From the NCBI RefSeq assembly GCF_009687865.1, contig NZ_BLAE01000033.1:124001-188000 (forward strand): a stretch of DNA of 64,000 nucleotides. The letters run 5' to 3'. Source of the DNA: Acrocarpospora macrocephala (GTDB taxonomy: Bacteria; Actinomycetota; Actinomycetes; Streptosporangiales; Streptosporangiaceae). The translations under genes were made by a program, and so were the position numbers. Numbering within the stretch: the stretch's first letter is position 1; the number at the start of each line of letters is the position of its first letter. Under the pieces are notes generated by a model that was given only the letters and a program-made list of their open reading frames with translations, was not told the origin of the DNA and searched no databases. Positions 1-64,000 of this stretch are shown piece by piece.

Positions 1-663
1 GTCACCGAGAGCACGGCGCACCTCGGCGGTCCCCCACGGATCAGGGCCACGCATGAGCACGGTCGCCCCACTGCCCAGCGCCACGAACAACTGCTCGATC
101 GCGACGTCCACCGACTCCCCGGCCACCTGCAGAACGGTGTCCCGCGGCCCAACCCCCAGCCGTACAGCCATGGCCCGCACATGCGCCGCCACCGCCCCAT
201 GCGCCACGACGACCCCTTTGGGCGTCCCAGTGGACCCGGACGTGTAGACGACGTAGGCCGCCGCCTCCGGCGGAACCTCCGGCCAGGCCGCGACGGCGGG
301 CCCGCCGGGCCGGTCCACGTCCACGTTCGTGAGCCCCGCAAAAGTACCGACCACGATGGTCGCCCCGGCGTCGGCGAGGATCGCCCGCGCGCGCCGTTCA
401 GGGGATCCCACCGGCACTACCAGGAACGCGCTCCCCGCCTCCAGCACGGCCAGCAGCGCCACCGCCAGCCGTACCCCGCGCGGCACGCAGACCCCGACCA
501 CCCGCTCGGGCCCCGCGCCCAGCGCCCGCAACCGCCCCGCCAGCGCCAAGGAACGCTCAGCGAGCTCCCCATAGGTCAGCTGCTCCGCGCCACACACGAC
601 GGCGACCGCCCGGGGCCTACGCGCCGCCGCCGCCAGCACCGCTCCATGCAACGTCCCGGTCAT
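1..663 (-). CDS. Adenylation (AMP-binding) enzyme, NRPS type, N-terminal part only
   Basis: This is the beginning of an adenylating enzyme that should activate an amino acid as an acyl-AMP for a peptide assembly line; the rest lies beyond the left edge. Translation of the minus strand from the ATG at 661-663 gives 221 open residues. They contain LTYGELAERS at about 29-38, the A3 nucleotide-binding core YTSGSTGTPKG at 140-150, and the A4/A5 stretch VDVAIEQLFVALGSGA near 185-200. The Asp at about 186 falls where NRPS A domains hold the residue that binds the alpha-amino group, which favours an amino-acid substrate. The ATG overlaps the TGA of the preceding monooxygenase, so the two are translationally coupled. 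It could be a free-standing A domain or the start of a multidomain NRPS; no condensation domain precedes it. The MbtH protein upstream fits as its partner. Confidence 0.93.
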   Translation of the reverse strand, partial: MTGTLHGAVLAAAARRPRAVAVVCGAEQLTYGELAERSLALAGRLRALGAGPERVVGVCVPRGVRLAVALLAVLEAGSAFLVVPVGSPERRARAILADAGATIVVGTFAGLTNVDVDRPGGPAVAAWPEVPPEAAAYVVYTSGSTGTPKGVVVAHGAVAAHVRAMAVRLGVGPRDTVLQVAGESVDVAIEQLFVALGSGATVLMRGPDPWGTAEVRRALGD

Positions 664-1616
664 CGGCAGGCCAGCGCTTCGACGGTACGGGTGAACAGCG
701 TGCGGTCGTGATGCGCGGAGGCCATGGGCGTGATGACGACCTGAGTCGCCCCCGCACGCTCGTACCGATCCGCCATGGCGCGGATGTCGTCCTCGACACC
801 CAGCACGGCGATGGCGGCGAGCATCTCATCCCCGACCACGCCACGCCCGAGGTCGCCCCCGAACCCGCTCCGCTCATACATCCGCCGGTAGGAGGGCACC
901 CGCGCGTACGCGGCGAGATAGCGTCGCAACAGCTCCCGATCCTGATCCAGGTCGTCGCAAACCGCGCCGGGAACCATCGCGACAACGGGAAACCCGTCCA
1001 AGGAGCGCCCGGCGGCACGCAAGCCCCGCCGCAACGCGGGCATGACCACCTCGCGCAGGTGATCGGCCGTGCACATCCACACCAGCAGCCCGTCCGCGAC
1101 CTGCCCGGCCAGCTCCGCCAGCGCCGGCCCGAACGCGCCGACGTACACGGGCAGCGCGGCGCGGCGCGGCGAGACGTAGACGGCGTTGGCCCGGAACCGG
1201 GAGCCGGTGGTGTGCACCTCGCCGTCGCGCACCAGAGCGGTGACGACCTCCAGATACTCGCGCATGGACGGCACCGGCGCGTCCGCAGGCCGGCCGAGCA
1301 TCCAGTCGGCGGTGAGCCGGTGCCCGGTGCCGACCCCGAGCGCGAACCGCCCGCCGGACAGCTCGTCGATCGTCAGCGCGGTCTGGGCCATGGTGACCGG
1401 AGGCCGGGTGTAGTAGGGCAGCACGCCGGCGCCCAGGGTGACCCGGTCGGTGACGCCGCACATCGCGGCCAGCACGGCGGCGCTGTCGCGCAGGCTGGGC
1501 AGCTGCACCAGCCACACGGCGTCGGCGCCGAGCTTCTCGGCGAGGCGGGCCCGCTCGAGCATCTCGGCCACGGGCAGGTCCTGCCCGTGTATCACCACTC
1601 CGGTCGTGGCGGGCAA
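660..1616 (-). CDS. Luciferase-like (LLM class) flavin- or F420-dependent oxidoreductase
   Basis: A 318-residue protein of the bacterial-luciferase/LLM superfamily, which forms a TIM barrel and uses FMNH2 or F420 for monooxygenation or hydride transfer. Family-like segments are LARLAEKLGADAVW-type sequence near residue 25, the glycine-rich LGAGVLPYYTRPP near 60-75, and SGGRFALGVGTGH near 88-100. I use a TTG start two bases after the MbtH stop; no better start is visible, although the GTG codons a few residues in cannot be excluded. Its end overlaps the start of the adenylation gene (ATGA). Its place inside the PKS-MbtH-A-domain operon suggests that it oxidises or reduces an intermediate or a carrier-bound unit of the product. 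The cofactor and the actual reaction cannot be read from sequence. Confidence 0.88.
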   Translation of the reverse strand: MPATTGVVIHGQDLPVAEMLERARLAEKLGADAVWLVQLPSLRDSAAVLAAMCGVTDRVTLGAGVLPYYTRPPVTMAQTALTIDELSGGRFALGVGTGHRLTADWMLGRPADAPVPSMREYLEVVTALVRDGEVHTTGSRFRANAVYVSPRRAALPVYVGAFGPALAELAGQVADGLLVWMCTADHLREVVMPALRRGLRAAGRSLDGFPVVAMVPGAVCDDLDQDRELLRRYLAAYARVPSYRRMYERSGFGGDLGRGVVGDEMLAAIAVLGVEDDIRAMADRYERAGATQVVITPMASAHHDRTLFTRTVEALACR

Positions 1617-1618
1617 CC

Positions 1619-1822
1619 TCAGCCGCCCATCCGCTCGCGCAGGCTGCGGGGCCGCATGTCCGTCCAGACCTCTTCGATGTAGGCCAGGCAGTCGGCCTTC
1701 AGGCCCGACTTCCCGACCTCCGACCAGCCGTCGGGGATGACCCGGCGGGTGGGCCAGATGGAGTACTGCTCCTCGTGGTTGATCACGACCGTGTACTCCC
1801 GGTCGTCGTCGTCCTCAAACAT
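1619..1822 (-). CDS. mbtH: MbtH-like protein
   Basis: A 67-residue MbtH-family protein. Members bind NRPS adenylation domains and are needed for their folding or activity. The signature [10 protein letters not shown] lies at about residues 15-24, and the later tryptophan-containing segment [12 protein letters not shown], followed by [14 protein letters not shown], fits the family; the length is normal (60-75 residues). The ATG is preceded at good spacing by the ribosome-binding site GAGAGGGG. It lies 19 bases after the PKS stop and 2 bases before the monooxygenase, in one transcription unit. The nearest client is the adenylation enzyme at the left edge. Confidence 0.96.
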
Positions 1823-1841
1823 GTGATCCCCTCTCGATGGG

Positions 1842-4800
1842 CTATTCCAGGGCGGCGAGCAGCGCGGCCGCGTCCTCTTCGGACATGGCCGCGACCTGCT
1901 CGGCGAGCACGCTCTCGAGGTCGGCGGCGAGGTTGCGCACGGTGCGGCACTCGAACAGCACGGCCACGGCCAGCTCGGTCCTGAAGTGCTCCCTGATCCG
2001 GGCGACCAGCTGGACCGCGATCAGCGAGTTGCCGCCGAGGTCGAAGAAGTCGTCGTCCACGCCGACCCGGTCCACGCCGAGCGAGTCCTCCCAGAACCCG
2101 GCCAGCGCCCGCTGCGCGGCGTTCTCCGGTTCGACGTAGGGGTTGGTGAGGGTCCGGGTGGTGACGGTCGCGGCCCGCTGCGGCGCCTGCGCCATCTGCG
2201 CGCGCAGCGCCTCGCGGGTGACGCCCGCGGCCCGGCGCAGCCGCTCCCCCAGCCCGTCGGGGCACATGATGAGCTGCGGCGCCACCCCGCTGGCGAGGAT
2301 CTGCCAGAGCGCGGCGGAGCCGGCCTCCGGGTGGATGCCGAACTCCAGGTCGGCCTCGCGCAGCAGCCGCAGCTCCAGGTCGGCGGCGGCGGAGGGTTCG
2401 GCGATGGCGGCGATCGGGGCTTCGGGCGGCATCACGTCGGCGTTGCCCTCGGTGTCGTACGCGAGGAGGGTGAACCCCTCGATGGACACCAGCTCGGTCC
2501 CCGCCTCGTCCATGATCGTGATGTCGCTGCGGGTGATGTCGCCGGTGGTGTCGTCGCGGTGCCGGATGTGGCTGTAGACGCGGGCGGGCAGCTTGCCCCG
2601 GACCACCACCCGGTCGTAGCCGAAGGGCAGGAAGCGGGCGTCGGCGGCGATGCTCTGGCCGAGCGCGTTGGCGCTGTCCAGCACCGAGGGGTGCAGGCCG
2701 TACCGGGGGATGTCGCCCAGGTAGGCCTCGGGCAGCTCGACCAGGACGAGTTCGGCGTCCTGGCCCCGCCAGCGGCCGCGGATGTTGTCCCAGCGCGGGC
2801 CGACGGTCAGGCCGCCGATGCTCGGCTCGTACGCGGGGGTGTCCTCCTGGTCGCAGATCGCGCGCAGGGTGCCCAGGTCGTGGGTGGGAACCTGTTCCGC
2901 AGGGGCGTGCCTGACCCGGGCCCGGGTGTATTCGGCGATCTCCTGGCCGGAGCCGTCGTCGGCGTCCAGGATCGACACCTGGTAGCCGCCCTCGCCGTCC
3001 GGCCGGTACTGCACCCGGATGTTGCGGCTCTGCTCGAAGGAGAGCGGGCGCATGAACACCAGGTCCCTGATCTCGGCCCTCGGGTCGCCGGTGGCCAGCT
3101 CGAACCCGGCCCTGACGATCTCCACCAGGCTGGTGCCCGGCATCGTCGGCAGCCCTTGCAGGCGGTGCTCGGAGGCCTCCCAGTCCTGTTCCGACAGGCG
3201 CTTCACGAAGACCACGTCGTCGGAGTAGAGCTGGTGGAGGCGGCTGTCCAGCAGCGGATGGTCGACCGGCTCGTAGCGGTCGCCGCGCTCGAAGTCGGTG
3301 AGGACCGCGGGGGCGTACGTGTCGTGCGCCATGCCGACGTTGAACCAGATCGGCCAGTTGATGGACAGCACCCGGGTGCGCCCGCCGGCGCGGGACTGGG
3401 CGTAGGCGTCCATGACGGCGTTGGCCGCGCAGTAGTCGCCGAGGCCGAAGTCGCCGGAGATGACGGCGATCGAGGAGTACAGGACGAGCAGGTCGAGCTC
3501 GTCGCCGAAGACCTCCTCCAGCGCGTACAGGCCGCCGACCTTGGGGGCGAACACCTGCGCGGCTGCCTCCGGAGAGCGGGTCTCCAGCATGCCGCCGCCG
3601 GAGATCCCGGCCGCGTGGAAGACGCCCTCGACCGGCCCGAACGCCGCCTCGGCCCGCTGCCGGACCTCCCGCATCGCGGCCGCGTCGGCGACGTCGGCGG
3701 CGATCACCAGGACGTTCTCGCCGAGCGCGCGGACGCGGCGGATCTTGCGGGCGATCGGGTCGGCGGGGTCGTGCGCGGCCAGGTAGGCGTCCCACTGGTC
3801 GCGGCCGGGCAGGCCGGTCCTGCCGACGAGCACCAGGCGGGCGTTCACCCGCGCGGCCAGGTCCTCGGCCAGCACCAGGCCCAAGCCGCCCAGGCCGCCG
3901 GTGATCAGGTAGACGCCGCCCTCGCGCAGCGGCTCCCCGGTCGGCCGGTCCAGGTCCACCTGGTCGTAGCCCCAGATCCAGCGCTTGCGGCCTCGGTAGG
4001 CGACCTGGTCGTCCTGGGAGACGGCCGAGATCTCCGCCGCCAGCCGCGCCGCGTCCGCGACCGGGTCGCCGGTGCCGCTGAAGTCGACGCCGCGGCAGCC
4101 GATCCCGGTGAGCTCCTTGGGCACCAGTTTGATCAGGCCGAGCAGGGCGGCCTTGGCCGGGACCACGGGGTCGTCGCCGGAGACGTCGTTCATGTCGGTG
4201 GAGACCACGACCAGGTCGGCGTCGGGGGCGCTGCGCTGGCGGGCGAGCGCCTGCAGCAGGTTGAGCACGCTGTAGAAGCCCAGGTCGAGCCAGCCGTCCG
4301 CGGTGTCGGCGGCCGACCAGCCGTGAACGATGGTGAGCCGCTCCTCGCCGCCCGTCTGGGCGAACACCGCGCCGTAGTCCGCCGGCTCGCCCGGCCGTAC
4401 GGTGAACCGGTCGCCTTCCGCGAATTCGGAACCGGGAACCACGGCCACAACGGGCAGCCCTTCGGCCCTGCGGCGGCGGACGAGCTCCTCCACCAGGCCG
4501 TGCCCGGGCGAGAACACCACCCACAGGCCGCTGTCGGGGGTCGCCGGAGGCCGCGCCGAAGTCTCGCGCCAGACCGGCACATAATAGGGACCGGTGTCGC
4601 GCGGCCCGGCGACAGTAATCTGCTCTGACTCCGGGTCCGGCTCGGCCCAGCAGCGCTGCCGCTCGTACGGGTAGGTCGGCAGCGGAATCCGCGACCGCTC
4701 CTCCTCCCGCCAGAACGCCTCCCAGTCGATCCGGCCCGCGGCCTGCCACACCTGCCCGACCGCGGTGAGCAGCGCCACCACGTCGGACTGCCGCTGCTGC

Positions 4801-7271
4801 GGATGCCGCATCGTCGGCACCGCGAGGCCGGCCTGCCCGGCGTCCAGCTGGCGGCGGGCCAGCGTGGTGAGCGTCTGCCCGGGCCCGACCTCCACCAGCA
4901 CCCGGCGCCGCCCGTCGGCCAGCAGCCGCACCGCGTCGCCGAACCGCACACAGCGGCGCAGATGCTCGCTCCAGTACGCCGGGTCGGTGGCCTGCGCCCC
5001 GGTGATCCACGTCCCGGTCACGTTCGACACGTACGGCAGGGTCGGCTCCCGCAGCTCCACCGCGGCCACCCTGGCGGTGAACTCGGCCAGGATCGGCTCC
5101 ATCATCGCCGAGTGGAACGCGTGCGAGGTGTGCAGCGGGCGACCCGAAACACCCTGCACCTCCAGCGTCTCCCGCAGCTCCGCCACGGCCTCGGCGGGTC
5201 CCGACACCACGCACAGGTCAGGGGCGTTGACGGCGGCCAGGTCGAGCCCCGGACCGAGCATCGGGACCAGCTGCTCCTCGGCCAGCGGCACCGCCAGCAT
5301 GTCGCCGCGCGGCAGGCCCTGCATGAGCGCCCCGCGCGCCGCGACCAGGGCCAGCGCGTCGTCGCGGTCCAGGACTCCGGCCAGGCAGGCGGCGACGTAC
5401 TCGCCGATGCTGTGCCCGGCCATCGCCGCCGGTTCCACCCCCCACGAGCGCAGCAGCGCCGCCAGCGCGTACTCCACCGCGAAGACGGCGGGCTGGGTGA
5501 CGGCCGTCTCGTTCAGGTCGCCGCCCTGGTAGAGCCGCTCGCGCAGGTCCCAGCCGGTGAGCGGGAGCAGCGTTTCGGCGCAGGCGTCGATCTCGGCGCG
5601 GAAGACCGGCTCGGTGTCGTACAGGTCGCGGCCCATGTCCGCGTGCTGGGCGCCCTGGCCGGGGAAGACGAAGACGACCTCGCGCTCGCCGCCGCGCGGC
5701 GGGGCCAGCGCCGGATGCCCGGCCGGGACGCCGCCGATCAGCCGCTCGGCCGCCTCGGCGGCGCCGCCCGCCACCACGAACCCGCGCGAGGCGCGAGCCG
5801 TACGGCCCAGGGCGAGGGTGTAGGCGGCGTCGGCCAGATCGCCGGGCCGCTCCTCCAGATGCCCGCCCACCAGCGCGCCAAGACTCTCCAGCGCCGTCGG
5901 CGTGCGAGCCGCGAGCGGAATCAGCTGGTACGGCCAGCCGCTGGGCCCAGCCTCCCGAACGGGCGCCTCCTCGACGATCATGTGCGCGTTGGTGCCGCCG
6001 ACGCCGAAGGAGCTGACCCCGGCCAGCAGCGGATGCCCGTTGACCTTCCACGGCGTGAGCTGGGTGTTGACGTGGAACGGGGACGAGGCGAAGTCGATGC
6101 CCGGGTTGGGCTCCTCGAAGTTGAGGCTGGCCGGCAGCGCCCGGTGGGACAGGCACAGCACGGTCTTGATCAGCCCGGTGATGCCGGCCGCCGCGCCCAG
6201 GTGGCCGACGTTGGACTTGACCGACGCGATCGGCACGTCCCCCACCCGGCCGGTGTGAGTCCGGAACGCCTGGGTCAGCGCGGCCACCTCGATCGGATCG
6301 CCGACCAGGGTGCCGGTGCCGTGCGCCTCCACGTAACCGATGTCGGCGGCGCTCACCCCCGCGCTCGCCAGCGCGGCCAGGATGACGGCCACCTGCCCCG
6401 GCACGCTCGGCGCGGCGAACGCGCCCTTGGCCGAGCCGTCGTTGTTGATGGCCGAGCCGCGGATGACGGCGTGGATGGTGTCGCGGTCGGCGAGGGCGTC
6501 CTCCAGCCGCTTGAGCACGACCACGCCCGCCCCGCTGCCGAAGATCGTGCCCTTGGCCCTGGCGTCGAAGACGCGGGCGTGGCCGTCGGCGGAGAAGATC
6601 CCGCCGTCCTCGTAGAAGTAGCCGGACACCCGCGGCAACGGCTCGTCCACGCCGCCGGCAAGGGCGATCTCGCACTCGCCGGTGCGCAGCGCCCGGCACG
6701 CGGTGTGCACCGCGACCAGCGAGGTCGAGCAGGCCGACAGCGTGGTCGTGGCGGGCCCGCGCAGGTTCAGCCGGTAGGCCGTCTGGGTGGCCACGTAGTC
6801 GCTGGTGTTGGACAGGTCGATGGCGAAGTGGCCCATCAGCCGGATCGCGTCGCTGTTGCGGATCACGTTCAGCTCGCGGTACCTGTTGATGCCGACGCCG
6901 CCGAAGACCCCGATCCTGGCCGGGTAGCGGGCCGGGTCGTACCCGGCGTGCTGGAGCGCGGTGTCGGACACCTCGAGGAAGGCGCGGTGCTGCGGGTCGA
7001 GGATCTCCGCCTCGCGCGTCGACATGCCGAAGTAGGCGGGCTCGAAGAACTCCGTGTCGGGCGCGATCGGCGCGGCGCGGACGTAGTTGGGGAAGGCGAG
7101 CAGGTCCTCCGGCGTGCCGGCGGCGCGTAGCTCCTCGTCGGTGAAGAACGTGATCGACTCGACCCCGTTCACCAGGTTCTGCCAGAACTCCCCGATGTCG
7201 TGCGCCCCGGGAAATCGACCGGCCATGCCGATGATCGCCACTTGCCCGCTGGCCGCGCTCTCCGCCGTCAT
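1842..7271 (-). CDS. Type I modular polyketide synthase, KS-AT-KR-DH-ACP
   Basis: A single-module PKS of 1809 residues that should extend an acyl chain by one malonyl unit, reduce the beta-ketone and possibly dehydrate it. The KS domain (about 10-440) has the active cysteine in SACSTSL (about 181), the His motif [13 protein letters not shown] and [12 protein letters not shown]. The AT (about 525-830) has GHSIGE near 619 and HAFH near 715, which predicts malonyl-CoA. The KR (about 890-1310) has the NADPH motif GGLGGLG near 1127 and an intact Ser-Tyr-Asn set ([13 protein letters not shown]); no LDD motif is seen, so an A-type KR is possible. The DH-like domain follows the [12 protein letters not shown] fits HxxxGxxxxP (near 1369), while the second motif is [10 protein letters not shown], keeping Asp but lacking the usual Gln/His. 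A carrier domain with LGGNSL is at the C terminus (near 1748). I chose the ATG at 7271 because AGGAG lies 6 bases upstream. Confidence 0.95.
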
Positions 7272-7460
7272 CTGCGCTCCTGAAGTGATCACCGGTCCTC
7301 GGCAAGCTCAAGGCTGCGAGACAACACGCGGCCCGGCAAGGACGAAACAGCTGGTTGGCGACAAGTCGCCAGCGGAGTTGACGGGCCTTCCCCCCGCTTG
7401 GTGCGCTGACCGCATCACTGGGCGTGTCGCCGGTGCCGCCGGAGGAAGGAGCGTCGCCGC
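7272..7460. promoter_or_regulatory. Divergent promoter region with a 20-bp inverted repeat
   Basis: Intergenic region between the PKS operon (minus) and the exporter operon (plus). It holds the inverted repeat TGGCGAC-AA-GTCGCCA at 7356-7371, inside a longer conserved block at 7354-7373. The same block occurs in opposite orientation at 11843-11862, in front of the SARP and sbnA genes, differing only in the four central bases. This suggests one regulator, perhaps the SARP or the small LuxR-type protein, controls both promoters. The exporter has a strong ribosome-binding site, GGAGGAAGGA, at 7441-7450. Confidence 0.7.
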
Positions 7461-8747
7461 GTGGTGTCGCGACCGAGCCAGACCCTGCCCCTGCCACCCA
7501 GCCGCGGGCTGGGGAGTCGCTTCTGGATGCTCTGGGCGGCATTCCTCATCGCCAACCTCGGCACCGGCATCAGCGCGGTCGGCTTCCCCTGGCTGGCCAC
7601 CTCCCTGACCAGGGAACCGCTGCTGATCGCGCTGATCGGGGTGGCCGCCGAGCTGCCGTGGCTGCTGCTCAGCCTGCCGATCGGCGCGATCGTGGACCGC
7701 GCCGACCACCGCCGGGTGCTGGCCGCGACCCACTGGGGCCGCGCCGCCCTGGTCGGCGGCATCGCGCTCGCGCTCTACCTGGACCTGATGGCCCTGGCCA
7801 TCCTGTACGTCGTCGCGTTCACCCTGGGCACGCTCACCGTGGCCAACGAGAACGCCGCCCAGACGATCCTGCCGCGGCTGGTCGTCCGGGAGCGGCTGCA
7901 GGTGGCCAACGCCCGGCTGACCATCGCCGACACCGTCGCCGGGGTCTTCGTCGGCCCTTGGGTCGGCGGGCTGCTGGTGGGGGTCGCGCTGGCGGTCCCG
8001 TTCACCGTGGACGCCGTCCTGTTCGTCGCCTCCGGCCTGCTGGTGATGATGCTGCCGACGGCGGAACCCCAAGCCGTAGAGCCGTCGAAGTCGATGCGCG
8101 CCGACCTGATCGCCGGGCTGAAGTTCTTCTGGGGACACCGCCCGCTACGCGACCTGGGGCTCCTGCTGGGCGTGCTCAACATGGCGGGCGCGGTCGCCAT
8201 CGCCACCCAGGTGCTGTTCGCCCAGGAGATCCTGGGCCTCACCGCCGTGCAGTACGGCCTGCTGTTCATGGTCGGCGCCATCGGCGGCATGATCGGCGCC
8301 CAGGGCACCCCGTGGCTGGAGCGCCGGATCGGCCCCCGCCGGGTGCTGCTGGCTTCCCTGGCCGGCAGCGCCGTGGCCCTGGTCATCGTCGGCCTGACCA
8401 GCAGCGGCATCGTGGTCGCCCTGGCCCTGTCCGCCAGCGCGGGCCTGGGCCTGTCCTGGAACATCATCACGATCAGCTACCGGCAGCGGATCGTGCCCGA
8501 GGGCCTGCTCGGCCGGGTCAACAGCATCTACCGGCTGATCTCGTGGGGCCCGCTGCCGCTCGGTTCGGCCATCGGCGGGCTGCTGGTGACGCTCGGCCAG
8601 TTCTTCGGCGGCCGGGAGATCGGGTTGCGCACACCGGTCCTGGTGGCCGCCGCCGTGATCGCCATACTGTTCGTGATCGCGCTGACCCGGTACTCCACCG
8701 GGCTGTGGAGCAGGACCGGGAGCGTGGATGCCGACGATCAGGAGTAA
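7461..8747 (+). CDS. MFS transporter, probable exporter of the cluster product
   Basis: A 428-residue major facilitator superfamily protein with about 12 membrane segments. It most resembles the enterobactin-exporter-like/TMEffector branch: a first-loop RADHRRVLAATHWGR-type basic segment near residue 78, a second copy, GPRRVLLASLAG, near 292, and ANARLTIADTVAGVFVGP in the middle. The GTG start at 7461 is supported by GGAGGAAGGA 11 bases upstream. The gene is divergent from the PKS and its promoter region carries the cluster-specific inverted repeat, so export of, or resistance to, the metabolite is the likely role. The last 20 bases overlap the start of the following hydrolase gene, which makes the two an operon. 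The substrate is inferred from context only. Confidence 0.88.
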   Translation: MVSRPSQTLPLPPSRGLGSRFWMLWAAFLIANLGTGISAVGFPWLATSLTREPLLIALIGVAAELPWLLLSLPIGAIVDRADHRRVLAATHWGRAALVGGIALALYLDLMALAILYVVAFTLGTLTVANENAAQTILPRLVVRERLQVANARLTIADTVAGVFVGPWVGGLLVGVALAVPFTVDAVLFVASGLLVMMLPTAEPQAVEPSKSMRADLIAGLKFFWGHRPLRDLGLLLGVLNMAGAVAIATQVLFAQEILGLTAVQYGLLFMVGAIGGMIGAQGTPWLERRIGPRRVLLASLAGSAVALVIVGLTSSGIVVALALSASAGLGLSWNIITISYRQRIVPEGLLGRVNSIYRLISWGPLPLGSAIGGLLVTLGQFFGGREIGLRTPVLVAAAVIAILFVIALTRYSTGLWSRTGSVDADDQE

Positions 8748-9531
8748 CGGGGTCGAGCTCAGCTACACCGACACGGGGTCGGGGCCGCCGGTGCTGCTGG
8801 TCTCCCCGGCGGCGTCCAAGGCCGGGATCTGGGACCTGCACCAGGTGCCCGCCCTGCTCGCGGCCGGGCACCGGGTGATCACCTTCGACAGCCGGGGCAC
8901 CGCGCCGTCGGCCTGCCCGCCGGGGCCGTACCCGCTGGCCGAGCTGGTCGCCGACGCGGCCGGCCTGATCCGCGCCGTGGTGGGCGGCCCCGTCCGGGTG
9001 GTGGGGGCCTCGCTCGGGGCGATGATCGGGCAGGAACTCGCGCTCGCCCACCCCGAGCTGGTCGCCTCGGCCGTGCTGCTGGGCACCCGGGCCCGCGCCG
9101 ACCACTTCCGCGCCGCCATGACCAGGGCCAGCGCCGACCGGGTCAGGCGGCCCGAGACCGGGTCCGCGGAGCACGCGGCCGTCGCGATGATGTGCCAGCT
9201 CTTCTCGCCCCGCACGCTCGCCGACGACCGGGCCGCCGCCGACTGGCTCGACGTGCTGACCGCCTTCCCCACCACGGGCGAGGGCCCGGCCCTGCAGTAC
9301 GAGGCGACGCTCGCCGGCGACCGGCGCGAGGCGCTCGGCGGGGTGCGGCGGCCGGTGCTGGTGGTGGCGTTCTCCGACGACCTGGTGATGCCCCCCGCCC
9401 TGGGCAAGGAGGTGGCCGACGCCATCCCGGGCGCCAAGTACGCCGAGGTTCCCGGCTGCGGGCACTTCGGCTTCATGGAGCGCCCGCAGGTCGTCAACCG
9501 GATCCTGGTGGACTTCCTCAGCCGGACCTGA
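8728..9531 (+). CDS. Alpha/beta-hydrolase fold protein
   Basis: A 267-residue alpha/beta hydrolase. The nucleophile elbow is GASLGAM (about residues 92-98). An acidic residue follows the penultimate strand in VVAFSDDLVMP (about 212-222), and the catalytic His candidate is in GCGHFGFMERP near the C terminus (about 245-255), a complete Ser-Asp-His layout. It resembles 3-oxoadipate enol-lactonase-like and haloperoxidase-like proteins. The coding sequence starts inside the last codons of the exporter gene, so translation is coupled. In this cluster it might be an editing or release thioesterase, a tailoring enzyme or a self-resistance hydrolase; nothing in the sequence separates these. The 3' end overlaps by 14 bases the convergent small regulator gene. 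Confidence 0.85.
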   Translation: MPTIRSNGVELSYTDTGSGPPVLLVSPAASKAGIWDLHQVPALLAAGHRVITFDSRGTAPSACPPGPYPLAELVADAAGLIRAVVGGPVRVVGASLGAMIGQELALAHPELVASAVLLGTRARADHFRAAMTRASADRVRRPETGSAEHAAVAMMCQLFSPRTLADDRAAADWLDVLTAFPTTGEGPALQYEATLAGDRREALGGVRRPVLVVAFSDDLVMPPALGKEVADAIPGAKYAEVPGCGHFGFMERPQVVNRILVDFLSRT

Positions 9532-9754
9532 GCCAGCCGCGCCGGGCCACCTCGGCGCCCGCCTGGAAGCGGCTCTCCACGCCCAGGTGTTCCAGCAGCT
9601 CCGACACGCGCCGGCTGTAGGTGCGGGGCGAGATGCCCAGGCGGTTGCTCGCCGTCTGGTCGGTGGCGCCGCTCAGCAGCTGGAGCAGCACGGCGTGCAG
9701 GTGATCTGGAAGGGTACGGCGCGTAGCCTCGGGCCGGGAGACGACATCATCCAT
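9518..9754 (-). CDS. Minimal LuxR-type helix-turn-helix protein
   Basis: A 78-residue protein that is little more than a LuxR/FixJ-type DNA-binding domain. The recognition region reads LLSGATDQTASNRLGISPRT at about residues 29-48, where family members have 'LL..G.s..eIA..Lg.S..TV', followed by SRRVSELLEHLGVESRFQAG. No receiver or ligand domain is present. I chose the ATG at 9752-9754 because GGAGAGGA lies 9 bases upstream; an upstream start would add 19 residues without a better site. It lies between the hydrolase and the SARP gene, pointing opposite to the hydrolase. It may be a cluster regulator, or the C-terminal remnant of a once larger LuxR protein. Confidence 0.75.
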   Translation of the reverse strand: MDDVVSRPEATRRTLPDHLHAVLLQLLSGATDQTASNRLGISPRTYSRRVSELLEHLGVESRFQAGAEVARRGWLRSG

Positions 9755-9838
9755 GACCGCTGTTCCTCTCCGCAGGTCCCCGAGGATCTGGCCGGATCGA
9801 ACATGAGCCACGCTATGCTTTGGCGCCTGGGTTGTCCT

Positions 9839-11731
9839 CTACACCCACTCTTCACCCTCTCTCACAGCTCTTCCCGCCAGCCGGCGCAGCGCGGCGTCCA
9901 GTTCGCCGGGGGGTTCCTCCGCCTCGGCGCGCTCCCGGGCGTACAGACGGAACAACACGTGCATGCGGTAGCGGACCGTGCCGCAGTCCTCGACGCCGGC
10001 GACGTCGATCAGGCGGGCCTCGGCCAAGGTCTCCATCAGCTCCTCCGGGTGCGCGCCGGTTTCGCCTAGAAGGGGTCCGGCGACCCAGCCCGCGAAGGTG
10101 GGCGCCGCCAGCGTGCCGAGCAGGCGGAACAGCCGGGCGGCCGGGGCGTCCAGGCTCTCGTAGCTCAGCGCCAGGCTGGCGCGGACCTTCAGGCCCCCGG
10201 CCGAGAGCGCGTCCAGGCGTCCGCGCTCGTGCTCCAGCAGGTCGGCCAGGCGGCTCAGCCGCCAGTGCGGGCGGCCGCTCAGCCGGGCTCCGGCCACCCG
10301 AAGCGCCAGCGGCAGCCGCCCGCACAGGTCGGCGATGCGGCGGGCGTCGGCGCGGGCCGCGGCGCGTTCCGGGCCCGCGGCGCGGCTCAGCAGGTCCACC
10401 GCCTCGCTCTCGGCGAGCACGTCGAGATCGAAGGCGCGGGCGTTGGGCACCCCGCAGACCCGGCGGCGGCTGGTGACGATCACGGCGGAGCCGTACCCGG
10501 CGGGCAGCAGCGGGCGGATCTGGGCCTCGCCGCGGATGTCGTCGAGCACGAGCAGGACGCGGCGGCCGGCCATCCTGGCGCGGTAGAGGGCGCACCGCTC
10601 CGCCTCGTCGGCGGGGACGTCGCCGTCCTCGACGCCGAGCCGGTGCAGCAGCCGGGCCAGGACGGTGGCCGGCGCGACCGGCTGGCGGTCCAGGCCGCGC
10701 AGGTCCACGAAGAACTGGCCGTCGGTGAACGCGTCGGCCAGCAGGTGGGCCACGTGCACGGCCAGCGCCGTCTTGCCGGTGCCCGCGCGGCCCGTGATGG
10801 CGGCGACCGCGAGCCCGGCGTGGGCCGCCGAGCCGGACAGGAACCGGGTGAGCGCGTCGATCGTGTCGGCCCTGCCGGTGAAGTCGGCGAGGTCGGGCGG
10901 CAGCTCGCGCCGCCCCTGCGGGGATGGGGGCGCCGGGGCGGGCCGCGCGGGGGCGGGCACGGTCCGTGGCGGGTCGAGTTGCGGAGCGGAGGTGAGGATG
11001 GCTTGGTGCAGGTCCTGCAGCTGGGCGCGGGGCTCGACGCCGAGCTCGACCAGCCGCCGGTGGCCGTCCCGGTAGATCTCCAGCGCCTCGGCCTGGCGCT
11101 GCGAGCGGTACAGGGCGAGCATGAGCTGGCCGCGCAGCCGCTCGTTCAGCGGGTGCCGCTCGACCAGGACCTGGAGCTCGGGGACGAGCCTCCGGTGCCG
11201 CCCCAGGGTCAGGCCCGCGTCCACCTGCTCCTCGATCGCGGCCAGCCGCAGCTCCTCCAGGGTGGCCGCGGCGGTCCGCACGGTGGCCAGGTCCACGTCG
11301 CTGAAGGCGGGGCCGCGCCACAGGGTCAGCGCGTCCTCCAGCACCCGGACGGCCGCCTCCACCCGCCCGGAGGCGAGCATGGCGCGGGCGCTGTCGACCC
11401 CCGCCCCGAACCGGGCGAAGTCGAGCGCCTCCTGGTCGGCCCTGAGCATGTAGCCGCCGGGGCGGGTGACCAGCGGCGAGCCGTCGGTCTTGCCGCCGGA
11501 GCCGTTGAGCAGCACGCGCAGCCGCCACACCCGCGTCTGGATCTGGCCGAGCGCGGTTTCCGGAGGCTCGTCCCAGAGCTCGTCGATGATCTCCCTGACC
11601 GGGACGACCTGGTTGGCGTTGAGCAGCAGGATCGCGAGCAGACCCCGCTGGGTGTTGCCGCCAGGCGAGCACGCCCTGCCGTCAACGGAGATCTCCAACG
11701 GTCCAAGTGTGTGGAACTCAAGTTGCCGCAC
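9839..11731 (-). CDS. SARP-family transcriptional activator (AfsR-like, with NB-ARC ATPase)
   Basis: A 630-residue pathway regulator. Residues 1-95 form an OmpR-type winged helix, with the typical FHTLGPLEISVDG start and GQIQTRVWRLRVLLN. A bacterial transcriptional activation domain follows (about 100-250; RLRGQLMLALYRSQRQAEAL). An NB-ARC NTPase has Walker A GRAGTGKTAL near 315 and Walker B VLLVLDDIRG near 385. The TPR tail of full-length AfsR (about 990 residues) is missing, so this is a short AfsR type. The start is GTG with a weak upstream site, so it is not certain. SARPs bind direct repeats and activate antibiotic clusters; this one is probably the pathway activator, possibly acting at the repeats in front of sbnA and the PKS. 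It is divergent from sbnA. Confidence 0.92.
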   Translation of the reverse strand: MRQLEFHTLGPLEISVDGRACSPGGNTQRGLLAILLLNANQVVPVREIIDELWDEPPETALGQIQTRVWRLRVLLNGSGGKTDGSPLVTRPGGYMLRADQEALDFARFGAGVDSARAMLASGRVEAAVRVLEDALTLWRGPAFSDVDLATVRTAAATLEELRLAAIEEQVDAGLTLGRHRRLVPELQVLVERHPLNERLRGQLMLALYRSQRQAEALEIYRDGHRRLVELGVEPRAQLQDLHQAILTSAPQLDPPRTVPAPARPAPAPPSPQGRRELPPDLADFTGRADTIDALTRFLSGSAAHAGLAVAAITGRAGTGKTALAVHVAHLLADAFTDGQFFVDLRGLDRQPVAPATVLARLLHRLGVEDGDVPADEAERCALYRARMAGRRVLLVLDDIRGEAQIRPLLPAGYGSAVIVTSRRRVCGVPNARAFDLDVLAESEAVDLLSRAAGPERAAARADARRIADLCGRLPLALRVAGARLSGRPHWRLSRLADLLEHERGRLDALSAGGLKVRASLALSYESLDAPAARLFRLLGTLAAPTFAGWVAGPLLGETGAHPEELMETLAEARLIDVAGVEDCGTVRYRMHVLFRLYARERAEAEEPPGELDAALRRLAGRAVREGEEWV

Positions 11732-11931
11732 GCCCTGATCTTCACAAATTGTCTACGTCTGTGAAGCCCCACAGTCCACATGTTCATCGGGTATTCCAGG
11801 GCATTACTCGCCAACCTGGCAGTTCGTAACGTCACTTGTTCAGCTGGCGACAACTCGCCAACGCCCTTCCCGATAACCGGCGCGGACTCGATCCTGCAGG
11901 GGAATCGTCAAGCAGCCGTGAGGTACCGCTG
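11732..11931. promoter_or_regulatory. Divergent promoter region with the cluster operator and an extra half-site
   Basis: Intergenic region between the SARP gene (minus) and sbnA (plus). At 11843-11862 lies TGGCGA-CAAC-TCGCCA with flanks matching, in reverse orientation, the block at 7354-7373. A separate half-site, ACTCGCCAAC, at 11806-11815 repeats the sequence at 11853-11862 with a 47-base spacing. The region is noticeably AT-richer than the genes, as expected for promoters. SARP activators usually need direct repeats, so the half-site pair is a candidate site; the palindrome may instead serve a dimeric LuxR-type protein. Confidence 0.65.
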
Positions 11932-12960
11932 ATGCTGTCCCCGCTGGAGGTACTCCACTCGGCCATCACCGGCACCCCTGTGGTGCGCCTCGACATCTCC
12001 TTGCGCGGGCGCGCGCACGGCGTGCTGCTGAAGCTGGAGAGCGGCAACCCCACCGGCTCGATCAAGGACAGGACCGCCGCGGGCCTGCTGATGGCGCTGG
12101 ACCGGGAACGCCCGCTGACCCCGGGCACGGTGGTGGTCGAGTCCACCTCTGGCAACCTCGGCCTCGGCCTGGCCCGGCTGCTGGCGGCCCTCGGCTGCCG
12201 GTTCATCGCCGTCCTGGACCCCGGCACCCCCCGGGCGACCCGGCAGCGGCTGGTCGCGACCGGCGCCGAACTCCACGAGGTGCACGAACCCGATGGCTAC
12301 GGCGGCTACCTGCTGACCCGGCTCCGCGCCGTGGACCGGCTGCTCGCCGACAACCCGCACTACCGCTGGACCGACCAGTACGGCAACCCCGCCAACCCGC
12401 GCATCCACGAGCGCACCACCGGCCCCGAGATCGCCGCCCAGGGCGGGCCAGGACTGGACGCCGTCTACATCGCCGTCTCCACCGGCGGCACCCTGTCCGG
12501 CGTCGCCGCCCATTTGCACGCGCTGGACCGGGGCGTCAGGGTGGTCGCGGTGGACGCCGAGGGCTCGCTCGCCACCGGCCCCGCCACCGGGCCGCGCCTG
12601 ATCAACGGCCTGGGCGCGAGCCGCCGCTCGGCGTTCCTGCCGCCGGGCACCTACGACCGGGCCTACCGCGTCCCCGACCCGGAGGCCGTCGCCGTCTGCC
12701 GCCTGTTCCGCGCCGACACCGGCGTGGCGCTGGGCGGTTCCAGCGGCAGCGTGGTCGCCGCCTGCCTGCGCGACCTGGCCGCCCCCGGTGCGCCGCGCCG
12801 CCCGCTCTGCCTGTGCGCCGACACCGGCCTGACCTACGCCGACACCGTCTACGACGACGGCTGGCTGGCCCGCCACCGGCTGACCGCCGCCGTCGCCGAG
12901 GCCGCGGCGCGGCTGCGCGCCGACGGCGTCCGCTTCCACCTGGAGGATCCGCGCCCGTGA
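11932..12960 (+). CDS. sbnA: SbnA-like N-(2-amino-2-carboxyethyl)-L-glutamate synthase
   Basis: A PLP-dependent fold-type II enzyme of the cysteine-synthase superfamily, 342 residues. In the SbnA/VioB subfamily the reaction joins O-phospho-L-serine and L-glutamate to give ACEGA, the precursor of L-2,3-diaminopropionate. The PLP lysine is in NPTGSIKDRTA (about residues 39-49), a substrate loop reads ESTSGNLGLG (about 70-79), and the PLP phosphate loop is STGGTLSG (about 183-190). The ATG at 11932 is preceded by AGG 8 bases upstream. Its TGA overlaps the GTG of sbnB (GTGA). The pairing with an SbnB homologue is the main reason to prefer this function over plain cysteine synthase. Alternative: cystathionine beta-synthase-like activity. 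Confidence 0.9.
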   Translation: MLSPLEVLHSAITGTPVVRLDISLRGRAHGVLLKLESGNPTGSIKDRTAAGLLMALDRERPLTPGTVVVESTSGNLGLGLARLLAALGCRFIAVLDPGTPRATRQRLVATGAELHEVHEPDGYGGYLLTRLRAVDRLLADNPHYRWTDQYGNPANPRIHERTTGPEIAAQGGPGLDAVYIAVSTGGTLSGVAAHLHALDRGVRVVAVDAEGSLATGPATGPRLINGLGASRRSAFLPPGTYDRAYRVPDPEAVAVCRLFRADTGVALGGSSGSVVAACLRDLAAPGAPRRPLCLCADTGLTYADTVYDDGWLARHRLTAAVAEAAARLRADGVRFHLEDPRP

Positions 12961-14003
12961 ACTTCACCGAGTATCCGGCGAGCGAGCTGCGCTACCTGCC
13001 GAGGGCGGCCGTGATCGAGTGCTGCGCGGAGATCGACGTCCTGGCGGTGGTGGAGGACGCGCTGGTCCGGCATGGCCGGGGGCAGACGATGCTGCCCGAG
13101 GAGGCCTACCTGGGCTGGGAGACCTCGGCGGGCACGGCCGCCCGGTCGCTGGCCATGCCCGGCGGGCTGCGGCTGTCCGGTGGTCTCGCGCTCGGGGTGA
13201 AGACGATCAACGGGAACCTGGGCAACCCCGACCGGGGCCTGGCCCGCTCGCAGGGCCTGCTGATGATGTTCGACCCGGAGATCGCCTGGCCCAGGACCAT
13301 CATGGAGTCGGCCTACCTGAGCGCCACCCGGACCGCCGCCGTCACCGCCCTCACCGCGCGGCTGCTCGGCCGCCCGGGCATGCGCGGCGCGGCGCTCATC
13401 GGCTGCGGCACGCTCGCCAAGGCGCACCTGGCCCTGCTGCCCGCCGGGATCACCGAGGTCTGCCTCTACGACCGCGACCCGCTCCGCGCCCGCGCCCTGG
13501 CGGAGGCGGTGCGCGACCGGATCGAGGTGCGGGTGGCGGCCGACGCGGAGTCGTGCGTACGCGGCCGCGACCTGGTGGTCACGGTCACCACGGTGACCGA
13601 GGGCTACCTGCCGTTCGAGTGGCTGGCGCCCGGGGCGCTCGTCGCCCACGTGTCCCTCGACGACGTGCTCCCCGACGTCGTACGCCGAGCCGGGCTCGTC
13701 GTGGTCGACGACTGGGACCTGGTCAGGCACGACCACCGGCGGCTGCTCGGGCGGCTCCACCGCGACGGGCTGCTGCTCGGCCCCGACGGCGGCAGCCATC
13801 CGGGGGTCACGCCAGAACCCTCGGCGCGACGGGTGGACACCACGCTCGCCGCGATCCTCACCGGCGCCCACCCCGGCCGCCGGAGCGAGCACGACGTGGT
13901 GCTCAGTAACCCGTTCGGGATGTCCATCCTCGACATCGCCCTCGGCCAGGCCGTGGAGGAGGTGGCCGCCCGGCGTGACGCCGGCGTCCGCCTGGCGATG
14001 TGA
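12957..14003 (+). CDS. sbnB: SbnB-like ACEGA dehydrogenase (2,3-diaminopropionate synthesis)
   Basis: A 348-residue member of the ornithine cyclodeaminase/mu-crystallin family. SbnB-type enzymes use NAD+ to oxidise and hydrolyse ACEGA to L-2,3-diaminopropionate and 2-oxoglutarate. Visible features are ALGVKTINGNLGNPDRGLA (about residues 78-96), the ESAYLSATRTAAVTAL substrate-binding helix, and a Rossmann motif, ALIGCGTLAKAHLALL, near 143-158. The GTG start at 12957 overlaps the sbnA stop and has GGAGG 10 bases upstream, inside the end of sbnA. With sbnA it provides a non-proteinogenic building block for the neighbouring NRPS-PKS. Equivalent pairs occur in staphyloferrin B and viomycin-type pathways. 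Confidence 0.92.
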   Translation: MNFTEYPASELRYLPRAAVIECCAEIDVLAVVEDALVRHGRGQTMLPEEAYLGWETSAGTAARSLAMPGGLRLSGGLALGVKTINGNLGNPDRGLARSQGLLMMFDPEIAWPRTIMESAYLSATRTAAVTALTARLLGRPGMRGAALIGCGTLAKAHLALLPAGITEVCLYDRDPLRARALAEAVRDRIEVRVAADAESCVRGRDLVVTVTTVTEGYLPFEWLAPGALVAHVSLDDVLPDVVRRAGLVVVDDWDLVRHDHRRLLGRLHRDGLLLGPDGGSHPGVTPEPSARRVDTTLAAILTGAHPGRRSEHDVVLSNPFGMSILDIALGQAVEEVAARRDAGVRLAM

Positions 14004-14024
14004 CCCCCCGCGAAGGAGACCGCC

Positions 14025-14717
14025 ATGAGCAACGACCAGATCCGAGCCGTCACCTCCCCCGCCCCGCCAGCGACCCAAGCCGGGCGGCGTCACGCGCTCA
14101 CCGCCCTGATCGCCGTCAACGTCGCCGCCGCGGTGATCGCCAGCGTCATGATCGTCGTCAGGGACGGGTTCGACCTCGCCGCCGTCTTCTACGATGGCGT
14201 CAGCCCGCTGCACGAGTGGGGTGAGCTGAACGGCCCCGCCATCCAGGACGGCGCGTACTGGCGGCTGCTCACCAGCATGTTCCTGCACTACGGCGTGCTG
14301 CACCTGCTGGCCAACCTGCTGCTGCTCTGGCTGGCCGCGCGCCGCCTGGAACCGCTGGCCGGATCGGGGACGGTGCTGACCGTCTACCTGCTGTCGGGGC
14401 TCGGCGCGGCGGTGGCCGTCTACTACTTCGACCCCGAGGTGCTCACCGCGGGCGCGTCCGGCGCGGTGTTCGGCCTGATCGCGGCGCTGCTGGTGGTCAG
14501 CCTGCGGGCCCGGGCGAACACGACCCTGCCGCTGGTCCTGCTCGGCGTCGGGCTGGTGGCCACGTTCGCGGTCCCCGGGATGTCCATCGCCGCGCACGCG
14601 GGCGGTCTGCTGGTGGGCACGGTCCTCGCGCTCGGCTTCGGCCGGGCCCGGCTCGCGGTCACCGCGGCCACGGCCGTGCTGCTGGTGGCGCTGGCCGTGG
14701 CGCGGCAGTTCTTCTAA
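14025..14717 (+). CDS. Rhomboid-family intramembrane serine protease
   Basis: A 230-residue membrane protein of the rhomboid family, which cleaves transmembrane segments of substrate proteins inside the membrane. The expected motifs are present: WRLLTSMFLHYGVLHLLAN (about residues 81-99), the catalytic serine in GASGAVFG (about 146-153), and the catalytic histidine in AAHAGGLLVG (about 193-202). About six membrane segments can be drawn. It starts 21 bases after sbnB with GAAGGAG upstream of the ATG, so it may be co-transcribed with the diaminopropionate genes, although no link to their chemistry is obvious. Its stop overlaps the stop of the convergent DUF418 gene. Confidence 0.92.
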   Translation: MSNDQIRAVTSPAPPATQAGRRHALTALIAVNVAAAVIASVMIVVRDGFDLAAVFYDGVSPLHEWGELNGPAIQDGAYWRLLTSMFLHYGVLHLLANLLLLWLAARRLEPLAGSGTVLTVYLLSGLGAAVAVYYFDPEVLTAGASGAVFGLIAALLVVSLRARANTTLPLVLLGVGLVATFAVPGMSIAAHAGGLLVGTVLALGFGRARLAVTAATAVLLVALAVARQFF

Positions 14718-15907
14718 CGACCGTGGGTGAGAGTGCGGAGCCACCACTCGGCAGGGCCGTACCGGTGGCTCCGCGTCCACCAGGCGCTGAGGAGTAGCTG
14801 GCCGGCGAACACGGCGGCGGCGATGCCGAGCAGCAGCGGCGGGGAGGCCTTCGCGAACAGGGCCAGGCCGTAGCCGGTGAACAGCAGGGCCATCAGCGCC
14901 GACTGGCCGAGGTAGTTGCTGGCCGACAGGCGGCCGGCCGGAGCCAGGGCCCGGGCGATCCCCGGGCGGGCGTTGCTGATCCGCAGCAGGGTGGCCGCGT
15001 AGGCGGCGGCCAGCAGGGGCGCGGTGGCGGTCGTCACCGTCAGGTCGAGCGCCAGCAGGGCGCCGCTGCCGCTGTGGTCCACCAGGTGGGTGACGCCGAC
15101 CGCGAGGGAACCGGCCAGCCCGGCGGTGAACCCCAGCCATTGCGCCCGGACGAGCCACCGCCGGGGCACGTCCTCCAGCAGCCGCACCTGCCCGGCGGCG
15201 AAGCCGAACAGGAACATGGCCATCGCGCTGCCCGCCTGCATGAACCAGATCCCGCTGAGCATCCCCGGCAGCAGGGCCAGGTTCTCGCCGATCACATCCA
15301 GCGGGCCGCCCCGGTAGGCCGCGATCATCTGGCTCGGGTCGTCGAACACGTTGATCGAGGTGTTCCGGCCCACCGACTCCGCCCAGAAGCTGAACCCCGC
15401 CAGCAGCGCGTAGAACGCCACGAGCACGGCCAGCAGGATGACGGCCGCCTTCACCGCGGTGCGCGGCCTGGCCCGGCGTGCCGCCAGCAGCACCAGGCCC
15501 AGCACGGCGTACACGGTCAGGATGTCCCCGCGCCACAGCACCACCGCGTGGAAGGCGCCCAGCAGGAACAGCGCCCCGTACCGGCGCAGCGACCGCCGCA
15601 CCACCGACGCGCCCGCCCGCTCCGCCTGGAAGGTGAAGGAGTAGCCGAACAGGAAGGCGAACAGCAGGTAGAACTTGTCGACGAAGAGCGTCTCGCCGAC
15701 CAGCCGGGCGGCGTCGTCCACCGCTCGGGTGAAGTCGGGGTCGGGCAGGCCGAACGTGCCGTACGGCGAGGCCATGTAGGAGATGTTGACGACGAGGATG
15801 CCGAAGAGCGCGAACCCGCGAAGCATGTCCACTTCGACGACGCGCCGCACGAGGGGCGACAGGGACGGGGAAGGATCCCGAGGCAGCGTGGTCACGCTCA
15901 CCAGCAT
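14714..15907 (-). CDS. DUF418-family multi-pass membrane protein
   Basis: A hydrophobic protein of about 397 residues with roughly eight to ten membrane segments, matching the DUF418 layout. An N-terminal VEVDMLRGFALFGILVVNI segment is followed by an LFVDKFYLLFAFLFGYSF stretch, and the C terminus holds AGQLLLSAWWTRSHRYGPAE and WWLRTLTH. The basic, aromatic C-terminal motif with RYGPxEWLWR-like sequence is the family's hallmark. The biochemical role of DUF418 proteins is unknown to me; some resemble acyltransferase-type membrane proteins. I chose the ATG at 15905-15907, since sequence upstream looks non-coding; an in-frame upstream ATG at 16006 would add 33 unlikely residues. It is transcribed towards the rhomboid gene, and the stops overlap. 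Confidence 0.85.
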   Translation of the reverse strand: MLVSVTTLPRDPSPSLSPLVRRVVEVDMLRGFALFGILVVNISYMASPYGTFGLPDPDFTRAVDDAARLVGETLFVDKFYLLFAFLFGYSFTFQAERAGASVVRRSLRRYGALFLLGAFHAVVLWRGDILTVYAVLGLVLLAARRARPRTAVKAAVILLAVLVAFYALLAGFSFWAESVGRNTSINVFDDPSQMIAAYRGGPLDVIGENLALLPGMLSGIWFMQAGSAMAMFLFGFAAGQVRLLEDVPRRWLVRAQWLGFTAGLAGSLAVGVTHLVDHSGSGALLALDLTVTTATAPLLAAAYAATLLRISNARPGIARALAPAGRLSASNYLGQSALMALLFTGYGLALFAKASPPLLLGIAAAVFAGQLLLSAWWTRSHRYGPAEWWLRTLTHGR

Positions 15908-16160
15908 GATCCGCACGCGTAACTTTCCTATGGTTTTGGCGTGAATACGCCATTTGTGCGGCAATCGGCACGTCCGCCAGTGCGCTGGGTAATGAACGCC
16001 GGTCATGCGCGGGATCGAGGCCTGGTGGCCGGCGGGGCGCTGAAGACCTCGGCTTGAGCGCGCATGTGGCCGAGGGCGGCGTGGAGTTTGTTCTGCACCG
16101 ATTGAACCGTTCCATACCGCAGACTAGACTTTCGTCCAGGCTGCCCCGTCGAAGGAGCTG

Positions 16161-17603
16161 ATGGGATTGACGGAGACGGATCTCTCGCTTCCGCTCGGAG
16201 CCGCCCGGTACAGATGGGGTTCGTTGATTGTCTTCTTCAAGGGTGCTCCGGTCCGCAATCAGACTCTATTTCAAGAGCTACAGCATGAGTCCTTTGGACA
16301 GTTCGCTTGGCAGAGCAATGCCGAGGTGCGTGAGAGCTTAGCTTTCATGCACGAGATTGTGCACTATCAGCAGGATCTGGGCACGGGAGTCGGCCACTGG
16401 GATGACAACGTCCGCCGCCGCCATATACCTGATTGCCTGCTCAGCCTGCGAGTACCGGTCTCGCGCACGGACCTGGCGTTTCCCTTCGCCCGGCACGACG
16501 AAGACGAGGCGACGAATGGTGACCTTGAATACGCATGGTTCGTCTACGAAGATTTTTTACTCGAGAAGCTTATTTTTCTGCACAACAGTGATGTACCTGC
16601 GTCTCGCCACCAAAAGATAGCCGCTATTCTTGCTCTCGAACTTGGCGTAGAAGTTCAGCCAGAGCAGTACGAGTTTTTGTTGCCGGAAAGCATACTTGAG
16701 GGCGAGGCGGCAGCAACAGTTTATGGCACTATACTCGCCTCACAGGCGACTGCGGAGGCCCGTGAACTCATCTACGCTCACAGTGGCATGTGGGATATCT
16801 TTGAGATGAATCCCGCCCCTGTATATCAAGCAACTATGCAGGCCTTTGTCGGTGGATATCCAGACCTTCCAGACGATCCCGATTGGCAGCCTCGTTCCGC
16901 CTTCGATCTTTTTACCTTTCTTATCGACCTCTCCTGTGCCCATCCCTGCCCGGAGTGGTTTGAAAAGCATGGAGTCGATCGTACGAACTTCGAGCCCGGC
17001 GTCAAGTTCTTCCGTCTCGCCCGCGCGCTTGCGGGGCTTGATCTCACTGGGCGCCGGGCCATCGAACATGCTTTTAGTTCGGACGACTTGGAAGCCGCTG
17101 AAGATGTTCTGCTTGAGCGAATCTCTTTCGATTACCCCAAGGCGCGGGAGATCTATGCCGGCTGGGTCGAGCACTACACGAATGATAATCATCGGGGCGA
17201 TAACCGCGTGCTTGCCACACGCCTGGCCTCAGCCCGGTATCGAGCTGAAGTAAAACCGATCATCGCTCGAAAGTCGGTTATGGAAGCCACCATGGCAGGT
17301 ATTCCGGTGCTGCTTCATGGCGCACAGGGTGGCCATCAGGTCTGGTTCGGCGACACCATCATTCAGCCGACCGAACAAACGATGCTGCAAGTCGATGCCG
17401 CGCTCGATGCCGTCCACTACGAGCTGGTCACAGCGATGCTCGATTCTGGGCGATTTCGCTGCCCCCTTGCCACCCGTAGCCTGTGCGGCTCGGCGCAGAA
17501 TACCTGCCGCCATGGCATCGATAATCTTCGTTTGCTGCCTGAAGCTCCTGGCTGCCACGTCCGTGTCCAGCTCGAGGTCAATGGGTTCAACATCTTGCAG
17601 TAA
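16161..17603 (+). CDS. Predicted HExxH zinc metallopeptidase-like protein, unknown family
   Basis: A 480-residue soluble protein that I do not recognise. It contains FMHEIVHYQQDLGTG at about residues 62-76, a classic HExxH zinc site (His64, Glu65, His68), and further on PESILEGEAAATVYG (about 176-190), where a gluzincin-type third ligand glutamate could lie. No signal peptide is seen. The C-terminal part has several cysteines (RCPLATRSLCGSAQNTCR, about 435-452). Base composition is unlike the neighbours: around 16561 I count roughly 45% G+C in 60 bases, whereas flanking genes are above 70%. This suggests recent transfer. The start is ATG with GAAGGAG just upstream. The following small membrane protein gene is only 30 bases away and probably forms a pair with it. 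Confidence 0.8.
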   Translation: MGLTETDLSLPLGAARYRWGSLIVFFKGAPVRNQTLFQELQHESFGQFAWQSNAEVRESLAFMHEIVHYQQDLGTGVGHWDDNVRRRHIPDCLLSLRVPVSRTDLAFPFARHDEDEATNGDLEYAWFVYEDFLLEKLIFLHNSDVPASRHQKIAAILALELGVEVQPEQYEFLLPESILEGEAAATVYGTILASQATAEARELIYAHSGMWDIFEMNPAPVYQATMQAFVGGYPDLPDDPDWQPRSAFDLFTFLIDLSCAHPCPEWFEKHGVDRTNFEPGVKFFRLARALAGLDLTGRRAIEHAFSSDDLEAAEDVLLERISFDYPKAREIYAGWVEHYTNDNHRGDNRVLATRLASARYRAEVKPIIARKSVMEATMAGIPVLLHGAQGGHQVWFGDTIIQPTEQTMLQVDAALDAVHYELVTAMLDSGRFRCPLATRSLCGSAQNTCRHGIDNLRLLPEAPGCHVRVQLEVNGFNILQ

Positions 17604-17633
17604 CAACTTCACGATCAGACTGGAGAATCCAGC

Positions 17634-18041
17634 TTGCGAACACTGGACATAGACGCTGTCAACGCTGAGATCGCTGAAACTCAGGCGGACCTGGCCGTGG
17701 AGGATGACGAGACCGGCTTATCCATACCAGGCCTCGAAACAATTCTAGCCTTCGTGGCAGTCAAAATTGTCATCCCTGTGGTCACCGGGTTCCTGGGTAA
17801 GCACCTGTACGACAAATATCAGGATCTGCGCTCTCGCCGCGACACCGAGGCCGCCATCGCTGACCTGGCTCAACCTGGTGCGCTTGTCCGCGCGGACGCG
17901 TCGTCGATCGACATAGAACAGCTACGTCGCGAGGTCGTCGCCATGGCCGTGGCGGAAGGAATCGATGTCCGGCTTGCGGACGCGGTGGTGTCCAAAACCA
18001 TCAGCAGAATTCATGAGCGGTATTTCCGTGCTTCCGAGTAG
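17634..18041 (+). CDS. Small single-span membrane protein, unknown function
   Basis: A 135-residue protein without a recognisable family. An acidic N-terminal segment (residues 1-30) is followed by one hydrophobic stretch, ILAFVAVKIVIPVVTGFLG (about 37-55), then a charged, helical C-terminal region (LRREVVAMAVAEGIDVRLAD, about 98-117). The start is TTG at 17634, supported by TGGAGA 7 bases upstream. It lies 30 bases after the HExxH gene and shares its reduced G+C. A membrane tether or inhibitor of the putative peptidase is a reasonable guess, nothing more. Confidence 0.7.
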   Translation: MRTLDIDAVNAEIAETQADLAVEDDETGLSIPGLETILAFVAVKIVIPVVTGFLGKHLYDKYQDLRSRRDTEAAIADLAQPGALVRADASSIDIEQLRREVVAMAVAEGIDVRLADAVVSKTISRIHERYFRASE

Positions 18042-18644
18042 GCCCATGAGTCCCCCGGGAAGTGCTCCAAATCATGTCCTCGCGGCCCTGTCCATGCCGA
18101 CCACGTTCACGCTCGGCCGTCGCGGCTCCAACGCCCTGCTCGGTCATCTGGCCGACACCTCCCATCCCCGGCAAGCGGTCTCCAGGTCCCCACTCGGTGA
18201 CCGTCACCGGGCATCCCTGGATGATTCCGCCTTCGGCGGGGGGCGAGGACTTCACCGAGTTCGGGCCAGGTAACGGGTGGGCCGAGTTCGCCGAGGGCGC
18301 GCAGGGCGGCTTCCTCGCCGATGCGCCATTTGGCGGACTTCACGAACTGGAACACACCGATCGGCCAGCCCTGGTTCCAGGAGTTGACCCGCGTACCCCG
18401 AGCAACCGGGGGTGAAGTCCGCGCACCCGAACGACGAGGTCGGCGTTTCACGACCCTGTGCCGCTTCTCTTACGAGAAGTCCGATTTTCTTTTCCGCCAA
18501 CCCCACAGAATTGTTTACCTGCTTGAAAGGTTCCTGCCGTTATTCCGGTAGCGGTCTGGGGTTTGCGCGTACCAGGAGGGACTCGTGTAGATTGCCAGGA
18601 GAGTCCTATATTGGTCCACAGGCAAGCTCCATGCGGGGAATGCG
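18042..18644. other. 603-bp region without a convincing gene; upstream of the conflict-type operon
   Basis: No open frame here has a good ribosome-binding site plus family-like sequence. A minus-strand frame at 18107-18451 (about 114 codons) and overlapping plus-strand frames are open mainly through high G+C. The last 170 bases become AT-richer (TTTTCTTTTCCGCC near 18485-18498, and TTGTTTACCTGC near 18513) and probably hold the promoter of the operon starting at 18645. The first part may be debris at the border of the lower-G+C patch. Confidence 0.5.
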
Positions 18645-19319
18645 ATGGCACGGACAGACTCGCCCCGAAATGTTCCACCGAACGATTTGGCGGACATGAT
18701 CAATGTCGCCGAGGTGTGCCAGGCTACCCGAGCGCTGGGGCCAGGGTTACGTGCCGTCGTCTGGGTGCAGGGATGTCCTTTCCGCTGCCGTGAGTGCGTC
18801 TCCCCGGAATGGCTGGAGTACCGTCCGGCGACCATGTTTCACCCCGGGGAACTCGCGCGCCGCCTGCTGTCACAACCCGATGTCACGGGATTCACCTTCT
18901 CCGGCGGAGAGCCGATGACACAGGCTAAAGGCCTCGCGGCGACAATTCGGACCGCCAGGCAGCAGCGGGACTTATCGCTGATCTGCTTCTCTGGTTACAC
19001 ATTGGCGGAACTTCACGGCGAGCGGCGACCGGACGGAGCCGAGGAGCTTCTCAGCGAAGTCGACGTCTTGATCGACGGCCGTTACCGGCCCGCCCTCAAC
19101 GACGGCAGAGGGTTGCGCGGCAGCGCCAATCAACGTGTTCACCATCTGACCCGGCGACTCCGCGACAGTGACTACGACTTCGAAGGGCGACCGCGCGAGG
19201 CGGAGATCCAGCTGAGCGATTCCGTGCTCCGGCTGGTCGGGGTCCCGCCGCTCGGGCTGCTGCCCGCGCTTGATCATGTGTGGCCCGCCCGGGTCGCACC
19301 GAACGAGGGAGATCGATGA
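18645..19319 (+). CDS. Radical-SAM / 4Fe-4S activating-enzyme-like protein (NrdG type)
   Basis: A 224-residue protein resembling activases of the NrdG/PflA group, which bind one [4Fe-4S] cluster and SAM. The cluster motif is GCPFRCREC (CxxxCxxC, Cys44, Cys48, Cys51), preceded by ALGPGLRAVVWVQ. A SAM-binding GGE motif follows in FTFSGGEPM (about 86-94), and then LICFSGYTLAEL. The length is that of the family. No anaerobic ribonucleotide reductase or glycyl-radical partner is nearby. I chose the ATG at 18645 with GGGGA just upstream; the ATG at 18696 (MINVAEV) would fit the family's usual start better and is a real alternative. It is the first gene of a chain joined by ATGA overlaps, so a modification or sensing role in that system is likely. 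Confidence 0.85.
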   Translation: MARTDSPRNVPPNDLADMINVAEVCQATRALGPGLRAVVWVQGCPFRCRECVSPEWLEYRPATMFHPGELARRLLSQPDVTGFTFSGGEPMTQAKGLAATIRTARQQRDLSLICFSGYTLAELHGERRPDGAEELLSEVDVLIDGRYRPALNDGRGLRGSANQRVHHLTRRLRDSDYDFEGRPREAEIQLSDSVLRLVGVPPLGLLPALDHVWPARVAPNEGDR

Positions 19320-20470
19320 GCGGCGACAAGCGGTACAGACTCCGGGAATCCGAGTGGGTGGGCCTGACCTCCAGCGTCGCGGGCCTGCAACGTTCCTACG
19401 ACACGTTGTCCCAGCGGGTGAGCGACCTGCGGGCCGAGACCCAACGGAAGATCAAAGCGGTGGAGACCCGGTTGCAGTCACAGATCAACGCGGTGCACGC
19501 CGAGTTCGACAAGCGCGTCGGGCGGGTCGAAGCCGACGTCCGCGAGATCAAGCAGGACAAGGCCAGAGCCGCCGCCGCGGCGGCCATCTGGATCGAAGGC
19601 GCGGTGAAGATTCGCGACGCGGTCGCGGGGCTGCCGCTGGAGCGGATCGCGACCGCCGACCTGACGCCGCTCAGCCAGCCCGACCACGCGCTCAGCCTGG
19701 CGAGGGAGAGCATCGCCACCAACTGGCCCGAAGCCGCCCTCTCCACCGCGCAGTCCGCATACCGGGAGCTGACCACGCTCCAGGTCAAGGCGGAGGCGCG
19801 GCTCGCCGAGTGGCAGGTGCAGCGCGAGGCCGCGCTGGACGCGCTCACCGCGGTGGCCACGTTCTGCCGGGAGAACGCCAGCTACCAGCTCAAAGACGAG
19901 CACGGTGCGCCGATCGGCGCGCCCTTCGAGGTCGACGGCTGGGTGGCTGGCACGTTCGGCAAACTCCGCGCGGCGGTCGACACGCTGCTGGCCGAGATCG
20001 CGGACGATCGCCGGGCTCCCGGCAGGGCCCGCCTGGACGCCATCCTCGCCAACGACATCCCCGAGCTGGGCACGACCGCACGTGACCTGGTGGAAACGGC
20101 CATCCGCCGGGTGGTGGCCGCCGAACGCCGGGCGGAGCGGATGGCCGACATCGCCGAGCAGCTGCTCACTCAGGGCTACGGCTACGTGGAAGGCGGCTTC
20201 GTCGACAACGACTACCAAGGGACATACGTCGGCATTCTGGAGAATGTGGCGGGTGACCGGATCGTGGTCTCGCTGGTGCCCGACGAGCATGATCCCAATT
20301 CCGTGGAAATGCTGCTGAACAGCTACGAGGACGGCAGCTCCGACGAGATCCGCATCCAGCGGGCCGAAGCGCTCGTCGAATACCTGAACGACCAGGGCAC
20401 CAGCGTCGAACGGCTGCCATCACGCGACGAGGGCACCGGCCGGCGCAGGCCAGAACCGGGTCTGGGCTAG
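19316..20470 (+). CDS. Coiled-coil protein of unknown function
   Basis: A 384-residue soluble protein with no family I can name. Residues about 15-95 form a long heptad-rich coiled coil (LRAETQRKIKAVETRLQSQ, FDKRVGRVEADVREIKQDKA), followed by a mostly helical middle and a small acidic C-terminal domain with VEGGFVDNDYQGTYVGIL and IVVSLVPDEHDP. The ATG overlaps the TGA of the radical-SAM gene, with GAGGGAG upstream. The coiled coil suggests an oligomeric scaffold or adaptor for the AAA+ ATPase encoded 6 bases downstream. Confidence 0.8.
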   Translation: MSGDKRYRLRESEWVGLTSSVAGLQRSYDTLSQRVSDLRAETQRKIKAVETRLQSQINAVHAEFDKRVGRVEADVREIKQDKARAAAAAAIWIEGAVKIRDAVAGLPLERIATADLTPLSQPDHALSLARESIATNWPEAALSTAQSAYRELTTLQVKAEARLAEWQVQREAALDALTAVATFCRENASYQLKDEHGAPIGAPFEVDGWVAGTFGKLRAAVDTLLAEIADDRRAPGRARLDAILANDIPELGTTARDLVETAIRRVVAAERRAERMADIAEQLLTQGYGYVEGGFVDNDYQGTYVGILENVAGDRIVVSLVPDEHDPNSVEMLLNSYEDGSSDEIRIQRAEALVEYLNDQGTSVERLPSRDEGTGRRRPEPGLG

Positions 20471-20476
20471 GCGCAG

Positions 20477-22288
20477 GTGGCAGCCTCGGTGAAGCCGTGG
20501 TCGACCGCCCGGCTGGCGAACGCGATCAACCTCGATTCGGGCGACGCCCTCTACATCCTGTGCGGCCCGGGCGTTCAGGATCGATTCGTCTGCGCCGACT
20601 ACCGGGAACGTTCCCTGGAGACCGCACTGTGGGAGCACTTGCGCGACTCCGGCTTCGAACGCGTCGCCTTCAGCCGCCACGGCGATCCGCTCTACTTCAT
20701 GGACGAGGCCTCGGCCGAGTCGGCCGTCCCCGGTGGCACAGCCTCCCGGGCCGGCCGCGCCGCCGCCGGTCAGTCCGGGCCGCTGGGCGGCGGTCTGCCA
20801 GGTGGTACGGCTTCCCGGGCCGGTCGTGATGCCGTCGGTCAGTCCGGACCGCTCGGCGGCGGTTTGTCGGGTAGTGCGGCTTCCCGGGCCGGCGTCGGTC
20901 AGTCCGGGCCGTTGGGTGGGGGTCTGCCGGCGAGATCGGCCCCGCCCCGCCGCCCGCCGCGCATGCTGGATCTGAGCCTGGTCCAGACGCTCAACGCCTT
21001 CATGCGGGACACGTCCGTGCGGAGCGCGGTCGTCATCCTGTGGACGGAGGACTATCTGCGGCACCTCCAGCCCGCGGCGCATCGGGAACTCGCCGACTAC
21101 CTGGGCGAGTGGGCGCGCAGCGCGGCCTCGCAGCGCAATGTCTGCGTCCTCGTCTTCGCCGCGCCCAATCTCACCGATGCCATCAGGAAAGTGGTCGATG
21201 TCCGCGACACCGATGTCCTGGTGTCATTCCTTGAGCGGCAGCGCGTACGCAGAGGCCGCCGGAGCGTCGGCACGGTCGGCCTCGCCGAGCGTTCGGAGAT
21301 GGCCAGGCTCGTGCAGGTGGCGCGGCTGCGCCATGGGCTCGCCGTGGACTGGCCGAACCTGGACCGCCTGATCGCGGCGATGGCGGCCCGGCCGGGAGAG
21401 ACCGTGCGGAACTGGCACGCCGCGCTGACCCGGATCGCCAGTCGAGGGGATGCGCTCACCGGCGAGATCCTCAAGGCGGAGCAGCTCATCGACGGCCTGC
21501 CGAGCGGCCTGAGTCCCTGGCAGGAACTCGACAAGCTGGTCGGCATGGAGCCGTTGCGGGAGCGGCTGGAGCTGTTCCGGGCCGTCGCCCGCGAGCCTGA
21601 CGGCGATTCGGCGGGACAGGCGGAGACGTTGCACCTGGCGTTCGTCGGCAATCCCGGCACCGGCAAGACCACCGCGGCCAGGCTCGTCGGCGAGATCTAC
21701 CGGGACTTCGGCCTGCTGGAACGCGGCCACCTCCATGCCGTGCGAGGCTCCGAGATCGTGGCGCCGTATCTCGGCAACACGGTGGCCATGACCGACGCGG
21801 CCGTGGACAACGCCCTCGACGGGGTGCTGTTCATCGACGAGGCGTACGCGATCGCGAACACCCGCGAATACGGTCCGGAGGCGATCAACGAGCTGGTGCT
21901 CCGAATGGAGGATGAACGGCATCGCCTTGCCGTGATCGTCGCGGGATACACCGAGGACATGAACATGTTCCTGGCCTCCAACGCCGGTCTCATCAGCCGG
22001 TTCAGCAGGCAGAACATCATCGAATTCCCCGACTACACGCCTGAGCAGCTGGTGGAGATCGCGCACGGCATGCTGGCCGAGCGCAATCTGACGATCTCTC
22101 CCGAGCTTGAGCCCCTCCTCGCCGAGCACATCCGCCGGATGTACGACCGCCGTAACCCGAAGACCTGGGGCAACGCCCGCGAGATGCGCGAGCTGGCCAG
22201 CCATCTGGCCGCGCGCTGGGCGTTGCGCACCAAGCGGAACCGGGCCGAGCCGTTGCGACCCGGAGACCTCCCGGAGGAGGCCGCATGA
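20477..22288 (+). CDS. CbxX/CfqX-type AAA+ ATPase with a repetitive linker
   Basis: A 603-residue protein. The N-terminal part (1-85) and the segment about 160-330 form an unrecognised domain, separated by a Gly/Ser/Arg-rich linker (86-151) made of three repeats. The C-terminal half is an AAA+ module of the CbxX/CfqX (Rubisco-activase-CbbX/EccA) type: Walker A GNPGTGKTTAARL near 391, Walker B GVLFIDEAYAI near 448, an arginine-finger segment SRFSRQNIIEFPDYTPEQL near 506, and a lid with NARE. Such ATPases thread or remodel proteins as hexamers. The start is GTG 6 bases after the preceding stop. The stop overlaps the next ATG. It is probably the motor or switch of the operon. Confidence 0.93.
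   Translation: MAASVKPWSTARLANAINLDSGDALYILCGPGVQDRFVCADYRERSLETALWEHLRDSGFERVAFSRHGDPLYFMDEASAESAVPGGTASRAGRAAAGQSGPLGGGLPGGTASRAGRDAVGQSGPLGGGLSGSAASRAGVGQSGPLGGGLPARSAPPRRPPRMLDLSLVQTLNAFMRDTSVRSAVVILWTEDYLRHLQPAAHRELADYLGEWARSAASQRNVCVLVFAAPNLTDAIRKVVDVRDTDVLVSFLERQRVRRGRRSVGTVGLAERSEMARLVQVARLRHGLAVDWPNLDRLIAAMAARPGETVRNWHAALTRIASRGDALTGEILKAEQLIDGLPSGLSPWQELDKLVGMEPLRERLELFRAVAREPDGDSAGQAETLHLAFVGNPGTGKTTAARLVGEIYRDFGLLERGHLHAVRGSEIVAPYLGNTVAMTDAAVDNALDGVLFIDEAYAIANTREYGPEAINELVLRMEDERHRLAVIVAGYTEDMNMFLASNAGLISRFSRQNIIEFPDYTPEQLVEIAHGMLAERNLTISPELEPLLAEHIRRMYDRRNPKTWGNAREMRELASHLAARWALRTKRNRAEPLRPGDLPEEAA
20732..20929 (+). repeat. Three in-frame tandem repeats (69, 69, 60 bp) in the AAA+ gene
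   Basis: Units lie at 20732-20800, 20801-20869 and 20870-20929. Each encodes a 23-residue (20 in the last) unit with the core ASRAG and GQSGPLGGGL. The third copy lacks three codons. The nucleotide copies are nearly identical over long stretches, so they are recent duplications that could vary in number between strains. They form a flexible linker between the N-terminal domain and the ATPase. Confidence 0.9.
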
Positions 22289-24168
22289 TGGTCGCCTGTC
22301 CGGTCTGCCGGTTTCCGAGCCCGCCCGCGACCGCGGCCGAGCTGGCTTGCGCCGAATGCGCGTGGCTTCTCACGGGGCCGTATCTGGCGGGGGAACCGTC
22401 CGAGGCCGAACTGGCCGCGTTCGAGGAGAAGCTGATCGGGGCGCGCAGGCAGCGTGACGTGCTTGCCGCGCAACGGGTGTTCCAGCTCTGCGAGATCACT
22501 GACGCGGACCTGGCTGAGGCGGTGATGGGCCAGGTCAGGGGCGGCCCTCCGGAAGACGACGAGTTGAGCCGCCTGGCCAGGTTGGCGTGGGCGGAGCTAC
22601 CGGCGGACGGCGGGCCCGCCCCGGCGGATACCTCCGGCGTCGCGGGCGTCGTCGCCGACCTGGCCGGTGGCGCCTTGAGCGCGGTGACCTTCGTGGAGCT
22701 CTCGCCTGACACGCTCTGTGGCGTTGACCTGGCAGTAGACGAGTTGGGGGCGGTGGGTCAGGTCACGCCCGGGTGGCAGCTGTCCTGGGCGGAGCTCGCG
22801 CCCGCTCTCCCGGCCGACGCGCCGATCCGGCACTTCTTCCTCGCGGGTGGAGTGGGCAACCTGCCCGCGATCGATGTCGACGCGCTGGGCGACCTGGCCG
22901 CCGAGCGGATCCCGGCCGGTTCCGGCCTGGTCCTGATCCAGCGCACTCCAGGCTGGCCCGTCCTGGAGGCGATCACCCGCAGGATCCGGCTCAAGCATCG
23001 TGTCCTGGCGGAGGTCCTGGCCGTTCCCCGGCCGTTTCCCGGGGTGCCGTTCGCGGAGACCATCCGGGAGATCGTCGCGCGCAGCCCGCTCCGGTACCCG
23101 TACCACCTCGTGGTGGCCCGCGCCGAGCCGGGCACCGGCGAGTACGACCCGGTCACGATCCGGCTCTTTCCCGCCGGGCAGCGCGGCAACGGCGAGGTCA
23201 GGACGGCGGAGGTCGACATTCTGACCCCGCCGGTTCCGGTGCCCGCCGTCACCCTGCCGATCGTGATCGCCCCGGCCGGCGATCCGGCCGGGTGGCGGCT
23301 CGTCCGGGCGGTGCGGGTGCCCGTACCCGCGCCCGACAGCCTGATGCGGGTACGCGTCGAGTTGCCGGAGCCCGGCCACCCCCGGGTGGTCGCCCCCAGC
23401 GAGCCCGTGGACGACCGGCGCGGCTGGGAGCAGCTGCGGCGCGCGTTGCCCCGCCGGCTGAGCGCACCCCGCGTGATCGACCTGGTCTGCGCGGTCGAAC
23501 TCGGCGGCAACTCCGGCGACGTCGTCGCCGCGCGGGTCACCCGGCTCGGTGACCTGGTGACGGCCGCGCTGGGCGATCACCCGGGCCGCGACGTCCTGAA
23601 GGTCGGCGTGCTGTCCTACGCCGACCACCCGCTCAGCCAGCGACGGCATCGGGGGCCGTCCACCGACCCGGTCGTCTCGGTCCCGCTCAGCGAACCTGCG
23701 GCGGCCATGAAGACCCTGCGAGGGCTCCGCGCGAGCTCGGGGGTGGCGCACGCGTACGCCACCGCTCTCGAGGACGCGCTGAAAGCGCTGACCACCTACC
23801 GGTGGCGGCCGGGCAGTCACCGGGTCGCGGTCTTCGCGGGCGCCAGACCCGCGCATCGCGCGGCGGGCAGCCCGGCCGACGGCGTGGCGAGCTGCCCGAT
23901 CGACTGGTCGGAACAGGTGCGGAAGCTGCGCGACCAGGGCGTCCGGTGTGTCGCGATCGTGGAGCCCACCCAATGGGAGGGCCTCTACGCGGCGGCCGCG
24001 ACCAGGCACGCCGATCGGGTCTGGGCGGCTCTTGCGGGCGACGCGGTGTTCGGGCCCGGCGATTTCGGCGCACCGGCCGCCCTGCACGCGGCGGGGTTGT
24101 CGCTCTCGGAGGCCGACCGGGGCTTCCCGTTCGCGCTCGCCGCGGGAAAGGAACATGATCATGGCTGA
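22285..24168 (+). CDS. Zinc-ribbon protein with a C-terminal degenerate vWA-like domain
   Basis: A 627-residue protein. Residues 5-25 hold two CxxC knuckles (CPVC and CAEC), a zinc ribbon. The middle is of unknown fold. From about residue 395 the sequence follows the strand pattern of a von Willebrand A domain (RVIDLVCAVELGGNSGDVVA, DVLKVGVLSYADHPL, GSHRVAVFAGARP), but the metal-binding DxSxS is replaced by ELGGN, so MIDAS chemistry is probably lost. Assignment to vWA is my inference from spacing. The ATG overlaps the ATPase stop, with GGAGGAGG upstream. It may be the adaptor that links the ATPase to the GTPase encoded next. Confidence 0.75.
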   Translation: MMVACPVCRFPSPPATAAELACAECAWLLTGPYLAGEPSEAELAAFEEKLIGARRQRDVLAAQRVFQLCEITDADLAEAVMGQVRGGPPEDDELSRLARLAWAELPADGGPAPADTSGVAGVVADLAGGALSAVTFVELSPDTLCGVDLAVDELGAVGQVTPGWQLSWAELAPALPADAPIRHFFLAGGVGNLPAIDVDALGDLAAERIPAGSGLVLIQRTPGWPVLEAITRRIRLKHRVLAEVLAVPRPFPGVPFAETIREIVARSPLRYPYHLVVARAEPGTGEYDPVTIRLFPAGQRGNGEVRTAEVDILTPPVPVPAVTLPIVIAPAGDPAGWRLVRAVRVPVPAPDSLMRVRVELPEPGHPRVVAPSEPVDDRRGWEQLRRALPRRLSAPRVIDLVCAVELGGNSGDVVAARVTRLGDLVTAALGDHPGRDVLKVGVLSYADHPLSQRRHRGPSTDPVVSVPLSEPAAAMKTLRGLRASSGVAHAYATALEDALKALTTYRWRPGSHRVAVFAGARPAHRAAGSPADGVASCPIDWSEQVRKLRDQGVRCVAIVEPTQWEGLYAAAATRHADRVWAALAGDAVFGPGDFGAPAALHAAGLSLSEADRGFPFALAAGKEHDHG

Positions 24169-25147
24169 TCCGGTCACGATCGGCTTGTGGGGCGCGCCTC
24201 GCAGCGGGAAATCGACGGTGTTGTCCTGTCTGCGCATCGCCGCGCACGCCCGCGGGTGGAGGATCAACGGGGTTGGCGCGGACGCGGCCGAAGCGGAGCG
24301 TTTTCTCGCCGAACACACGAACATGCTCGACCAGGATGGGTTGTTCCCCGAACCGACAGATATGGCGCGGCCGCTCAGCTGGGAATTCCACCCTCCCGCC
24401 GGACCTGGTTTCACCGTTTCGCTGCAGGACGTGCCCGGCGGCTGGTTCAAAGGCTCATCGATCGCCTCGGACTCGACGGCCTCAAACTCCTGGGACTCAG
24501 CCGCCAGCGTGAAGAGCACGCCCGGCGGGCCGACGATGACGCAGAAAGAGGTGGACGAAGCCCGGGACAAGTTCGTCGAACACCTCGCCGCGTGCAACGG
24601 GTTGCTCTACATCTACGATCCGGTTCGCGAAAGGGAGGTGGGTGATTCGTACACCTTCCTGCAGGAAACGCTGGGCCTCGTCGCGCAGAAGGTGGAATCT
24701 CAACGGCTGGTCGACGGCAGCAAGCTGCCCCACGCCGTCGCGGTGTGCGTGACCAAATTCGACGATCCGATCGTGTTCCACCAGGCCCGCAGGGGGATGT
24801 GGGGCACGCAGTCCGATGACGGCGACCGCATGCCGATCGTGAAGGATTCGCTGGCGCCGCTGTTCTTCGAGTGGCTGAGCCGCCAGCCCAACCAGGACAG
24901 CGCACGTAAGGTGCGGGAGGCCCTCGTGGCGCACTTCGACAACACAAGGATCGCCTATTTCGTCACCTCGGCGATCGGCTTCGCGCTCGACGAACATGGT
25001 GATTTCGATCCCTCCGACTTCGACAACATCACGCCCGCCTCCGACGGCCCGCCTCGGATCGCCGACCAGATTCGCCCGATCAACGTGCTTGAACCGTTCC
25101 TGTGGCTGGCTGAGCGGATCAGAGCCGGATCGCTAGGTGCGCCATGA
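24161..25147 (+). CDS. Small GTPase-like protein of a conflict-type system
   Basis: A 328-residue P-loop GTPase. Walker A is GAPRSGKST (residues 11-19), a switch II-like DVPGG is at 90-94, and the guanine-recognition motif TKFD is at 198-201. The region between DVPGG and residue 130 is a polar Ser/Ala insert. I chose the ATG at 24161, which has AAGGA 8 bases upstream and overlaps the preceding gene by 8 bases; an ATG two codons earlier is too close to the ribosome-binding site. The family resembles GTPases found next to GAP1-type proteins in NTP-dependent bacterial conflict operons, and the next gene is such a partner. Confidence 0.85.
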   Translation: MADPVTIGLWGAPRSGKSTVLSCLRIAAHARGWRINGVGADAAEAERFLAEHTNMLDQDGLFPEPTDMARPLSWEFHPPAGPGFTVSLQDVPGGWFKGSSIASDSTASNSWDSAASVKSTPGGPTMTQKEVDEARDKFVEHLAACNGLLYIYDPVREREVGDSYTFLQETLGLVAQKVESQRLVDGSKLPHAVAVCVTKFDDPIVFHQARRGMWGTQSDDGDRMPIVKDSLAPLFFEWLSRQPNQDSARKVREALVAHFDNTRIAYFVTSAIGFALDEHGDFDPSDFDNITPASDGPPRIADQIRPINVLEPFLWLAERIRAGSLGAP

Positions 25148-27405
25148 CCTCGGTGAACGCCGGCTGGGCGCTCTACACCAAGGTGCCCGGCGACTGGGAC
25201 GAGGCGAGCGTGCGCGCCAGTGGTGGGCCGGAGAGCCACGAGGGGCTCACCGCGCTGGTGCGCGCGGCCATGCCGGGCAAACCCCGGACGGCCGCCGGTG
25301 ACCAGCCGCAACTGCCCTGGGCGACCTTCTTCTGCTTCGAGGATGAGCACGAGTGGCTGAGCGTCTCGCTGCTGGAGTCGTCGAATGAAGTGGACGGGAC
25401 CAGGGCGCGCATCACTCCGGTGCGGTTCTACTGCATGCCGTACCAGGAGATCGCGCCGCTGCGCGCCGGATACGCCGGCTTGTACGCCGCCGTGGCGGCG
25501 GTGCCGCTGCCGTCGGCGGACGGCCCGCCGCTGACGCTGGTTCCGGAGCCGATGGATCTGGGGCGCGTCGCCCAGCTGATCGACGGCCTTGGTCTTCGCT
25601 GGGTCGCCTCGGTCGCGTCGATGCTGCTTGAGGCACGGGTGTGCGTCGTGGAGGGCGCGCAGGCCCGTACGCTCACGGAACGGCTCGACTGCCTGGACGC
25701 GATCGCCGCGCTGCTGCCCTACGGTTACCGGGCCCGCCTGAACGCCGCCGGGTGGACCGACAACGCCGTCCCGCATCGGATCCGCCTGTCGTTCAGCACC
25801 CGTCCGGGAAACGACATGGTTCCGGTCGAGCCCGGGTCGGACGGGGCCGAGCCCCAGGGGGAGCCCGCGCGCCGGTATCTCGCCGACCTGCTCGCCGCCG
25901 GGGAGGAGGCCGGCACCCTCGACATCGTCACCCACCTGGCCGATGACCGGCGGCCCTACGACCTCGCCGATCCGGCGGCGGCGCTGGCCGCCGTCCAGCT
26001 GCTCGGGCAGGTCACCCCCGTCCTGAGGTCCTATCGCAGCGGCGGGCGGCCCCGCGGGTGGGCGTCCCGCCTCCGGCCCGGCAGGGCGGCGAGCGGCGAT
26101 CGGGTGTCCCTGGCCCCCGATCTGGTCCGCGCGGCGATCCACTCCGGCGATCAGGAGGAGCGGGACCTGGTGGATCGCCACTGGGATGCCACCACCCACC
26201 AGCTCATCGCCGAGGCGATCGCGGACAGCCCGGAACTGCCGCTCCCCGCGTTCATCGACCTGGCGGACCGGCACGGGGACCTGGACCGGATGCTGGCGAT
26301 CGTCGTACGCCGGACCGCGAGCGTCGAGGTGCTGCTGAGCTGCGACGCCCCCGGCCCGCAAGCCCTGCCCCAGACCCGCGAGGCGGTGCTGGCGGGACCG
26401 GTCGACGCCCTGCTCGAACGGCTCGCCTTCGGCCAGGTGCCCAGGTCCGCCGCCTGGCTGTCGTGGCTGACCGCCGGGAACACACCCGGATGGCTGTCCC
26501 CGCTGCGCGGCCTCCGGACTCCCACCCCCACCGACGTGCGCGCCATGCTCGATCACGGCCCGGCTGGGCTGGTGCTCTTGATCGAGCGAACGCCGGACCT
26601 GCCCACGCTGCTCCCGGCGGTCTGGCCGTTGCTCATCCACCCAGCGGTCCTTCCGGAAACCGCCCGCGTCCGGATCGCCGGCATCTTCACCGCCAGAAGC
26701 GACAGGCCTTGGTGCGACCTGGCGCTCCTGGTTCTCGGCCGTACGCCCGTGCTCCCCGACCGGGTGGACCGGTCGTCGGCCGAGCAGTATCTGAACACGC
26801 TGACGGGCCTGTGGCACGACAAGGTCTTCGACGAGATCCGGCCGCGGCTGGCCGCCCAGCTGATCGACGAGTTACTCGCCCGCTCGGGGAAATGGGCCAA
26901 GGCGCTGCCCCACGTGACCGACGACGTCCTCCTGCGGGAGCTGGACAGCCGGGACAACACCGCCTGGCTCGACGATCCGAGCATCGACCCCTCGTATTGG
27001 AGCACGAAGGGCGCGTCTCTCGGCAAGTCTCATCGGAAGTGGCTGCGGAAGGCGCTCGGGCGCGATCCCGAACCGCTGGAGGCGGCGTCCCGCTGCGCGG
27101 AGGCGATCACCCATGGCATGCCGGAGACCGAGGTTCTCCCGTTGCTGGCCGCCTGGCCCCGGGTGAACCGGATGGAGGAACTCGACGAGCTTCTGTGGCG
27201 GCTGGCGTTCCAGCTGGACGCGGCGGCCTGGTGGGATCACTACATCCGGTTCGCCGACCTGGTGTGGTCGGGCGTGCTCGGCTCGGAGACGGCGACCGGC
27301 TACCTCGACTGGCTGCTGGCCAAGGCCCCGGGTGAGCTGGCGGACGCCGGGCGCAAGCTCCACTTCTACCATCAGGTCCTGCTCAGAGCGGCGGCGCGCG
27401 GATGA
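25144..27405 (+). CDS. GTPase-associated protein (GAP1-like), large
   Basis: A 753-residue protein resembling the GTPase-associated protein 1 group. An N-terminal domain begins GWALYTKVPGDWDEAS, with LPWATFFCFEDEHEWLSVSL near 60-79 and RFYCMPYQEIAPLRAGYAGL near 98-117. A middle segment has LLPYGYRARLNAAG and IRLSFSTRPG. A long alpha-helical C-terminal part follows. I know of no enzymatic motif in it; in other operons such proteins always accompany a GTPase. The ATG overlaps the TGA of the GTPase gene. The name rests on pattern similarity and context; a profile search would settle it. Confidence 0.7.
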   Translation: MTSVNAGWALYTKVPGDWDEASVRASGGPESHEGLTALVRAAMPGKPRTAAGDQPQLPWATFFCFEDEHEWLSVSLLESSNEVDGTRARITPVRFYCMPYQEIAPLRAGYAGLYAAVAAVPLPSADGPPLTLVPEPMDLGRVAQLIDGLGLRWVASVASMLLEARVCVVEGAQARTLTERLDCLDAIAALLPYGYRARLNAAGWTDNAVPHRIRLSFSTRPGNDMVPVEPGSDGAEPQGEPARRYLADLLAAGEEAGTLDIVTHLADDRRPYDLADPAAALAAVQLLGQVTPVLRSYRSGGRPRGWASRLRPGRAASGDRVSLAPDLVRAAIHSGDQEERDLVDRHWDATTHQLIAEAIADSPELPLPAFIDLADRHGDLDRMLAIVVRRTASVEVLLSCDAPGPQALPQTREAVLAGPVDALLERLAFGQVPRSAAWLSWLTAGNTPGWLSPLRGLRTPTPTDVRAMLDHGPAGLVLLIERTPDLPTLLPAVWPLLIHPAVLPETARVRIAGIFTARSDRPWCDLALLVLGRTPVLPDRVDRSSAEQYLNTLTGLWHDKVFDEIRPRLAAQLIDELLARSGKWAKALPHVTDDVLLRELDSRDNTAWLDDPSIDPSYWSTKGASLGKSHRKWLRKALGRDPEPLEAASRCAEAITHGMPETEVLPLLAAWPRVNRMEELDELLWRLAFQLDAAAWWDHYIRFADLVWSGVLGSETATGYLDWLLAKAPGELADAGRKLHFYHQVLLRAAARG

Positions 27406-28829
27406 ACCTCGGCGTGGATCTCGGCACCTCCTACACCAAGCTGGCCACCTGCTCCGGTGACCGGCGCGCGGAGGCCGTACGGCTGGAAGTGGCGGAGCCG
27501 GACGGCGTGATCCCGGTCGCGGTGGCGTACGGCGGCGGGGAGGCCGTCGTCGGCCGGTCCGCGTTCGCTGCGGTCACCCGCCCGGCCACGACGCTGCACG
27601 AGCACTTCACGCCGCGGCTCGACCGGGTGCCCGGCGGTTCACCCCCGGTCAGGACCCCGGCGGCGGTGACGCGCGACTACGTCGACGGGATCCTGCGTTC
27701 GGCGCGGACGAGCGGGACGATCCGCCGGCTGGACACCCTGGTGGTGGCGGTCCCGCCCCGATGGCTGGCCACCGGGCCTCCCGCCGAGCTGCTGCGCGTG
27801 ATCTTGACCGAGGATCTGGGCCTCAGCCGGGTGCGCCTCATCGGGCAGCACGTCGCCGCGGCCACCTACCTGGCCCAGCGCCACGAGGGCGGGCACCTGG
27901 TGCTCTGCGACGTCGGCGCCTGCCGCGTCACCGTGACCCTGTGCGCGGTCGACGGCCAGACCGTACGAGTGATCGACTCGACCGGAAGCGACGACGAGCA
28001 TCCGGCCGATCACGCCGGGCTGGAGATCGAGGCGGCGCTCGCCGACTCGGTCCCCCTGCGGCGGGCGCTCACCGACGCGCTCTACCACCGGCGCAGCCCC
28101 AGCTGGCTGGCCGAGGTCCTCGACGACCGGCACCAGCCGACACACGCGGACGTCGCGCTCTACGCCGACGACCACCACCGGGTGGAGGTCGCGCGGGCGC
28201 TGGCCGCGACCCGGCCGCTGATCGACCTCATCGGGCACACGATCGCCCGCTTCCGCGCCCGCAACCCCGGCCTCCAGCCGGGCGGCGCGTGGCGGCTGGC
28301 CGTGCTCGGCGGCGCCAGCCTGTTCCCGCCGGTGCGCGCGGCCGTGCACCAGGCCTTCGGCATCGCCACCGGCACCCGGCTCGGCCTGCTGCTCGACCTG
28401 TCGGCCGAGGAGGTCATGTACGCCACCGCGATGGGCGCCGCCTTCGTGGCCGAGGGCCTCGCGGAACCGGGCGACCGCTTCCCGCACCGCGTCACGCTGC
28501 CGGCCCGCCGCGTCCAGGACGGCCGGCTGCGGGCCGCCCACCTGATGGTCGCCGGGCCAGGCGAGCTGCGCGCGGGCGCCCTGGACCCGATGTTCGCGGC
28601 GGCCCCGATCAGGTTCCTCCCCGACGGCCTGCCCCTCCTGCTGGACGTGCATCGCGGCGACGAGCCCGAGCGGATCACCGTGCCCCATCACGCCCGTCCG
28701 GAGTCCGGCGATTTCGACGTCGGGCTCCTGATGGCCGGAGACGGGGTCCTCCACCTGGTCTTCAGGCCGATCGGCGACGCCCAGGACCGGCCACCGTATC
28801 CGCTCGGCGACCTACGGGAGAAAGCATGA
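27402..28829 (+). CDS. Hsp70/actin-fold ATPase-like protein
   Basis: A 475-residue protein with an Hsp70-like nucleotide-binding domain. Phosphate-1 motif: GVDLGTSYTKLA (residues 4-15). Phosphate-2 region: CDVGACRVTVTL (169-180), where DnaK has DLGGGTFD, so it is degenerate. Adenosine motif: VLGGASLFPPVR (about 305-316). The usual substrate-binding domain is absent; a beta-rich segment of about 100 residues ends the protein. The ATG overlaps the preceding TGA. The next gene encodes a coiled-coil protein that could act like a GrpE-type co-factor, which is inference. It is likely a nucleotide-state switch in the system rather than a general chaperone. Confidence 0.85.
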   Translation: MNLGVDLGTSYTKLATCSGDRRAEAVRLEVAEPDGVIPVAVAYGGGEAVVGRSAFAAVTRPATTLHEHFTPRLDRVPGGSPPVRTPAAVTRDYVDGILRSARTSGTIRRLDTLVVAVPPRWLATGPPAELLRVILTEDLGLSRVRLIGQHVAAATYLAQRHEGGHLVLCDVGACRVTVTLCAVDGQTVRVIDSTGSDDEHPADHAGLEIEAALADSVPLRRALTDALYHRRSPSWLAEVLDDRHQPTHADVALYADDHHRVEVARALAATRPLIDLIGHTIARFRARNPGLQPGGAWRLAVLGGASLFPPVRAAVHQAFGIATGTRLGLLLDLSAEEVMYATAMGAAFVAEGLAEPGDRFPHRVTLPARRVQDGRLRAAHLMVAGPGELRAGALDPMFAAAPIRFLPDGLPLLLDVHRGDEPERITVPHHARPESGDFDVGLLMAGDGVLHLVFRPIGDAQDRPPYPLGDLREKA

Positions 28830-29815
28830 CCCGCGACGAACTCAAATCCCTGCTGGCCGGCGAGGATCCGGACGCCGTGCCGCGCGTCCTGCACGCCACG
28901 CTGCGGTGGGTGACGCAGGTGATGGCGGAGACCGCGAGCCGCGACGAGACCGCCGCGATCCGCCTGATCCGGCAGCTGACCGACGCCCTGGAGCCGGTCG
29001 CGTCCTTCTCCGCCGCGCTGCCGGGCCTGGCGGACACGGCGTTCGCCGGGCGCACCGCCGTCGCGGCGATCTCCGAAGCCCAGGCCGACCTGGCCCAGGC
29101 GCGTGCCACCCTCGCCCATCTGGGCCAGGAGATGGACCGGCTGCGGCAGGTCAAGGAGGCGACGCTGGAACAGGCCGCCCAGGCCGAACGGCTGCGCGCC
29201 GAGGTCGCGGAGCACCAGCGCCTGCGCCAGCTCGCCAACGCGCTCCCCGGCCTCCTCGCCGCCAGGGACGCGCTCACCGCGTACCGGCTGGAGGAGGTCG
29301 AGAAAGCCGAGACGGAACTCGAATCGGCGGCGGGTGACTTCGCCGTGCGGGTGCTGCCTTACCTCGATGACCTGCGGGCGCGTACCCGCGACGCGATCGC
29401 CGAAGCCGATCAGCTCGCGGTGACGCTGGCGGGCCTGCGGCGCGAGCGGCGGGAGGCGCAGGACCGGTGCGGGGAGCTCGCCGCCGAGGTCGAGACCGAG
29501 CAGGCCGGGATCGACGACGCGTCCCAGCGGTACCAGCGGCTCAAGGACGAGCTGAGCCTCCTGCTGGAACCCCGGCGGCGCTACGCCGCCGCCGACCTCG
29601 CCGTCGTCAACGCGCTGACGAACGTGTCCGGCGCGGTCCCGGGCGTGGATCTGGTGCCGGGCGTCGACTCGGTGCGGCTGGCGCTGGAGAAGATCGACCA
29701 GGACCTGGCCGCCGTCGACGCCGACCTCGCCCGCGCGCTCGCCGAACACGAGAGCGTCTACGACGACGCCCATCGCGTCCGGCGGCTGAACGACGACAGG
29801 GAACCCCTCAGATGA
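28826..29815 (+). CDS. Coiled-coil protein, possible Hsp70 partner
   Basis: A 329-residue, almost fully helical protein. Two coiled-coil blocks are evident: about 85-145 (QADLAQARATLAHLGQEMD, LRAEVAEHQRLRQLA) and about 180-260 (LAGLRRERREAQDRCGELAA, QRYQRLKDELSLLL). No signal peptide or catalytic motif is seen. The ATG overlaps the TGA of the Hsp70-like gene, and its own TGA overlaps the ATG of the vWA gene. It could serve as nucleotide-exchange factor or scaffold, but I recognise no family. Confidence 0.8.
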   Translation: MTRDELKSLLAGEDPDAVPRVLHATLRWVTQVMAETASRDETAAIRLIRQLTDALEPVASFSAALPGLADTAFAGRTAVAAISEAQADLAQARATLAHLGQEMDRLRQVKEATLEQAAQAERLRAEVAEHQRLRQLANALPGLLAARDALTAYRLEEVEKAETELESAAGDFAVRVLPYLDDLRARTRDAIAEADQLAVTLAGLRRERREAQDRCGELAAEVETEQAGIDDASQRYQRLKDELSLLLEPRRRYAAADLAVVNALTNVSGAVPGVDLVPGVDSVRLALEKIDQDLAAVDADLARALAEHESVYDDAHRVRRLNDDREPLR

Positions 29816-31350
29816 GCGCGGCAGGCCGGTTACTCGCGACGCTCGCCCTGTGCGGGCTGCCGCTGCTGGGTGGTACGGCGGCGAGCGCGGACCCGTCATC
29901 CCTCTACGAGGCCATCGACGTGGACCAGCAGGTGCCCGCGCTCTACGTCGTCATGGTCGACGTGTCCGGATCGATGGCCCGCGACAACCTGTACGGCAGG
30001 GTCAAGGACGCCGTGACCGCGTTCGTCGGCGCGCTGGACCCGGCCGACCAGGTCTACGTGTTCGCCTTCGACCAGACGGCACGCCCGTGCGGCAGCGGCC
30101 CCCTGCCCGCCGAGCGGCGGGACGAGATCCTGCGCTGCCTGCCGCCTCCGCCGCCGACGGGCGCCGACACCAACCTGGGTCAGGCGCTGTACGAGGCCGT
30201 CGGCGTACTCGAGAAGAGCGCGGAACCGGTGGCCGCGCTCGTCCTGATCAGCGACGGCGAGCACGACCCGGCCGACGGGAGCAGGTATCCCCGGACGGGC
30301 ATCGCCACCGACCCGGACTGGTCCGATCTGGAAGACCGGGCCGCCGCCCTGACCAAGGTGACCGCGTACGCGATGGAGCTGCGGGCCAGCAACGGCGCGA
30401 CGACCCTCGGATACGTGTTCCCGCATCCGCAGATCCTGGAGGCCGGCAGCCCGGAACTGATCCGGCCCCTGCTCGACCGGCCCAAGGCCGACGCGCGGGC
30501 GGCGAAGGCGCGCCTCCTGCTGGTCCCCGACCTCGCCAAGGGCGCCTCCGTCCAGTGGCCGGCTGGGGAGCCGCGGCTGGACTACGCGGCGGGGCGGGCC
30601 GAGGTGAACCTGACCGTGACCTCGGAGGTAGGACACCTGCCGGTGCAACTGGAAGACCTGCGACTGGAGTCCACCGGCCTGCCGGTCAAGGCCGACGGCC
30701 TGCCGGAGCGGCTCGATCTCGCCGCCTGCCGGGACCAGCCGTGCCCGCTGCGCCTGCGGCTCAGCTGGGCCGCCCCGCCGGGCAGCCCGCCGCCGGGCGG
30801 CACGCTGCGGCTGACCGGCCGGGTGACGTCGCCGTTTGAGGCGGAGCTGCGGGAGATCGACGTCCCCCTGGACTCACCCCTGACCAGCGCGCCGGTCCGG
30901 TTCACGGTGACCGCTCCCGCGCCGGAATCGCGCGCGCCCGCGATCGCCGTCGCCATGGTGGCTACGCTGCTCCTGCTGGGGGCCGCGCTGGCGGCCGCCC
31001 TCTGGCTCCGGCGCAATCCCGCCCTGCGCGGCAGCCTCTCGGCGTCGATCGTGATCAACGACGAGGGCGGCACCAAGGACACGGGCGTAGCCCAGCTGTC
31101 CGGGCGGCGACACCGCCTCGCCTTGAATCTGCCCGGCAAGGGCACCGTGCACCTCGCGCAGGGCTGGTATGTGATCACCTACTCGCCGGACGGGTCCGAA
31201 CTCCGGACGGACACCGGCCGGTGCCCGCCCGGCGGCAGCGTCATCGTGAACGGGGTGCTGTTCCGGCATCGGCTCGCCGAGCACGACAAGGAGCGGTCCG
31301 GGGATTCCGGCCTCGGTGTGGACGAACCCGTACAGAGCGGGCAGTTCTGA
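29812..31350 (+). CDS. Exported, membrane-anchored von Willebrand A domain protein
   Basis: A 512-residue protein with a signal peptide (1-26, hydrophobic LLATLALCGLPLLG). An intact vWA domain follows, with MIDAS motif MVDVSGSMARD (Asp50, Ser52, Ser54), GADTNLGQ and LISDGEHDP. A beta-rich region leads to one transmembrane segment (about 377-403, VAMVATLLLLGAALAAALWL), and about 110 residues of beta-rich tail lie inside. The vWA domain should therefore sit outside the membrane, unlike the rest of the operon products. It might sense or bind an extracellular protein in a metal-dependent way. The ATG overlaps the preceding TGA. Confidence 0.9.
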   Translation: MSAAGRLLATLALCGLPLLGGTAASADPSSLYEAIDVDQQVPALYVVMVDVSGSMARDNLYGRVKDAVTAFVGALDPADQVYVFAFDQTARPCGSGPLPAERRDEILRCLPPPPPTGADTNLGQALYEAVGVLEKSAEPVAALVLISDGEHDPADGSRYPRTGIATDPDWSDLEDRAAALTKVTAYAMELRASNGATTLGYVFPHPQILEAGSPELIRPLLDRPKADARAAKARLLLVPDLAKGASVQWPAGEPRLDYAAGRAEVNLTVTSEVGHLPVQLEDLRLESTGLPVKADGLPERLDLAACRDQPCPLRLRLSWAAPPGSPPPGGTLRLTGRVTSPFEAELREIDVPLDSPLTSAPVRFTVTAPAPESRAPAIAVAMVATLLLLGAALAAALWLRRNPALRGSLSASIVINDEGGTKDTGVAQLSGRRHRLALNLPGKGTVHLAQGWYVITYSPDGSELRTDTGRCPPGGSVIVNGVLFRHRLAEHDKERSGDSGLGVDEPVQSGQF

Positions 31351-31366
31351 GGAGGGGAATCGACTC

Positions 31367-34300
31367 GTGCTCGGCCTCCGGTCCTTCACCCGATCGATCA
31401 CCATGATGCGCGTGCTCAGGAAGGCGGGCCGGCTGGCCATGGCGGACGAGCCGGACGAGGCACTCGCCCGGCTTTCCACGGTGGCAAGAATTACCGACGA
31501 CGACTACGGTTCCGAACGTCTCGCCCCGAAGCTGGCGGCGTATCTGGACGGCCTGCCGGACGAACTGTCCACCACCTACGTGCTCATGCTGTCGGGCGCG
31601 CTCGGGATGCGCCGCCGCACGAGAGAAGCGCTGCATGTCGTCGAAGCGTTCCTGGGGCTGGAGCGGGGCGACTACGCCGACCCGGCGGGGCTCACCCGGA
31701 AACTCCACCTCCGGCTGAACCCCATGGCGGCCGACCTGCGGGCGTCCCTCGTCTGCACGCTCTTCGGCAGCCTGGGGGTGCTCAGCCGGGAATCGGAGAG
31801 CTCCGCCCTGCTCGGCGCCGACCTGAACCTCGACCCGGCGGCGGCCGACCGGACCGCGGACTTCGAGGCGAAGCTGATCGCCCGCCTCAGCGGGCTCTCG
31901 CCCGACGCGGCCCTGATGTATTTCAACGTGGTGGGCATGAGCCTGGACGGGCTCGGGGTGGGCTCGGCCGGGGTCACCGCCCTGGAGCGCTACCTCGACC
32001 TGCGGTCCGCCGACTACGAGTCACCCGAACGGCTCGCCGCCAAACTCCAACCTTGGCTCGGCAGCCTGGGCTCGCCCATCACGGGCCTCATCGCCCTGGC
32101 CGGACTGGCCGCGCTCCTCGCGGAAGCCGACGCGGAGGAGCGGGCCCTCGCACTCCTGGAGTGGTACGTCGGCGTCGAACCCGCCGACTATCAGGACCCC
32201 CGCGAACTGGGCCGCAAATGGCGCACCTTCTGCGCGGACCACCCGGAGGACATCGGCCCCACGACCTGGCGGATCTGGGGCGGCGTCCTGTCCGGCGCAG
32301 GACGGTTCGACGACGCCCTGGCCCTGATCGAGGCCGACAGCGGCCTGCGGCTCGCCGACCTGGACGACCCCGGACGTTTCGGCCCGAAGCTCGAGCATCG
32401 CCTCGCCCAAGCCCAGGTGGACACGCGCGCGGCCTACCTCTTCTCCCTCGTCGACGACCTGACCAGGATCGGCCATCCCGATCCCGCGACCCTGATCGCC
32501 GAGTGGTTCCTGCGCGGGTACGAGAACTTCTGGCGGGTCCCCAGCGCGGGCGATCCCGGCGTCGTGCACGTGATCCCGCTCCTGGTCCGCTGGCTGGAGG
32601 CGGCCTCGCTCGCGCGGCCCGACCTCGCCTGGAGGTTCTGCGAGCAGGGTGTCCTCTACCTGCGCCACAGCCTGGTGATGACGGAGATGCAGCTGGCCGA
32701 CCGGCGCGAGTTCATCAGGTATGTGGAGCGGCTGCGCCGGGAGGTCCTCCAGGTCGGAGACCGGTGGAGCGGCCAGGGCCCGCTGTCCCCCGCCGACGAG
32801 GCCCATGCCCTCCAGGCCCAGCTGTGGGACGCGGAACTGGGTCAGCGCCTGCTGTTCGAAGGGTTCCTCATCGCCTCCATCGAACCCATCCCGCGCGCGG
32901 ACGCGCCCGAAGACCGCTGGCCGCTCGCCGCGGCCGAACCGGCCGATCTCGGCACCCACCTGCCCGACCCGGCCGCGTGCCGGGAGGAGGACATGTTCCG
33001 CCTGCTGCGCTGGCGGGCGGCCCGGCCCGCTCCCGCCCCGCCGGATCCGGCCGTGCGCGCGGGAGATCCGGCCGCCGAGGGGTGGCTACGCGAGGCCGAG
33101 TCGATCGTCCGCGGCGGGGTGACGGAGTCCGTGCTCGCCGCGACGCTGGGCGCGAACGGGCTGCTGGTGCGGGCGGGCTTCCGCGCCGACCAGGCCCTGG
33201 TGTGGGCGGCGTTACGGCGTCGCGATGGTGACGACGGTGTACGCGTGGTCGCGGCCGGGACCGGAGCGCCTGGGGACCTGTGGCGGTTGCGGTGGGCGTC
33301 CTTCCGCCACGATATGCGCCTTCTCATGGCCGCGACTCCGCTGCGCCTGGAGGTGGAAGGCCGCGTGCTGAGCCCCGCCGAGATGCTCATCGAGGTCCTG
33401 GCGGAAGCGCTCGGCACCATGACAGCCGCCCTGGACCGCGCGGCGGCGGCCGATGGAGCCGCGGCGGACTGGCTGACCGGGATCACCCCCGTCCTGGCCG
33501 AACTCGACGGGCCGAAGTCGACGATCGCGGCGGACGAGCAGCTCGGCAGCCGCCTGCACACCCTCCTGACCGGCGCCTCCCCGTTCACCGAGCGGGACTG
33601 GCTGAACGCGACGCGGACCGAGCTCGGCAGGCTCGCGGCGATCGTCACCCGCTACCGGGAAACCCGCTTCGCCTCAGCGCGGGCGGCGCTGGACGAGATC
33701 GACGACGTCACCCGTTCCTATCTGGCCGACGTGGCGGAGATCTGGTCATTGGACCAGCTCACCGACCGGCTCCGCGCTGACGACGATCTCGTGTTCCAGC
33801 TGGAGGACTCACTCCAGTCCGTCCCGATCGCCCACTACCCGCTCCACGGCGGAGCGGCGCTCCACACCCGCGTCCGCTCCACCCGGATCTCCCTGTCGGT
33901 CCTGATGACGATCATGCAAGGGCAGCTGGAGGAGAGCTTCGAAACCACCGCCGACCGCATCCTGGCCCTTTCCTACTTCGAACCGTCCCTCGACGCCGAA
34001 GACGCGGCGAGCTACGCGAAATGGCTGCACCACGGCCAGCGCTGGCTGGCCCGCCGGTCTGCCGCCGATCCCATGACCTGCCTCAACGCCGCGGAAGCAC
34101 CCGTGGGCGCCGCCGGTTCGATGCGGGCCGCGCTGGAGGCGTACCAGGGATTCCAGACCGTCACCGTGTGCGGGCACGGCAGCGCGGACGGGGCCGGGAT
34201 CGAACTCTCCGACGGGCTCTGGCAGGGCGACGGCTGCGACTGGCGCGCGGTCAACCTGCTGATCCTGGTCAGCTGCTCGGTCGGCAGGCTCACCCAGACC

Positions 34301-34594
34301 GAGGACCAGGACGTCGAAGGACTGTGCGTACGGCTCGCGCTGCACCGGGCCCGGGCCGTGCTGGCCTGCCGCTGGCCGGTGATCGCACCGCAGGCGATCG
34401 CCTTCGCCAACGAGGTGGTGGCCCAGTACCTCGCCCTCCGGCAGGAACCGGGCGACGCCACCCGGGCGAACCTGCGCGCGCGTGCGGTCAACGCCGCCCG
34501 CCGCCGTTTCCTCAAAGCAGACGGAACCCGGATGGAAGACGAAATCGTACGCCTCAATACGGTCGCCGCGTTCGAACTCTACGGGCTGGGATAA
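31367..34594 (+). CDS. CHAT-domain (caspase-like) protease with N-terminal helical repeats
   Basis: A 1075-residue protein. The N-terminal third carries six regular 57-residue helical repeats, and a long helical middle follows. The C terminus is a CHAT peptidase domain: catalytic His937 in TVCGHGSADGAGI and catalytic Cys970 in LILVSCSVGRL, followed by ARAVLACRWPV. CHAT proteases are caspase-like and serve as effectors in bacterial conflict and suicide systems. The start is GTG at 31367 with GGAGGGG 9 bases upstream, 16 bases after the vWA gene; upstream in-frame codons overlap that gene and lack a site. The repeats probably bind a partner or a trigger and keep the protease inactive. Confidence 0.92.
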   Translation: MLGLRSFTRSITMMRVLRKAGRLAMADEPDEALARLSTVARITDDDYGSERLAPKLAAYLDGLPDELSTTYVLMLSGALGMRRRTREALHVVEAFLGLERGDYADPAGLTRKLHLRLNPMAADLRASLVCTLFGSLGVLSRESESSALLGADLNLDPAAADRTADFEAKLIARLSGLSPDAALMYFNVVGMSLDGLGVGSAGVTALERYLDLRSADYESPERLAAKLQPWLGSLGSPITGLIALAGLAALLAEADAEERALALLEWYVGVEPADYQDPRELGRKWRTFCADHPEDIGPTTWRIWGGVLSGAGRFDDALALIEADSGLRLADLDDPGRFGPKLEHRLAQAQVDTRAAYLFSLVDDLTRIGHPDPATLIAEWFLRGYENFWRVPSAGDPGVVHVIPLLVRWLEAASLARPDLAWRFCEQGVLYLRHSLVMTEMQLADRREFIRYVERLRREVLQVGDRWSGQGPLSPADEAHALQAQLWDAELGQRLLFEGFLIASIEPIPRADAPEDRWPLAAAEPADLGTHLPDPAACREEDMFRLLRWRAARPAPAPPDPAVRAGDPAAEGWLREAESIVRGGVTESVLAATLGANGLLVRAGFRADQALVWAALRRRDGDDGVRVVAAGTGAPGDLWRLRWASFRHDMRLLMAATPLRLEVEGRVLSPAEMLIEVLAEALGTMTAALDRAAAADGAAADWLTGITPVLAELDGPKSTIAADEQLGSRLHTLLTGASPFTERDWLNATRTELGRLAAIVTRYRETRFASARAALDEIDDVTRSYLADVAEIWSLDQLTDRLRADDDLVFQLEDSLQSVPIAHYPLHGGAALHTRVRSTRISLSVLMTIMQGQLEESFETTADRILALSYFEPSLDAEDAASYAKWLHHGQRWLARRSAADPMTCLNAAEAPVGAAGSMRAALEAYQGFQTVTVCGHGSADGAGIELSDGLWQGDGCDWRAVNLLILVSCSVGRLTQTEDQDVEGLCVRLALHRARAVLACRWPVIAPQAIAFANEVVAQYLALRQEPGDATRANLRARAVNAARRRFLKADGTRMEDEIVRLNTVAAFELYGLG
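31499..32525 (+). repeat. Six degenerate repeats of about 171 bp in the CHAT gene
   Basis: The encoded motif has the form xDYxxPxxLxxKL and recurs at protein positions of about 45, 101, 158, 215, 273 and 330, that is every 56-58 residues. Examples: DDYGSERLAPKL, GDYADPAGLTRKL, ADYESPERLAAKL, ADYQDPRELGRKW, ADLDDPGRFGPKL; the third copy is the most divergent. The period is longer than a TPR (34) and I do not recognise the repeat family. Confidence 0.8.
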
Positions 34595-34599
34595 CAGAC

Positions 34600-35886
34600 A
34601 TGGAACCAGATGAATCCGGCCGGTTGACGCTGTTCTCCTTCGACCGGCACGGCGTGCTGCGCGACGAGCACGGCCTGCTGGGAAACGTGATCGCGGCCCT
34701 CCAGCGCACCACGAAACCGATCACCGACGTGTTCATTCTCAGCCACGGCTGGCTGAACGACCACGCCCAGGCCCAGGCCCTGTACGGCGACTGGATTCGC
34801 GCCATGGCCGACTATGCCCACGTCCGCCAGGCCGAGATCCAGGCGCGGCGCCCCGGATTCCGCCCGCTCCTGCTGGGCGTCCACTGGCCGAGCGCGCCCT
34901 GGGAGAACCCCCGCACACTCGTGTCGCTCGACCAGAAGGTGGCCTTCTTCACCGACCTCATCGGCGACCGGTCGGCCGCCGACGACCTGGGCCCGTTGCT
35001 CGAGGACGCCCAGGCGAACCCCGATCCCGACACGCTGTCGGCTCAGAACGAGGATCGGTTACACCGCATCGACGAGAAATCCGGCCTGCGCAAGGACCAG
35101 GTCGGCGCCCTGCCCGGCGACGACCGCGGCGACTTCGACGCCGGCCGGATCTTCGCCGATTACAAGCGCACCTGGCGCGACGCCGTCGGCGACGAGCCGT
35201 TGCGGTCGGCGCTGTCCCCGCTCTGGGTGACGAGCTTCTGGAAGATGAAACGCCGGGCCCTGGACGTCGGCGGGCTCGGCGTCCACACCCTGCTGAAGAC
35301 CCTGCAGGCGGCGGACGAATCACACCAGGTCCGCTTCCACCTGGCCGGGCACAGCTTCGGCGGGATCGTCATGTCCGCCGCCCTGCAAGGACCTCCCGGC
35401 GGCCAGCCGCTGGCCAGGCCCGCCCATTCGCTGGCTCTGCTCCAGGGCGCCCTGTCCCACTGGTCGTTCGCCCGCCGCATCCCCGACACCGAACGATCGG
35501 GCTATTTCCATCCCGTCATCGCCGCGAATCTGGTGTCCGGGCCGATGGTCGTCACCCGCTCGGCCCACGACCGGGCGCTCGGCTGGTTCTACCGCATGGC
35601 CGCCACGCTCACCCGGGACGTCCATCTGAACCGCCGGGCCAAACGTCTCCCCCACTACGGCGCGATCGGCACGTACGGGCTGGCGGGCCTGACGGACGCG
35701 CCCCTCGACCTGGTCGTCCGGCCGGGTCAGTTGCGCTACCGGCTGGAACCCGGCCGCCGCTACAACGTCGACGGCAGCGCGGTGATCGTCAGCAGTAGTT
35801 TCTCCGTCCAGGGCGGGCACTCCAACCTCGTCCACCCCGAGCTGGCCGCGGTCATCTGGGAGGCGGCGACCACCAAGCCGGCGTAG
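34600..35886 (+). CDS. Alpha/beta-fold serine hydrolase (lipase-like), last gene of the system
   Basis: A 428-residue hydrolase. The nucleophile elbow GHSFGG is centred on Ser252, an oxyanion-type motif ILSHGWLND lies near 46-54, and a histidine in QGGHSNLVHPEL near the C terminus could complete the triad. There is no signal peptide. A charged insert of about 80 residues (about 120-200) precedes the elbow. It may act on lipids or as a toxic esterase; substrate unknown. The ATG is 5 bases after the CHAT stop. In conflict systems a CHAT protease and a hydrolase often act as cleaved target and effector, so this could be the CHAT substrate; that is inference. Confidence 0.82.
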   Translation: MEPDESGRLTLFSFDRHGVLRDEHGLLGNVIAALQRTTKPITDVFILSHGWLNDHAQAQALYGDWIRAMADYAHVRQAEIQARRPGFRPLLLGVHWPSAPWENPRTLVSLDQKVAFFTDLIGDRSAADDLGPLLEDAQANPDPDTLSAQNEDRLHRIDEKSGLRKDQVGALPGDDRGDFDAGRIFADYKRTWRDAVGDEPLRSALSPLWVTSFWKMKRRALDVGGLGVHTLLKTLQAADESHQVRFHLAGHSFGGIVMSAALQGPPGGQPLARPAHSLALLQGALSHWSFARRIPDTERSGYFHPVIAANLVSGPMVVTRSAHDRALGWFYRMAATLTRDVHLNRRAKRLPHYGAIGTYGLAGLTDAPLDLVVRPGQLRYRLEPGRRYNVDGSAVIVSSSFSVQGGHSNLVHPELAAVIWEAATTKPA

Positions 35887-36112
35887 CACTCACCGGGCAG
35901 GTGCTTGTCGGCGAACCGGCGGGCGGTCCGCATCCGGTGCGCCCGGGCGTAGTCCGCTATGCCGCTGACGCCCGTAGCCGGAGCGTGGCGAAGGTCCGCA
36001 GCGGTCTTGTGGCGGGACACAAAGACGATGGCCGGAATGTTGCGGCACCACCCGAAGACGCGCTCACCACGGCCCTGCGACCTTTGTGGGCATACCGGCG
36101 TGAGGAGTGCAA

Positions 36113-36658
36113 ATGGCCGTGGAACAGGCTCGAGATCAGGGCGCGGGGCGGCCCTTCCGGCCGCAGATCCCGGCGTCCCTCGCGTACGCGCTGCACGCGG
36201 TCCTCGCCTCCAACCCGGCCTACCGGTGGCTGGCCGCGTTCCTCGAGCGCCATCCGAGGCTCTACCGGTGGTTCACCACGGGCGAGCGGGTCACCAAGGA
36301 GCGGCTGTTCGGCTGCCGGATGTGCGGTCAGTGCGCGCTGCCGGTGACCGGCTACGCGTGCCCGATGACCTGCCCCAAGCAGCTGCGCAACGGGCCATGC
36401 GGCGGCGTCTCGCCGGACGGCGCCTGCGAGGTCGACCGCACGCTGCGGTGCGTGTGGGTCACGGCCTGGGACCGGGCGGAGAGCGCGGGCCACGGCGCTG
36501 ACCTCGACCTCCTCCAGCGGCCGGTCGACAACCGGCAGTGGTCGCGGAGCTCGTGGGTGAACTACTGGCAGGGCCGCGACGAGGGCCTCGCGGTCGCGTT
36601 CACCGGCGCCGACCCGCGCCCGGCCATAGCGGCCGGCTCCGCGCGGGCGGGCCGATGA
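36113..36658 (+). CDS. MTHFR C-terminal-domain-like cysteine-rich protein
   Basis: A 181-residue protein resembling the zinc- or cluster-binding 'methylenetetrahydrofolate reductase C-terminal' family. It has clustered cysteines: CRMCGQCALP, YACPMTCPKQLRNGPCGG and a later GACEVD (about residues 60-100), plus a tryptophan-rich end. In other bacteria this domain accompanies MetF-type reductases and may pass electrons or hold a metal. The ATG at 36113 has TGAGGAG just upstream; a GTG two codons earlier is possible. Its TGA overlaps the start of the MTHFR gene. It is the first gene of an eight-gene one-carbon operon, 226 bases after the hydrolase gene. Confidence 0.85.
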   Translation: MAVEQARDQGAGRPFRPQIPASLAYALHAVLASNPAYRWLAAFLERHPRLYRWFTTGERVTKERLFGCRMCGQCALPVTGYACPMTCPKQLRNGPCGGVSPDGACEVDRTLRCVWVTAWDRAESAGHGADLDLLQRPVDNRQWSRSSWVNYWQGRDEGLAVAFTGADPRPAIAAGSARAGR

Positions 36659-37590
36659 GCGGCGGGCTGCGGGCCGCGCTCGCGTCGGACCGGTTCGTGG
36701 TGACGGCCGAGATCGGGCCGCCGCGCGACGCCGATCCGGACGCGATCGCCCGCAAGGCCGCCGCGCTGCGCGGCTGGGTGGACGCCGCGAACGTGACCGA
36801 CAACCAGGGCGCCAGCGTCCGCATGTCGAGCCTGGCCGGCAGCGTCCTCGTCCAGCGCGCCGGCGTCGACCCGGTCATGCAGCTGACCTGCCGGGACCGC
36901 AACCGCATCGCGCTGCAGTCGGACCTGATCGGGGCCGCGGCCCTCGGCATCCGCAACGTGCTGCTGCTCACCGGCGACCATCCCACGCTCGGCGACCACC
37001 CGGACGCCAAGCCCGTCTTCGACCTCGACGGCGTCCAGCTCGTCTGGACCGCGCGCACGCTGCGCGACGACGGCACGTTGCTATCCGGCAAGCCGCTCGC
37101 GACCCGGCCCTCATGGCTGATCGGCACGGTCGAGAACCCGTTCGCCCCGCCGGCGGCGCTGCGCGCCCGGCGGCTCGCCAAGAAGGTCGCCGCGGGCGCC
37201 GAATTCGTCCAGACGCAGTACGTCTTCGACGTGGCCGCCTTCGCAGGCTGGGTAGCCCGGCTGCGCGAGGAGGGCGTCACCGAGCGGTGCGCGGTGATCG
37301 CGGGCGTCGGCCCCATCCGGTCACTGCGCATGCTGGCGTTCCTGACCGGCTCGGTGCCCGGCGTGCACGTGCCCGCGGAGCTGGAGCGCCGCCTGCGCGG
37401 GGTGCCGGAACACCGGGTGGCGGAGGAGGGCCTCAACGCCTGCGTCGAGACGATCCAGGCCCTGGTCGAGATTCCCGGCGTGCGCGGCGTGCACCTGATG
37501 GTCTTCGGCCACGACGACGAGGTTCCCGACATCGTGCGCCGGGCCGGCATCCGCCCGGCGGTCGCGGCTCTCCAGGAAGGGCGACAGTGA
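36655..37590 (+). CDS. metF: Methylenetetrahydrofolate reductase (MetF-like)
   Basis: A 311-residue flavoprotein that should reduce 5,10-methylene-THF to 5-methyl-THF. Family segments are VVTAEIGPPRDAD (about 13-25), VTDNQGASVRMSSLA near 49, MQLTCRDRNRIALQSDL near 76, LGIRNVLLLTGDHP near 98, and GAEFVQTQYVFDVAAF near 182. The length is normal for bacterial MetF. The ATG overlaps the TGA of the C-terminal-domain protein, consistent with a complex of the two. It feeds methyl groups to the methionine synthase-like enzyme two genes on. Confidence 0.93.
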   Translation: MSGGLRAALASDRFVVTAEIGPPRDADPDAIARKAAALRGWVDAANVTDNQGASVRMSSLAGSVLVQRAGVDPVMQLTCRDRNRIALQSDLIGAAALGIRNVLLLTGDHPTLGDHPDAKPVFDLDGVQLVWTARTLRDDGTLLSGKPLATRPSWLIGTVENPFAPPAALRARRLAKKVAAGAEFVQTQYVFDVAAFAGWVARLREEGVTERCAVIAGVGPIRSLRMLAFLTGSVPGVHVPAELERRLRGVPEHRVAEEGLNACVETIQALVEIPGVRGVHLMVFGHDDEVPDIVRRAGIRPAVAALQEGRQ

Positions 37591-39068
37591 TGTTGATTGA
37601 TTTCCGGCCGCACGCGAGGTTGCGGGCCGACAAGCCGGTCGACCTGGTGGCCTCGGTCGCCCCGGTCGTCGCGGCGCTGGTCGACTCCGGGTGGGACCTC
37701 GCCCGGGTGCGGGTGGTGTGCGACTGGGTGCAGTACCGGGAGAACTTCCGCGACGTCGTCGACGCGAGGCCCATCCTGTCCGCCCCGGGCCGGGGAACCG
37801 TGCCCACACCGGCGGGGATCCGCCAGGAGGACCTGGAGGTCGCCGTCGACGTGCGGCGCGGCGGCGAGGTCGCGCTGGGCGGCCTGGCCGCCGCCTGCCT
37901 GCGGGGCGGGTCCGGCGAGCGGGCCTACCTGGAGGACTGGGGGCTCGGCTCGGCCGGCTGCGTCTGGGCCTTCAACGCCCTCTACTGGACCGCGCTGGAA
38001 CTGTGGGAGAAGGCGTCCGGACGCGGCTACGAGCAGGCGCTGCCGGGCGGCGAGAGCGACGCGCGCAACCTGGACTCCGCCCGCGGCGTGATCAACGACC
38101 TCTTCGACGTCTGGGACTCGCTGGCGAGCTCGGCGGCGCTGCCGGAGGAGCTGGTCGTCGTCGAGCTCGGCGTCGGCAACGGGCACCAGGCCAAGGTCTT
38201 CCTCGACGAGTTCCGCCGGGCCGACCAGGCCCGCGGCGGCGACTACTACCGGCGCCTGCACTACCTCATGTGCGACTACTCCCAGCACGTCCTCGACCTG
38301 GCCGGGGAGACCGTCGCCGACCACGCCGGCCGCGTCAGCTCCGTCACCCTCGACGCGACGCGCCCGCTGACCTCGCTGGGCTTCCTCAAGTACAAGGTGT
38401 TCCTCGTCTACGTGTCCAACGTGTACGACAACCTGCCGACCGACGAGGTGGCCCAGATCGGCGGCCGCACGTACGGCGTCGAGACCCGCGCCTACCTGCC
38501 CGCGCCCGCGGCGGCCACGCTGGCGGACTCGGTCTCCGCCACGCCGGACCAGGTCCCCGCCCTGGTGCACAAGCTGCTCCGGCTCGGCCCGCAGCTGCTG
38601 ACCGACGCCGCCCCGGCGCACTTCCCCGACGTGGACACCGCGGTCGCGTTCTGGCGGCAGGCCTGGTCGATGCTGCGCCTGGAGGAGCGGTACGCGCCGC
38701 TGGCCGGTCTCGACCAGTACGCCGTCACCGGACAGTTCACCGGGGAGGCGCTCCGGCCGTTGCTCGAGTCGGGGGCGGACGTCCGCATGCACGTCAGCAA
38801 CGGCGCGGTGGCCAGCTTCGCCGACAGCCTCATGCTGCTCCACCCGTACGGCCGGCTCATCTGCCACGACCTCTTCGTCACCGGCGTCGAGGGCTACCGC
38901 AGCCAGTTCCGCGGCCCAGGCAAGTACGACGGGTCGGTCGTGAACTGGGTCAACGGCCCCCTGCTCGCGCACGTCGGGCGGCGCAAGGGCTTCGACGTGC
39001 ACTACGAGCCCTTCCGGCACCGGTCGGCGGGCAACATCATCACGATGACCGCGCAGGCGAGGGACTGA
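37590..39068 (+). CDS. Class I SAM-dependent methyltransferase-like protein
   Basis: A 492-residue protein with a Rossmann SAM-binding motif, VVELGVGNGHQAKVF, near residue 190, followed by YLMCDYSQHVLDLAG and VYVSNVYDNLP, in the order expected of methyltransferase motifs I to IV. It is longer than most class I enzymes: about 180 residues precede the SAM motif. It faintly recalls MidA-type arginine methyltransferases but I cannot name the substrate. The ATG overlaps the metF stop (TGATG), with GGAAGG upstream. Its place inside a SAM-regeneration operon suggests that it is the methyl consumer the operon serves. Confidence 0.75.
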   Translation: MLIDFRPHARLRADKPVDLVASVAPVVAALVDSGWDLARVRVVCDWVQYRENFRDVVDARPILSAPGRGTVPTPAGIRQEDLEVAVDVRRGGEVALGGLAAACLRGGSGERAYLEDWGLGSAGCVWAFNALYWTALELWEKASGRGYEQALPGGESDARNLDSARGVINDLFDVWDSLASSAALPEELVVVELGVGNGHQAKVFLDEFRRADQARGGDYYRRLHYLMCDYSQHVLDLAGETVADHAGRVSSVTLDATRPLTSLGFLKYKVFLVYVSNVYDNLPTDEVAQIGGRTYGVETRAYLPAPAAATLADSVSATPDQVPALVHKLLRLGPQLLTDAAPAHFPDVDTAVAFWRQAWSMLRLEERYAPLAGLDQYAVTGQFTGEALRPLLESGADVRMHVSNGAVASFADSLMLLHPYGRLICHDLFVTGVEGYRSQFRGPGKYDGSVVNWVNGPLLAHVGRRKGFDVHYEPFRHRSAGNIITMTAQARD

Positions 39069-39071
39069 ACC

Positions 39072-40130
39072 ATGGCGAGAGGAACGGTCCGCGCCCGCGT
39101 GCCGGTGCTGCCGACGACGGTAGTGGGCAGCTACCCCGTGCCGGACTGGCTGGAGCGGCTCAAGACCGACTACTTCCGGGGCCGGATGAGCTACAGCCAG
39201 CTGCAGGACGTGCACGACATGGCCATCAAGGCCGCCCTGCGCGACCAGGAGCTCGCCGGGATCGACATCGTCTCCGACGGCGAGCTGCGCCGGGACAACG
39301 ACATCGACTACACGCTGGCCCGGATGCCCGGCGTCGAGATCCCGGAGACGGCCAAGGACTTCTACTTCGACTACTACGAGGCGAAGGTCGCCGCGCTCCC
39401 CGAGCCGGCCGGGCCGTCGCCGCTGGGCCTGGCCGCGGACTACGCGTTCACCTCGGCCCAGACCGCGGCGCCGATCAAGTTCTCGTTCACCGGCCCGTTC
39501 TCGCTCTCCTGCCGGGCGCACGACCTCGGTCCGGTCGGCCGGCGGGACTTCGTCATGGCGATGGCCGCCGTACTCAACGCCGAAGCGCGGGCGCTGGCGG
39601 AGCTGGGCGCGGAGCTGCTCCAGATCGACGAGCCGTTCCTCGCCGGTCACACCGACCAGGCCGGGCTGGCGGTGGACGCGATCAACGTGGTCACCGCCGG
39701 GGTGGACGTCACCTGGGCGCTGCACGTCTGCTACGGCAACCGGTACGCCCGCCCGTCCTGGGAAGGGCACTACGACTTCCTCTTCCCTGAGGTCCTGCGC
39801 GCCGACATCGACCAGCTGGTCCTCGAGTTCGCCCGCAAGGGCGACGACGACCTGGCCATCATCGAGAAGTTCGGCTGGCCAGGCGACCTGGGGCTGGGCG
39901 TCGTGGACGTGAAGACCGACCACGTGGAGTCGCCCGACCTCGTCGCGACCCGCATCCGCCGCGCCCTGCGGCACATCCCGGCCGACCGGCTGATGATCAA
40001 CCCCGACTGCGGGCTGCGCAATGTGACCGGCGCGATCGCCCGGGCGAAGCTGGCCGCGATGGCCCGCGGGGCGCGGATCGTCCGGGACGAGCTGCCACCG
40101 ATCACCCACTCCGAAGGAGCCACGTCATGA
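39072..40130 (+). CDS. MetE-like methionine synthase, C-terminal domain only (core-MetE)
   Basis: A 352-residue protein equal to the catalytic C-terminal half of cobalamin-independent methionine synthase (full MetE is about 750 residues). Features: [13 protein letters not shown] at the start, [14 protein letters not shown] near 60, [11 protein letters not shown] near 180, LHVCYGNRY with the zinc-binding His-x-Cys near 217, and INPDCGLRN with the last zinc cysteine near 313. The N-terminal folate-positioning half is missing, so the methyl donor is uncertain; core-MetE proteins elsewhere use corrinoid or other donors. Here metF and an MTHFR C-terminal protein are adjacent, so methyl-THF is a possible donor. 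ATG with GAGGGA upstream. Confidence 0.85.
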
Positions 40131-41350
40131 AGGATTTCCTCTTCACCTCAGAGTCGGTGACCGAGGGTCACCCGGACAAGGTCGCCGACGCGATCTCCGA
40201 CGCGGTGCTGGACGCCGCGCTGGAGGCCGACCCGCTGTCGCGGGTGGCCTGCGAGACCCTGGTCACCACCGGCATGGTCGTGCTCGCCGGTGAGATCACC
40301 ACACCGAGGCAGCTCGACTACGCGCGCATCGTCCGCGACACGGTCAACCGCATCGGCTACGACGACGGCGCCTACGGGTTTGACGGCAATCACTGCGCGG
40401 TGCTGGTCGCGCTGGACCGGCAGTCCCCGGACATCGCCCAGGGCGTCGACCGGGCCCACGAGCACCGCGAAGGCCTGTCCGACGACGCGTTCGACCGGGT
40501 GGGCGCCGGCGACCAGGGCATGATGTTCGGCTACGCCTGCGACGACACGCCCGAGCTCATGCCGATGCCGATCACGCTCGCCCACCGCCTGGCCCACCGC
40601 CTGGCGCACACCCGCACCACGCGGGCGGTCGGCTACCTCCGGCCGGACGGCAAGACGCAGGTGACGATCCGCTACCGCGACGGCCTCCCCGTCGGGATCG
40701 AGCGGGTCCTCATCTCGACCCAGCACGCCGAGGACGCCACGGCCGACCGGATCCGCGAGGACATGTGGCACCACGTCGTCGTGCCCGTCCTGCCCGCCGA
40801 TCTGTACGACGCCGGCGAGCTGCACCGAAGCCTCCTGGTCAACCCGACCGGCCGGTTCGTCATCGGCGGACCGGTGGGCGACGCCGGCCTGACCGGACGC
40901 AAGATCATCATCGACACGTACGGCGGTTTCGCCCGCCACGGCGGGGGCGCGTTCTCCGGCAAGGATCCGTCCAAGGTGGACCGCTCCGCCGCGTACGCCG
41001 CCCGGTACGTCGCCAAGAACGTCGTCGCCGCCGGTCTCGCGCGGCGTGCCGAGGTGCAGGTCGCCTACGCGATCGGGGTGGCCAGGCCAGTCTCCCTGCT
41101 GATCGACACCTTCGGCACCGAGCGCGTGGACCCCGCCCTGATCGACAACCTGGTCACCGACTGCTTCGACCTGCGTCCCGCCGCGTTCCGCAGCTACCTC
41201 GACCTGCACCGGCCCATCTACCAGGCGACCTCGTCCTACGGCCACTTCGGCCGTACCGACGTGGACCTCCCGTGGGAGCGCACCGACCGCGCCGACGAGC
41301 TGCGGGTGGCCGCCGGTCTTACCGCCGACGCCACCCCGTCGATGGTCTGA
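40127..41350 (+). CDS. metK: S-adenosylmethionine synthetase
   Basis: MetK makes SAM from methionine and ATP. The 407 residues carry all signature regions: [20 protein letters not shown] (about 10-29), [12 protein letters not shown] near 126 and the P-loop-like [19 protein letters not shown] near 268-286. The ATG overlaps the TGA of the core-MetE gene and is preceded by GAAGGAG. It is shorter in some loops than housekeeping actinobacterial MetK and probably is a second, pathway-specific copy; that would need the rest of the genome. Confidence 0.97.
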
Positions 41351-41357
41351 GCCCGGC

Positions 41358-42263
41358 ATGTCGATCACTGTCTCCGAGCAGCCCCTCGCCCCGGCCGGAT
41401 CCGCCGTCTCCGACGACATCGGGCGCCTGGTCGTCTCCTGCCAGGACGGGCCCGGCATCGTGGCCCTCATCAGCGCGTTCCTCTACCGGCACGGCGCGAA
41501 CATCCTCCAGTCGGACCAGTTCTCCACCGGATCCAGGGGCGGGCGGTTCATGCTGCGCACCGAGTTCCACTTGGACCGCGTCAGCGAGCGCCTGCCCCTG
41601 CTGGAGCGCCAGTTCGAGTTCGAGGTGGCCCGGCGCCTGCGCGCCAGGTTCCGGGTGCGCTCGGCGGCGACGCCCACCCGGGTCGCGATCTTCGTCTCCC
41701 GGCACGACCACTGCCTGCTCGACCTGCTGTGGCGGGCCCGCCGCGGCGAGCTGCCGATCGAGGTCGTCACCGTGGTCTCCAACCATCCCGACCTGGAGCG
41801 GGACGTCGCCGGGTTCGGCACGCCGTTCACGCACATCCCGGTCACGCCGCGGACGAAGCCGGAAGCCGAGCAGGCCCAGCTCGACGCGATCGCGGGGAAG
41901 GTCGATCTGGTGGTGCTCGCCCGGTACATGCAGATCCTGTCCGCGGACTTCCTCGACGAGGTCGGCGTCCCGGTGATCAACATCCACCACTCGTTCCTGC
42001 CGGCGTTCGCCGGCGCCAGCCCGTACGAGCGGGCCAAGCAGCGCGGGGTCAAGCTCATCGGCGCGACGGCCCACTACGCCACGGAGGACCTGGACGAGGG
42101 CCCGATCATCGAGCAGGACGTCGTCCGCGTGTCGCACCGGGCCGGCGTGGGCGACCTGGTCCGCCGCGGCGCCGACATCGAGAGGGCCGTGCTCGCCCGG
42201 GCGGTCGACTGGCACTGCGCCGACCGCGTGTTCGTCGACGGGTCCACCACCATCGTCTTCTGA
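41358..42263 (+). CDS. purU: Formyltetrahydrofolate deformylase
   Basis: A 301-residue PurU-type enzyme that hydrolyses 10-formyl-THF to formate and THF. An N-terminal ACT domain (LVVSCQDGPGIVALISAFLY, about 18-37) is followed by a formyltransferase-type catalytic domain (VVTVVSNHPDLE near 136; INIHHSFLPAFAGASPYERA near 210, with the catalytic His; GATAHYATEDLDEGPIIEQD near 235). It starts 7 bases after metK. In a methyl-supply operon it may return THF, but it would also drain one-carbon units, which is odd. Confidence 0.95.
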   Translation: MSITVSEQPLAPAGSAVSDDIGRLVVSCQDGPGIVALISAFLYRHGANILQSDQFSTGSRGGRFMLRTEFHLDRVSERLPLLERQFEFEVARRLRARFRVRSAATPTRVAIFVSRHDHCLLDLLWRARRGELPIEVVTVVSNHPDLERDVAGFGTPFTHIPVTPRTKPEAEQAQLDAIAGKVDLVVLARYMQILSADFLDEVGVPVINIHHSFLPAFAGASPYERAKQRGVKLIGATAHYATEDLDEGPIIEQDVVRVSHRAGVGDLVRRGADIERAVLARAVDWHCADRVFVDGSTTIVF

Positions 42264-42284
42264 CCGCCTCCAGGAGGATCAGCC

Positions 42285-43277
42285 ATGGCCATCGGCCCCA
42301 TCGCGGTCACCGGTTCGATCGCGACCGACCACCTCATGCACTTCCCCGGCCGGTTCCGAGACCACCTCATCGCCGAGCAGCTCGACCGGCTCTCGCTGAG
42401 CTTCCTCGTCGACGACCTGGAGATCCGGCGCGGCGGCGTCGCCGCCAACATCGCCTTCTCCCTGGGCGTCCTGGGCAAGCGCCCGGTGCTCGTGGGGGCC
42501 GTGGGCGCGGACTTCGCCGACTACCGCTCCTGGCTGGAACGGCACGGCGTCGACTGCGGCGGCGTGCTGACCGTCGGCGGCGCGCACACCCCGCGGTTCA
42601 CCTGCACGACCGACGACGACCAGTGCCAGATCGCCTCGTTCTATCCGGGCGCGATGGCCGCCTCCGGCTCCATCGACCTGGCGCCGATCCTCGCCTCCCG
42701 CGGGGTCGCCCTGGTGCTCGTCGGGGCCAGCGCGCCGGAGGCCATGCTGGCCCACACCGCGCAGGCCCACCGGCTCGGCGTGGCGGTCGCCGCGGATCCG
42801 TCGCAGCAGCTGCCCCGCCTGGACCGCGACGACTGCCGGGCGCTGGTGGAGGGGGCGGCGTACCTGTTCACGAACGAGTACGAGTGGGAGCTGCTCGTCC
42901 GCCGTACCGGCTGGTCGGAACGCGAGATCACCGAGCGGGTGGGGCTGCGGATCACCACGCTCGGCGCCAAGGGCGCGCGCATCATGGGGCGCGATGGCGC
43001 CGAGATCCGGGTGGACGCCGTACCGGCCCGAGAGATCCTCGACCCGACCGGCGTGGGCGACGCCTTCCGGGCCGGGTTCCTCGCCGGGGTCGACAGCGGG
43101 CTCCCCGTCGAACACGCGGCCCAGCTGGCCTCGCTGATCGCAACGGCCGTGCTGGAGAGCGTCGGCAGCCAGGAATGGCGGCTCACCGCGCGGGACGGGG
43201 AGGAACGATTGTCCGACGCGTATGGCCCCGCCTCGGCGGCGGCCATCGGGCCCTACCTGCGGGCTGTGCTCGCATGA
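42285..43277 (+). CDS. PfkB-family kinase, adenosine kinase-like
   Basis: A 330-residue ribokinase/PfkB-family protein. An N-terminal VTGSIATDHLMHFPGRF and RRGGVAANIAFSLGVLGKRP resemble actinobacterial adenosine kinases. The C-terminal anion hole and catalytic Asp are in ILDPTGVGDAFRAGFLAG (about 248-265). In a methyl cycle, adenosine kinase removes the adenosine released from S-adenosylhomocysteine and so pulls the cycle forward. No S-adenosylhomocysteine hydrolase gene is in the operon. Ribosome-binding site CAGGAGG precedes the ATG. Ribokinase activity is a less likely alternative. Confidence 0.88.
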   Translation: MAIGPIAVTGSIATDHLMHFPGRFRDHLIAEQLDRLSLSFLVDDLEIRRGGVAANIAFSLGVLGKRPVLVGAVGADFADYRSWLERHGVDCGGVLTVGGAHTPRFTCTTDDDQCQIASFYPGAMAASGSIDLAPILASRGVALVLVGASAPEAMLAHTAQAHRLGVAVAADPSQQLPRLDRDDCRALVEGAAYLFTNEYEWELLVRRTGWSEREITERVGLRITTLGAKGARIMGRDGAEIRVDAVPAREILDPTGVGDAFRAGFLAGVDSGLPVEHAAQLASLIATAVLESVGSQEWRLTARDGEERLSDAYGPASAAAIGPYLRAVLA

Positions 43278-44110
43278 CCATTCTGGACGGGCGGCGCGTC
43301 GCCGAGAAGGTCGTCGCGGCGGCCGCCGCCGACATCGCCACGCTCGCTCGCGCGCCCGGGCTCGCCACCGTGCTCGTCGGGGACGACCCCGCCTCCGAGA
43401 TCTACGTGCGGAACAAGCGGCGCCGCTGCGTGGCGGCGGGCATCCGCGACCTGCATCGCCGGTTCGGCGCGGACGTCACGCAGGACGAGCTCGCCGCCGC
43501 GATCCGCGCGCTCGGCGACGACCCCGGCGTCACCGGCATCCTGCTCCAGCTGCCGCTGCCGCCGCACCTGGACGCCGACGCGCTGGTGTCGCTGATCCCG
43601 CCGGACAAGGACGTGGACGGGCTGACCGAGACCAACGCCGGGCGGCTCGCGCTCGGCCGGCCCGGGCTGAGCCCCTGCACCCCGCTCGGCGTCCTGGAGC
43701 TCCTCGACGCCCACGGGATCGCGCTGGCCGGCGCCGAAGCCGTCGTCGTCGGGCGGTCCAACCTGGTCGGCAAGCCCATGGCGCAGCTGCTGCTGCGGCG
43801 CCACGCGACGGTGACCGTCTGCCATTCCCGCACGCGTGACCTCGCGGCGGTCTGCCGGCGAGCGGACGTCCTCATCGTCGCGGCCGGCATCCCGGGCCTG
43901 ATCACCGCCGAGGCGGTGAAACCCGGCGCGACCGTGGTCGACGTCGGCATCCACCGCACCCCGGACGGCCTGCGGGGCGACGTCGACTTCGACGCCGTCC
44001 GCGCGGTGGCCGGCGCCATCACGCCCGTCCCGGGCGGCGTCGGGCCGATGACCATCGCGATGCTGCTGGCCAATACCGTCGCGGCCGCCCGCCGTACCGC
44101 CGGACGATGA
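43274..44110 (+). CDS. folD: Methylene-THF dehydrogenase / methenyl-THF cyclohydrolase
   Basis: FolD interconverts 5,10-methylene-THF, methenyl-THF and 10-formyl-THF. The 278-residue protein has the expected elements: SEIYVRNKRRRC with catalytic Tyr and Lys (about 42-53), GILLQLPLPPHLD near 93, VVGRSNLVGKPMAQLL near 158, and PVPGGVGPMTIAMLL near 256. The ATG overlaps the kinase TGA. It supplies methylene-THF to MetF. A strong hairpin follows the stop immediately. Confidence 0.97.
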   Translation: MTILDGRRVAEKVVAAAAADIATLARAPGLATVLVGDDPASEIYVRNKRRRCVAAGIRDLHRRFGADVTQDELAAAIRALGDDPGVTGILLQLPLPPHLDADALVSLIPPDKDVDGLTETNAGRLALGRPGLSPCTPLGVLELLDAHGIALAGAEAVVVGRSNLVGKPMAQLLLRRHATVTVCHSRTRDLAAVCRRADVLIVAAGIPGLITAEAVKPGATVVDVGIHRTPDGLRGDVDFDAVRAVAGAITPVPGGVGPMTIAMLLANTVAAARRTAGR

Positions 44111-44152
44111 CGCCACGCCCGGCCGCGCGGGCGCGGCCGGGCCTGCGGCGTC
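44109..44152. terminator. Hairpin between folD and the convergent secreted-protein gene
   Basis: A perfect 10-bp stem CCCGGCCGCG (44118-44127) pairs with CGCGGCCGGG (44132-44141) around a CGGG loop. An outer pair, GACGCC (44109-44114) with GGCGTC (44147-44152), extends it. There is no T-tract, as is common in high-G+C actinomycetes. It lies between two converging genes and could stop both. Confidence 0.8.
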
Positions 44153-44160
44153 CAGACAGA

Positions 44161-44592
44161 TCAGGGAATGACCAGGTAGAACGGCAGGTCAGACCGGCCG
44201 ACCGCGGCGGTGCCGGTGTAGACGGACAGGGTGTCGGCGCGGTTGCCGCACTCCACGCTCGGCGTGGTGCGCGCCATCACGATGCCCCAAGGCGTAGAAC
44301 CGGTGGCCACCAGCGTGGCCACCGGCGTGAGCTCGTCCACCTTCAGCAACGGGTCCAGGAACCTCACGCAGTACACGCCAGCCGCGGGCTTGGTGAGGGA
44401 CTTGATGCCCTTGGACTGCAACAGCGTGCCGTCGGCGGCCACCTTGGCCGACGCCTGAGCGTTAGGCACGACGGCCAGGCCCGGCCTGTCTTGCGCGGCC
44501 GGCCCGCCGTCGGCCAGCGCGACGCCGGGCGCACCGGCCAGCCCCAGCACCGCCATCCCCGCGACCACGCCGGACTTCAAGATCTCGATCAT
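44161..44592 (-). CDS. Small secreted protein of unknown function
   Basis: A 143-residue protein with a signal peptide (about 1-28, VVAGMAVLGLAGAPGVALA, cleavage after ALA). The mature part of about 115 residues has two cysteines (VYCVRF and VECGNR) that may form a disulfide, and a hydrophobic end, DLPFYLVIP. I do not recognise the family. I chose the ATG at 44590-44592, which follows GGGAGAG; an upstream in-frame start would put extra residues before the signal peptide. It is divergent from the large regulator gene and converges on folD. Confidence 0.75.
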   Translation of the reverse strand: MIEILKSGVVAGMAVLGLAGAPGVALADGGPAAQDRPGLAVVPNAQASAKVAADGTLLQSKGIKSLTKPAAGVYCVRFLDPLLKVDELTPVATLVATGSTPWGIVMARTTPSVECGNRADTLSVYTGTAAVGRSDLPFYLVIP

Positions 44593-44860
44593 TACTCTCC
44601 CGAATGTCGTGAACCGAGGGTCCGCGACCCCGGCGAACCCGAACATCGGCAACGTATCGTGATCATGTCACTCCGAAGCGTGACACGCCTGATCGAGATC
44701 GATACTTGGCTCTTTCATGTGACAGGGACGTCACACGCCCTCAGCCTCGATCGGCGGCCCTTCTACGACCAATCCGGGACCAGTACACTCTGTTCACGCG
44801 GCGGTCCGATACGGGTCCCAAGCGGACGAATCTGCAATGGCCATCCAGGAGTCGACAGAC
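44593..44860. promoter_or_regulatory. Divergent promoter region
   Basis: About 270 bases between the secreted-protein gene and the BTAD-ATPase gene, clearly AT-richer than the genes. AGGAG at 44847-44851 serves the GTG at 44861. The stretch GTGACA-like at 44711-44735 (CATGTGACAGGGACGTCACA) contains the pair TGTGAC and GTCACA, an imperfect palindrome that may be an operator. Confidence 0.45.
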
Positions 44861-47800
44861 GTGACCGGGCCAGCCCATCCCGTTCGGCCCGACGGCGAAG
44901 GTCCGCCGGACGGCTCGCTGCGCCTGCAGGTCCTCGGTCCGTTGCGGCTGTGGCGCGATGGCGTCGAACTGGACGCCGGCCCCCGGCAGCAGGCGCAGCT
45001 GCTGGCCCTGCTCCTGGCGCGCGTGGGCCGTCCGGTCAGCACGAGAGAATTGATCGACCTGATCTGGGCCGATGACGCCCCCGCCAGCGCGCTCAACATC
45101 ATCCACAAGTACGTCGGGGCGTTGCGGCGGGTGCTCGAGCCCGCGGTCCCCGCCCGGGCGGCCGGCACATACCTGCACCGCCGCGGCGACGCGTACGTGT
45201 TCAGCGCCGGCCCCGCCACGCTGGACCTCCTCACGTTCCGGGAACTCCTCGAAGCCGCCCGGGCCGCCCTCGCCCAGCACGCTCGCGACGCGGCGCTTGA
45301 CCACTACGTCAAAGCGCTCGGCCTCTGGCAGGGCCCCGCGGGGGACGGGCTTTCCTATGGATCGGCCGCGATGCCGATCCTGGCCGCCCTCGACGACGAG
45401 TTCCACGCCGCCTGCGCGGCAGCGGCCGAACTGGCGGTGTCGCTACACCGACCAGAGCGGGTGATCCCGCCGTTGCAGCTGGCCGCGTCGATGGCGCTGT
45501 TCCACGAACCCGTACACGCCGGCCTCATCACCGCCCTCGGCGCCGCCGGACGGCAGGCGGAGGCGCTGTCGGCGTTCCACGCGGTCCGTGACCGCCTCGC
45601 CGAGGAGCTCGGCATCGACCCCGGCCCGGCGCTGCAAGCCGCGCACCTGCGCGTGTTGACGCAGACCCCGAGGCCGCCGGTGGTGACGAGCACCGAGAGT
45701 GCGGGTGACCGCGCACCAGCAGCCGGGCTGGTCGGCCGGGGCGAGGAACTCGGCGTGCTGCGGCAGACCATCGAGGCGGCGCTCACCGGCCGCACCGGGC
45801 TCGGCATCGTCGAAGGCGAACCGGGTGCGGGGAAGACGCGCCTGCTGGAAGAGGCCGCCGCCACCGCGGATCGGCGTGGCGCGCTCGTCGTCTGGGCTTC
45901 CTGTCTGGAAGGCGACGGAACACCATCGATGTGGCCGTGGGAGCAGGCGCTCACCATCGTCCTCGACAGCCTGCCCGCGCCGGCGCGCGAGACGTGGCTG
46001 GCCAGCGAACTCGGCCGCCTCCTCGAATCTCGAGACGATGACGCCACAATTTCCGGCGGCCGCGCCCAGTTCCGCCTGTTCGAGCAGGTCGTCACCGTTA
46101 TCGGCCAGGCCTCGGCAGAACGGCCGATGCTGCTGGTTATGGACGATCTTCAATGGATCGATGCCGCCTCGCTCCAGCTGTTCGGCCACCTGACGGGCCG
46201 GCTCCCCGCCGGCACCGCGATCATCAGCGCCCTTCGCGACCGCGCACCCACACCCAGCTCCGACCTTTCGCGGGTACTGGCCGCCGCCAGCCGGTTGCCC
46301 AGCCACCGCAGGATCCGGCTCGGCTCGCTCAACCTGACCGAGGTGGCCGAACTCATCCGCCGCGAGACCGGCCACGAACCGAGCGCGGACATCGCCCGCA
46401 ACATCCACGTTCGCACCGCCGGCAATCCCTTCTTCGTCCGCGAACTGTCGCGGCTTCTCAGCGACCGCGGCGCGCTCGGCGACGGCGACGCGTCGGCCCG
46501 GGCCGGGGTGCCGTCCACCGTGCGAGACGTCGTCCGCGATCGGATGGCGGGCCTCGACGACAGCGCTCGCGACCTGCTCCGGGTCGCCGCGCTGATCGGC
46601 CGCGACGTCGACCTCGGCCTGCTCGCCCGCGCCGCCGGCGTCGACGTCGCCGACTGCCTCGAACGCCTCGAACCGCTGCGCGCGCTCGGCCTGCTCGAAA
46701 TGGGGCCGGAGGACCCGTTCTCGTGGCGATTCGCGCACGACCTGGTCCGCGAATCGGTCACGGAGACAACGGAGCAGTGGCGGGCCATCCGGCTGCACCT
46801 GCGGGTCGCGGACGCGCTCGAAGAAAGCCAGGCGGACGACGAGTCCGTCACCGAACGCCTCGCCTTCCACCTGTGGGCCGCCAAGCCCCTCGCCGACCCG
46901 GTTCGTACCGCGGAGGCGCTGAAGCGCGCCGGTCGTCGCGCGGCGACCAAGCTCGCGTTCGCCGCCGCCGACCGGCACCTGCAATCGGCCGCCCAGGTCG
47001 CGCGGACCGCCGGGCTCCCGGAACTCGAGCTCTCCGCCCTCTCCCTCCTCGCCATCGCCCCGCGACGGCAAGCCGGGTTCGGCGGCACGACGTTCGATCT
47101 GCTGGAGCGCGCGGAACTCCTGGCCCGCCAGCTCGGCCAGGAGGTCGAGGCCGCCGGCCTCCTCTTCGCCCGCCTGTTCGGCGCCTACACCTTCCTGGAG
47201 TGGGATCGCGTCCGGCTGGTCCGCCGGCTGTACGAGCAAGGGGAAGCGTCCTCCGATCTGGTCGTCCGCGTGTACGGCCGGCAAGCCTGGGGCCTGCACC
47301 AGTGGGACATCGGCAACATCGGCGCGGCATACCGGTTGTTCAGCGGCAACAACCCCGCCCTTCTCGACGGGGTCGTCTCCTCGCACAGCGAGACCCCGAT
47401 CCGGCGGGACGTCTCGGGTGAGTGGCCAGGCTGGCTGGCCGTCCTGACGGCACTGCACGGTGACGCCGAGACGGCGGGGACCATGATCGACAAGTGGAAC
47501 GGCCCCGACGACCCGTACGCGGTCGCGACCTGGGCCTACTACATCACCATCATCGCGTCGATGGCCGGTGACGCGGGCTGGGTGCTGCGCACGATCCAGC
47601 GGTGGACGGCCGTGGGCACCGGCCGGACCGCCGTCCAGCAGGAGCACTACATCCGGCTGAACTGGTACTGGGCCCGCGCCCTCACCGGCGACGATCCGGC
47701 CGGTATCGCGGCGGAGGCCGAACAGCTCCTGGCCGGGACGCTGGTCGACCCGCCGCGGTGGGGCGTCGCGTACCACCACGGACTGCTCGCCGAGATGTGG

Positions 47801-48043
47801 CTGGCCGCCGGGATGCCGGACCAGGCGGGCCTCGCCCTCGACCGGGCGGACCAGGCCCTCGACGCCTACGGCCAGCGCTACGCCGAAGGACTTGTCCTGC
47901 TGCTGCGGGCGCGCCTGCTCCACGCCCGCGGCGAACCCGCCGACGTCGTACGAGCCGCTGCCGAGAAGGCCCGCGACCGGTCCAGCGAACGCGAATCCCA
48001 CCTCTTCGCCCGCCGCGCCGAAAAGTTCCTCGCCGAGCTTTGA
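44861..48043 (+). CDS. Large BTAD-ATPase transcriptional regulator
   Basis: A 1060-residue regulator. Residues about 20-100 form a winged-helix domain (LRLQVLGPLRLWRDGVEL, PVSTRELIDLIWADDAP). A bacterial transcriptional activation domain follows (about 105-270, ending DRLAEELGIDPGPALQA). An AAA/NACHT-like ATPase then has Walker A GEPGAGKTRLL near 325 and Walker B LLLVMDDLQWIDAASL near 425. The C-terminal half is TPR-like helical. No LuxR helix-turn-helix is at the C terminus. I prefer the GTG at 44861, 9 bases after AGGAG, over an ATG at 44837 that has no site. The target is unknown; no biosynthetic genes lie directly beside it. Confidence 0.9.
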   Translation: MTGPAHPVRPDGEGPPDGSLRLQVLGPLRLWRDGVELDAGPRQQAQLLALLLARVGRPVSTRELIDLIWADDAPASALNIIHKYVGALRRVLEPAVPARAAGTYLHRRGDAYVFSAGPATLDLLTFRELLEAARAALAQHARDAALDHYVKALGLWQGPAGDGLSYGSAAMPILAALDDEFHAACAAAAELAVSLHRPERVIPPLQLAASMALFHEPVHAGLITALGAAGRQAEALSAFHAVRDRLAEELGIDPGPALQAAHLRVLTQTPRPPVVTSTESAGDRAPAAGLVGRGEELGVLRQTIEAALTGRTGLGIVEGEPGAGKTRLLEEAAATADRRGALVVWASCLEGDGTPSMWPWEQALTIVLDSLPAPARETWLASELGRLLESRDDDATISGGRAQFRLFEQVVTVIGQASAERPMLLVMDDLQWIDAASLQLFGHLTGRLPAGTAIISALRDRAPTPSSDLSRVLAAASRLPSHRRIRLGSLNLTEVAELIRRETGHEPSADIARNIHVRTAGNPFFVRELSRLLSDRGALGDGDASARAGVPSTVRDVVRDRMAGLDDSARDLLRVAALIGRDVDLGLLARAAGVDVADCLERLEPLRALGLLEMGPEDPFSWRFAHDLVRESVTETTEQWRAIRLHLRVADALEESQADDESVTERLAFHLWAAKPLADPVRTAEALKRAGRRAATKLAFAAADRHLQSAAQVARTAGLPELELSALSLLAIAPRRQAGFGGTTFDLLERAELLARQLGQEVEAAGLLFARLFGAYTFLEWDRVRLVRRLYEQGEASSDLVVRVYGRQAWGLHQWDIGNIGAAYRLFSGNNPALLDGVVSSHSETPIRRDVSGEWPGWLAVLTALHGDAETAGTMIDKWNGPDDPYAVATWAYYITIIASMAGDAGWVLRTIQRWTAVGTGRTAVQQEHYIRLNWYWARALTGDDPAGIAAEAEQLLAGTLVDPPRWGVAYHHGLLAEMWLAAGMPDQAGLALDRADQALDAYGQRYAEGLVLLLRARLLHARGEPADVVRAAAEKARDRSSERESHLFARRAEKFLAEL

Positions 48044-48054
48044 TCGCCGGGCAG

Positions 48055-48939
48055 TCACCGGGGCGAGCTCATTCGAGTTCGACGGGTGATCAACCACCCG
48101 AACCCGGCCGCCGTGAAGAACATGACAATGCCGTACACCGCACCCGGGATGGCCATCTCGGCGCTGTTCAACAGCGCCGGGCTCAGGGCGATCGTGATGG
48201 CGAGCGCGGTGTTGTGGATGCCGATCTCAAACCCGGCCGCGGTGGCCGCGCGGTGGTCGACGCCGGCCAGCCGCGGCACGCCGTAGCCGATCAGCAGGCT
48301 CACGATGTTGAAGGCCAGCACGGCCAGCCCGACCGAGACGAAATAGCCGACGAGGTTCTCCCGCTCCCCGTACAGGACGGCGGAGATGACCGTGAGCAGG
48401 ACCACGACGGACAGCACCCGGACGGGCAGGTTGAGCCGCCGCGCCAGCTGCGGCGCCAGCGCGCGCACGAGCATTCCGATCGCGACCGGCCCGAGCACCA
48501 TCACGAAGACCTGCTGCAACTTGTCGACCTGCAGCCCGAGGGCGGCCCCACCGGGGAGGAAGTACCCGGCCGAGAGGTTCACCACGATCGGCAGGGTGAC
48601 CACGACCAGCACCGAGTTGACCGCGGTGAGCGTGATGTTCAGCGCGACGTTCCCGCCGAACAGGTGGCTGAACAGGTTGGCCGTGGGGCCACCGGGCGAC
48701 GCCGCGACCACCATCATCCCGACCGCCAGCTCCGGTGGGAGCCGGAAGGCGAGCACCAGGCCGAAGCAGATCGCCGGCAGCAGCACGACCTGGCACAGCA
48801 GCGCGACCACGGCCGCCTTCGGATACTGGCCCACCCGCCGGAAGTCGTCCAGGGTCAGGCCGAGACCCAGGCCGAGCATGACGATGCCGAGGGCGAAAGG
48901 CAGACTGGCCAGGACCAATGGGGAATCCATGGCGGACAT
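48055..48939 (-). CDS. BASS-family (bile acid:sodium symporter-like) transporter
   Basis: A membrane protein of about 294 residues with nine or ten segments. Family features: LGLGLTLDDFRRV near 28-40, VVAASPGGPTANLFSHL near 85 and FEIGIHNTALAITIAL near 235. Bacterial members carry organic anions with sodium; the substrate is unknown. Two starts are possible (48939 or 48930); neither has a strong ribosome-binding site. It converges on the large regulator gene with only 11 bases between the stops. Confidence 0.88.
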   Translation of the reverse strand: MSAMDSPLVLASLPFALGIVMLGLGLGLTLDDFRRVGQYPKAAVVALLCQVVLLPAICFGLVLAFRLPPELAVGMMVVAASPGGPTANLFSHLFGGNVALNITLTAVNSVLVVVTLPIVVNLSAGYFLPGGAALGLQVDKLQQVFVMVLGPVAIGMLVRALAPQLARRLNLPVRVLSVVVLLTVISAVLYGERENLVGYFVSVGLAVLAFNIVSLLIGYGVPRLAGVDHRAATAAGFEIGIHNTALAITIALSPALLNSAEMAIPGAVYGIVMFFTAAGFGWLITRRTRMSSPR

Positions 48940-49127
48940 TCTCGGGCATCCTGACAGCCTGTAGGGAGAGTCGCAGGCTGGCCGATCCAAACAACGCGGG
49001 CCGGACGACGCGGACCGCGATCAACGACCCGGTAGCCGAGACGAGCGCCCCACCACGTGCGCTCCGCCGCCGTCCGAGCCGCCCCCGACCGGGCCCGGAC
49101 GTTCGCCGAACGTGCGGCGCGAACGGC

Positions 49128-49343
49128 TCATTGTCCGGTACTCGATTTGGGCGGTGAATAGACACCCCAGAGGTGGAAGACCAGCCCGATGCCCCAGAAG
49201 ACTATGGACCACATGGGCCAGAAGAAGTTTTCCGGGTCGTAGAGCCGCCACACGATGACCTGGGCCACGTTGGCCACGACGTAGGAGAGCAGGTGGACCC
49301 GCAGCCCCCATTTCTTGGCGCTTTCGCTTTTCGTGGATCTCAT
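49128..49343 (-). CDS. 2TM-domain small membrane protein
   Basis: A 71-residue protein with two transmembrane helices (LLSYVVANVAQVIVWRL and WPMWSIVFWGIGLVFHLWGV) and short basic ends, matching the bacterial 2TM domain family, often fused to histidine kinases or found alone. The alternating hydrophobic pattern and the HLWGVY end are typical. It is isolated here, so no role can be inferred. The flanking 137 bases (48991-49127) and 110 bases (49344-49453) hold no further gene. Confidence 0.8.
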   Translation of the reverse strand: MRSTKSESAKKWGLRVHLLSYVVANVAQVIVWRLYDPENFFWPMWSIVFWGIGLVFHLWGVYSPPKSSTGQ

Positions 49344-49453
49344 GTCCGCAGGCTAAGTCGGCGTACTTGACGAGGAATGAATCGCTCGTTCAGTGATCGT
49401 CAAGTGCCCGGGTTGAACAATGGGGCGCGAAAACCACACGTCGAAAGGTTCAC

Positions 49454-50242
49454 ATGATGACGACGACTCGCCGAGCGGTGCTGGCCGGATCCGCCGCGGT
49501 CGCGACCGGCGCCCTGCTGGGAACGTCCGAGGCGCAGGCGCATCCCAAGCCCAAGCCCACCGTGGTACTCGTGCACGGCGCGTTCGCCGACGCCTCCGGC
49601 TGGAACGATGTCGCAGCCAAGCTCATCCGCGACGATTATCCGGTCATCGCCCCGGCGAACCCGCTCCGCGGCGTGGCCTCCGACTCCGCCTACCTGGCGA
49701 GCATTCTCGCCACACTCAACGGTCCGATCATCGTGGCCGCGCACTCCTACGGCGGAATCGTCGCCACCAACGCCGCCGCCGGCAACCCCAACGTGAAAGC
49801 GCTGGTCTACGTGGCCGCGTTCGCCCCCGACGAGGGAGAGTCCCTGCTGGAACTTCAAACGAAGTTCCCGGGCAGCAGACTCAACGAGGCGGCGCTGGAC
49901 TTCCGCCCCTACGCCGAGGGCCTCGTCGACGGCTACATCAAGAAGGAGTTCTTCCACGACGTCTTCGCGGGCGACGTGCCGAAGCCGACCACGGACCTGA
50001 TGCACGCCGGCCAGCGCCCCGCCGACGCGCGCACACTCGGCGAGCCGTCCGGTGCTCCGGCGTGGAAGACCATTCCTTCCTACTACCTGGTCGCCAAAAA
50101 CGACCAGGTGCTGCCGGCCGCGGCGCAGCGGTTCATGGCCCAGCGGGCCGGGTCGCAGATCCGCGAGATCGCCGCCTCACATGTCGCGATGATCTCGCAA
50201 CCTACCGCGACGGCCGACCTCATCAAACGCGCCGCGCGCTGA
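49454..50242 (+). CDS. Secreted alpha/beta hydrolase (Tat signal)
   Basis: A 262-residue hydrolase with a Tat-type signal peptide, TTTRRAVLAGSAAVATGALL (about 3-22), cleaved near AQA. The mature part has VVLVHGAFADASGW (oxyanion loop, about 37-50), the nucleophile in VAAHSYGGIVA (about 94-104), an Asp candidate in VAKNDQVLP and the His in AASHVAMISQP near the end. It resembles the EstA/RutD-like 'alpha/beta hydrolase of unknown function' group. ATG with GAAAGG upstream. Followed after 18 bases by an MFS exporter, so the two may be co-transcribed. Confidence 0.88.
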   Translation: MMTTTRRAVLAGSAAVATGALLGTSEAQAHPKPKPTVVLVHGAFADASGWNDVAAKLIRDDYPVIAPANPLRGVASDSAYLASILATLNGPIIVAAHSYGGIVATNAAAGNPNVKALVYVAAFAPDEGESLLELQTKFPGSRLNEAALDFRPYAEGLVDGYIKKEFFHDVFAGDVPKPTTDLMHAGQRPADARTLGEPSGAPAWKTIPSYYLVAKNDQVLPAAAQRFMAQRAGSQIREIAASHVAMISQPTATADLIKRAAR

Positions 50243-50260
50243 CGCCTCGGAGACCCGGCG

Positions 50261-51553
50261 ATGCATACCCGAGCTTACGAAGACCAGTGCGCCGCCGAGG
50301 AGAAGCGGCACAGCTCCGCCAAGCCGCCCGTCGGCAATCCGAAGCTCACCCTGTTCGCGCTGGCACTGGGCACCTTCGCGATCGGCACCGGCGAGTTCGG
50401 CAGCAACGGCATCATCCAGCTCTTCGCCGCTGATCTCGACGTGTCGATCCCCGCCGCCACACAGGCGATCACCGCCTACGCCTTCGGGGTGGTGATCGGC
50501 TCTCCGGCCATCACCCTGTTGGCCGCCCGGGTCAACCGGCGCACACTGCTGCTCGGCCTGGTCGTGCTCTTCCTGGTCGGCAACGTGCTGTCCGCGCTGG
50601 CGCCGGACATCGCGCTGCTCGTCGCCTTCCGGTTCGTCACCGGTAGCGTGCAGGGCGCGTTCTTCGGTGCCGGCGCCGTCGTCGCCGCGTACGTGTACGG
50701 GCCCGGCAAGGGAGGCAAGGCGTTCGCCACTGTGATGGGGGGACTCACCCTCGCCACCATCGCCGGTTCACCGCTCGGCACCTTCGTCGGCCAGCACGCC
50801 GGCTGGCGCGCCATGTACTGGACCGTGGTCGCCATCGGCCTGCTGGCCGGTGCCGCCCTGGTCGCCTGGCTGCCCCGTACGGACGATCTGCACGGCAGCC
50901 CCGTCCGCAATGAGCTGCACGGCCTGCGCCGGCTCAACGTCTGGCTGATGGTCGCCGTCGCGGCGCTCGGCATCTCCAGCATCTTCGCCGTCTACACCTT
51001 CATCGGCCCCTTCGTCACCGACGCGGCACGGCGGGACGCCGCGCTCATCCCGATCGCGCTCGCCGTCTTCGGCCTCGGCATGGCAGTCGGCAACCATCTC
51101 GGGGGACGTGTCGCCGACCGATCCGAGCACCGAGGGCTGACCTGGGGATACGGCGGCGTCCTGGGGCTCCTGGCACTGATCGGCGTGGCCGGTGAGAACC
51201 TGCTGATACTGCTGCCCTGCCTGTTCGGCGTCGGGGCGACCATGATGCTCGCGATCCCCACCATCCAGGTCCGGCTGACCGCTTTCGCGCCGGACGCGCC
51301 GACCCTGATGGGCGCGCTCAACCTGGCCGCCCTCAATCTGGCCAACTCTCTCGGCGCGGTCGGCGGCGCGCTCACCCTCGAAGCCGGTTGGGGAACCCTG
51401 TCCACCGTCTGGGCCGGCTTCGTTCTCACGTCCGCCGGTCTGCTCCTGTACATCGTGACCGTCGCCAGAAAGAAGCCGGCACCCGGCCCAGACTCGGCTC
51501 GACCGAGTGTCCGACGCTCCCGGATCACATTCTCCCGACCAGGGCCACGATGA
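50261..51553 (+). CDS. MFS exporter, DHA1 family
   Basis: A 430-residue transporter with 12 predicted segments. FAIGTGEFGSNGIIQLFAAD near 36-55 and AITAYAFGVVIGSPAITLL near 67 are typical of the AraJ/chloramphenicol-exporter branch of DHA1; motif A-like sequence is RVNRRTLLLGL near 88. The tail after the last segment is short and basic. It probably exports small molecules or drugs. The end overlaps by 29 bases the convergent small gene at 51525. Confidence 0.9.
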   Translation: MHTRAYEDQCAAEEKRHSSAKPPVGNPKLTLFALALGTFAIGTGEFGSNGIIQLFAADLDVSIPAATQAITAYAFGVVIGSPAITLLAARVNRRTLLLGLVVLFLVGNVLSALAPDIALLVAFRFVTGSVQGAFFGAGAVVAAYVYGPGKGGKAFATVMGGLTLATIAGSPLGTFVGQHAGWRAMYWTVVAIGLLAGAALVAWLPRTDDLHGSPVRNELHGLRRLNVWLMVAVAALGISSIFAVYTFIGPFVTDAARRDAALIPIALAVFGLGMAVGNHLGGRVADRSEHRGLTWGYGGVLGLLALIGVAGENLLILLPCLFGVGATMMLAIPTIQVRLTAFAPDAPTLMGALNLAALNLANSLGAVGGALTLEAGWGTLSTVWAGFVLTSAGLLLYIVTVARKKPAPGPDSARPSVRRSRITFSRPGPR

Positions 51554-51872
51554 GTGCCGCGACCCCGCTCTGCACCGCCGACAGCACCGCTTCCTTGGCG
51601 CCGCCCGCGATCGCCGTGCCCAGCGCGCGCAGGCGGCCCGGCTCGGACTCCACCGCCGCCACCACCGCGCCCGGATCGCTCACCGCGCCCTCCGGGGTCA
51701 CCAGACCGGCGCGGGTCAGCGTGCCGATGAAGGCCCGCAGTTCCGCCACCGCCGCGTCCACCTCGGCCCGCGACATCCCCTCCCCCGTGTTGTTGACCGT
51801 GAAGCTGCTCCCGGCGCCGGTCTGCACGTAGCTGTCCCGGCCGATCTTGTTGCCGTACACGTAATCCGACAT
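51525..51872 (-). CDS. Small protein with N-terminal GRDxYxQxGAGS motif
   Basis: A 115-residue protein. Its first 28 residues hold GNKIGRDSYVQTGAGS followed by TVNN, a glycine-rich beta-type motif. The rest is helical (MSRAEVDAAVAELRAFIGTL) and ends in an amphipathic or membrane-seeking helix (GVAALIVALVGRM). The same motif, 16 of 24 positions identical, ends the upstream DUF6232 protein. I chose the ATG at 51872 with GAGGGG 8 bases upstream. It lies 12 bases after the DUF6232 stop, in one operon. The N-terminal motif plus helical domain recalls actinobacterial amyloid-signalling effectors, but this is inference. Confidence 0.75.
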   Translation of the reverse strand: MSDYVYGNKIGRDSYVQTGAGSSFTVNNTGEGMSRAEVDAAVAELRAFIGTLTRAGLVTPEGAVSDPGAVVAAVESEPGRLRALGTAIAGGAKEAVLSAVQSGVAALIVALVGRM

Positions 51873-51884
51873 GCCGTACACCCC

Positions 51885-52457
51885 TCAGTTGTTGACGGTC
51901 GTCCGGCTACCGGCGCCGCTCTGCTCGTACTTGTCCCGGCCCACCTTGTCGCCCATCACCAGATCGCCTCGGACCTGGACGATCCGCTCCTGCGTCGGCG
52001 GATCCTCGATGGCGTCCACGATCTCGCCCTTGATCCGGTAGATCTCGTCCCTGTCGGTTCCCGACAGCGCGGTGAACTGCGTGCCCGCCGTCTCGATCGT
52101 CAGCGCGTACCTGGGCCGCCGGAACAGCAGCCGGTAGACCAGCACCACCAGCAGGTACGCCACCCGCAGCCCGCCCACCACCACCGCCGCCATCGCGAAC
52201 TGCGCCGCCGCCTCCACCAGGTTGAACCCGGCGTCCACATCCAGCTCCGGCACCACCCCGAACGCCACCCCCGCGACCGCCCCGACCACCGCCAGCGCGG
52301 CCGCGATCCCCTTCAACGGATAGAACGTCGCCAGCCGCCCGCCCCACACCAGCCGCAGACTCTGCACCCGCGAAATGTTCGCCAGCGGATACACCTCATG
52401 CCCGATCCGGACGACCCGCTTACTGATCCGGATCTCCCCTACGTGCTGCTTTCCCAT
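51885..52457 (-). CDS. DUF6232-family membrane protein with C-terminal motif
   Basis: A 190-residue protein. The N-terminal part (GEIRISKRVVRIGHEVYPLA, then ISRVQSLRLVWGG) and two hydrophobic hairpins (about 52-75 and 85-112) match the DUF6232 layout. A soluble beta domain follows (RYALTIETAGTQFTALSG), and the last 26 residues hold GDKVGRDKYEQSGAGS and end TVNN. That motif also opens the next protein. The start is ATG with GTGAGGG upstream. Function unknown; the arrangement suggests a membrane platform that contacts the small protein through the shared motif. Confidence 0.8.
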   Translation of the reverse strand: MGKQHVGEIRISKRVVRIGHEVYPLANISRVQSLRLVWGGRLATFYPLKGIAAALAVVGAVAGVAFGVVPELDVDAGFNLVEAAAQFAMAAVVVGGLRVAYLLVVLVYRLLFRRPRYALTIETAGTQFTALSGTDRDEIYRIKGEIVDAIEDPPTQERIVQVRGDLVMGDKVGRDKYEQSGAGSRTTVNN

Positions 52458-52549
52458 GCCGCCCTCACCTTCACGCCCACGCGAAGAACGGCTCCATGCT
52501 CACCCGATCACGACCGGATCGTGAGAGTACCCCCCTACCCAAACCGGGG

Positions 52550-52576
52550 CTATCGGACGAATGTCGATAGCATTCG
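52550..52576. promoter_or_regulatory. Nested inverted repeats in a divergent promoter
   Basis: CTATCG (52550-52555) pairs with CGATAG (52565-52570), and interleaved with it CGAATG (52558-52563) pairs with CATTCG (52571-52576). They lie between the DUF6232 gene and the lipoprotein gene, an AT-richer stretch, and may form one or two operators. Confidence 0.5.
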
Positions 52577-52612
52577 CCGACTAATGAGCGTTTTGAGTGG
52601 CTGGAGAAACCT

Positions 52613-53380
52613 TTGAGGCGTTTCATTGCTTCCGTCAGTGCTGCGCTGGTTGTGCTCATCGCAGGATGCGGAGGTTCGGCCGACCCATCAGCGGACCCAC
52701 CGGCCGACCCGGCGGCCAGTCCCACGGCAAGCCCGATGGCGGCGCTGGAGGCGCAGCTCGTGGCCAAGCGCGGGGTCAAGGTCAGCGAGATTCAGGAGAC
52801 CCACGTCGACGGCGAACTCTTCAACAGCGGGAACCGCGACGGCGTCGTACAGTTCAGCGGCACCGGCGTCGACGGATACGACGTCACGATGAAAACCGAG
52901 CTGATGGACGCCCCCATCCGGACGCTCGCCATCGGTTCCTCCTCCTACCAGTCCGGCGGAGCGATCGCGGACGCGCTGCCCGACGGTAAGAAATGGCTGA
53001 AGTCGGAGAGCGAACCGGGAAAGCGGACCCCGTTCTTCACCCCGATGCTGATCCTGGAACCCGCCACCCTCAAAGCCGTCCTGGCGACGACGGCGAAGCA
53101 GTCCGGCGGCGGGTACGAAGGAACGATCACGCTGGGGGCTCTCCACGCCGTATCGCCGTCATTCCAGGCCGAGGACCTGACCGACACCCGAGAGGCCGGA
53201 CTGGTGATGTCATGGCGGATGTCGGTGGGCCCGGACGGGCTGCCGACACGACTGGTCACGAGCTACTCCGACCCTGAATACACACTCGGCCCCCTCGAGA
53301 AGAAGAGCGACATTCGCTTCTCCTCCTGGGGAACCCCAGTGGAACTCGCATCCCCGCCGGAGAAAGAGACGAGCACCTGA
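52613..53380 (+). CDS. Lipoprotein of unknown function
   Basis: A 255-residue lipoprotein. The signal peptide ends in the lipobox LIAGC (Cys19), followed by a Ser/Pro/Ala-rich linker. The rest is beta-rich (FSGTGVDGYDVTMKTELMD, IRTLAIGSSSYQSGG), resembling the LppX/LprG-like fold of actinobacterial lipoproteins, which bind hydrophobic molecules; that is a weak call. TTG start at 52613 with GGAG 7 bases upstream. No operon partner. Confidence 0.8.
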   Translation: MRRFIASVSAALVVLIAGCGGSADPSADPPADPAASPTASPMAALEAQLVAKRGVKVSEIQETHVDGELFNSGNRDGVVQFSGTGVDGYDVTMKTELMDAPIRTLAIGSSSYQSGGAIADALPDGKKWLKSESEPGKRTPFFTPMLILEPATLKAVLATTAKQSGGGYEGTITLGALHAVSPSFQAEDLTDTREAGLVMSWRMSVGPDGLPTRLVTSYSDPEYTLGPLEKKSDIRFSSWGTPVELASPPEKETST

Positions 53381-53395
53381 CGTCCCGAAATCAGG

Positions 53396-53965
53396 TCAGA
53401 AGCCGCGGCACTGGTCTTCCTTGTTGCCGCCGACGGCGTTGCTGCTTCCGGTTGGCTTCGGGTGGTTTTCCTTGCACTGGAGGTTGCCCTTGACTGAGTT
53501 GCGGTGGATCTGGGCGCCATGGTGATTGCCGACCACCTGGATGCTGCCGCCGACTCGGTTGTTGTTGACCCGCAGGTAGCGGCGGTTGGCGTCGAGTTGG
53601 ATGTCGGCGTTGATCCGGGACGAGGTCACGGTGGCGGCGCCGCCCTGCTTCACCTGGACGCTGCCACGTACGATCGAGCCGGCGACCACGGACACGGCGC
53701 GGGCGCCCTCGGCCTGGACGTTGCCTTCGACGTTCACCTTGCGGGCTACCAGGGTCGCGTTCCGCTCCACCTTGATGGTGCCTTTCACGCGGGTGCCTAG
53801 GAGGGTGCAGGTCGCGCCCGCCGGGACGCGGATGTTGTCAAGGGTCGTGGCGCGGATGGTCCCCCGGCAGGTGCGTTCCTCCGCGAATGCCGGGGTGGCC
53901 ACCGCCAGGCCGCCGACAACGGTACCGAGGACGGTTCCGGTCAGAGCCAGCTTGATCTTGTTCAT
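53396..53965 (-). CDS. Secreted beta-solenoid-like repeat protein
   Basis: A 189-residue protein with a signal peptide (1-28, ending ATPAFA). The mature chain is built of short beta-rich repeats of about 20 residues, with patterns such as VKGTIKVERNATL, VEGNVQAEGARAV, VRGSVQVKQGGAA and VGGSIQVVGNHHG; the G-[ST]-[IV]-x-V step suggests a right-handed beta helix. Two early cysteines and two late ones (LQCKEN, DQCRGF) may cap it. Function unknown; such proteins often sit at the cell surface. It converges on the lipoprotein gene with a 15-base gap. Confidence 0.8.
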   Translation of the reverse strand: MNKIKLALTGTVLGTVVGGLAVATPAFAEERTCRGTIRATTLDNIRVPAGATCTLLGTRVKGTIKVERNATLVARKVNVEGNVQAEGARAVSVVAGSIVRGSVQVKQGGAATVTSSRINADIQLDANRRYLRVNNNRVGGSIQVVGNHHGAQIHRNSVKGNLQCKENHPKPTGSSNAVGGNKEDQCRGF

Positions 53966-54060
53966 GTCGTGCCCTTCGTCGGCTTCGGCCAGGGCTGCCT
54001 GGCCATACGAAGGATTTCGACAGGCGGTGAGGGCTCGGTGAGGCGTGCATTAGCGTCCTC

Positions 54061-54972
54061 TCACCCGGATTCGTGCTTGGCCAGGAAGTCGTTGACCGTT
54101 GTTTCGATGCGCTCGGGGAATTCGCCGTTGATGGCGTGGGAGGCCTCTGGCCAGAGTTCGACGGTGCCGTGGCGTAGGAGGCGGCGGGCGCGGGCCGCGG
54201 CTTTGCCGGGGTCGTGGATGATGCTGCGGCCGCCGATGATCACCAGGGTGGGGCGGTCGATTCCGGCGATCTGGTCGTCGGTTGGGTAGGCGGGCTGGGG
54301 AAGGCTGGTGGTGAAGTCGCGCATGCCGGACGCGATCAGGGCGGCGACAGGGTCGTCTTCGGAGGCGTCGGCGCCGCCGGAGATCCAGCTCATCAGGCGA
54401 CGCCGTACGGCCTTGGGCATGGGGAGCACCGAGCCCAGCGAGACGATGACGACCTTCCAGGTGATGCCGCCGAAGGTGGCGCCCGGTTCGAGCAGGATGA
54501 GGGAGCGGATTCCGGCCGGCTGGTGTACGGCGAGGTTGAGCGCGGACCAGCCGCCGATCGACAGGCCCAGCACGTCGAGAGACGGTTCGGGCAGGCCATC
54601 GAGCAGGGATGCGAGCCAGGCCGCCTGGTCTTCGGCGGAGGTCAGGCGGCGGGTCTGCACGGACAGGCCTGGCATTCCGATGAGGTCCACCGCGTACACC
54701 GGGCGGCTTTTCGCCAGGCCGGCCAGGTTGGCTTCCCACATGGGCGCGGCCGCTGTGTGACCGGGCAGCAGGAGCAGCGGCACTCCGTCGGCGGGTCCGA
54801 ATCGGTAGACGCGAACGCTGCCGAAGCCGGTCGGCACGTCCAGGGTCACGGTCGGCGCGGGCAGGGCTGCCATCGCGCGGTCGTAGGCCTTCCGATATCG
54901 GGCGTAGGCGGCCGCGTCACGGAAGTGGCCGAGCTTTCCCGCCCGGAATGCCGCCCCGACGTTCGGTTCCAT
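54061..54972 (-). CDS. Alpha/beta hydrolase under TetR control
   Basis: A 303-residue hydrolase. The nucleophile elbow is in VLGLSIGGWSAL (about 134-145), an oxyanion segment is PLLLLPGHTAAAPMWEAN (about 65-82), the acid lies in PTLVIIGGRS context, and the His is in LWPEASHAINGEFPER near the end. I chose the ATG at 54972 because GGGAGG lies 6 bases upstream. It is divergent from a TetR gene, and the 54-base gap between them holds a 24-bp palindrome, so the repressor probably controls this gene. It may detoxify the TetR ligand. Confidence 0.88.
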   Translation of the reverse strand: MEPNVGAAFRAGKLGHFRDAAAYARYRKAYDRAMAALPAPTVTLDVPTGFGSVRVYRFGPADGVPLLLLPGHTAAAPMWEANLAGLAKSRPVYAVDLIGMPGLSVQTRRLTSAEDQAAWLASLLDGLPEPSLDVLGLSIGGWSALNLAVHQPAGIRSLILLEPGATFGGITWKVVIVSLGSVLPMPKAVRRRLMSWISGGADASEDDPVAALIASGMRDFTTSLPQPAYPTDDQIAGIDRPTLVIIGGRSIIHDPGKAAARARRLLRHGTVELWPEASHAINGEFPERIETTVNDFLAKHESG

Positions 54973-54984
54973 GGCAACCTCCCA

Positions 54985-55008
54985 TTTACGATACGTTCGT
55001 ATTGTAAA
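54985..55008. promoter_or_regulatory. TetR-type palindromic operator
   Basis: TTTACGATACG (54985-54995) and CGTATTGTAAA (54998-55008) form an inverted repeat around a 2-base centre, with 10 of 11 pairs matching. It lies between the hydrolase and the TetR gene and is AT-rich, exactly where a TetR dimer would block both promoters. Confidence 0.85.
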
Positions 55009-55026
55009 GACTCTACGGGAGAGATG

Positions 55027-55590
55027 ATGCCGAAGCGTGTGGACCATGACGCCCGTCGTGGGGAGATCGCCAGGGCGGCGCTCCGGCTGTGCGTGCGCGA
55101 GGGCCTGGCGTCGGTGACCATCGGACGCGTCGCGGCGGAGGCCGCCATCTCAAAAGGCCTGGTCCAGCACTATTTCCCCACCAAGGAAGCGCTGCTCCAG
55201 CTAGCCGCGGCCCTGCAGCGGCGCGATATCGAGAACGCCGTCGCGGCAGCCGTACAAAGGGATGATCCGCCGCATACGGCGCTGCGTCAGGTCCTGCTGG
55301 CGCTGGTGAATCTCGGTGCCGAACAGATCCTGGCCGGCCACGCGTTTCTCGCTTCCGCCGCCGCGAATCCCCAGCTTCACCGGCTCTACCGGGAGGGATC
55401 GTCCGCCGCGACCGCCGCCATGGCGCGGCTTGTTACCGAGGCCTGCGGTCCGGCTTCCGCCGAGGCGGAGGCGCGCATCCTGCTGGGCGTGGCAGGGTCA
55501 CTCGCCGACGCGCGCATGCTGGGCGAGATCAGCCACGACGCGGCAATCGCGGTCCTCGATCTGCAGCTGAACCGTCTCCTCGAGGGTTGA
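55027..55590 (+). CDS. TetR-family transcriptional repressor
   Basis: A 187-residue TetR-type regulator. The N-terminal helix-turn-helix is clear: ARAALRLCVREGLASVTIGR, then AEAAISKGLVQHYFPTKEAL (about 13-55). The ligand domain is helical and resembles the BetI-like C-terminal group. ATG at 55027 after GGGAGAG; an ATG one codon earlier is equally possible. Divergent from the hydrolase gene across a palindrome, so autoregulation and control of the hydrolase are likely. Confidence 0.93.
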   Translation: MPKRVDHDARRGEIARAALRLCVREGLASVTIGRVAAEAAISKGLVQHYFPTKEALLQLAAALQRRDIENAVAAAVQRDDPPHTALRQVLLALVNLGAEQILAGHAFLASAAANPQLHRLYREGSSAATAAMARLVTEACGPASAEAEARILLGVAGSLADARMLGEISHDAAIAVLDLQLNRLLEG

Positions 55591-55593
55591 GCT

Positions 55594-56991
55594 TCAGGAA
55601 TCTTTCTGGTCGGGGCGCAGGGCGCCGACCACGGTGGCGATCTCGGCCAGGAGGCCGGACACGGTGGTCCGGTCAGTGCCGTTGATCGACACCGTGCGCA
55701 CTTCCGTGGGCTTGGGCAGCTTCGCCATGATCTCGGGCAGCGAGCCGATCAGCAACGCCTGCAGGCTGGCCGGGGTCTGCTGGTTGTCGATGTCGGCCCG
55801 CAGCCGCGCGCGCTCCACGTCGAGCAGGGCCCGCTCGTGTTCGGACTGCGCCTGGGAGCGGGCCAGCTCCAGCTCGCCGTCGAGCTCCAGGCGCTTGAGC
55901 TCCTGCTCCCGCCGAATCCTGAGCCTGCCGGTCTCGGCTTCCTCGGCGTGCCGTTCGCGCTCCATCCGCAGCGCGTGCAGGGTGGTCTCGGTCTCCAGCT
56001 CGGACACCGCCCTGGCGTCGTCGTGCTCCCGCTGGGTGCGCCGCAGCCGCTCGGCCGCCTGGGTGTCGAACAGCCGGGCCTCGTTGCGGGCGCGCAGTTC
56101 GGCGAGCTCCCGCTCGTACTCCAGGCGCTGGGTCTCCTTGAGCCGCTCGGTCGCCATCTCCCGCTGGGCGATGGCCTCCTCGGCCTGCAGCTCGGCCAGC
56201 CGGGCGATCTGCCCCTGCTCGGACCGGTACGGCTTCTGGAGGTTCTCCCAGAGCCGCGACGAGCTGACGACGGCCTCCTTGATCTGCACGGTGACGATGC
56301 GCAGGCCGAGCCCCTGGTCGCTGTTGTCCTCGCCCTCGGCCACGGCGCGCAGCCGGGCGGTCAGCTCCTCGATGATGGGCTGCTTGTCGCTGAGCACGTC
56401 GCGGACGCCCATGGTCGCGACCTTGTCCTTGATCGCCGCCTCCGCCTGCTCCCGCAGCTGGAGGTTGACCAGCCGCATCGGGTCGTCCAGGTCGCTGAAG
56501 TCCAGCTTGCGGTAGGCGGTGCCGAAGTCCTGGATGATCCACTGCACGTAGCCCTGCACCAGCACGCCCTGCAATTCCCGGCAGACGCAGTACGCGTTGA
56601 TCAGGATGGTCTGGGTGGCCCCCGGCACCACCAGGAAGGAGTCGATGGCGGGATTGAAGCGGAACGACACCCCGAGCCCGATGTGCAGCGGCGTCGCCCT
56701 GCCCCGCCGGGTGTGCACCACGAACGCGTTGGGCGGCACGAGCACGTTCTTCCAGCGCCAGAAGCCGGTGATCCGCACGTCCACCGGCCCTGGTGTCAGC
56801 TTCTCGCCCACGCCCCCGGCGAGTGCCCCCTCGCGTTTGGCCAGCGGGCTCGCCCGCCTGGCCGCCGGAGCCGCGGGCGCCGCTCCGGCCGCAGGGGCGC
56901 CGCGGCGGGCCCTGAGATCATCCTCAAGCACCGCCTGCTGCGCGACGACCTGTTGTAAATAGGCATTGCTGCCTTTGTCGGCGGCGCTCAT
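55594..56991 (-). CDS. SPFH/Band 7 domain protein
   Basis: A 465-residue SPFH-family (stomatin/flotillin-like) protein. The SPFH part lies at about 60-260 (VDVRITGFWRWKNVLVPPNA, LNLQLREQAEAAIKDKVATM context) and a long charged coiled coil follows (about 260-400, with many EAIAQREMATERLKETQ-type segments), then an alanine-rich end. No N-terminal membrane hairpin is seen, so it may be cytosolic or membrane-associated through partners. RBS GAGGAGGGG precedes the ATG. It lies 72 bases downstream of the GH5 gene and is probably a separate unit. SPFH proteins scaffold membrane microdomains; the role here is unknown. Confidence 0.88.
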   Translation of the reverse strand: MSAADKGSNAYLQQVVAQQAVLEDDLRARRGAPAAGAAPAAPAARRASPLAKREGALAGGVGEKLTPGPVDVRITGFWRWKNVLVPPNAFVVHTRRGRATPLHIGLGVSFRFNPAIDSFLVVPGATQTILINAYCVCRELQGVLVQGYVQWIIQDFGTAYRKLDFSDLDDPMRLVNLQLREQAEAAIKDKVATMGVRDVLSDKQPIIEELTARLRAVAEGEDNSDQGLGLRIVTVQIKEAVVSSSRLWENLQKPYRSEQGQIARLAELQAEEAIAQREMATERLKETQRLEYERELAELRARNEARLFDTQAAERLRRTQREHDDARAVSELETETTLHALRMERERHAEEAETGRLRIRREQELKRLELDGELELARSQAQSEHERALLDVERARLRADIDNQQTPASLQALLIGSLPEIMAKLPKPTEVRTVSINGTDRTTVSGLLAEIATVVGALRPDQKDS

Positions 56992-57063
56992 CGTCCCCTC
57001 CTCGCGATCGCCGACGAGTCTCGCCTAAGCCGCAAGTCACCGCAACCGGAAAACCCGGACTGG

Positions 57064-58434
57064 TCAGCCGGCGGTCAGCTGATCCCGGAGGGTCGTGCGG
57101 ACGTCGCAGTTGGCGAGGGCGAAGGAGTCGGCCAGAGCGATGAGGTCGTCGTCGGTGAGGCCGCGGAAGAGTTCGGCGTACTCGTAGGCCAGGGGCTGGG
57201 CCACGGTGAGGTTGAGGATCAAAGTGCGGACCCAGTCGAAGCGGCCCCAGGGGTACGCGTCGAAGTCGGGGAACTCTTCGGCCATCATCTCGTAGAAGGG
57301 CTTGGTGACCTCGCGGATGCCGTAGCCGTCGCTCCCCCACTGGTCGGCGCCGAGGCGGTTCTTCTTGGCGACGAAATCGCCGAAGCGCTTCAGGTAGGGG
57401 GAGTCGGGGCGGACCATGACCAGGCCCTGGCGGCCCAGGTCCTTGTACATCCAGATGGACCAGCCGGCGTCGTCGCGGCGGTAGATGTCGAGCTGGTCGG
57501 TCAGCAGCCGGCGGCGCATGGCGTCGGTGCGCTCGTCGCCGGTGTAGATGGGGCCGAACTCGCCGACCCAGACGGGGGTGCCGGTGCGGCGGCAGTATTC
57601 GGTGCGCTCGGCGTACTTGGCTTCCAGGGCCGCCTTGTCGAAGTACCTGCCGTCGGTCGTGCCGGGGTAGTCGCCCCCGCCGCCGAGGCCGGGGGCGGCG
57701 TAGTCGTGGCAGACGTAGACGGTGTTCTCCCACGGCTCGTCGAAGACGTCGAACTCGGTGGAGTAGGTGTTGCCGTCCAGGAACAGGATGTGCCGGTCGT
57801 CGATCGCGCGGATGGCCTCGACCAGGCGGGTGTAGAACGGGCCGACCACCAGGCGCGACTCGTCGGCGGGCTCGTTGATCGGGTTGTATCCGGCCACCCA
57901 GGGGTTGTCCTTGTAGTGCTCGGCGATGTGCTCCCACATCGCCACCACGCGGTCCTGGAAGTGCGGGTGGTCCCAGAACGCGGGGCGGTGCGTGGGGTTG
58001 TCGGAGTGCCAGTGGTGGTTCTGCGAGCCGGGCAGCGCGTGCAGGTCGATGACCGAGTAGATGCCGTGCCGCGCGCACGCCTCGATGGCCCGGTCCAGGT
58101 GCCGGAATCCGTCCTTCTTGAACTCGAACGGCTTGCTGTCGTCCTCGAAGTGGCGGTAGTTGACCGGGAAGCGTACGCAGTTCATGCCCGCGTCGGCCAG
58201 CAGCTTCGCGTCGTCCTCGCCGAAGAACGCGGTCAGCAGGCGCTCGAAGAAGAGCTCGTAGCGGTCCTCGCCCAGGACCGCACGGACCGTGCCGCGCATG
58301 AGGGACTCATTGCCGGAGTAGCCGGTGATGAAGTTCTCCATGTTCAGCCAGCCGCCCACCGCGACGCCGCGCAGACGGACGGGGGTGTCCGTCTCGTCCA
58401 TGAACTGGCGTCCCACGGTACGAAGAAACGTCAT
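57064..58434 (-). CDS. Glycoside hydrolase family 5-like enzyme, intracellular
   Basis: A 456-residue TIM-barrel glycosidase. The acid/base glutamate is in WVAGYNPINEPADE (about 152-165) and the nucleophile glutamate in TPVWVGEFGPIYTG (about 268-281). NCVRFPVNYRHFED near 82 and YSVIDLHALPGSQNHHWHSD near 125 fit GH5. There is no signal peptide, so it acts on imported oligosaccharides, which agrees with the ABC importer directly upstream (23-base gap). The exact linkage is unknown; cellobiose/beta-glucan-type, mannan or beta-glycoside substrates are possible. Confidence 0.9.
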   Translation of the reverse strand: MTFLRTVGRQFMDETDTPVRLRGVAVGGWLNMENFITGYSGNESLMRGTVRAVLGEDRYELFFERLLTAFFGEDDAKLLADAGMNCVRFPVNYRHFEDDSKPFEFKKDGFRHLDRAIEACARHGIYSVIDLHALPGSQNHHWHSDNPTHRPAFWDHPHFQDRVVAMWEHIAEHYKDNPWVAGYNPINEPADESRLVVGPFYTRLVEAIRAIDDRHILFLDGNTYSTEFDVFDEPWENTVYVCHDYAAPGLGGGGDYPGTTDGRYFDKAALEAKYAERTEYCRRTGTPVWVGEFGPIYTGDERTDAMRRRLLTDQLDIYRRDDAGWSIWMYKDLGRQGLVMVRPDSPYLKRFGDFVAKKNRLGADQWGSDGYGIREVTKPFYEMMAEEFPDFDAYPWGRFDWVRTLILNLTVAQPLAYEYAELFRGLTDDDLIALADSFALANCDVRTTLRDQLTAG

Positions 58435-58457
58435 GGGGTCTGTTCCTCATTCTGTAG

Positions 58458-59255
58458 TTACTTGATCGCGCCGGCCGACAGGCCGCGCTCGAAGAGGCCC
58501 TGCAGGCACAGGTAGGCCACGATCTCGGGGATCGCGGTGATGACCGCGCTGGCCAGCACCTTGGTCTGGTCGTTGCTGAACTGGCTGACGAAGAACTGCG
58601 GCAGCAGCGTGACGGTCTGCTGGGCCGGGTCCTGGATGAGCACCAGCGGCAGCAGGTAGGCGTTCCACGAGCCGATCAGCGTCAGCACGACGATCGCCGC
58701 GGCGATCGGCCGCGTCATCGGCACGACGATGTAGCGGAAGGCCGTGAACGTGCCGGCGCCGTCGATCCTGGCCGCGTCGAACAGCGCGTCCGGCACGCCG
58801 TCGATGAACCTGCGCGCGATCAGGATGGTGAACGGGATCTGCAGGGCGGCCAGCGGCAGCACCACCGCCCAGTACGTGTCGTACACGCCGAGCGCGAGGG
58901 TCGTCGCGAACAGCGGGGTGAGCAGCACGACCTCGGGTAGGGTGAGCGCGGCCAGGATCATCCAGAAGTAGACCTCCTTGCGGCGGATGTGCAGCTTGGA
59001 GAATCCGAAGGCGGCGAGCATCGTCAGGACGTACACGATCAGGATCGTCGAGACGGAGATGATGACGCTGCTCTTGAAGAACGTCCCGATGGCGCCGACC
59101 TCGAACACCGCGCGGTAGTTCCCGGCGCCCTCCCCCGCCAGCGAGCCCTGCACCATGACGACCAGGGGGAACAGGTACGGGATGATCATCAGGGTGACCA
59201 GGACCTGCAGCACGAGCTTGGCCGGCAGGCGGCGTGCCTCAAACACCGGTCTCAC
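58458..59255 (-). CDS. Sugar ABC transporter permease (MalG-type)
   Basis: A 265-residue permease with six membrane segments. The EAA loop, FDAARIDGAGTFTAFRYIVV (about 172-191), contacts the ATPase. GTG start with AAAGGA upstream, overlapping the end of the first permease gene by 17 bases. No ATPase gene is in the operon; actinomycetes often share a single MsiK-type ATPase. Confidence 0.94.
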   Translation of the reverse strand: MRPVFEARRLPAKLVLQVLVTLMIIPYLFPLVVMVQGSLAGEGAGNYRAVFEVGAIGTFFKSSVIISVSTILIVYVLTMLAAFGFSKLHIRRKEVYFWMILAALTLPEVVLLTPLFATTLALGVYDTYWAVVLPLAALQIPFTILIARRFIDGVPDALFDAARIDGAGTFTAFRYIVVPMTRPIAAAIVVLTLIGSWNAYLLPLVLIQDPAQQTVTLLPQFFVSQFSNDQTKVLASAVITAIPEIVAYLCLQGLFERGLSAGAIK

Positions 59256-60195
59256 TGTCCTTTCGGTTGGCCCGGACGGCGATGGCGATGGCGCCGGCCA
59301 GGGCCAGGATGAGCAGCATGATCGACAGGGCCGCGCCGTACCCGACGTGGGCGCTGGGGATGCTGATCCGGTAGATGTAGGTGCCGAGGAACTCGGTGGC
59401 GTAGTTGGGGCCGCCGATGGTCACCAGGTAGGGGACGTCGAAGGTCTTCAGCGCCCCGATCACGCTGAGCATGCCGAGCGCCACGGTGGTGCCGCGCACC
59501 CCGGGCCACACGATGCTGACCAGCGTGCGGATGTTGCTGGCCCCGTCGGTACGGGCGGCCTCCAGCGTCTCGGGGTCGATCTGCCCCATCGCCGCGTAGT
59601 AGAGCACGAACGTCAGGCCGGTGAAATTCCAGACGGTGATGAACATGATGACCGGCATCGCCGTGCCCGACTGGGCCAGCCACGGCTGGGACAGGAACCC
59701 CAGGCCGATGTGGTCCAGGGCCCAGTTGAGCTGGCCGTCGGCGGCGAACATCTGCCGGAACACCGGCGCCATCGTCGCCGGCGCGATGACCACCGGGGTG
59801 AAGACGATCACCTTGTAGACGGCGCCGAGCTTGACCTTCGAGTGCAGCAGCGCCGCGAACACGAACCCGATGGCGGTCTGCGCGGTGAAGGTCACGATGA
59901 AGAAGATCACGGTGTGCCAGATGGCCTGCCAGAAGATCGGGTCCTGCAGGATCCGCTGGTAGTTCTCCAGGCCCACCGGGGTCGGCGTCGGGCTGGTGCC
60001 GTCCCAGTCCAGGGTCGACAGGTAGCCGGTCTCGCCGATGCAGAAGTAGAGGAGGCCGACGACGAAGACGAACGCCGGCATGATCCACGGAATGCCGGAG
60101 GGTCGCAGCGCCCCTTTCCGGGAGCGTCCCGGAGAGGGGGGCGCGGTGGACGACGGACGGCGCGCCCCGGTCTTCCGCGAGGTCGTGGAGGTCAT
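59239..60195 (-). CDS. Sugar ABC transporter permease (MalF-type)
   Basis: A 318-residue permease with about six membrane segments after a basic N-terminal tail. The EAA loop is LEAARTDGASNIRTLVSIVW (about 214-233). Starts with ATG 46 bases after the binding-protein stop. Partner of the next permease. Confidence 0.94.
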   Translation of the reverse strand: MTSTTSRKTGARRPSSTAPPSPGRSRKGALRPSGIPWIMPAFVFVVGLLYFCIGETGYLSTLDWDGTSPTPTPVGLENYQRILQDPIFWQAIWHTVIFFIVTFTAQTAIGFVFAALLHSKVKLGAVYKVIVFTPVVIAPATMAPVFRQMFAADGQLNWALDHIGLGFLSQPWLAQSGTAMPVIMFITVWNFTGLTFVLYYAAMGQIDPETLEAARTDGASNIRTLVSIVWPGVRGTTVALGMLSVIGALKTFDVPYLVTIGGPNYATEFLGTYIYRISIPSAHVGYGAALSIMLLILALAGAIAIAVRANRKDSETGV

Positions 60196-60241
60196 GGTTC
60201 TCCCTGCACGTACGTAGTGAATGGGACGGCCGTCCGCTGGG

Positions 60242-61618
60242 TTACTTGATCTTCGAGGCGGTGGCCTGCAGCGTGGCGGCGGCCTGCTCGGGGGTGGCCT
60301 GGCCCGCCGCCACCGTGGTGGACGCGACGCCGATCGCGGTCTGCAGGTCGGCGACCACGGTCGCCAGGCGCGGCTCGGTGGACTTGCCGGCGTCGGTGAT
60401 CAGCTTCTCCAGCGCCGGCCGCTGCACCTCGGGGTTGACCAGCTTGACGGTGTCCCAGTTGGGCTGCGCGCTGGTCAGGGCGGGGATGTCGTTGAGGATA
60501 TCGGCCACCACCTGCTGGCCCGCGGCCGAGGTGCCGAGCCAGGTCGCGAAGGTCGTGGCGGCGGCGATGGACTTGGACCTCTTGTTCACGGCAAGACCGA
60601 AGTCCGCGTCACCGTAGAGCGCGCCGACGTTGCCGGTGCCCGCCACGTCCGGGAAGGGGATGGGGAGCTGGGTGAACGGCTTGGGGTCGGCGACGCCGGC
60701 GCCGGAGATGGCCGCCGTGCTGCCTTCGACGGTGGAGTACTGCATGTACCAGGTGCCCATCATCACCATGGCGTACTTGCCGGACATGAAGCCGTTGTTG
60801 GCGTCGGGGTACTGCTGCATGCCGAGGGCGCCCTCCTGCATGATCCCGTCGTCGAACAGCTTCTTCCACAGGCCCAGCGCCTTGACGATCGCCGGGTCGG
60901 TCCACGGGACCTCGCCCTTGAGCGCCTTCTCCCACACGCCCGGCGCGACGTTGTCGGTGATGGCCTGGAGGGTGTCCTCGTTGAACGCGGTCTGCGCGGC
61001 GCCCTGCACGAAACAGCCGACGTTGTTGGACTTGAAGGTCTCGCAGACCTTCTTCCACTCGTCGTACGTCTTCGGCGGGGTCAGCTGGTATTTGTCGAAC
61101 AGGTCCTTGTTCACCCAGACCGTCCCGGAGAACACCGAACCGACCGACAGGGCGGCGAGCTTGCCGCCGTTCGTCAGGCTGGACACCCCGATCGGGGCCA
61201 GTTTCGACTTCCAGTCCGCGCCCAGCGCCTTCTCGACGGCGGGCGTGAGGTCCACGGCGTTGACACCGTAGATGTCGACCGAACCGTTCGCGGCGCCCGG
61301 CGCGACGTCGAAGACGTCCGGGCCTACCGAGGAGGCCAGCGCGGGACGGATGGCCGCGTCGTAGCCGTCGATGGTGAGTTTCTTGAAGGTGACCTTGATG
61401 TTCGGGTAGACCTTGTTGAAGGCCTTGATGTAGGCCTCGGCGGGCGTCGCGTCGGGCGTCCACCCCCACCAGGTGATGTTCCCCGAGTCGACGGATCCCT
61501 TGTCCGCGGTCTCGGCCGGTGCGCCGCCGGCGCATCCGGCCAGCGTCAGCCCTACGGCCATGAGCGCGGCGACGGTTCCAAAGGGACTACGGTTCCTGGT
61601 TCGCGAGGATCCCAGCAT
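60242..61618 (-). CDS. Sugar-binding lipoprotein of an ABC importer
   Basis: A 458-residue extracellular solute-binding protein (family 1 type). Lipobox LAGC (Cys29) after a hydrophobic signal. NITWWGWTPDATPAEAYIKA near 50 and KYAMVMMGTWYMQYS near 280 are typical of carbohydrate-binding members. AAGGAGAG precedes the ATG. First gene of the importer-GH5 operon; palindromes in its promoter suggest LacI repression. The substrate is probably a beta-linked oligosaccharide, judged from the GH5 neighbour. Confidence 0.95.
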   Translation of the reverse strand: MLGSSRTRNRSPFGTVAALMAVGLTLAGCAGGAPAETADKGSVDSGNITWWGWTPDATPAEAYIKAFNKVYPNIKVTFKKLTIDGYDAAIRPALASSVGPDVFDVAPGAANGSVDIYGVNAVDLTPAVEKALGADWKSKLAPIGVSSLTNGGKLAALSVGSVFSGTVWVNKDLFDKYQLTPPKTYDEWKKVCETFKSNNVGCFVQGAAQTAFNEDTLQAITDNVAPGVWEKALKGEVPWTDPAIVKALGLWKKLFDDGIMQEGALGMQQYPDANNGFMSGKYAMVMMGTWYMQYSTVEGSTAAISGAGVADPKPFTQLPIPFPDVAGTGNVGALYGDADFGLAVNKRSKSIAAATTFATWLGTSAAGQQVVADILNDIPALTSAQPNWDTVKLVNPEVQRPALEKLITDAGKSTEPRLATVVADLQTAIGVASTTVAAGQATPEQAAATLQATASKIK

Positions 61619-61698
61619 GTGATCTCTCCTTGCACGTGATAGGCACGCACCGTGGTATGACGCCGCCCTGCGAGCTGCCGACGGTTCGGCCGAACAGC

Positions 61699-61718
61699 CG
61701 AAACTTCCGAAAGTTTCG
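61699..61718. promoter_or_regulatory. LacI-type operator in front of the importer operon
   Basis: CGAAACTT (61699-61706) and AAGTTTCG (61711-61718) form a perfect inverted repeat around CCGA. It lies about 80 bases upstream of the binding-protein gene, where a LacI dimer would block transcription. Confidence 0.8.
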
Positions 61719-61790
61719 AGAAGTGGTCTCGGGAGAGCGAAACATCGGCCACCTCACAGTGTCAAGAATTTGAGCTGAATTGTTTCCGTT

Positions 61791-61804
61791 GAGTTTCGAA
61801 ACTC
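61791..61804. promoter_or_regulatory. Second LacI-type palindrome in the same intergenic region
   Basis: GAGTTTCGAAACTC is a perfect 14-bp palindrome sharing the TTTCGAAA core with the other site. It lies between the two diverging genes. A shorter related site, GAAAGTTTC, is at 61924-61932, 31 bases before the LacI start, and suggests autoregulation. Confidence 0.75.
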
Positions 61805-61963
61805 CTGATCTTCACAGCCGCGTCATCGCGGCTTGACCTGGGCGTCACGCCAGGCCCTGGCAGCGAGTTTCCGCTGTTCCAGGTGGCCTGGACCACACCA
61901 GCCGCGCCGATGCTACGGTTATAGAAAGTTTCGACAGACCGAACCGAAGCATGAAGAGGTGTC

Positions 61964-63007
61964 GTGGCGATCGAACCGAGCACACGGAAGCGGGCCACCA
62001 GCAAGCGGGCCAACCGGGTGACCATCGCGATGGTCGCCCGGGAGGCGGGCGTGTCCGTGCCGACCGTGAGCAAGGTGCTCAACGGCCGTGACGCCGTCGG
62101 CCCGGAGACCCGCCGGCGCGTGCAGGACGCGCTGAGCTCGACAGGTTACCAGCGTAGGGCCAGGTCAGAGCCACGCAAGGTGGGATTGGTGGACTTCGTG
62201 ATCACCGAGCTGGACACCGCCTGGGCCTGCGAGCTGCTGCGCGGCGCCGAGCAGGAGGCGTACCGGCTGGGCACCCGGCTGGTGCTGACCGTCACGCACG
62301 ACCGGCAGGCCAACCCGCGCGAGTGGCTGAGCGCCCTCGCCTCCCGGCCGACCGACGGCGTGGTCCTGGTGGCGTCGAGCACCCGGCACGTGGCCGCGAC
62401 GCGGCTCCGCACGATCGAGGCGCCGTTCGTGGTCATCGACCAGTTCGGCGGGTACGACCACGACATCCCCACCATCGGCGCCACCAACTGGGCCGGCGGT
62501 TTCGCGGCCACCGAGCACCTGATCGGCCTCGGCCACCGCCGCATCGGCGTGATCACCGGGCCCGATGACGTGCGGTGCAGCCTGGAGCGCCTCGACGGCT
62601 ACCGGGCCGCGCTGCGCCGCGCGGGCCTGCCGGTCGACGAGCGCCTGGTGCGGCAGGGCGACTTCTACGCCGAGGGCGGCCGGCGCGGCGCGGCCGCGCT
62701 GCTCGACCTGCCGGATCCGCCCACCGCCGTGTTCGCCGGCTCCGACCAGCAGGCGGCGGGGGTGTACGAGGAGATGCGCGGGCGGGGCCTGCGGGTGCCC
62801 GACGACCTCAGCGTGGTCGGCTTCGACGACACCGAGGTCTGCGAGTGGATGTTCCCCCGGCTGACCACCATCCGCCAGCCCCTCGCCCAGATGGCCGTGC
62901 TGGCCGTACGCAACGTGCTGGAGCCCGCGCATCCGGCCCTGCGCCTGGAGCTGTCCACCAGCCTGGTCGTCAGGGATAGCACGAGCCCGCCGCGTCGCCG
63001 CAGGTGA
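61964..63007 (+). CDS. LacI-family transcriptional regulator
   Basis: A 347-residue LacI/GalR-type repressor. The helix-turn-helix is MVAREAGVSVPTVSKVLNGR (about 23-42), followed by a periplasmic-binding-protein-like ligand domain (GVVLVASSTRHVAATRL; VVGFDDTEVCEWMFPRLTTI; IRQPLAQMAV). GTG start at 61964 with AAGAGG upstream. Divergent from the importer operon, sharing a 345-base region with several CGAAA/TTTCG palindromes. It probably represses the importer, GH5 and perhaps the epimerase gene. Confidence 0.95.
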   Translation: MAIEPSTRKRATSKRANRVTIAMVAREAGVSVPTVSKVLNGRDAVGPETRRRVQDALSSTGYQRRARSEPRKVGLVDFVITELDTAWACELLRGAEQEAYRLGTRLVLTVTHDRQANPREWLSALASRPTDGVVLVASSTRHVAATRLRTIEAPFVVIDQFGGYDHDIPTIGATNWAGGFAATEHLIGLGHRRIGVITGPDDVRCSLERLDGYRAALRRAGLPVDERLVRQGDFYAEGGRRGAAALLDLPDPPTAVFAGSDQQAAGVYEEMRGRGLRVPDDLSVVGFDDTEVCEWMFPRLTTIRQPLAQMAVLAVRNVLEPAHPALRLELSTSLVVRDSTSPPRRRR

Positions 63008-63014
63008 AAGGCCC

Positions 63015-63878
63015 TCAGGACGCGAGCACGTCGCGCCAGGAGTATTCCGGCTCGAACCCCAGCTCCTGCCGGGCCCGGGTGATATCGAGCGCGCTCTCGT
63101 AGCCGTCCAGCGGGCGCCGCACCGGCACGCCCGGGAACACCTCCGCCGCCAGTTCGGCCGTGGGCCGGTCCATCAGTGTGTCCCGCGCGGCGATCACGTA
63201 CGACGGGGCGCCGGTCACGTCGGCGAGCAGGCCGCGGCGGCACGCCTGCGCGACGTCGCGGTCGTCGATGTAGCCCCACAGGTCGAACACCCTGGTCAGC
63301 GGGTCGGCCCAGTAGCTGGGCAGCTTGGGGTAGTCGGCGGCGGCGTGGATGTTGGACAGCCGCAACGAGACGATCGGGATGCCCGACCACGCCGAGATGT
63401 GCTCGGCCATCGTCTCGCCGACCACCTTCGACAGCGCGTAGGTCGACAGCGGGTACGGGTAGTGGTCCTCGTCCACGGGCAGGTAGCGCGGCGGGGCGTC
63501 CGGGGCGAACGGGAACCCCAGCGCGGTCTCGCTGGAGGCCCACACGATCCGGCCGACGCCGAGCTTGGCGGCCGCAAGGAAGACGTTGGCGTTCATGGCG
63601 TTGTTGGTGTTGAGCGTCCGGGCGTCGGTGAAGTAGCCGGGCGCGGGGATCGCCGCCAGGTGGACGACGCCGTCCACGCCGGTCAGCGCGTCGACGGTGT
63701 CCCCGAAGTCGGTCAGGTCCGCGCGCAGCAGCGGCGTGCCGAGCTGTTCCCACAGCTCACCGCGGTCGCCGGGCGCGCCGGCCACGTCGACGGCCCGCAC
63801 CTCGTGCCCGTGGGCGAGCAGGTCCTGGAGCACGGCCCGCCCGGCCTTGCCACTCGCTCCTGTAACCGCGATCTTCAC
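63015..63878 (-). CDS. NAD-dependent epimerase/dehydratase (SDR family)
   Basis: A 287-residue extended SDR. Cofactor motif VTGASGKAGRAVLQDL (about 5-20), the Asp VDVAG, GVDGVVHLAAIP near 68, the catalytic Ser in VWASSETALG and Tyr-Lys in STYALSKVVGE (about 144-154). It resembles uronate dehydrogenases and sugar epimerases. It lies 7 bases after the convergent LacI stop. An imperfect CGAAAGTT...AACTATCG repeat lies upstream of its start (63935-63956), suggesting that it belongs to the same LacI regulon. Confidence 0.9.
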   Translation of the reverse strand: MKIAVTGASGKAGRAVLQDLLAHGHEVRAVDVAGAPGDRGELWEQLGTPLLRADLTDFGDTVDALTGVDGVVHLAAIPAPGYFTDARTLNTNNAMNANVFLAAAKLGVGRIVWASSETALGFPFAPDAPPRYLPVDEDHYPYPLSTYALSKVVGETMAEHISAWSGIPIVSLRLSNIHAAADYPKLPSYWADPLTRVFDLWGYIDDRDVAQACRRGLLADVTGAPSYVIAARDTLMDRPTAELAAEVFPGVPVRRPLDGYESALDITRARQELGFEPEYSWRDVLAS

Positions 63879-63934
63879 GGCAGGCCTCGCTTTCGTTCCG
63901 GAATCGCAGAGACCTACGGTAGTAGATCGGGTAC

Positions 63935-63956
63935 CGAAAGTTCGTCGAAACTATCG
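63935..63956. promoter_or_regulatory. Probable LacI operator of the epimerase gene
   Basis: CGAAAGTT (63935-63942) and AACTATCG (63949-63956) form an inverted repeat with 7 of 8 pairs matching and a 6-base spacer. The half-site matches the operators at 61699-61718. It lies 57 bases upstream of the minus-strand epimerase start. Confidence 0.65.
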
Positions 63957-64000
63957 AGCCCTCGAATTCAGCGGCCAGACCGCCCTGACAGGCAAAAATG

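Follow-up and report, generated by a model that had tools for sequence, protein, structure and literature searches.

The closest described relatives of the locus analysed here are the GTPase-centric, NTP-dependent conflict systems that were described by Kaur et al. 2020 (PMC7159879). The main text of that paper covers DO-GTPase, Hsp70, kinase, vWA, caspase and alpha/beta-hydrolase components, and gives phage protection or the killing of infected cells by the GTPase-centric systems as a prediction. The same text stresses membrane proximity for the GAP1-N2 systems, and in PMC11237479 a DO-GTPase is termed a predicted membrane-stress protein. With respect to the VMAP systems, the caspase domain is reported in PMC7159879 to have an adjacent alpha/beta-hydrolase gene in every case. 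In the main text of that paper the term radical-SAM is used only where VMAP and FtsH peptide-processing systems are treated, and an association of radical-SAM proteins with the GTPase systems is not described in it.

The operon under study lies in a window (the whole stretch of DNA that was analysed) of 64,000 nucleotides from Acrocarpospora macrocephala. As claimed in an earlier note on this DNA, and as confirmed by the gene calls, it consists of eleven contiguous genes on one strand, g1 to g11, extending from 18645 or 18696 to 35886 (Table 1). The statement that nearly all of them are joined by ATGA overlaps was too generous, since such 4-nt overlaps are found at six of the ten junctions (g1/g2, g3/g4, g5/g6, g6/g7, g7/g8 and g8/g9). 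There is a 6-nt gap at g2/g3, an overlap of 8 or 14 nt at g4/g5, a gap of 16 nt at g9/g10, where the GTG start of g10 at 31367 is preceded by GGAGG, and one of 5 nt at g10/g11. A scan for promoters and terminators gave no more matches than expected by chance. The flanks in the window contain a large multidomain, biosynthetic-looking protein, methionine/SAM-cycle-like genes and PKS/NRPS-like genes.

Table 1. Genes of the operon with their positions in the window and the evidence for each assignment
Gene	Feature	Position	Strand	Evidence
g1	radical-SAM protein, NrdG-like single-cluster type	18696..19319	+	Fer4_12, E 4.1e-30
g2	coiled-coil protein, N-terminus MSGxK	19316..20470	+	20-member alignment
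g3	CbxX/SpoVK-type AAA+	20477..22288	+	AAA 1.3e-14; TIGR02881 (SpoVK/CbbX-type) 4e-55
g4	CxxC zinc ribbon and predicted vWA-like fold without MIDAS	22285..24168	+	alignment; AlphaFold2 pLDDT 85.5
g5	GTPase assigned to the DO-GTPase lineage	24155..25147	+	alignment; DO-GTPase profiles; hhalign
g6	putative GAP1-like partner	25144..27405	+	after GTPase in 22 complete core loci; model pLDDT 84.3
g7	Hsp70/actin-like ATPase domain	27402..28829	+	family profile to DnaK nucleotide-binding domain 7.8e-10; alignment
g8	coiled-coil protein, final core gene	28826..29815	+	alignment; profile match in 22/22 complete loci (partly circular)
g9	exported (predicted) vWA protein, intact MIDAS DVSGSM; accessory	29812..31350	+	VWA_2 3.5e-11
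g10	57-residue helical repeats (likely) and C-terminal CHAT (caspase-like) protease	31367..34594	+	CHAT 9e-5
g11	alpha/beta-hydrolase	34600..35886	+	58 and 63% to orthologues adjoining CHAT in G008, G240

Comparison with every radical-SAM site found outside the own genome at 1e-25 (30 loci, 26 + 4) shows that g1-g8 constitute a conserved core. Of the 30 loci, 22 have this core complete, collinear and on a single strand, and 4 more run into contig ends; it is spread over five genera besides that of the window and over two orders. The full eleven-gene set recurs at none of the 30. The lack of synteny that would have spoken against the earlier proposal thus holds for the eleven genes and not for g1-g8; what had been taken for one unit survives as its first eight genes, and the operon is a core plus a vWA gene plus an exchangeable protease/hydrolase pair and not a single conserved unit. 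The core profiles were built partly from the counted loci, and self-matches are therefore circular; four loci contained in no profile (L056, L062, L064, L067) match all eight core profiles, and three contained in the g2 profile only (L097-L099) match all eight as well as an independent g2 profile. At L064, L067 and L098 the listed frame starts are swapped because frames run from stop to stop, and the gene calls give the order g1-g8. In L098 g2 is doubled, in L099 g7 is split over two frames, and L055 has an additional GAP1-like gene between g6 and g7. Genes were called with a model trained on the window, and some starts are mis-called (e.g., in L050, L055, L056 and L063).

Within g1-g8, g1 is the best-conserved component in the family alignments, with 50-61% identity to 15 syntenic orthologues. 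The start at 18696 agrees with the N-termini of orthologues, an earlier one at 18645 being possible. Like the NrdG/PflA activases it has the Fer4_12 single-cluster radical-SAM fold and a CxxxCxxC motif (CPFRCREC), next to SGGEPM. In contrast to them, it scores 88 bits and thus falls under the 126-bit cut-off for NrdG, and its carriers mostly have no glycyl-radical enzyme: NrdD (NRDD PF13597) was found in none of 14 carrier genomes, and a Gly_radical PF01228 enzyme in two (the own genome and G265), on contigs other than that of the operon. Given the absence of the former from all and of the latter from 12 of the 14, g1 is probably not a glycyl-radical activase. The profile search gave no SPASM-type match for g1. 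Directly after it in the core loci follows g2 (384 aa), the first five residues of which have a conservation of 0.86 against a mean of 0.53, so that the MSGxK N-terminus is a candidate substrate of g1; a second stretch of g2 is conserved to the same degree.

The GTPase g5 contains the motifs GAPRSGKS, DVPG, TKFD and a C-terminal RP..V.EP.LWL. By itself it matches no family clearly (best 0.012, under the cut-off); of the 22 members of its own family, 16 match DO-GTPase2 and 14 match DO-GTPase1 (best 3.2e-6, the window protein being unmatched; 26.6 of 27 bits for the match closest to the cut-off among those seen). Aligned as a family with canonical DO-GTPases by hhalign, in a comparison without an unrelated-GTPase control, it gives 98.3% and 2.6e-14 over the whole domain including the shared C-terminal motif, which places g5 in the DO-GTPase lineage as judged from its sequence. 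The Walker B glutamate typical of DO-GTPases, which by our own reading is the residue after DxxG (canonical DTAGE), is missing from the window protein (DVPGG) and from most of the 22 aligned sequences, and is present in the GTPase of L055 (DLPGE). No relatives of g5 were found in 50,697 phage records, an outcome that counts nothing for defence. As to g6, its model suggests a three-part fold with an alpha/beta N domain, a middle domain and an all-helical C-terminal part, and of 25 family members six match Pfam GAP1-M, none better than 0.0034, the window protein being unmatched. Alignment with canonical GAP1 by hhalign gave a probability of 0.4%, the fold search for GAP1 gave TagF (9t0n, E 4e-3, probability 1.00) as its best match and nothing below 1e-3, which is not taken as proof, and the search of PDB sequences found nothing under 0.2 for this family or for that of g4. 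The homology of g6 to GAP1 is therefore weakly indicated.

Of the other core proteins, g3 has a Walker A motif GNPGTGKT, a Walker B motif LFIDEA and a family-specific N-terminal half; there is one AAA domain in g3 of the window and in L055, and the remaining 12 aligned relatives have two. The model of g4 resembles integrin beta/vWF A domains (Foldseek 1.4e-7, probability 1.00, TM 0.24 of the query) and also DnaK (5.7e-6), so that its description as a degenerate vWA protein is supported by fold only. The Hsp70 match of g7 is by itself sub-threshold (0.026), a 16-member profile being needed to reach DnaK; g7 (475 aa) has no Hsp70 substrate-binding domain, as none of the profile matches extends beyond the nucleotide-binding domain.

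Downstream of the core, g9 has a counterpart after g8 in L055 (29% identity) and is 34% identical to the vWA protein of L109, which adjoins a second GTPase-GAP1 unit. In g10 the CHAT match reaches 22.5 bits, 1.5 under the Pfam cut-off of 24, and His937 and Cys970 (numbered from the start at 31367) are invariant in three of three orthologues. Offsets of 57 and 114 residues score 49 and 47, with 2 of 1000 shuffles reaching 49 as their single best; a 57-residue repeat is thus likely to be real, and the initial description of g10 as a CHAT protein with such repeats is probably correct. The hydrolase g11, likely a lipase or esterase, has the motif GHSFGG (Ser252) with Asp324 and His407 as candidate partners, the catalytic residues being kept in its orthologues; its own Pfam match has E 0.096, the orthologue in G008 matches Abhydrolase_8 over the cut-off (2.5e-4), and the PDB sequence search found nothing for it. 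At the 30 other loci there are no orthologues of the CHAT-hydrolase pair. Two CHAT proteins unrelated to g10 (4e-27, 2e-39) flank the core in L052/L074, CHAT-like C-termini lie upstream of it in L059 and L060, and the flanks in L055/L073 contain a trypsin-like protein together with Trypco1. Of the 25 other cores with a visible upstream side, 24 have a DUF4407 membrane gene next to g1, in each case over the Pfam cut-off; the window core has none and carries g9, the CHAT protease and the hydrolase instead. The slots next to the core therefore hold exchangeable parts, namely DUF4407 in most relatives and a vWA protein with a protease in L055 and the window.

More distant relatives connect this core to described systems. 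L100 is a canonical vWA-PP2C-kinase-...-Hsp70-DO-GTPase2-GAP1-N2 operon (GAP1-N2 7e-36) that contains a related radical-SAM gene (42%) with coiled-coil and ClpB-type AAA+ genes. In both L100 and L070 the coiled-coil protein had been part of an earlier g2 alignment and was dropped as a g2 homologue, as an independent g2 profile matches neither; these two loci are thus tied to the core by the radical-SAM gene and gene order alone. On a mobilizable plasmid of the cyanobacterium Calothrix, radical SAM, g2 (3.5e-68 with a profile built without the Calothrix sequence), g3, a zinc-ribbon protein and Hsp70 occur together, beside two divergently encoded DO-GTPase-like GTPases, one of them over the DO-GTPase2 cut-off. 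Relatives of g1 were found in 55 plasmid records, 4 of the 12 listed being examined, and those of g3 in 4, Calothrix included, with no annotated core neighbours beside them on the Streptomyces and Bradyrhizobium plasmids; the genome contigs searched with g3 (12 stretches) contained one relative, from Cytobacillus. Viral contigs have 20 loci with a g1 relative, and in the 7 profiled nothing else of the core was found except for an AAA match (1.3e-10) in L132. PADLOC models gave weak matches only to ten of the eleven window proteins (g2 omitted), namely pVip (0.008), IetA (1e-5, AAA part) and JetC/LmuB via a coiled coil.

Based on the DO-GTPase lineage of g5, the radical-SAM gene of L100 and the Calothrix module, the operon is best seen as a variant of the GTPase-centric systems of Kaur et al. 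2020, and with a probability of about one half we consider it a divergent, radical-SAM-equipped member of such conflict or stress-response systems. The earlier view that it belongs with predicted NTP-dependent conflict systems having GTPases and GAP1-type partners is upheld, and CHAT plus hydrolase are in the effector place. That no relatives of the set were known has to be given up in view of the parts listed in PMC7159879, the main text of which nevertheless bears out that the radical-SAM component is unusual. Core synteny, the swapping of effectors, the kept catalytic residues, the caspase-hydrolase pairing in VMAP systems and the rarity of glycyl-radical enzymes in the carriers were counted for this reading. 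Counted against it were the hhalign result for GAP1 and the uncontrolled one for g5, the DVPGG glycine, the lack of an FNIII protein, the failure of the g2 profile at L100 and L070, the absence of CHAT-hydrolase orthologues from the other loci and an identical gene downstream of the core in six loci of one genus (L061, L063, L064, L066-L068).

The last observation fits a resident, vertically inherited function, and a complex serving envelope stress, development or morphogenesis in filamentous actinomycetes is indeed a serious rival to the conflict reading, if a somewhat unlikely one. Here AAA+, GTPase, Hsp70 and vWA proteins would, together with DUF4407, build up and take apart a structure linked to the membrane, and CHAT protease and hydrolase would be a strain-added regulatory protease and lipase, not defence. 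The regular presence of DUF4407 by g1 and the concentration of 18 of the 25 radical-SAM genomes of the order in one genus (g64) agree with this, as do the membrane-stress prediction of PMC11237479 and the membrane proximity in PMC7159879. However, the radical-SAM gene is patchy (at 1e-25, 25 of the order's 345 genomes and 5 of the 394 from the class have it, the own genome being in both), the neighbours alternate among CHAT, trypsin/Trypco1 and DUF4407, and a related module sits on a mobilizable plasmid. It is quite unlikely that g10-g11 are an independent cassette that landed behind g9, functionally uncoupled from the core: the pair does occur without the core in G008 and at a contig end in G240, but its spacing after g9 is close (16 and 5 nt), and other CHAT proteins (L052/L074, L059, L060) or a trypsin-like protein with Trypco1 (L055) adjoin the core elsewhere. 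A natural-product cluster, in which g1-g3 would produce a modified peptide while the remainder serves immunity or regulation, would suit the biosynthetic-looking and SAM-cycle-like flanks and a g1 mostly without glycyl-radical partner. It is very improbable, as the called core genes include neither a short precursor nor a transporter, the partner g2 is a coiled-coil protein of 384 aa, synteny of the core extends over 22 loci whose flanks differ, and no SPASM-type match was found.

Under the conflict or stress-response reading, g2 and g3 would work together in the manner of a chaperone, and g1 would arm this machine through a modification of g2. The MSGxK N-terminus would be the most likely site; this step draws on sequence conservation, which is equally high in the second stretch. 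GTPase and GAP1-like partner, and likewise g7 with g4 and g8, would keep the complex inactive in a nucleotide-dependent manner until the switch is flipped by a signal, which may be infection or damage to the envelope sensed via the exported g9. The output in A. macrocephala would be g10, which may cut and so free g11, besides other targets, leading to dormancy or death. We know of no phage or stress phenotype for any member. That such arming of an AAA+/GTPase/Hsp70 switch via g2 takes place in a family of self-restraint systems that crosses phyla and swaps its outputs (CHAT plus lipase, trypsin plus Trypco1, STAND/TPR, DUF4407) like cartridges is a tentative idea and rather unlikely in this full form. 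If true, bacterial programmed-death or stress systems would also be regulated through protein modification by radicals, and their protease/hydrolase outputs would be exchangeable cassettes. The locus links a radical-SAM enzyme to GTPase/Hsp70/AAA+ switches in Actinomycetota and on one cyanobacterial plasmid, and offers named candidate substrates, the g2 N-terminus for g1 and g11 for the CHAT protease.

Compared with the GAP1-N2 Hsp70 theme as given in the main text of PMC7159879, the operon shares a DO-lineage GTPase followed by a putative GAP1-like protein, a zinc ribbon, variable components and an Hsp70 form without substrate-binding domain, as in g7. It differs in that the profile search matched neither GAP1-N2 nor FNIII in the window proteins and no GrpE was seen, that the zinc ribbon is on g4 and not on the GTPase, that g5 has a glycine in place of the glutamate of DTAGE, and that a radical-SAM-g2-AAA+ module is added. 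A GAP1-M-bearing system of this theme is located elsewhere in the own genome, at G000:C23. The kinase theme of L100 likewise combines radical SAM, followed by coiled-coil and AAA+ genes, with Hsp70, GTPase and GAP1, but its AAA+ is of the ClpB and not the CbxX type, its coiled coil has no detectable homology to g2, and it has a kinase, PP2C and a true GAP1-N2. From the VMAP MoxR-vWA ternary systems the operon is set apart by its CbxX instead of MoxR AAA+ and by a NrdG-like, not SPASM-fused radical-SAM protein, none of the 11 window proteins having a VMAP-type Pfam match; according to the main text of PMC7159879, these systems share with it and its relatives the AAA+ with vWA, in some cases radical SAM, and the pairing of a caspase-type protease with an alpha/beta-hydrolase or of trypsin with Trypco1.

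The eleven genes of the operon (g1 to g11) encode a radical-SAM protein, a coiled-coil protein, a CbxX-type AAA+ ATPase, a zinc-ribbon/vWA protein, a GTPase, a GAP1-like protein, an Hsp70-like ATPase, a second coiled-coil protein, an exported vWA protein, a CHAT protease and an alpha/beta hydrolase, and lie on one strand of a 12.1 Mb genome with actinomycete-like G + C and gene content. That they share a strand had been claimed from the sequence, together with near-universal ATGA joins; the latter are found at only six of the ten junctions, the rest being gaps of 5-16 nt and one overlap that is slightly longer, so that the spacing is less uniform than claimed, and it fits a single transcript. 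The domain calls of the earlier note were upheld for g1, g3 and g9, and for g7 by a DnaK match (7.8e-10) obtained only via the family profile; the CHAT call for g10 stands with a score slightly below the cut-off, and the degenerate vWA domain of g4 drew its support from fold comparison of a structural model.

Features of the window and its predicted genes
Feature	Positions	Remarks
Large protein resembling a PKS/NRPS subunit	1842-7292	named from sequence
Regulators, BTAD/NB-ARC and BTAD/AAA	9839-11731 and 44837-48043	
Low-G + C stretch just upstream of the operon	16000-18600	0.62 in 16001-20000 vs about 0.72; 480-aa and 135-aa frames, no Pfam match; perhaps a recent insertion
Operon g1-g11	18645/18696 to 35886	
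GAP1-like g6	25144-27405	top fold match of model: the type VI secretion protein TagF (E 4e-3, probability 1.00)
C1/methionine-SAM cycle set immediately downstream	36107-43277	MTHFR C-terminal protein, MTHFR, methyltransferase-like, methionine-synthase-like and SAM-synthetase-like (both named from sequence), PfkB kinase

With the window genome counted throughout, relatives of the GAP1-like protein occur in 8 of 60 related genomes, and the radical-SAM protein (rSAM) was found at E 1e-25 in 25 of 345 genomes of the order and in 5 of 394 of the class. All 30 rSAM places outside the window genome were fetched, some of them extended, and in 22 the core g1-g8 is complete on the same strand and in the same order. 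Contig ends truncate it in four loci (L048, L065, L069, L072) and it is absent from four others (L053, L070, L071, L100). L097-L099 belong to a different taxonomic order from the window, L055 has an extra short GAP1-like gene inserted between g6 and g7, and in L098 and L099 a second GTPase-GAP1 unit adjoins the core. In L053, from the genus of the window (G003), a lone rSAM of 57-60% identity lies beside genes named from sequence as a kinase, an 802-aa dynamin-like and a 1061-aa Hsp70-like gene, by these names an NTPase set different from that of the core.

Of 22 members of the g5 GTPase family, 16 match DO-GTPase2 (best 3.2e-6). The family aligns with canonical DO-GTPases in profile-profile comparison (98.3%, 2.6e-14) and has the C-terminal motif RP..V..P.LWL in common with them. 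For the g6 family, a weak GAP1-M match is seen in 6 of 25 members (best 0.0034) and comparison with canonical GAP1 by hhalign gave no support (0.4%); the modelled N/M/C layout is consistent with GAP1, and the TagF match may hint at where GAP1 came from.

The rSAM g1 is NrdG-like with a score under the NrdG cut-off. NrdD, the substrate of NrdG, was found in none of 14 carrier genomes examined, and 12 of these 14 lack other glycyl-radical enzymes, E. coli being among the positive controls in both searches. Each of the 22 complete loci has g2 behind g1, as do three of the four contig-cut loci (L072 stops before g2) and a Calothrix plasmid. The first five residues of g2, MSGxK, have a conservation of 0.86 vs a mean of 0.53 (G at position 3 and K at position 5 each in 18 of 20 aligned sequences), another stretch being equally conserved (0.88). 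Because g2 follows g1 in the core loci, NrdD is absent and MSGxK is conserved, g2 is proposed as a candidate substrate of g1. In a viral contig a 51% identical g1 relative is followed by a protein starting MSGHK, which the g2 profile misses. Plasmid relatives of g1 in Polaromonas, Photobacterium and Paenarthrobacter adjoin AAA ATPase genes or lie within a few genes of them, and the rSAM-AAA+ partnership may therefore extend beyond the g1-g8 family. The plasmids of the two proteobacteria, Polaromonas and Photobacterium (L113, L115), carry a five-gene AAA-PIN-hypothetical-AAA-radical SAM set that includes a related rSAM, and in that of Paenarthrobacter (L114) a related rSAM has a DUF2997 gene and an AAA ATPase nearby.

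The flanks of the core vary. Of the 25 other cores, complete or cut, whose upstream side is visible (26 loci minus L051, at a contig edge), 24 have a DUF4407 gene at most about 2.5 kb from g1, always above the Pfam cut-off. This gene was not found near g1 in L055, whose genome (G305) has DUF4407 but on other contigs, nor in the window, whose genome has none above the cut-off. Instead, L055 encodes a trypsin-like protein upstream (Trypsin_2 1e-15; matches to STAND and TPR are weak), and on the downstream side a g9-like exported vWA protein and Trypco1. Two CHAT proteins (4e-27, 2e-39) lie downstream in L052/L074, in addition to DUF4407, and in L059 and L060 the C-terminal end of a CHAT-like protein is encoded upstream of DUF4407, recognised not by Pfam but by eye and by similarity to the L052 protein. 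Among 249 genomes searched, four match the window CHAT protease and hydrolase, including its own and a weak one, and orthologues occur in G008 and G240. Since in G008 no core was found within the 40 kb examined around the pair, and in G240 the contig stops at it, the best reading of g10-g11 is a movable cassette rather than a core component.

The operon of Acrocarpospora macrocephala is best explained, at a probability of about 0.5, as a nucleotide-threshold switch governing the CHAT protease and hydrolase. The AAA+, GTPase/GAP1-like and Hsp70-like proteins would be parts of this switch, the rSAM its arming step, and the CHAT protease and hydrolase its output in the window strain, each step being more tentative than the class itself. 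A resident envelope or developmental complex is the less likely alternative; in its favour, six loci, all from one genus, share the gene that lies downstream of the core.

No paper describing this gene set was found in a literature search limited to main texts. Two natural intermediates connect the window operon with known systems. In a single operon, L100 combines vWA, PP2C, kinase, radical SAM, coiled coil (no detectable homology to g2), ClpB-type AAA+, Hsp70, DO-GTPase2 (above the cut-off) and full GAP1-N2/M/C. In the stretch of L070 that was read, the genes are vWA, kinase, rSAM, a coiled coil and ClpB-type AAA+, with neither GTPase nor GAP1. The Calothrix plasmid encodes Hsp70 (Pfam 4e-12), a large TPR protein with a part read from its sequence as NB-ARC-like, radical SAM, g2 (found by an independent profile at 3.5e-68), g3 (1e-221), a zinc-ribbon coiled coil and two divergently encoded GTPases, one above the DO-GTPase2 cut-off. 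A smaller relative in L026-L029 and L032 has DUF4407 (Pfam-confirmed in two of five) and a kinase-like protein, named from sequence, adjoining a g4-like vWA-GTPase-GAP1 set. Elsewhere in the window genome (L085, on contig C23) there is a canonical GAP1 system (GAP1-M 5.9e-22) with an HSP70-like gene. In the text of the survey of predicted NTP-dependent conflict systems by Kaur et al. 2020 (PMC7159879), 'radical-SAM' is confined to the VMAP/FtsH peptide-processing section, apart from one unplaced 'radical SAM' spelled with a space, and the GAP1-N2 themes are tubulin, HSP70/GrpE and kinase/PP2C/vWA.
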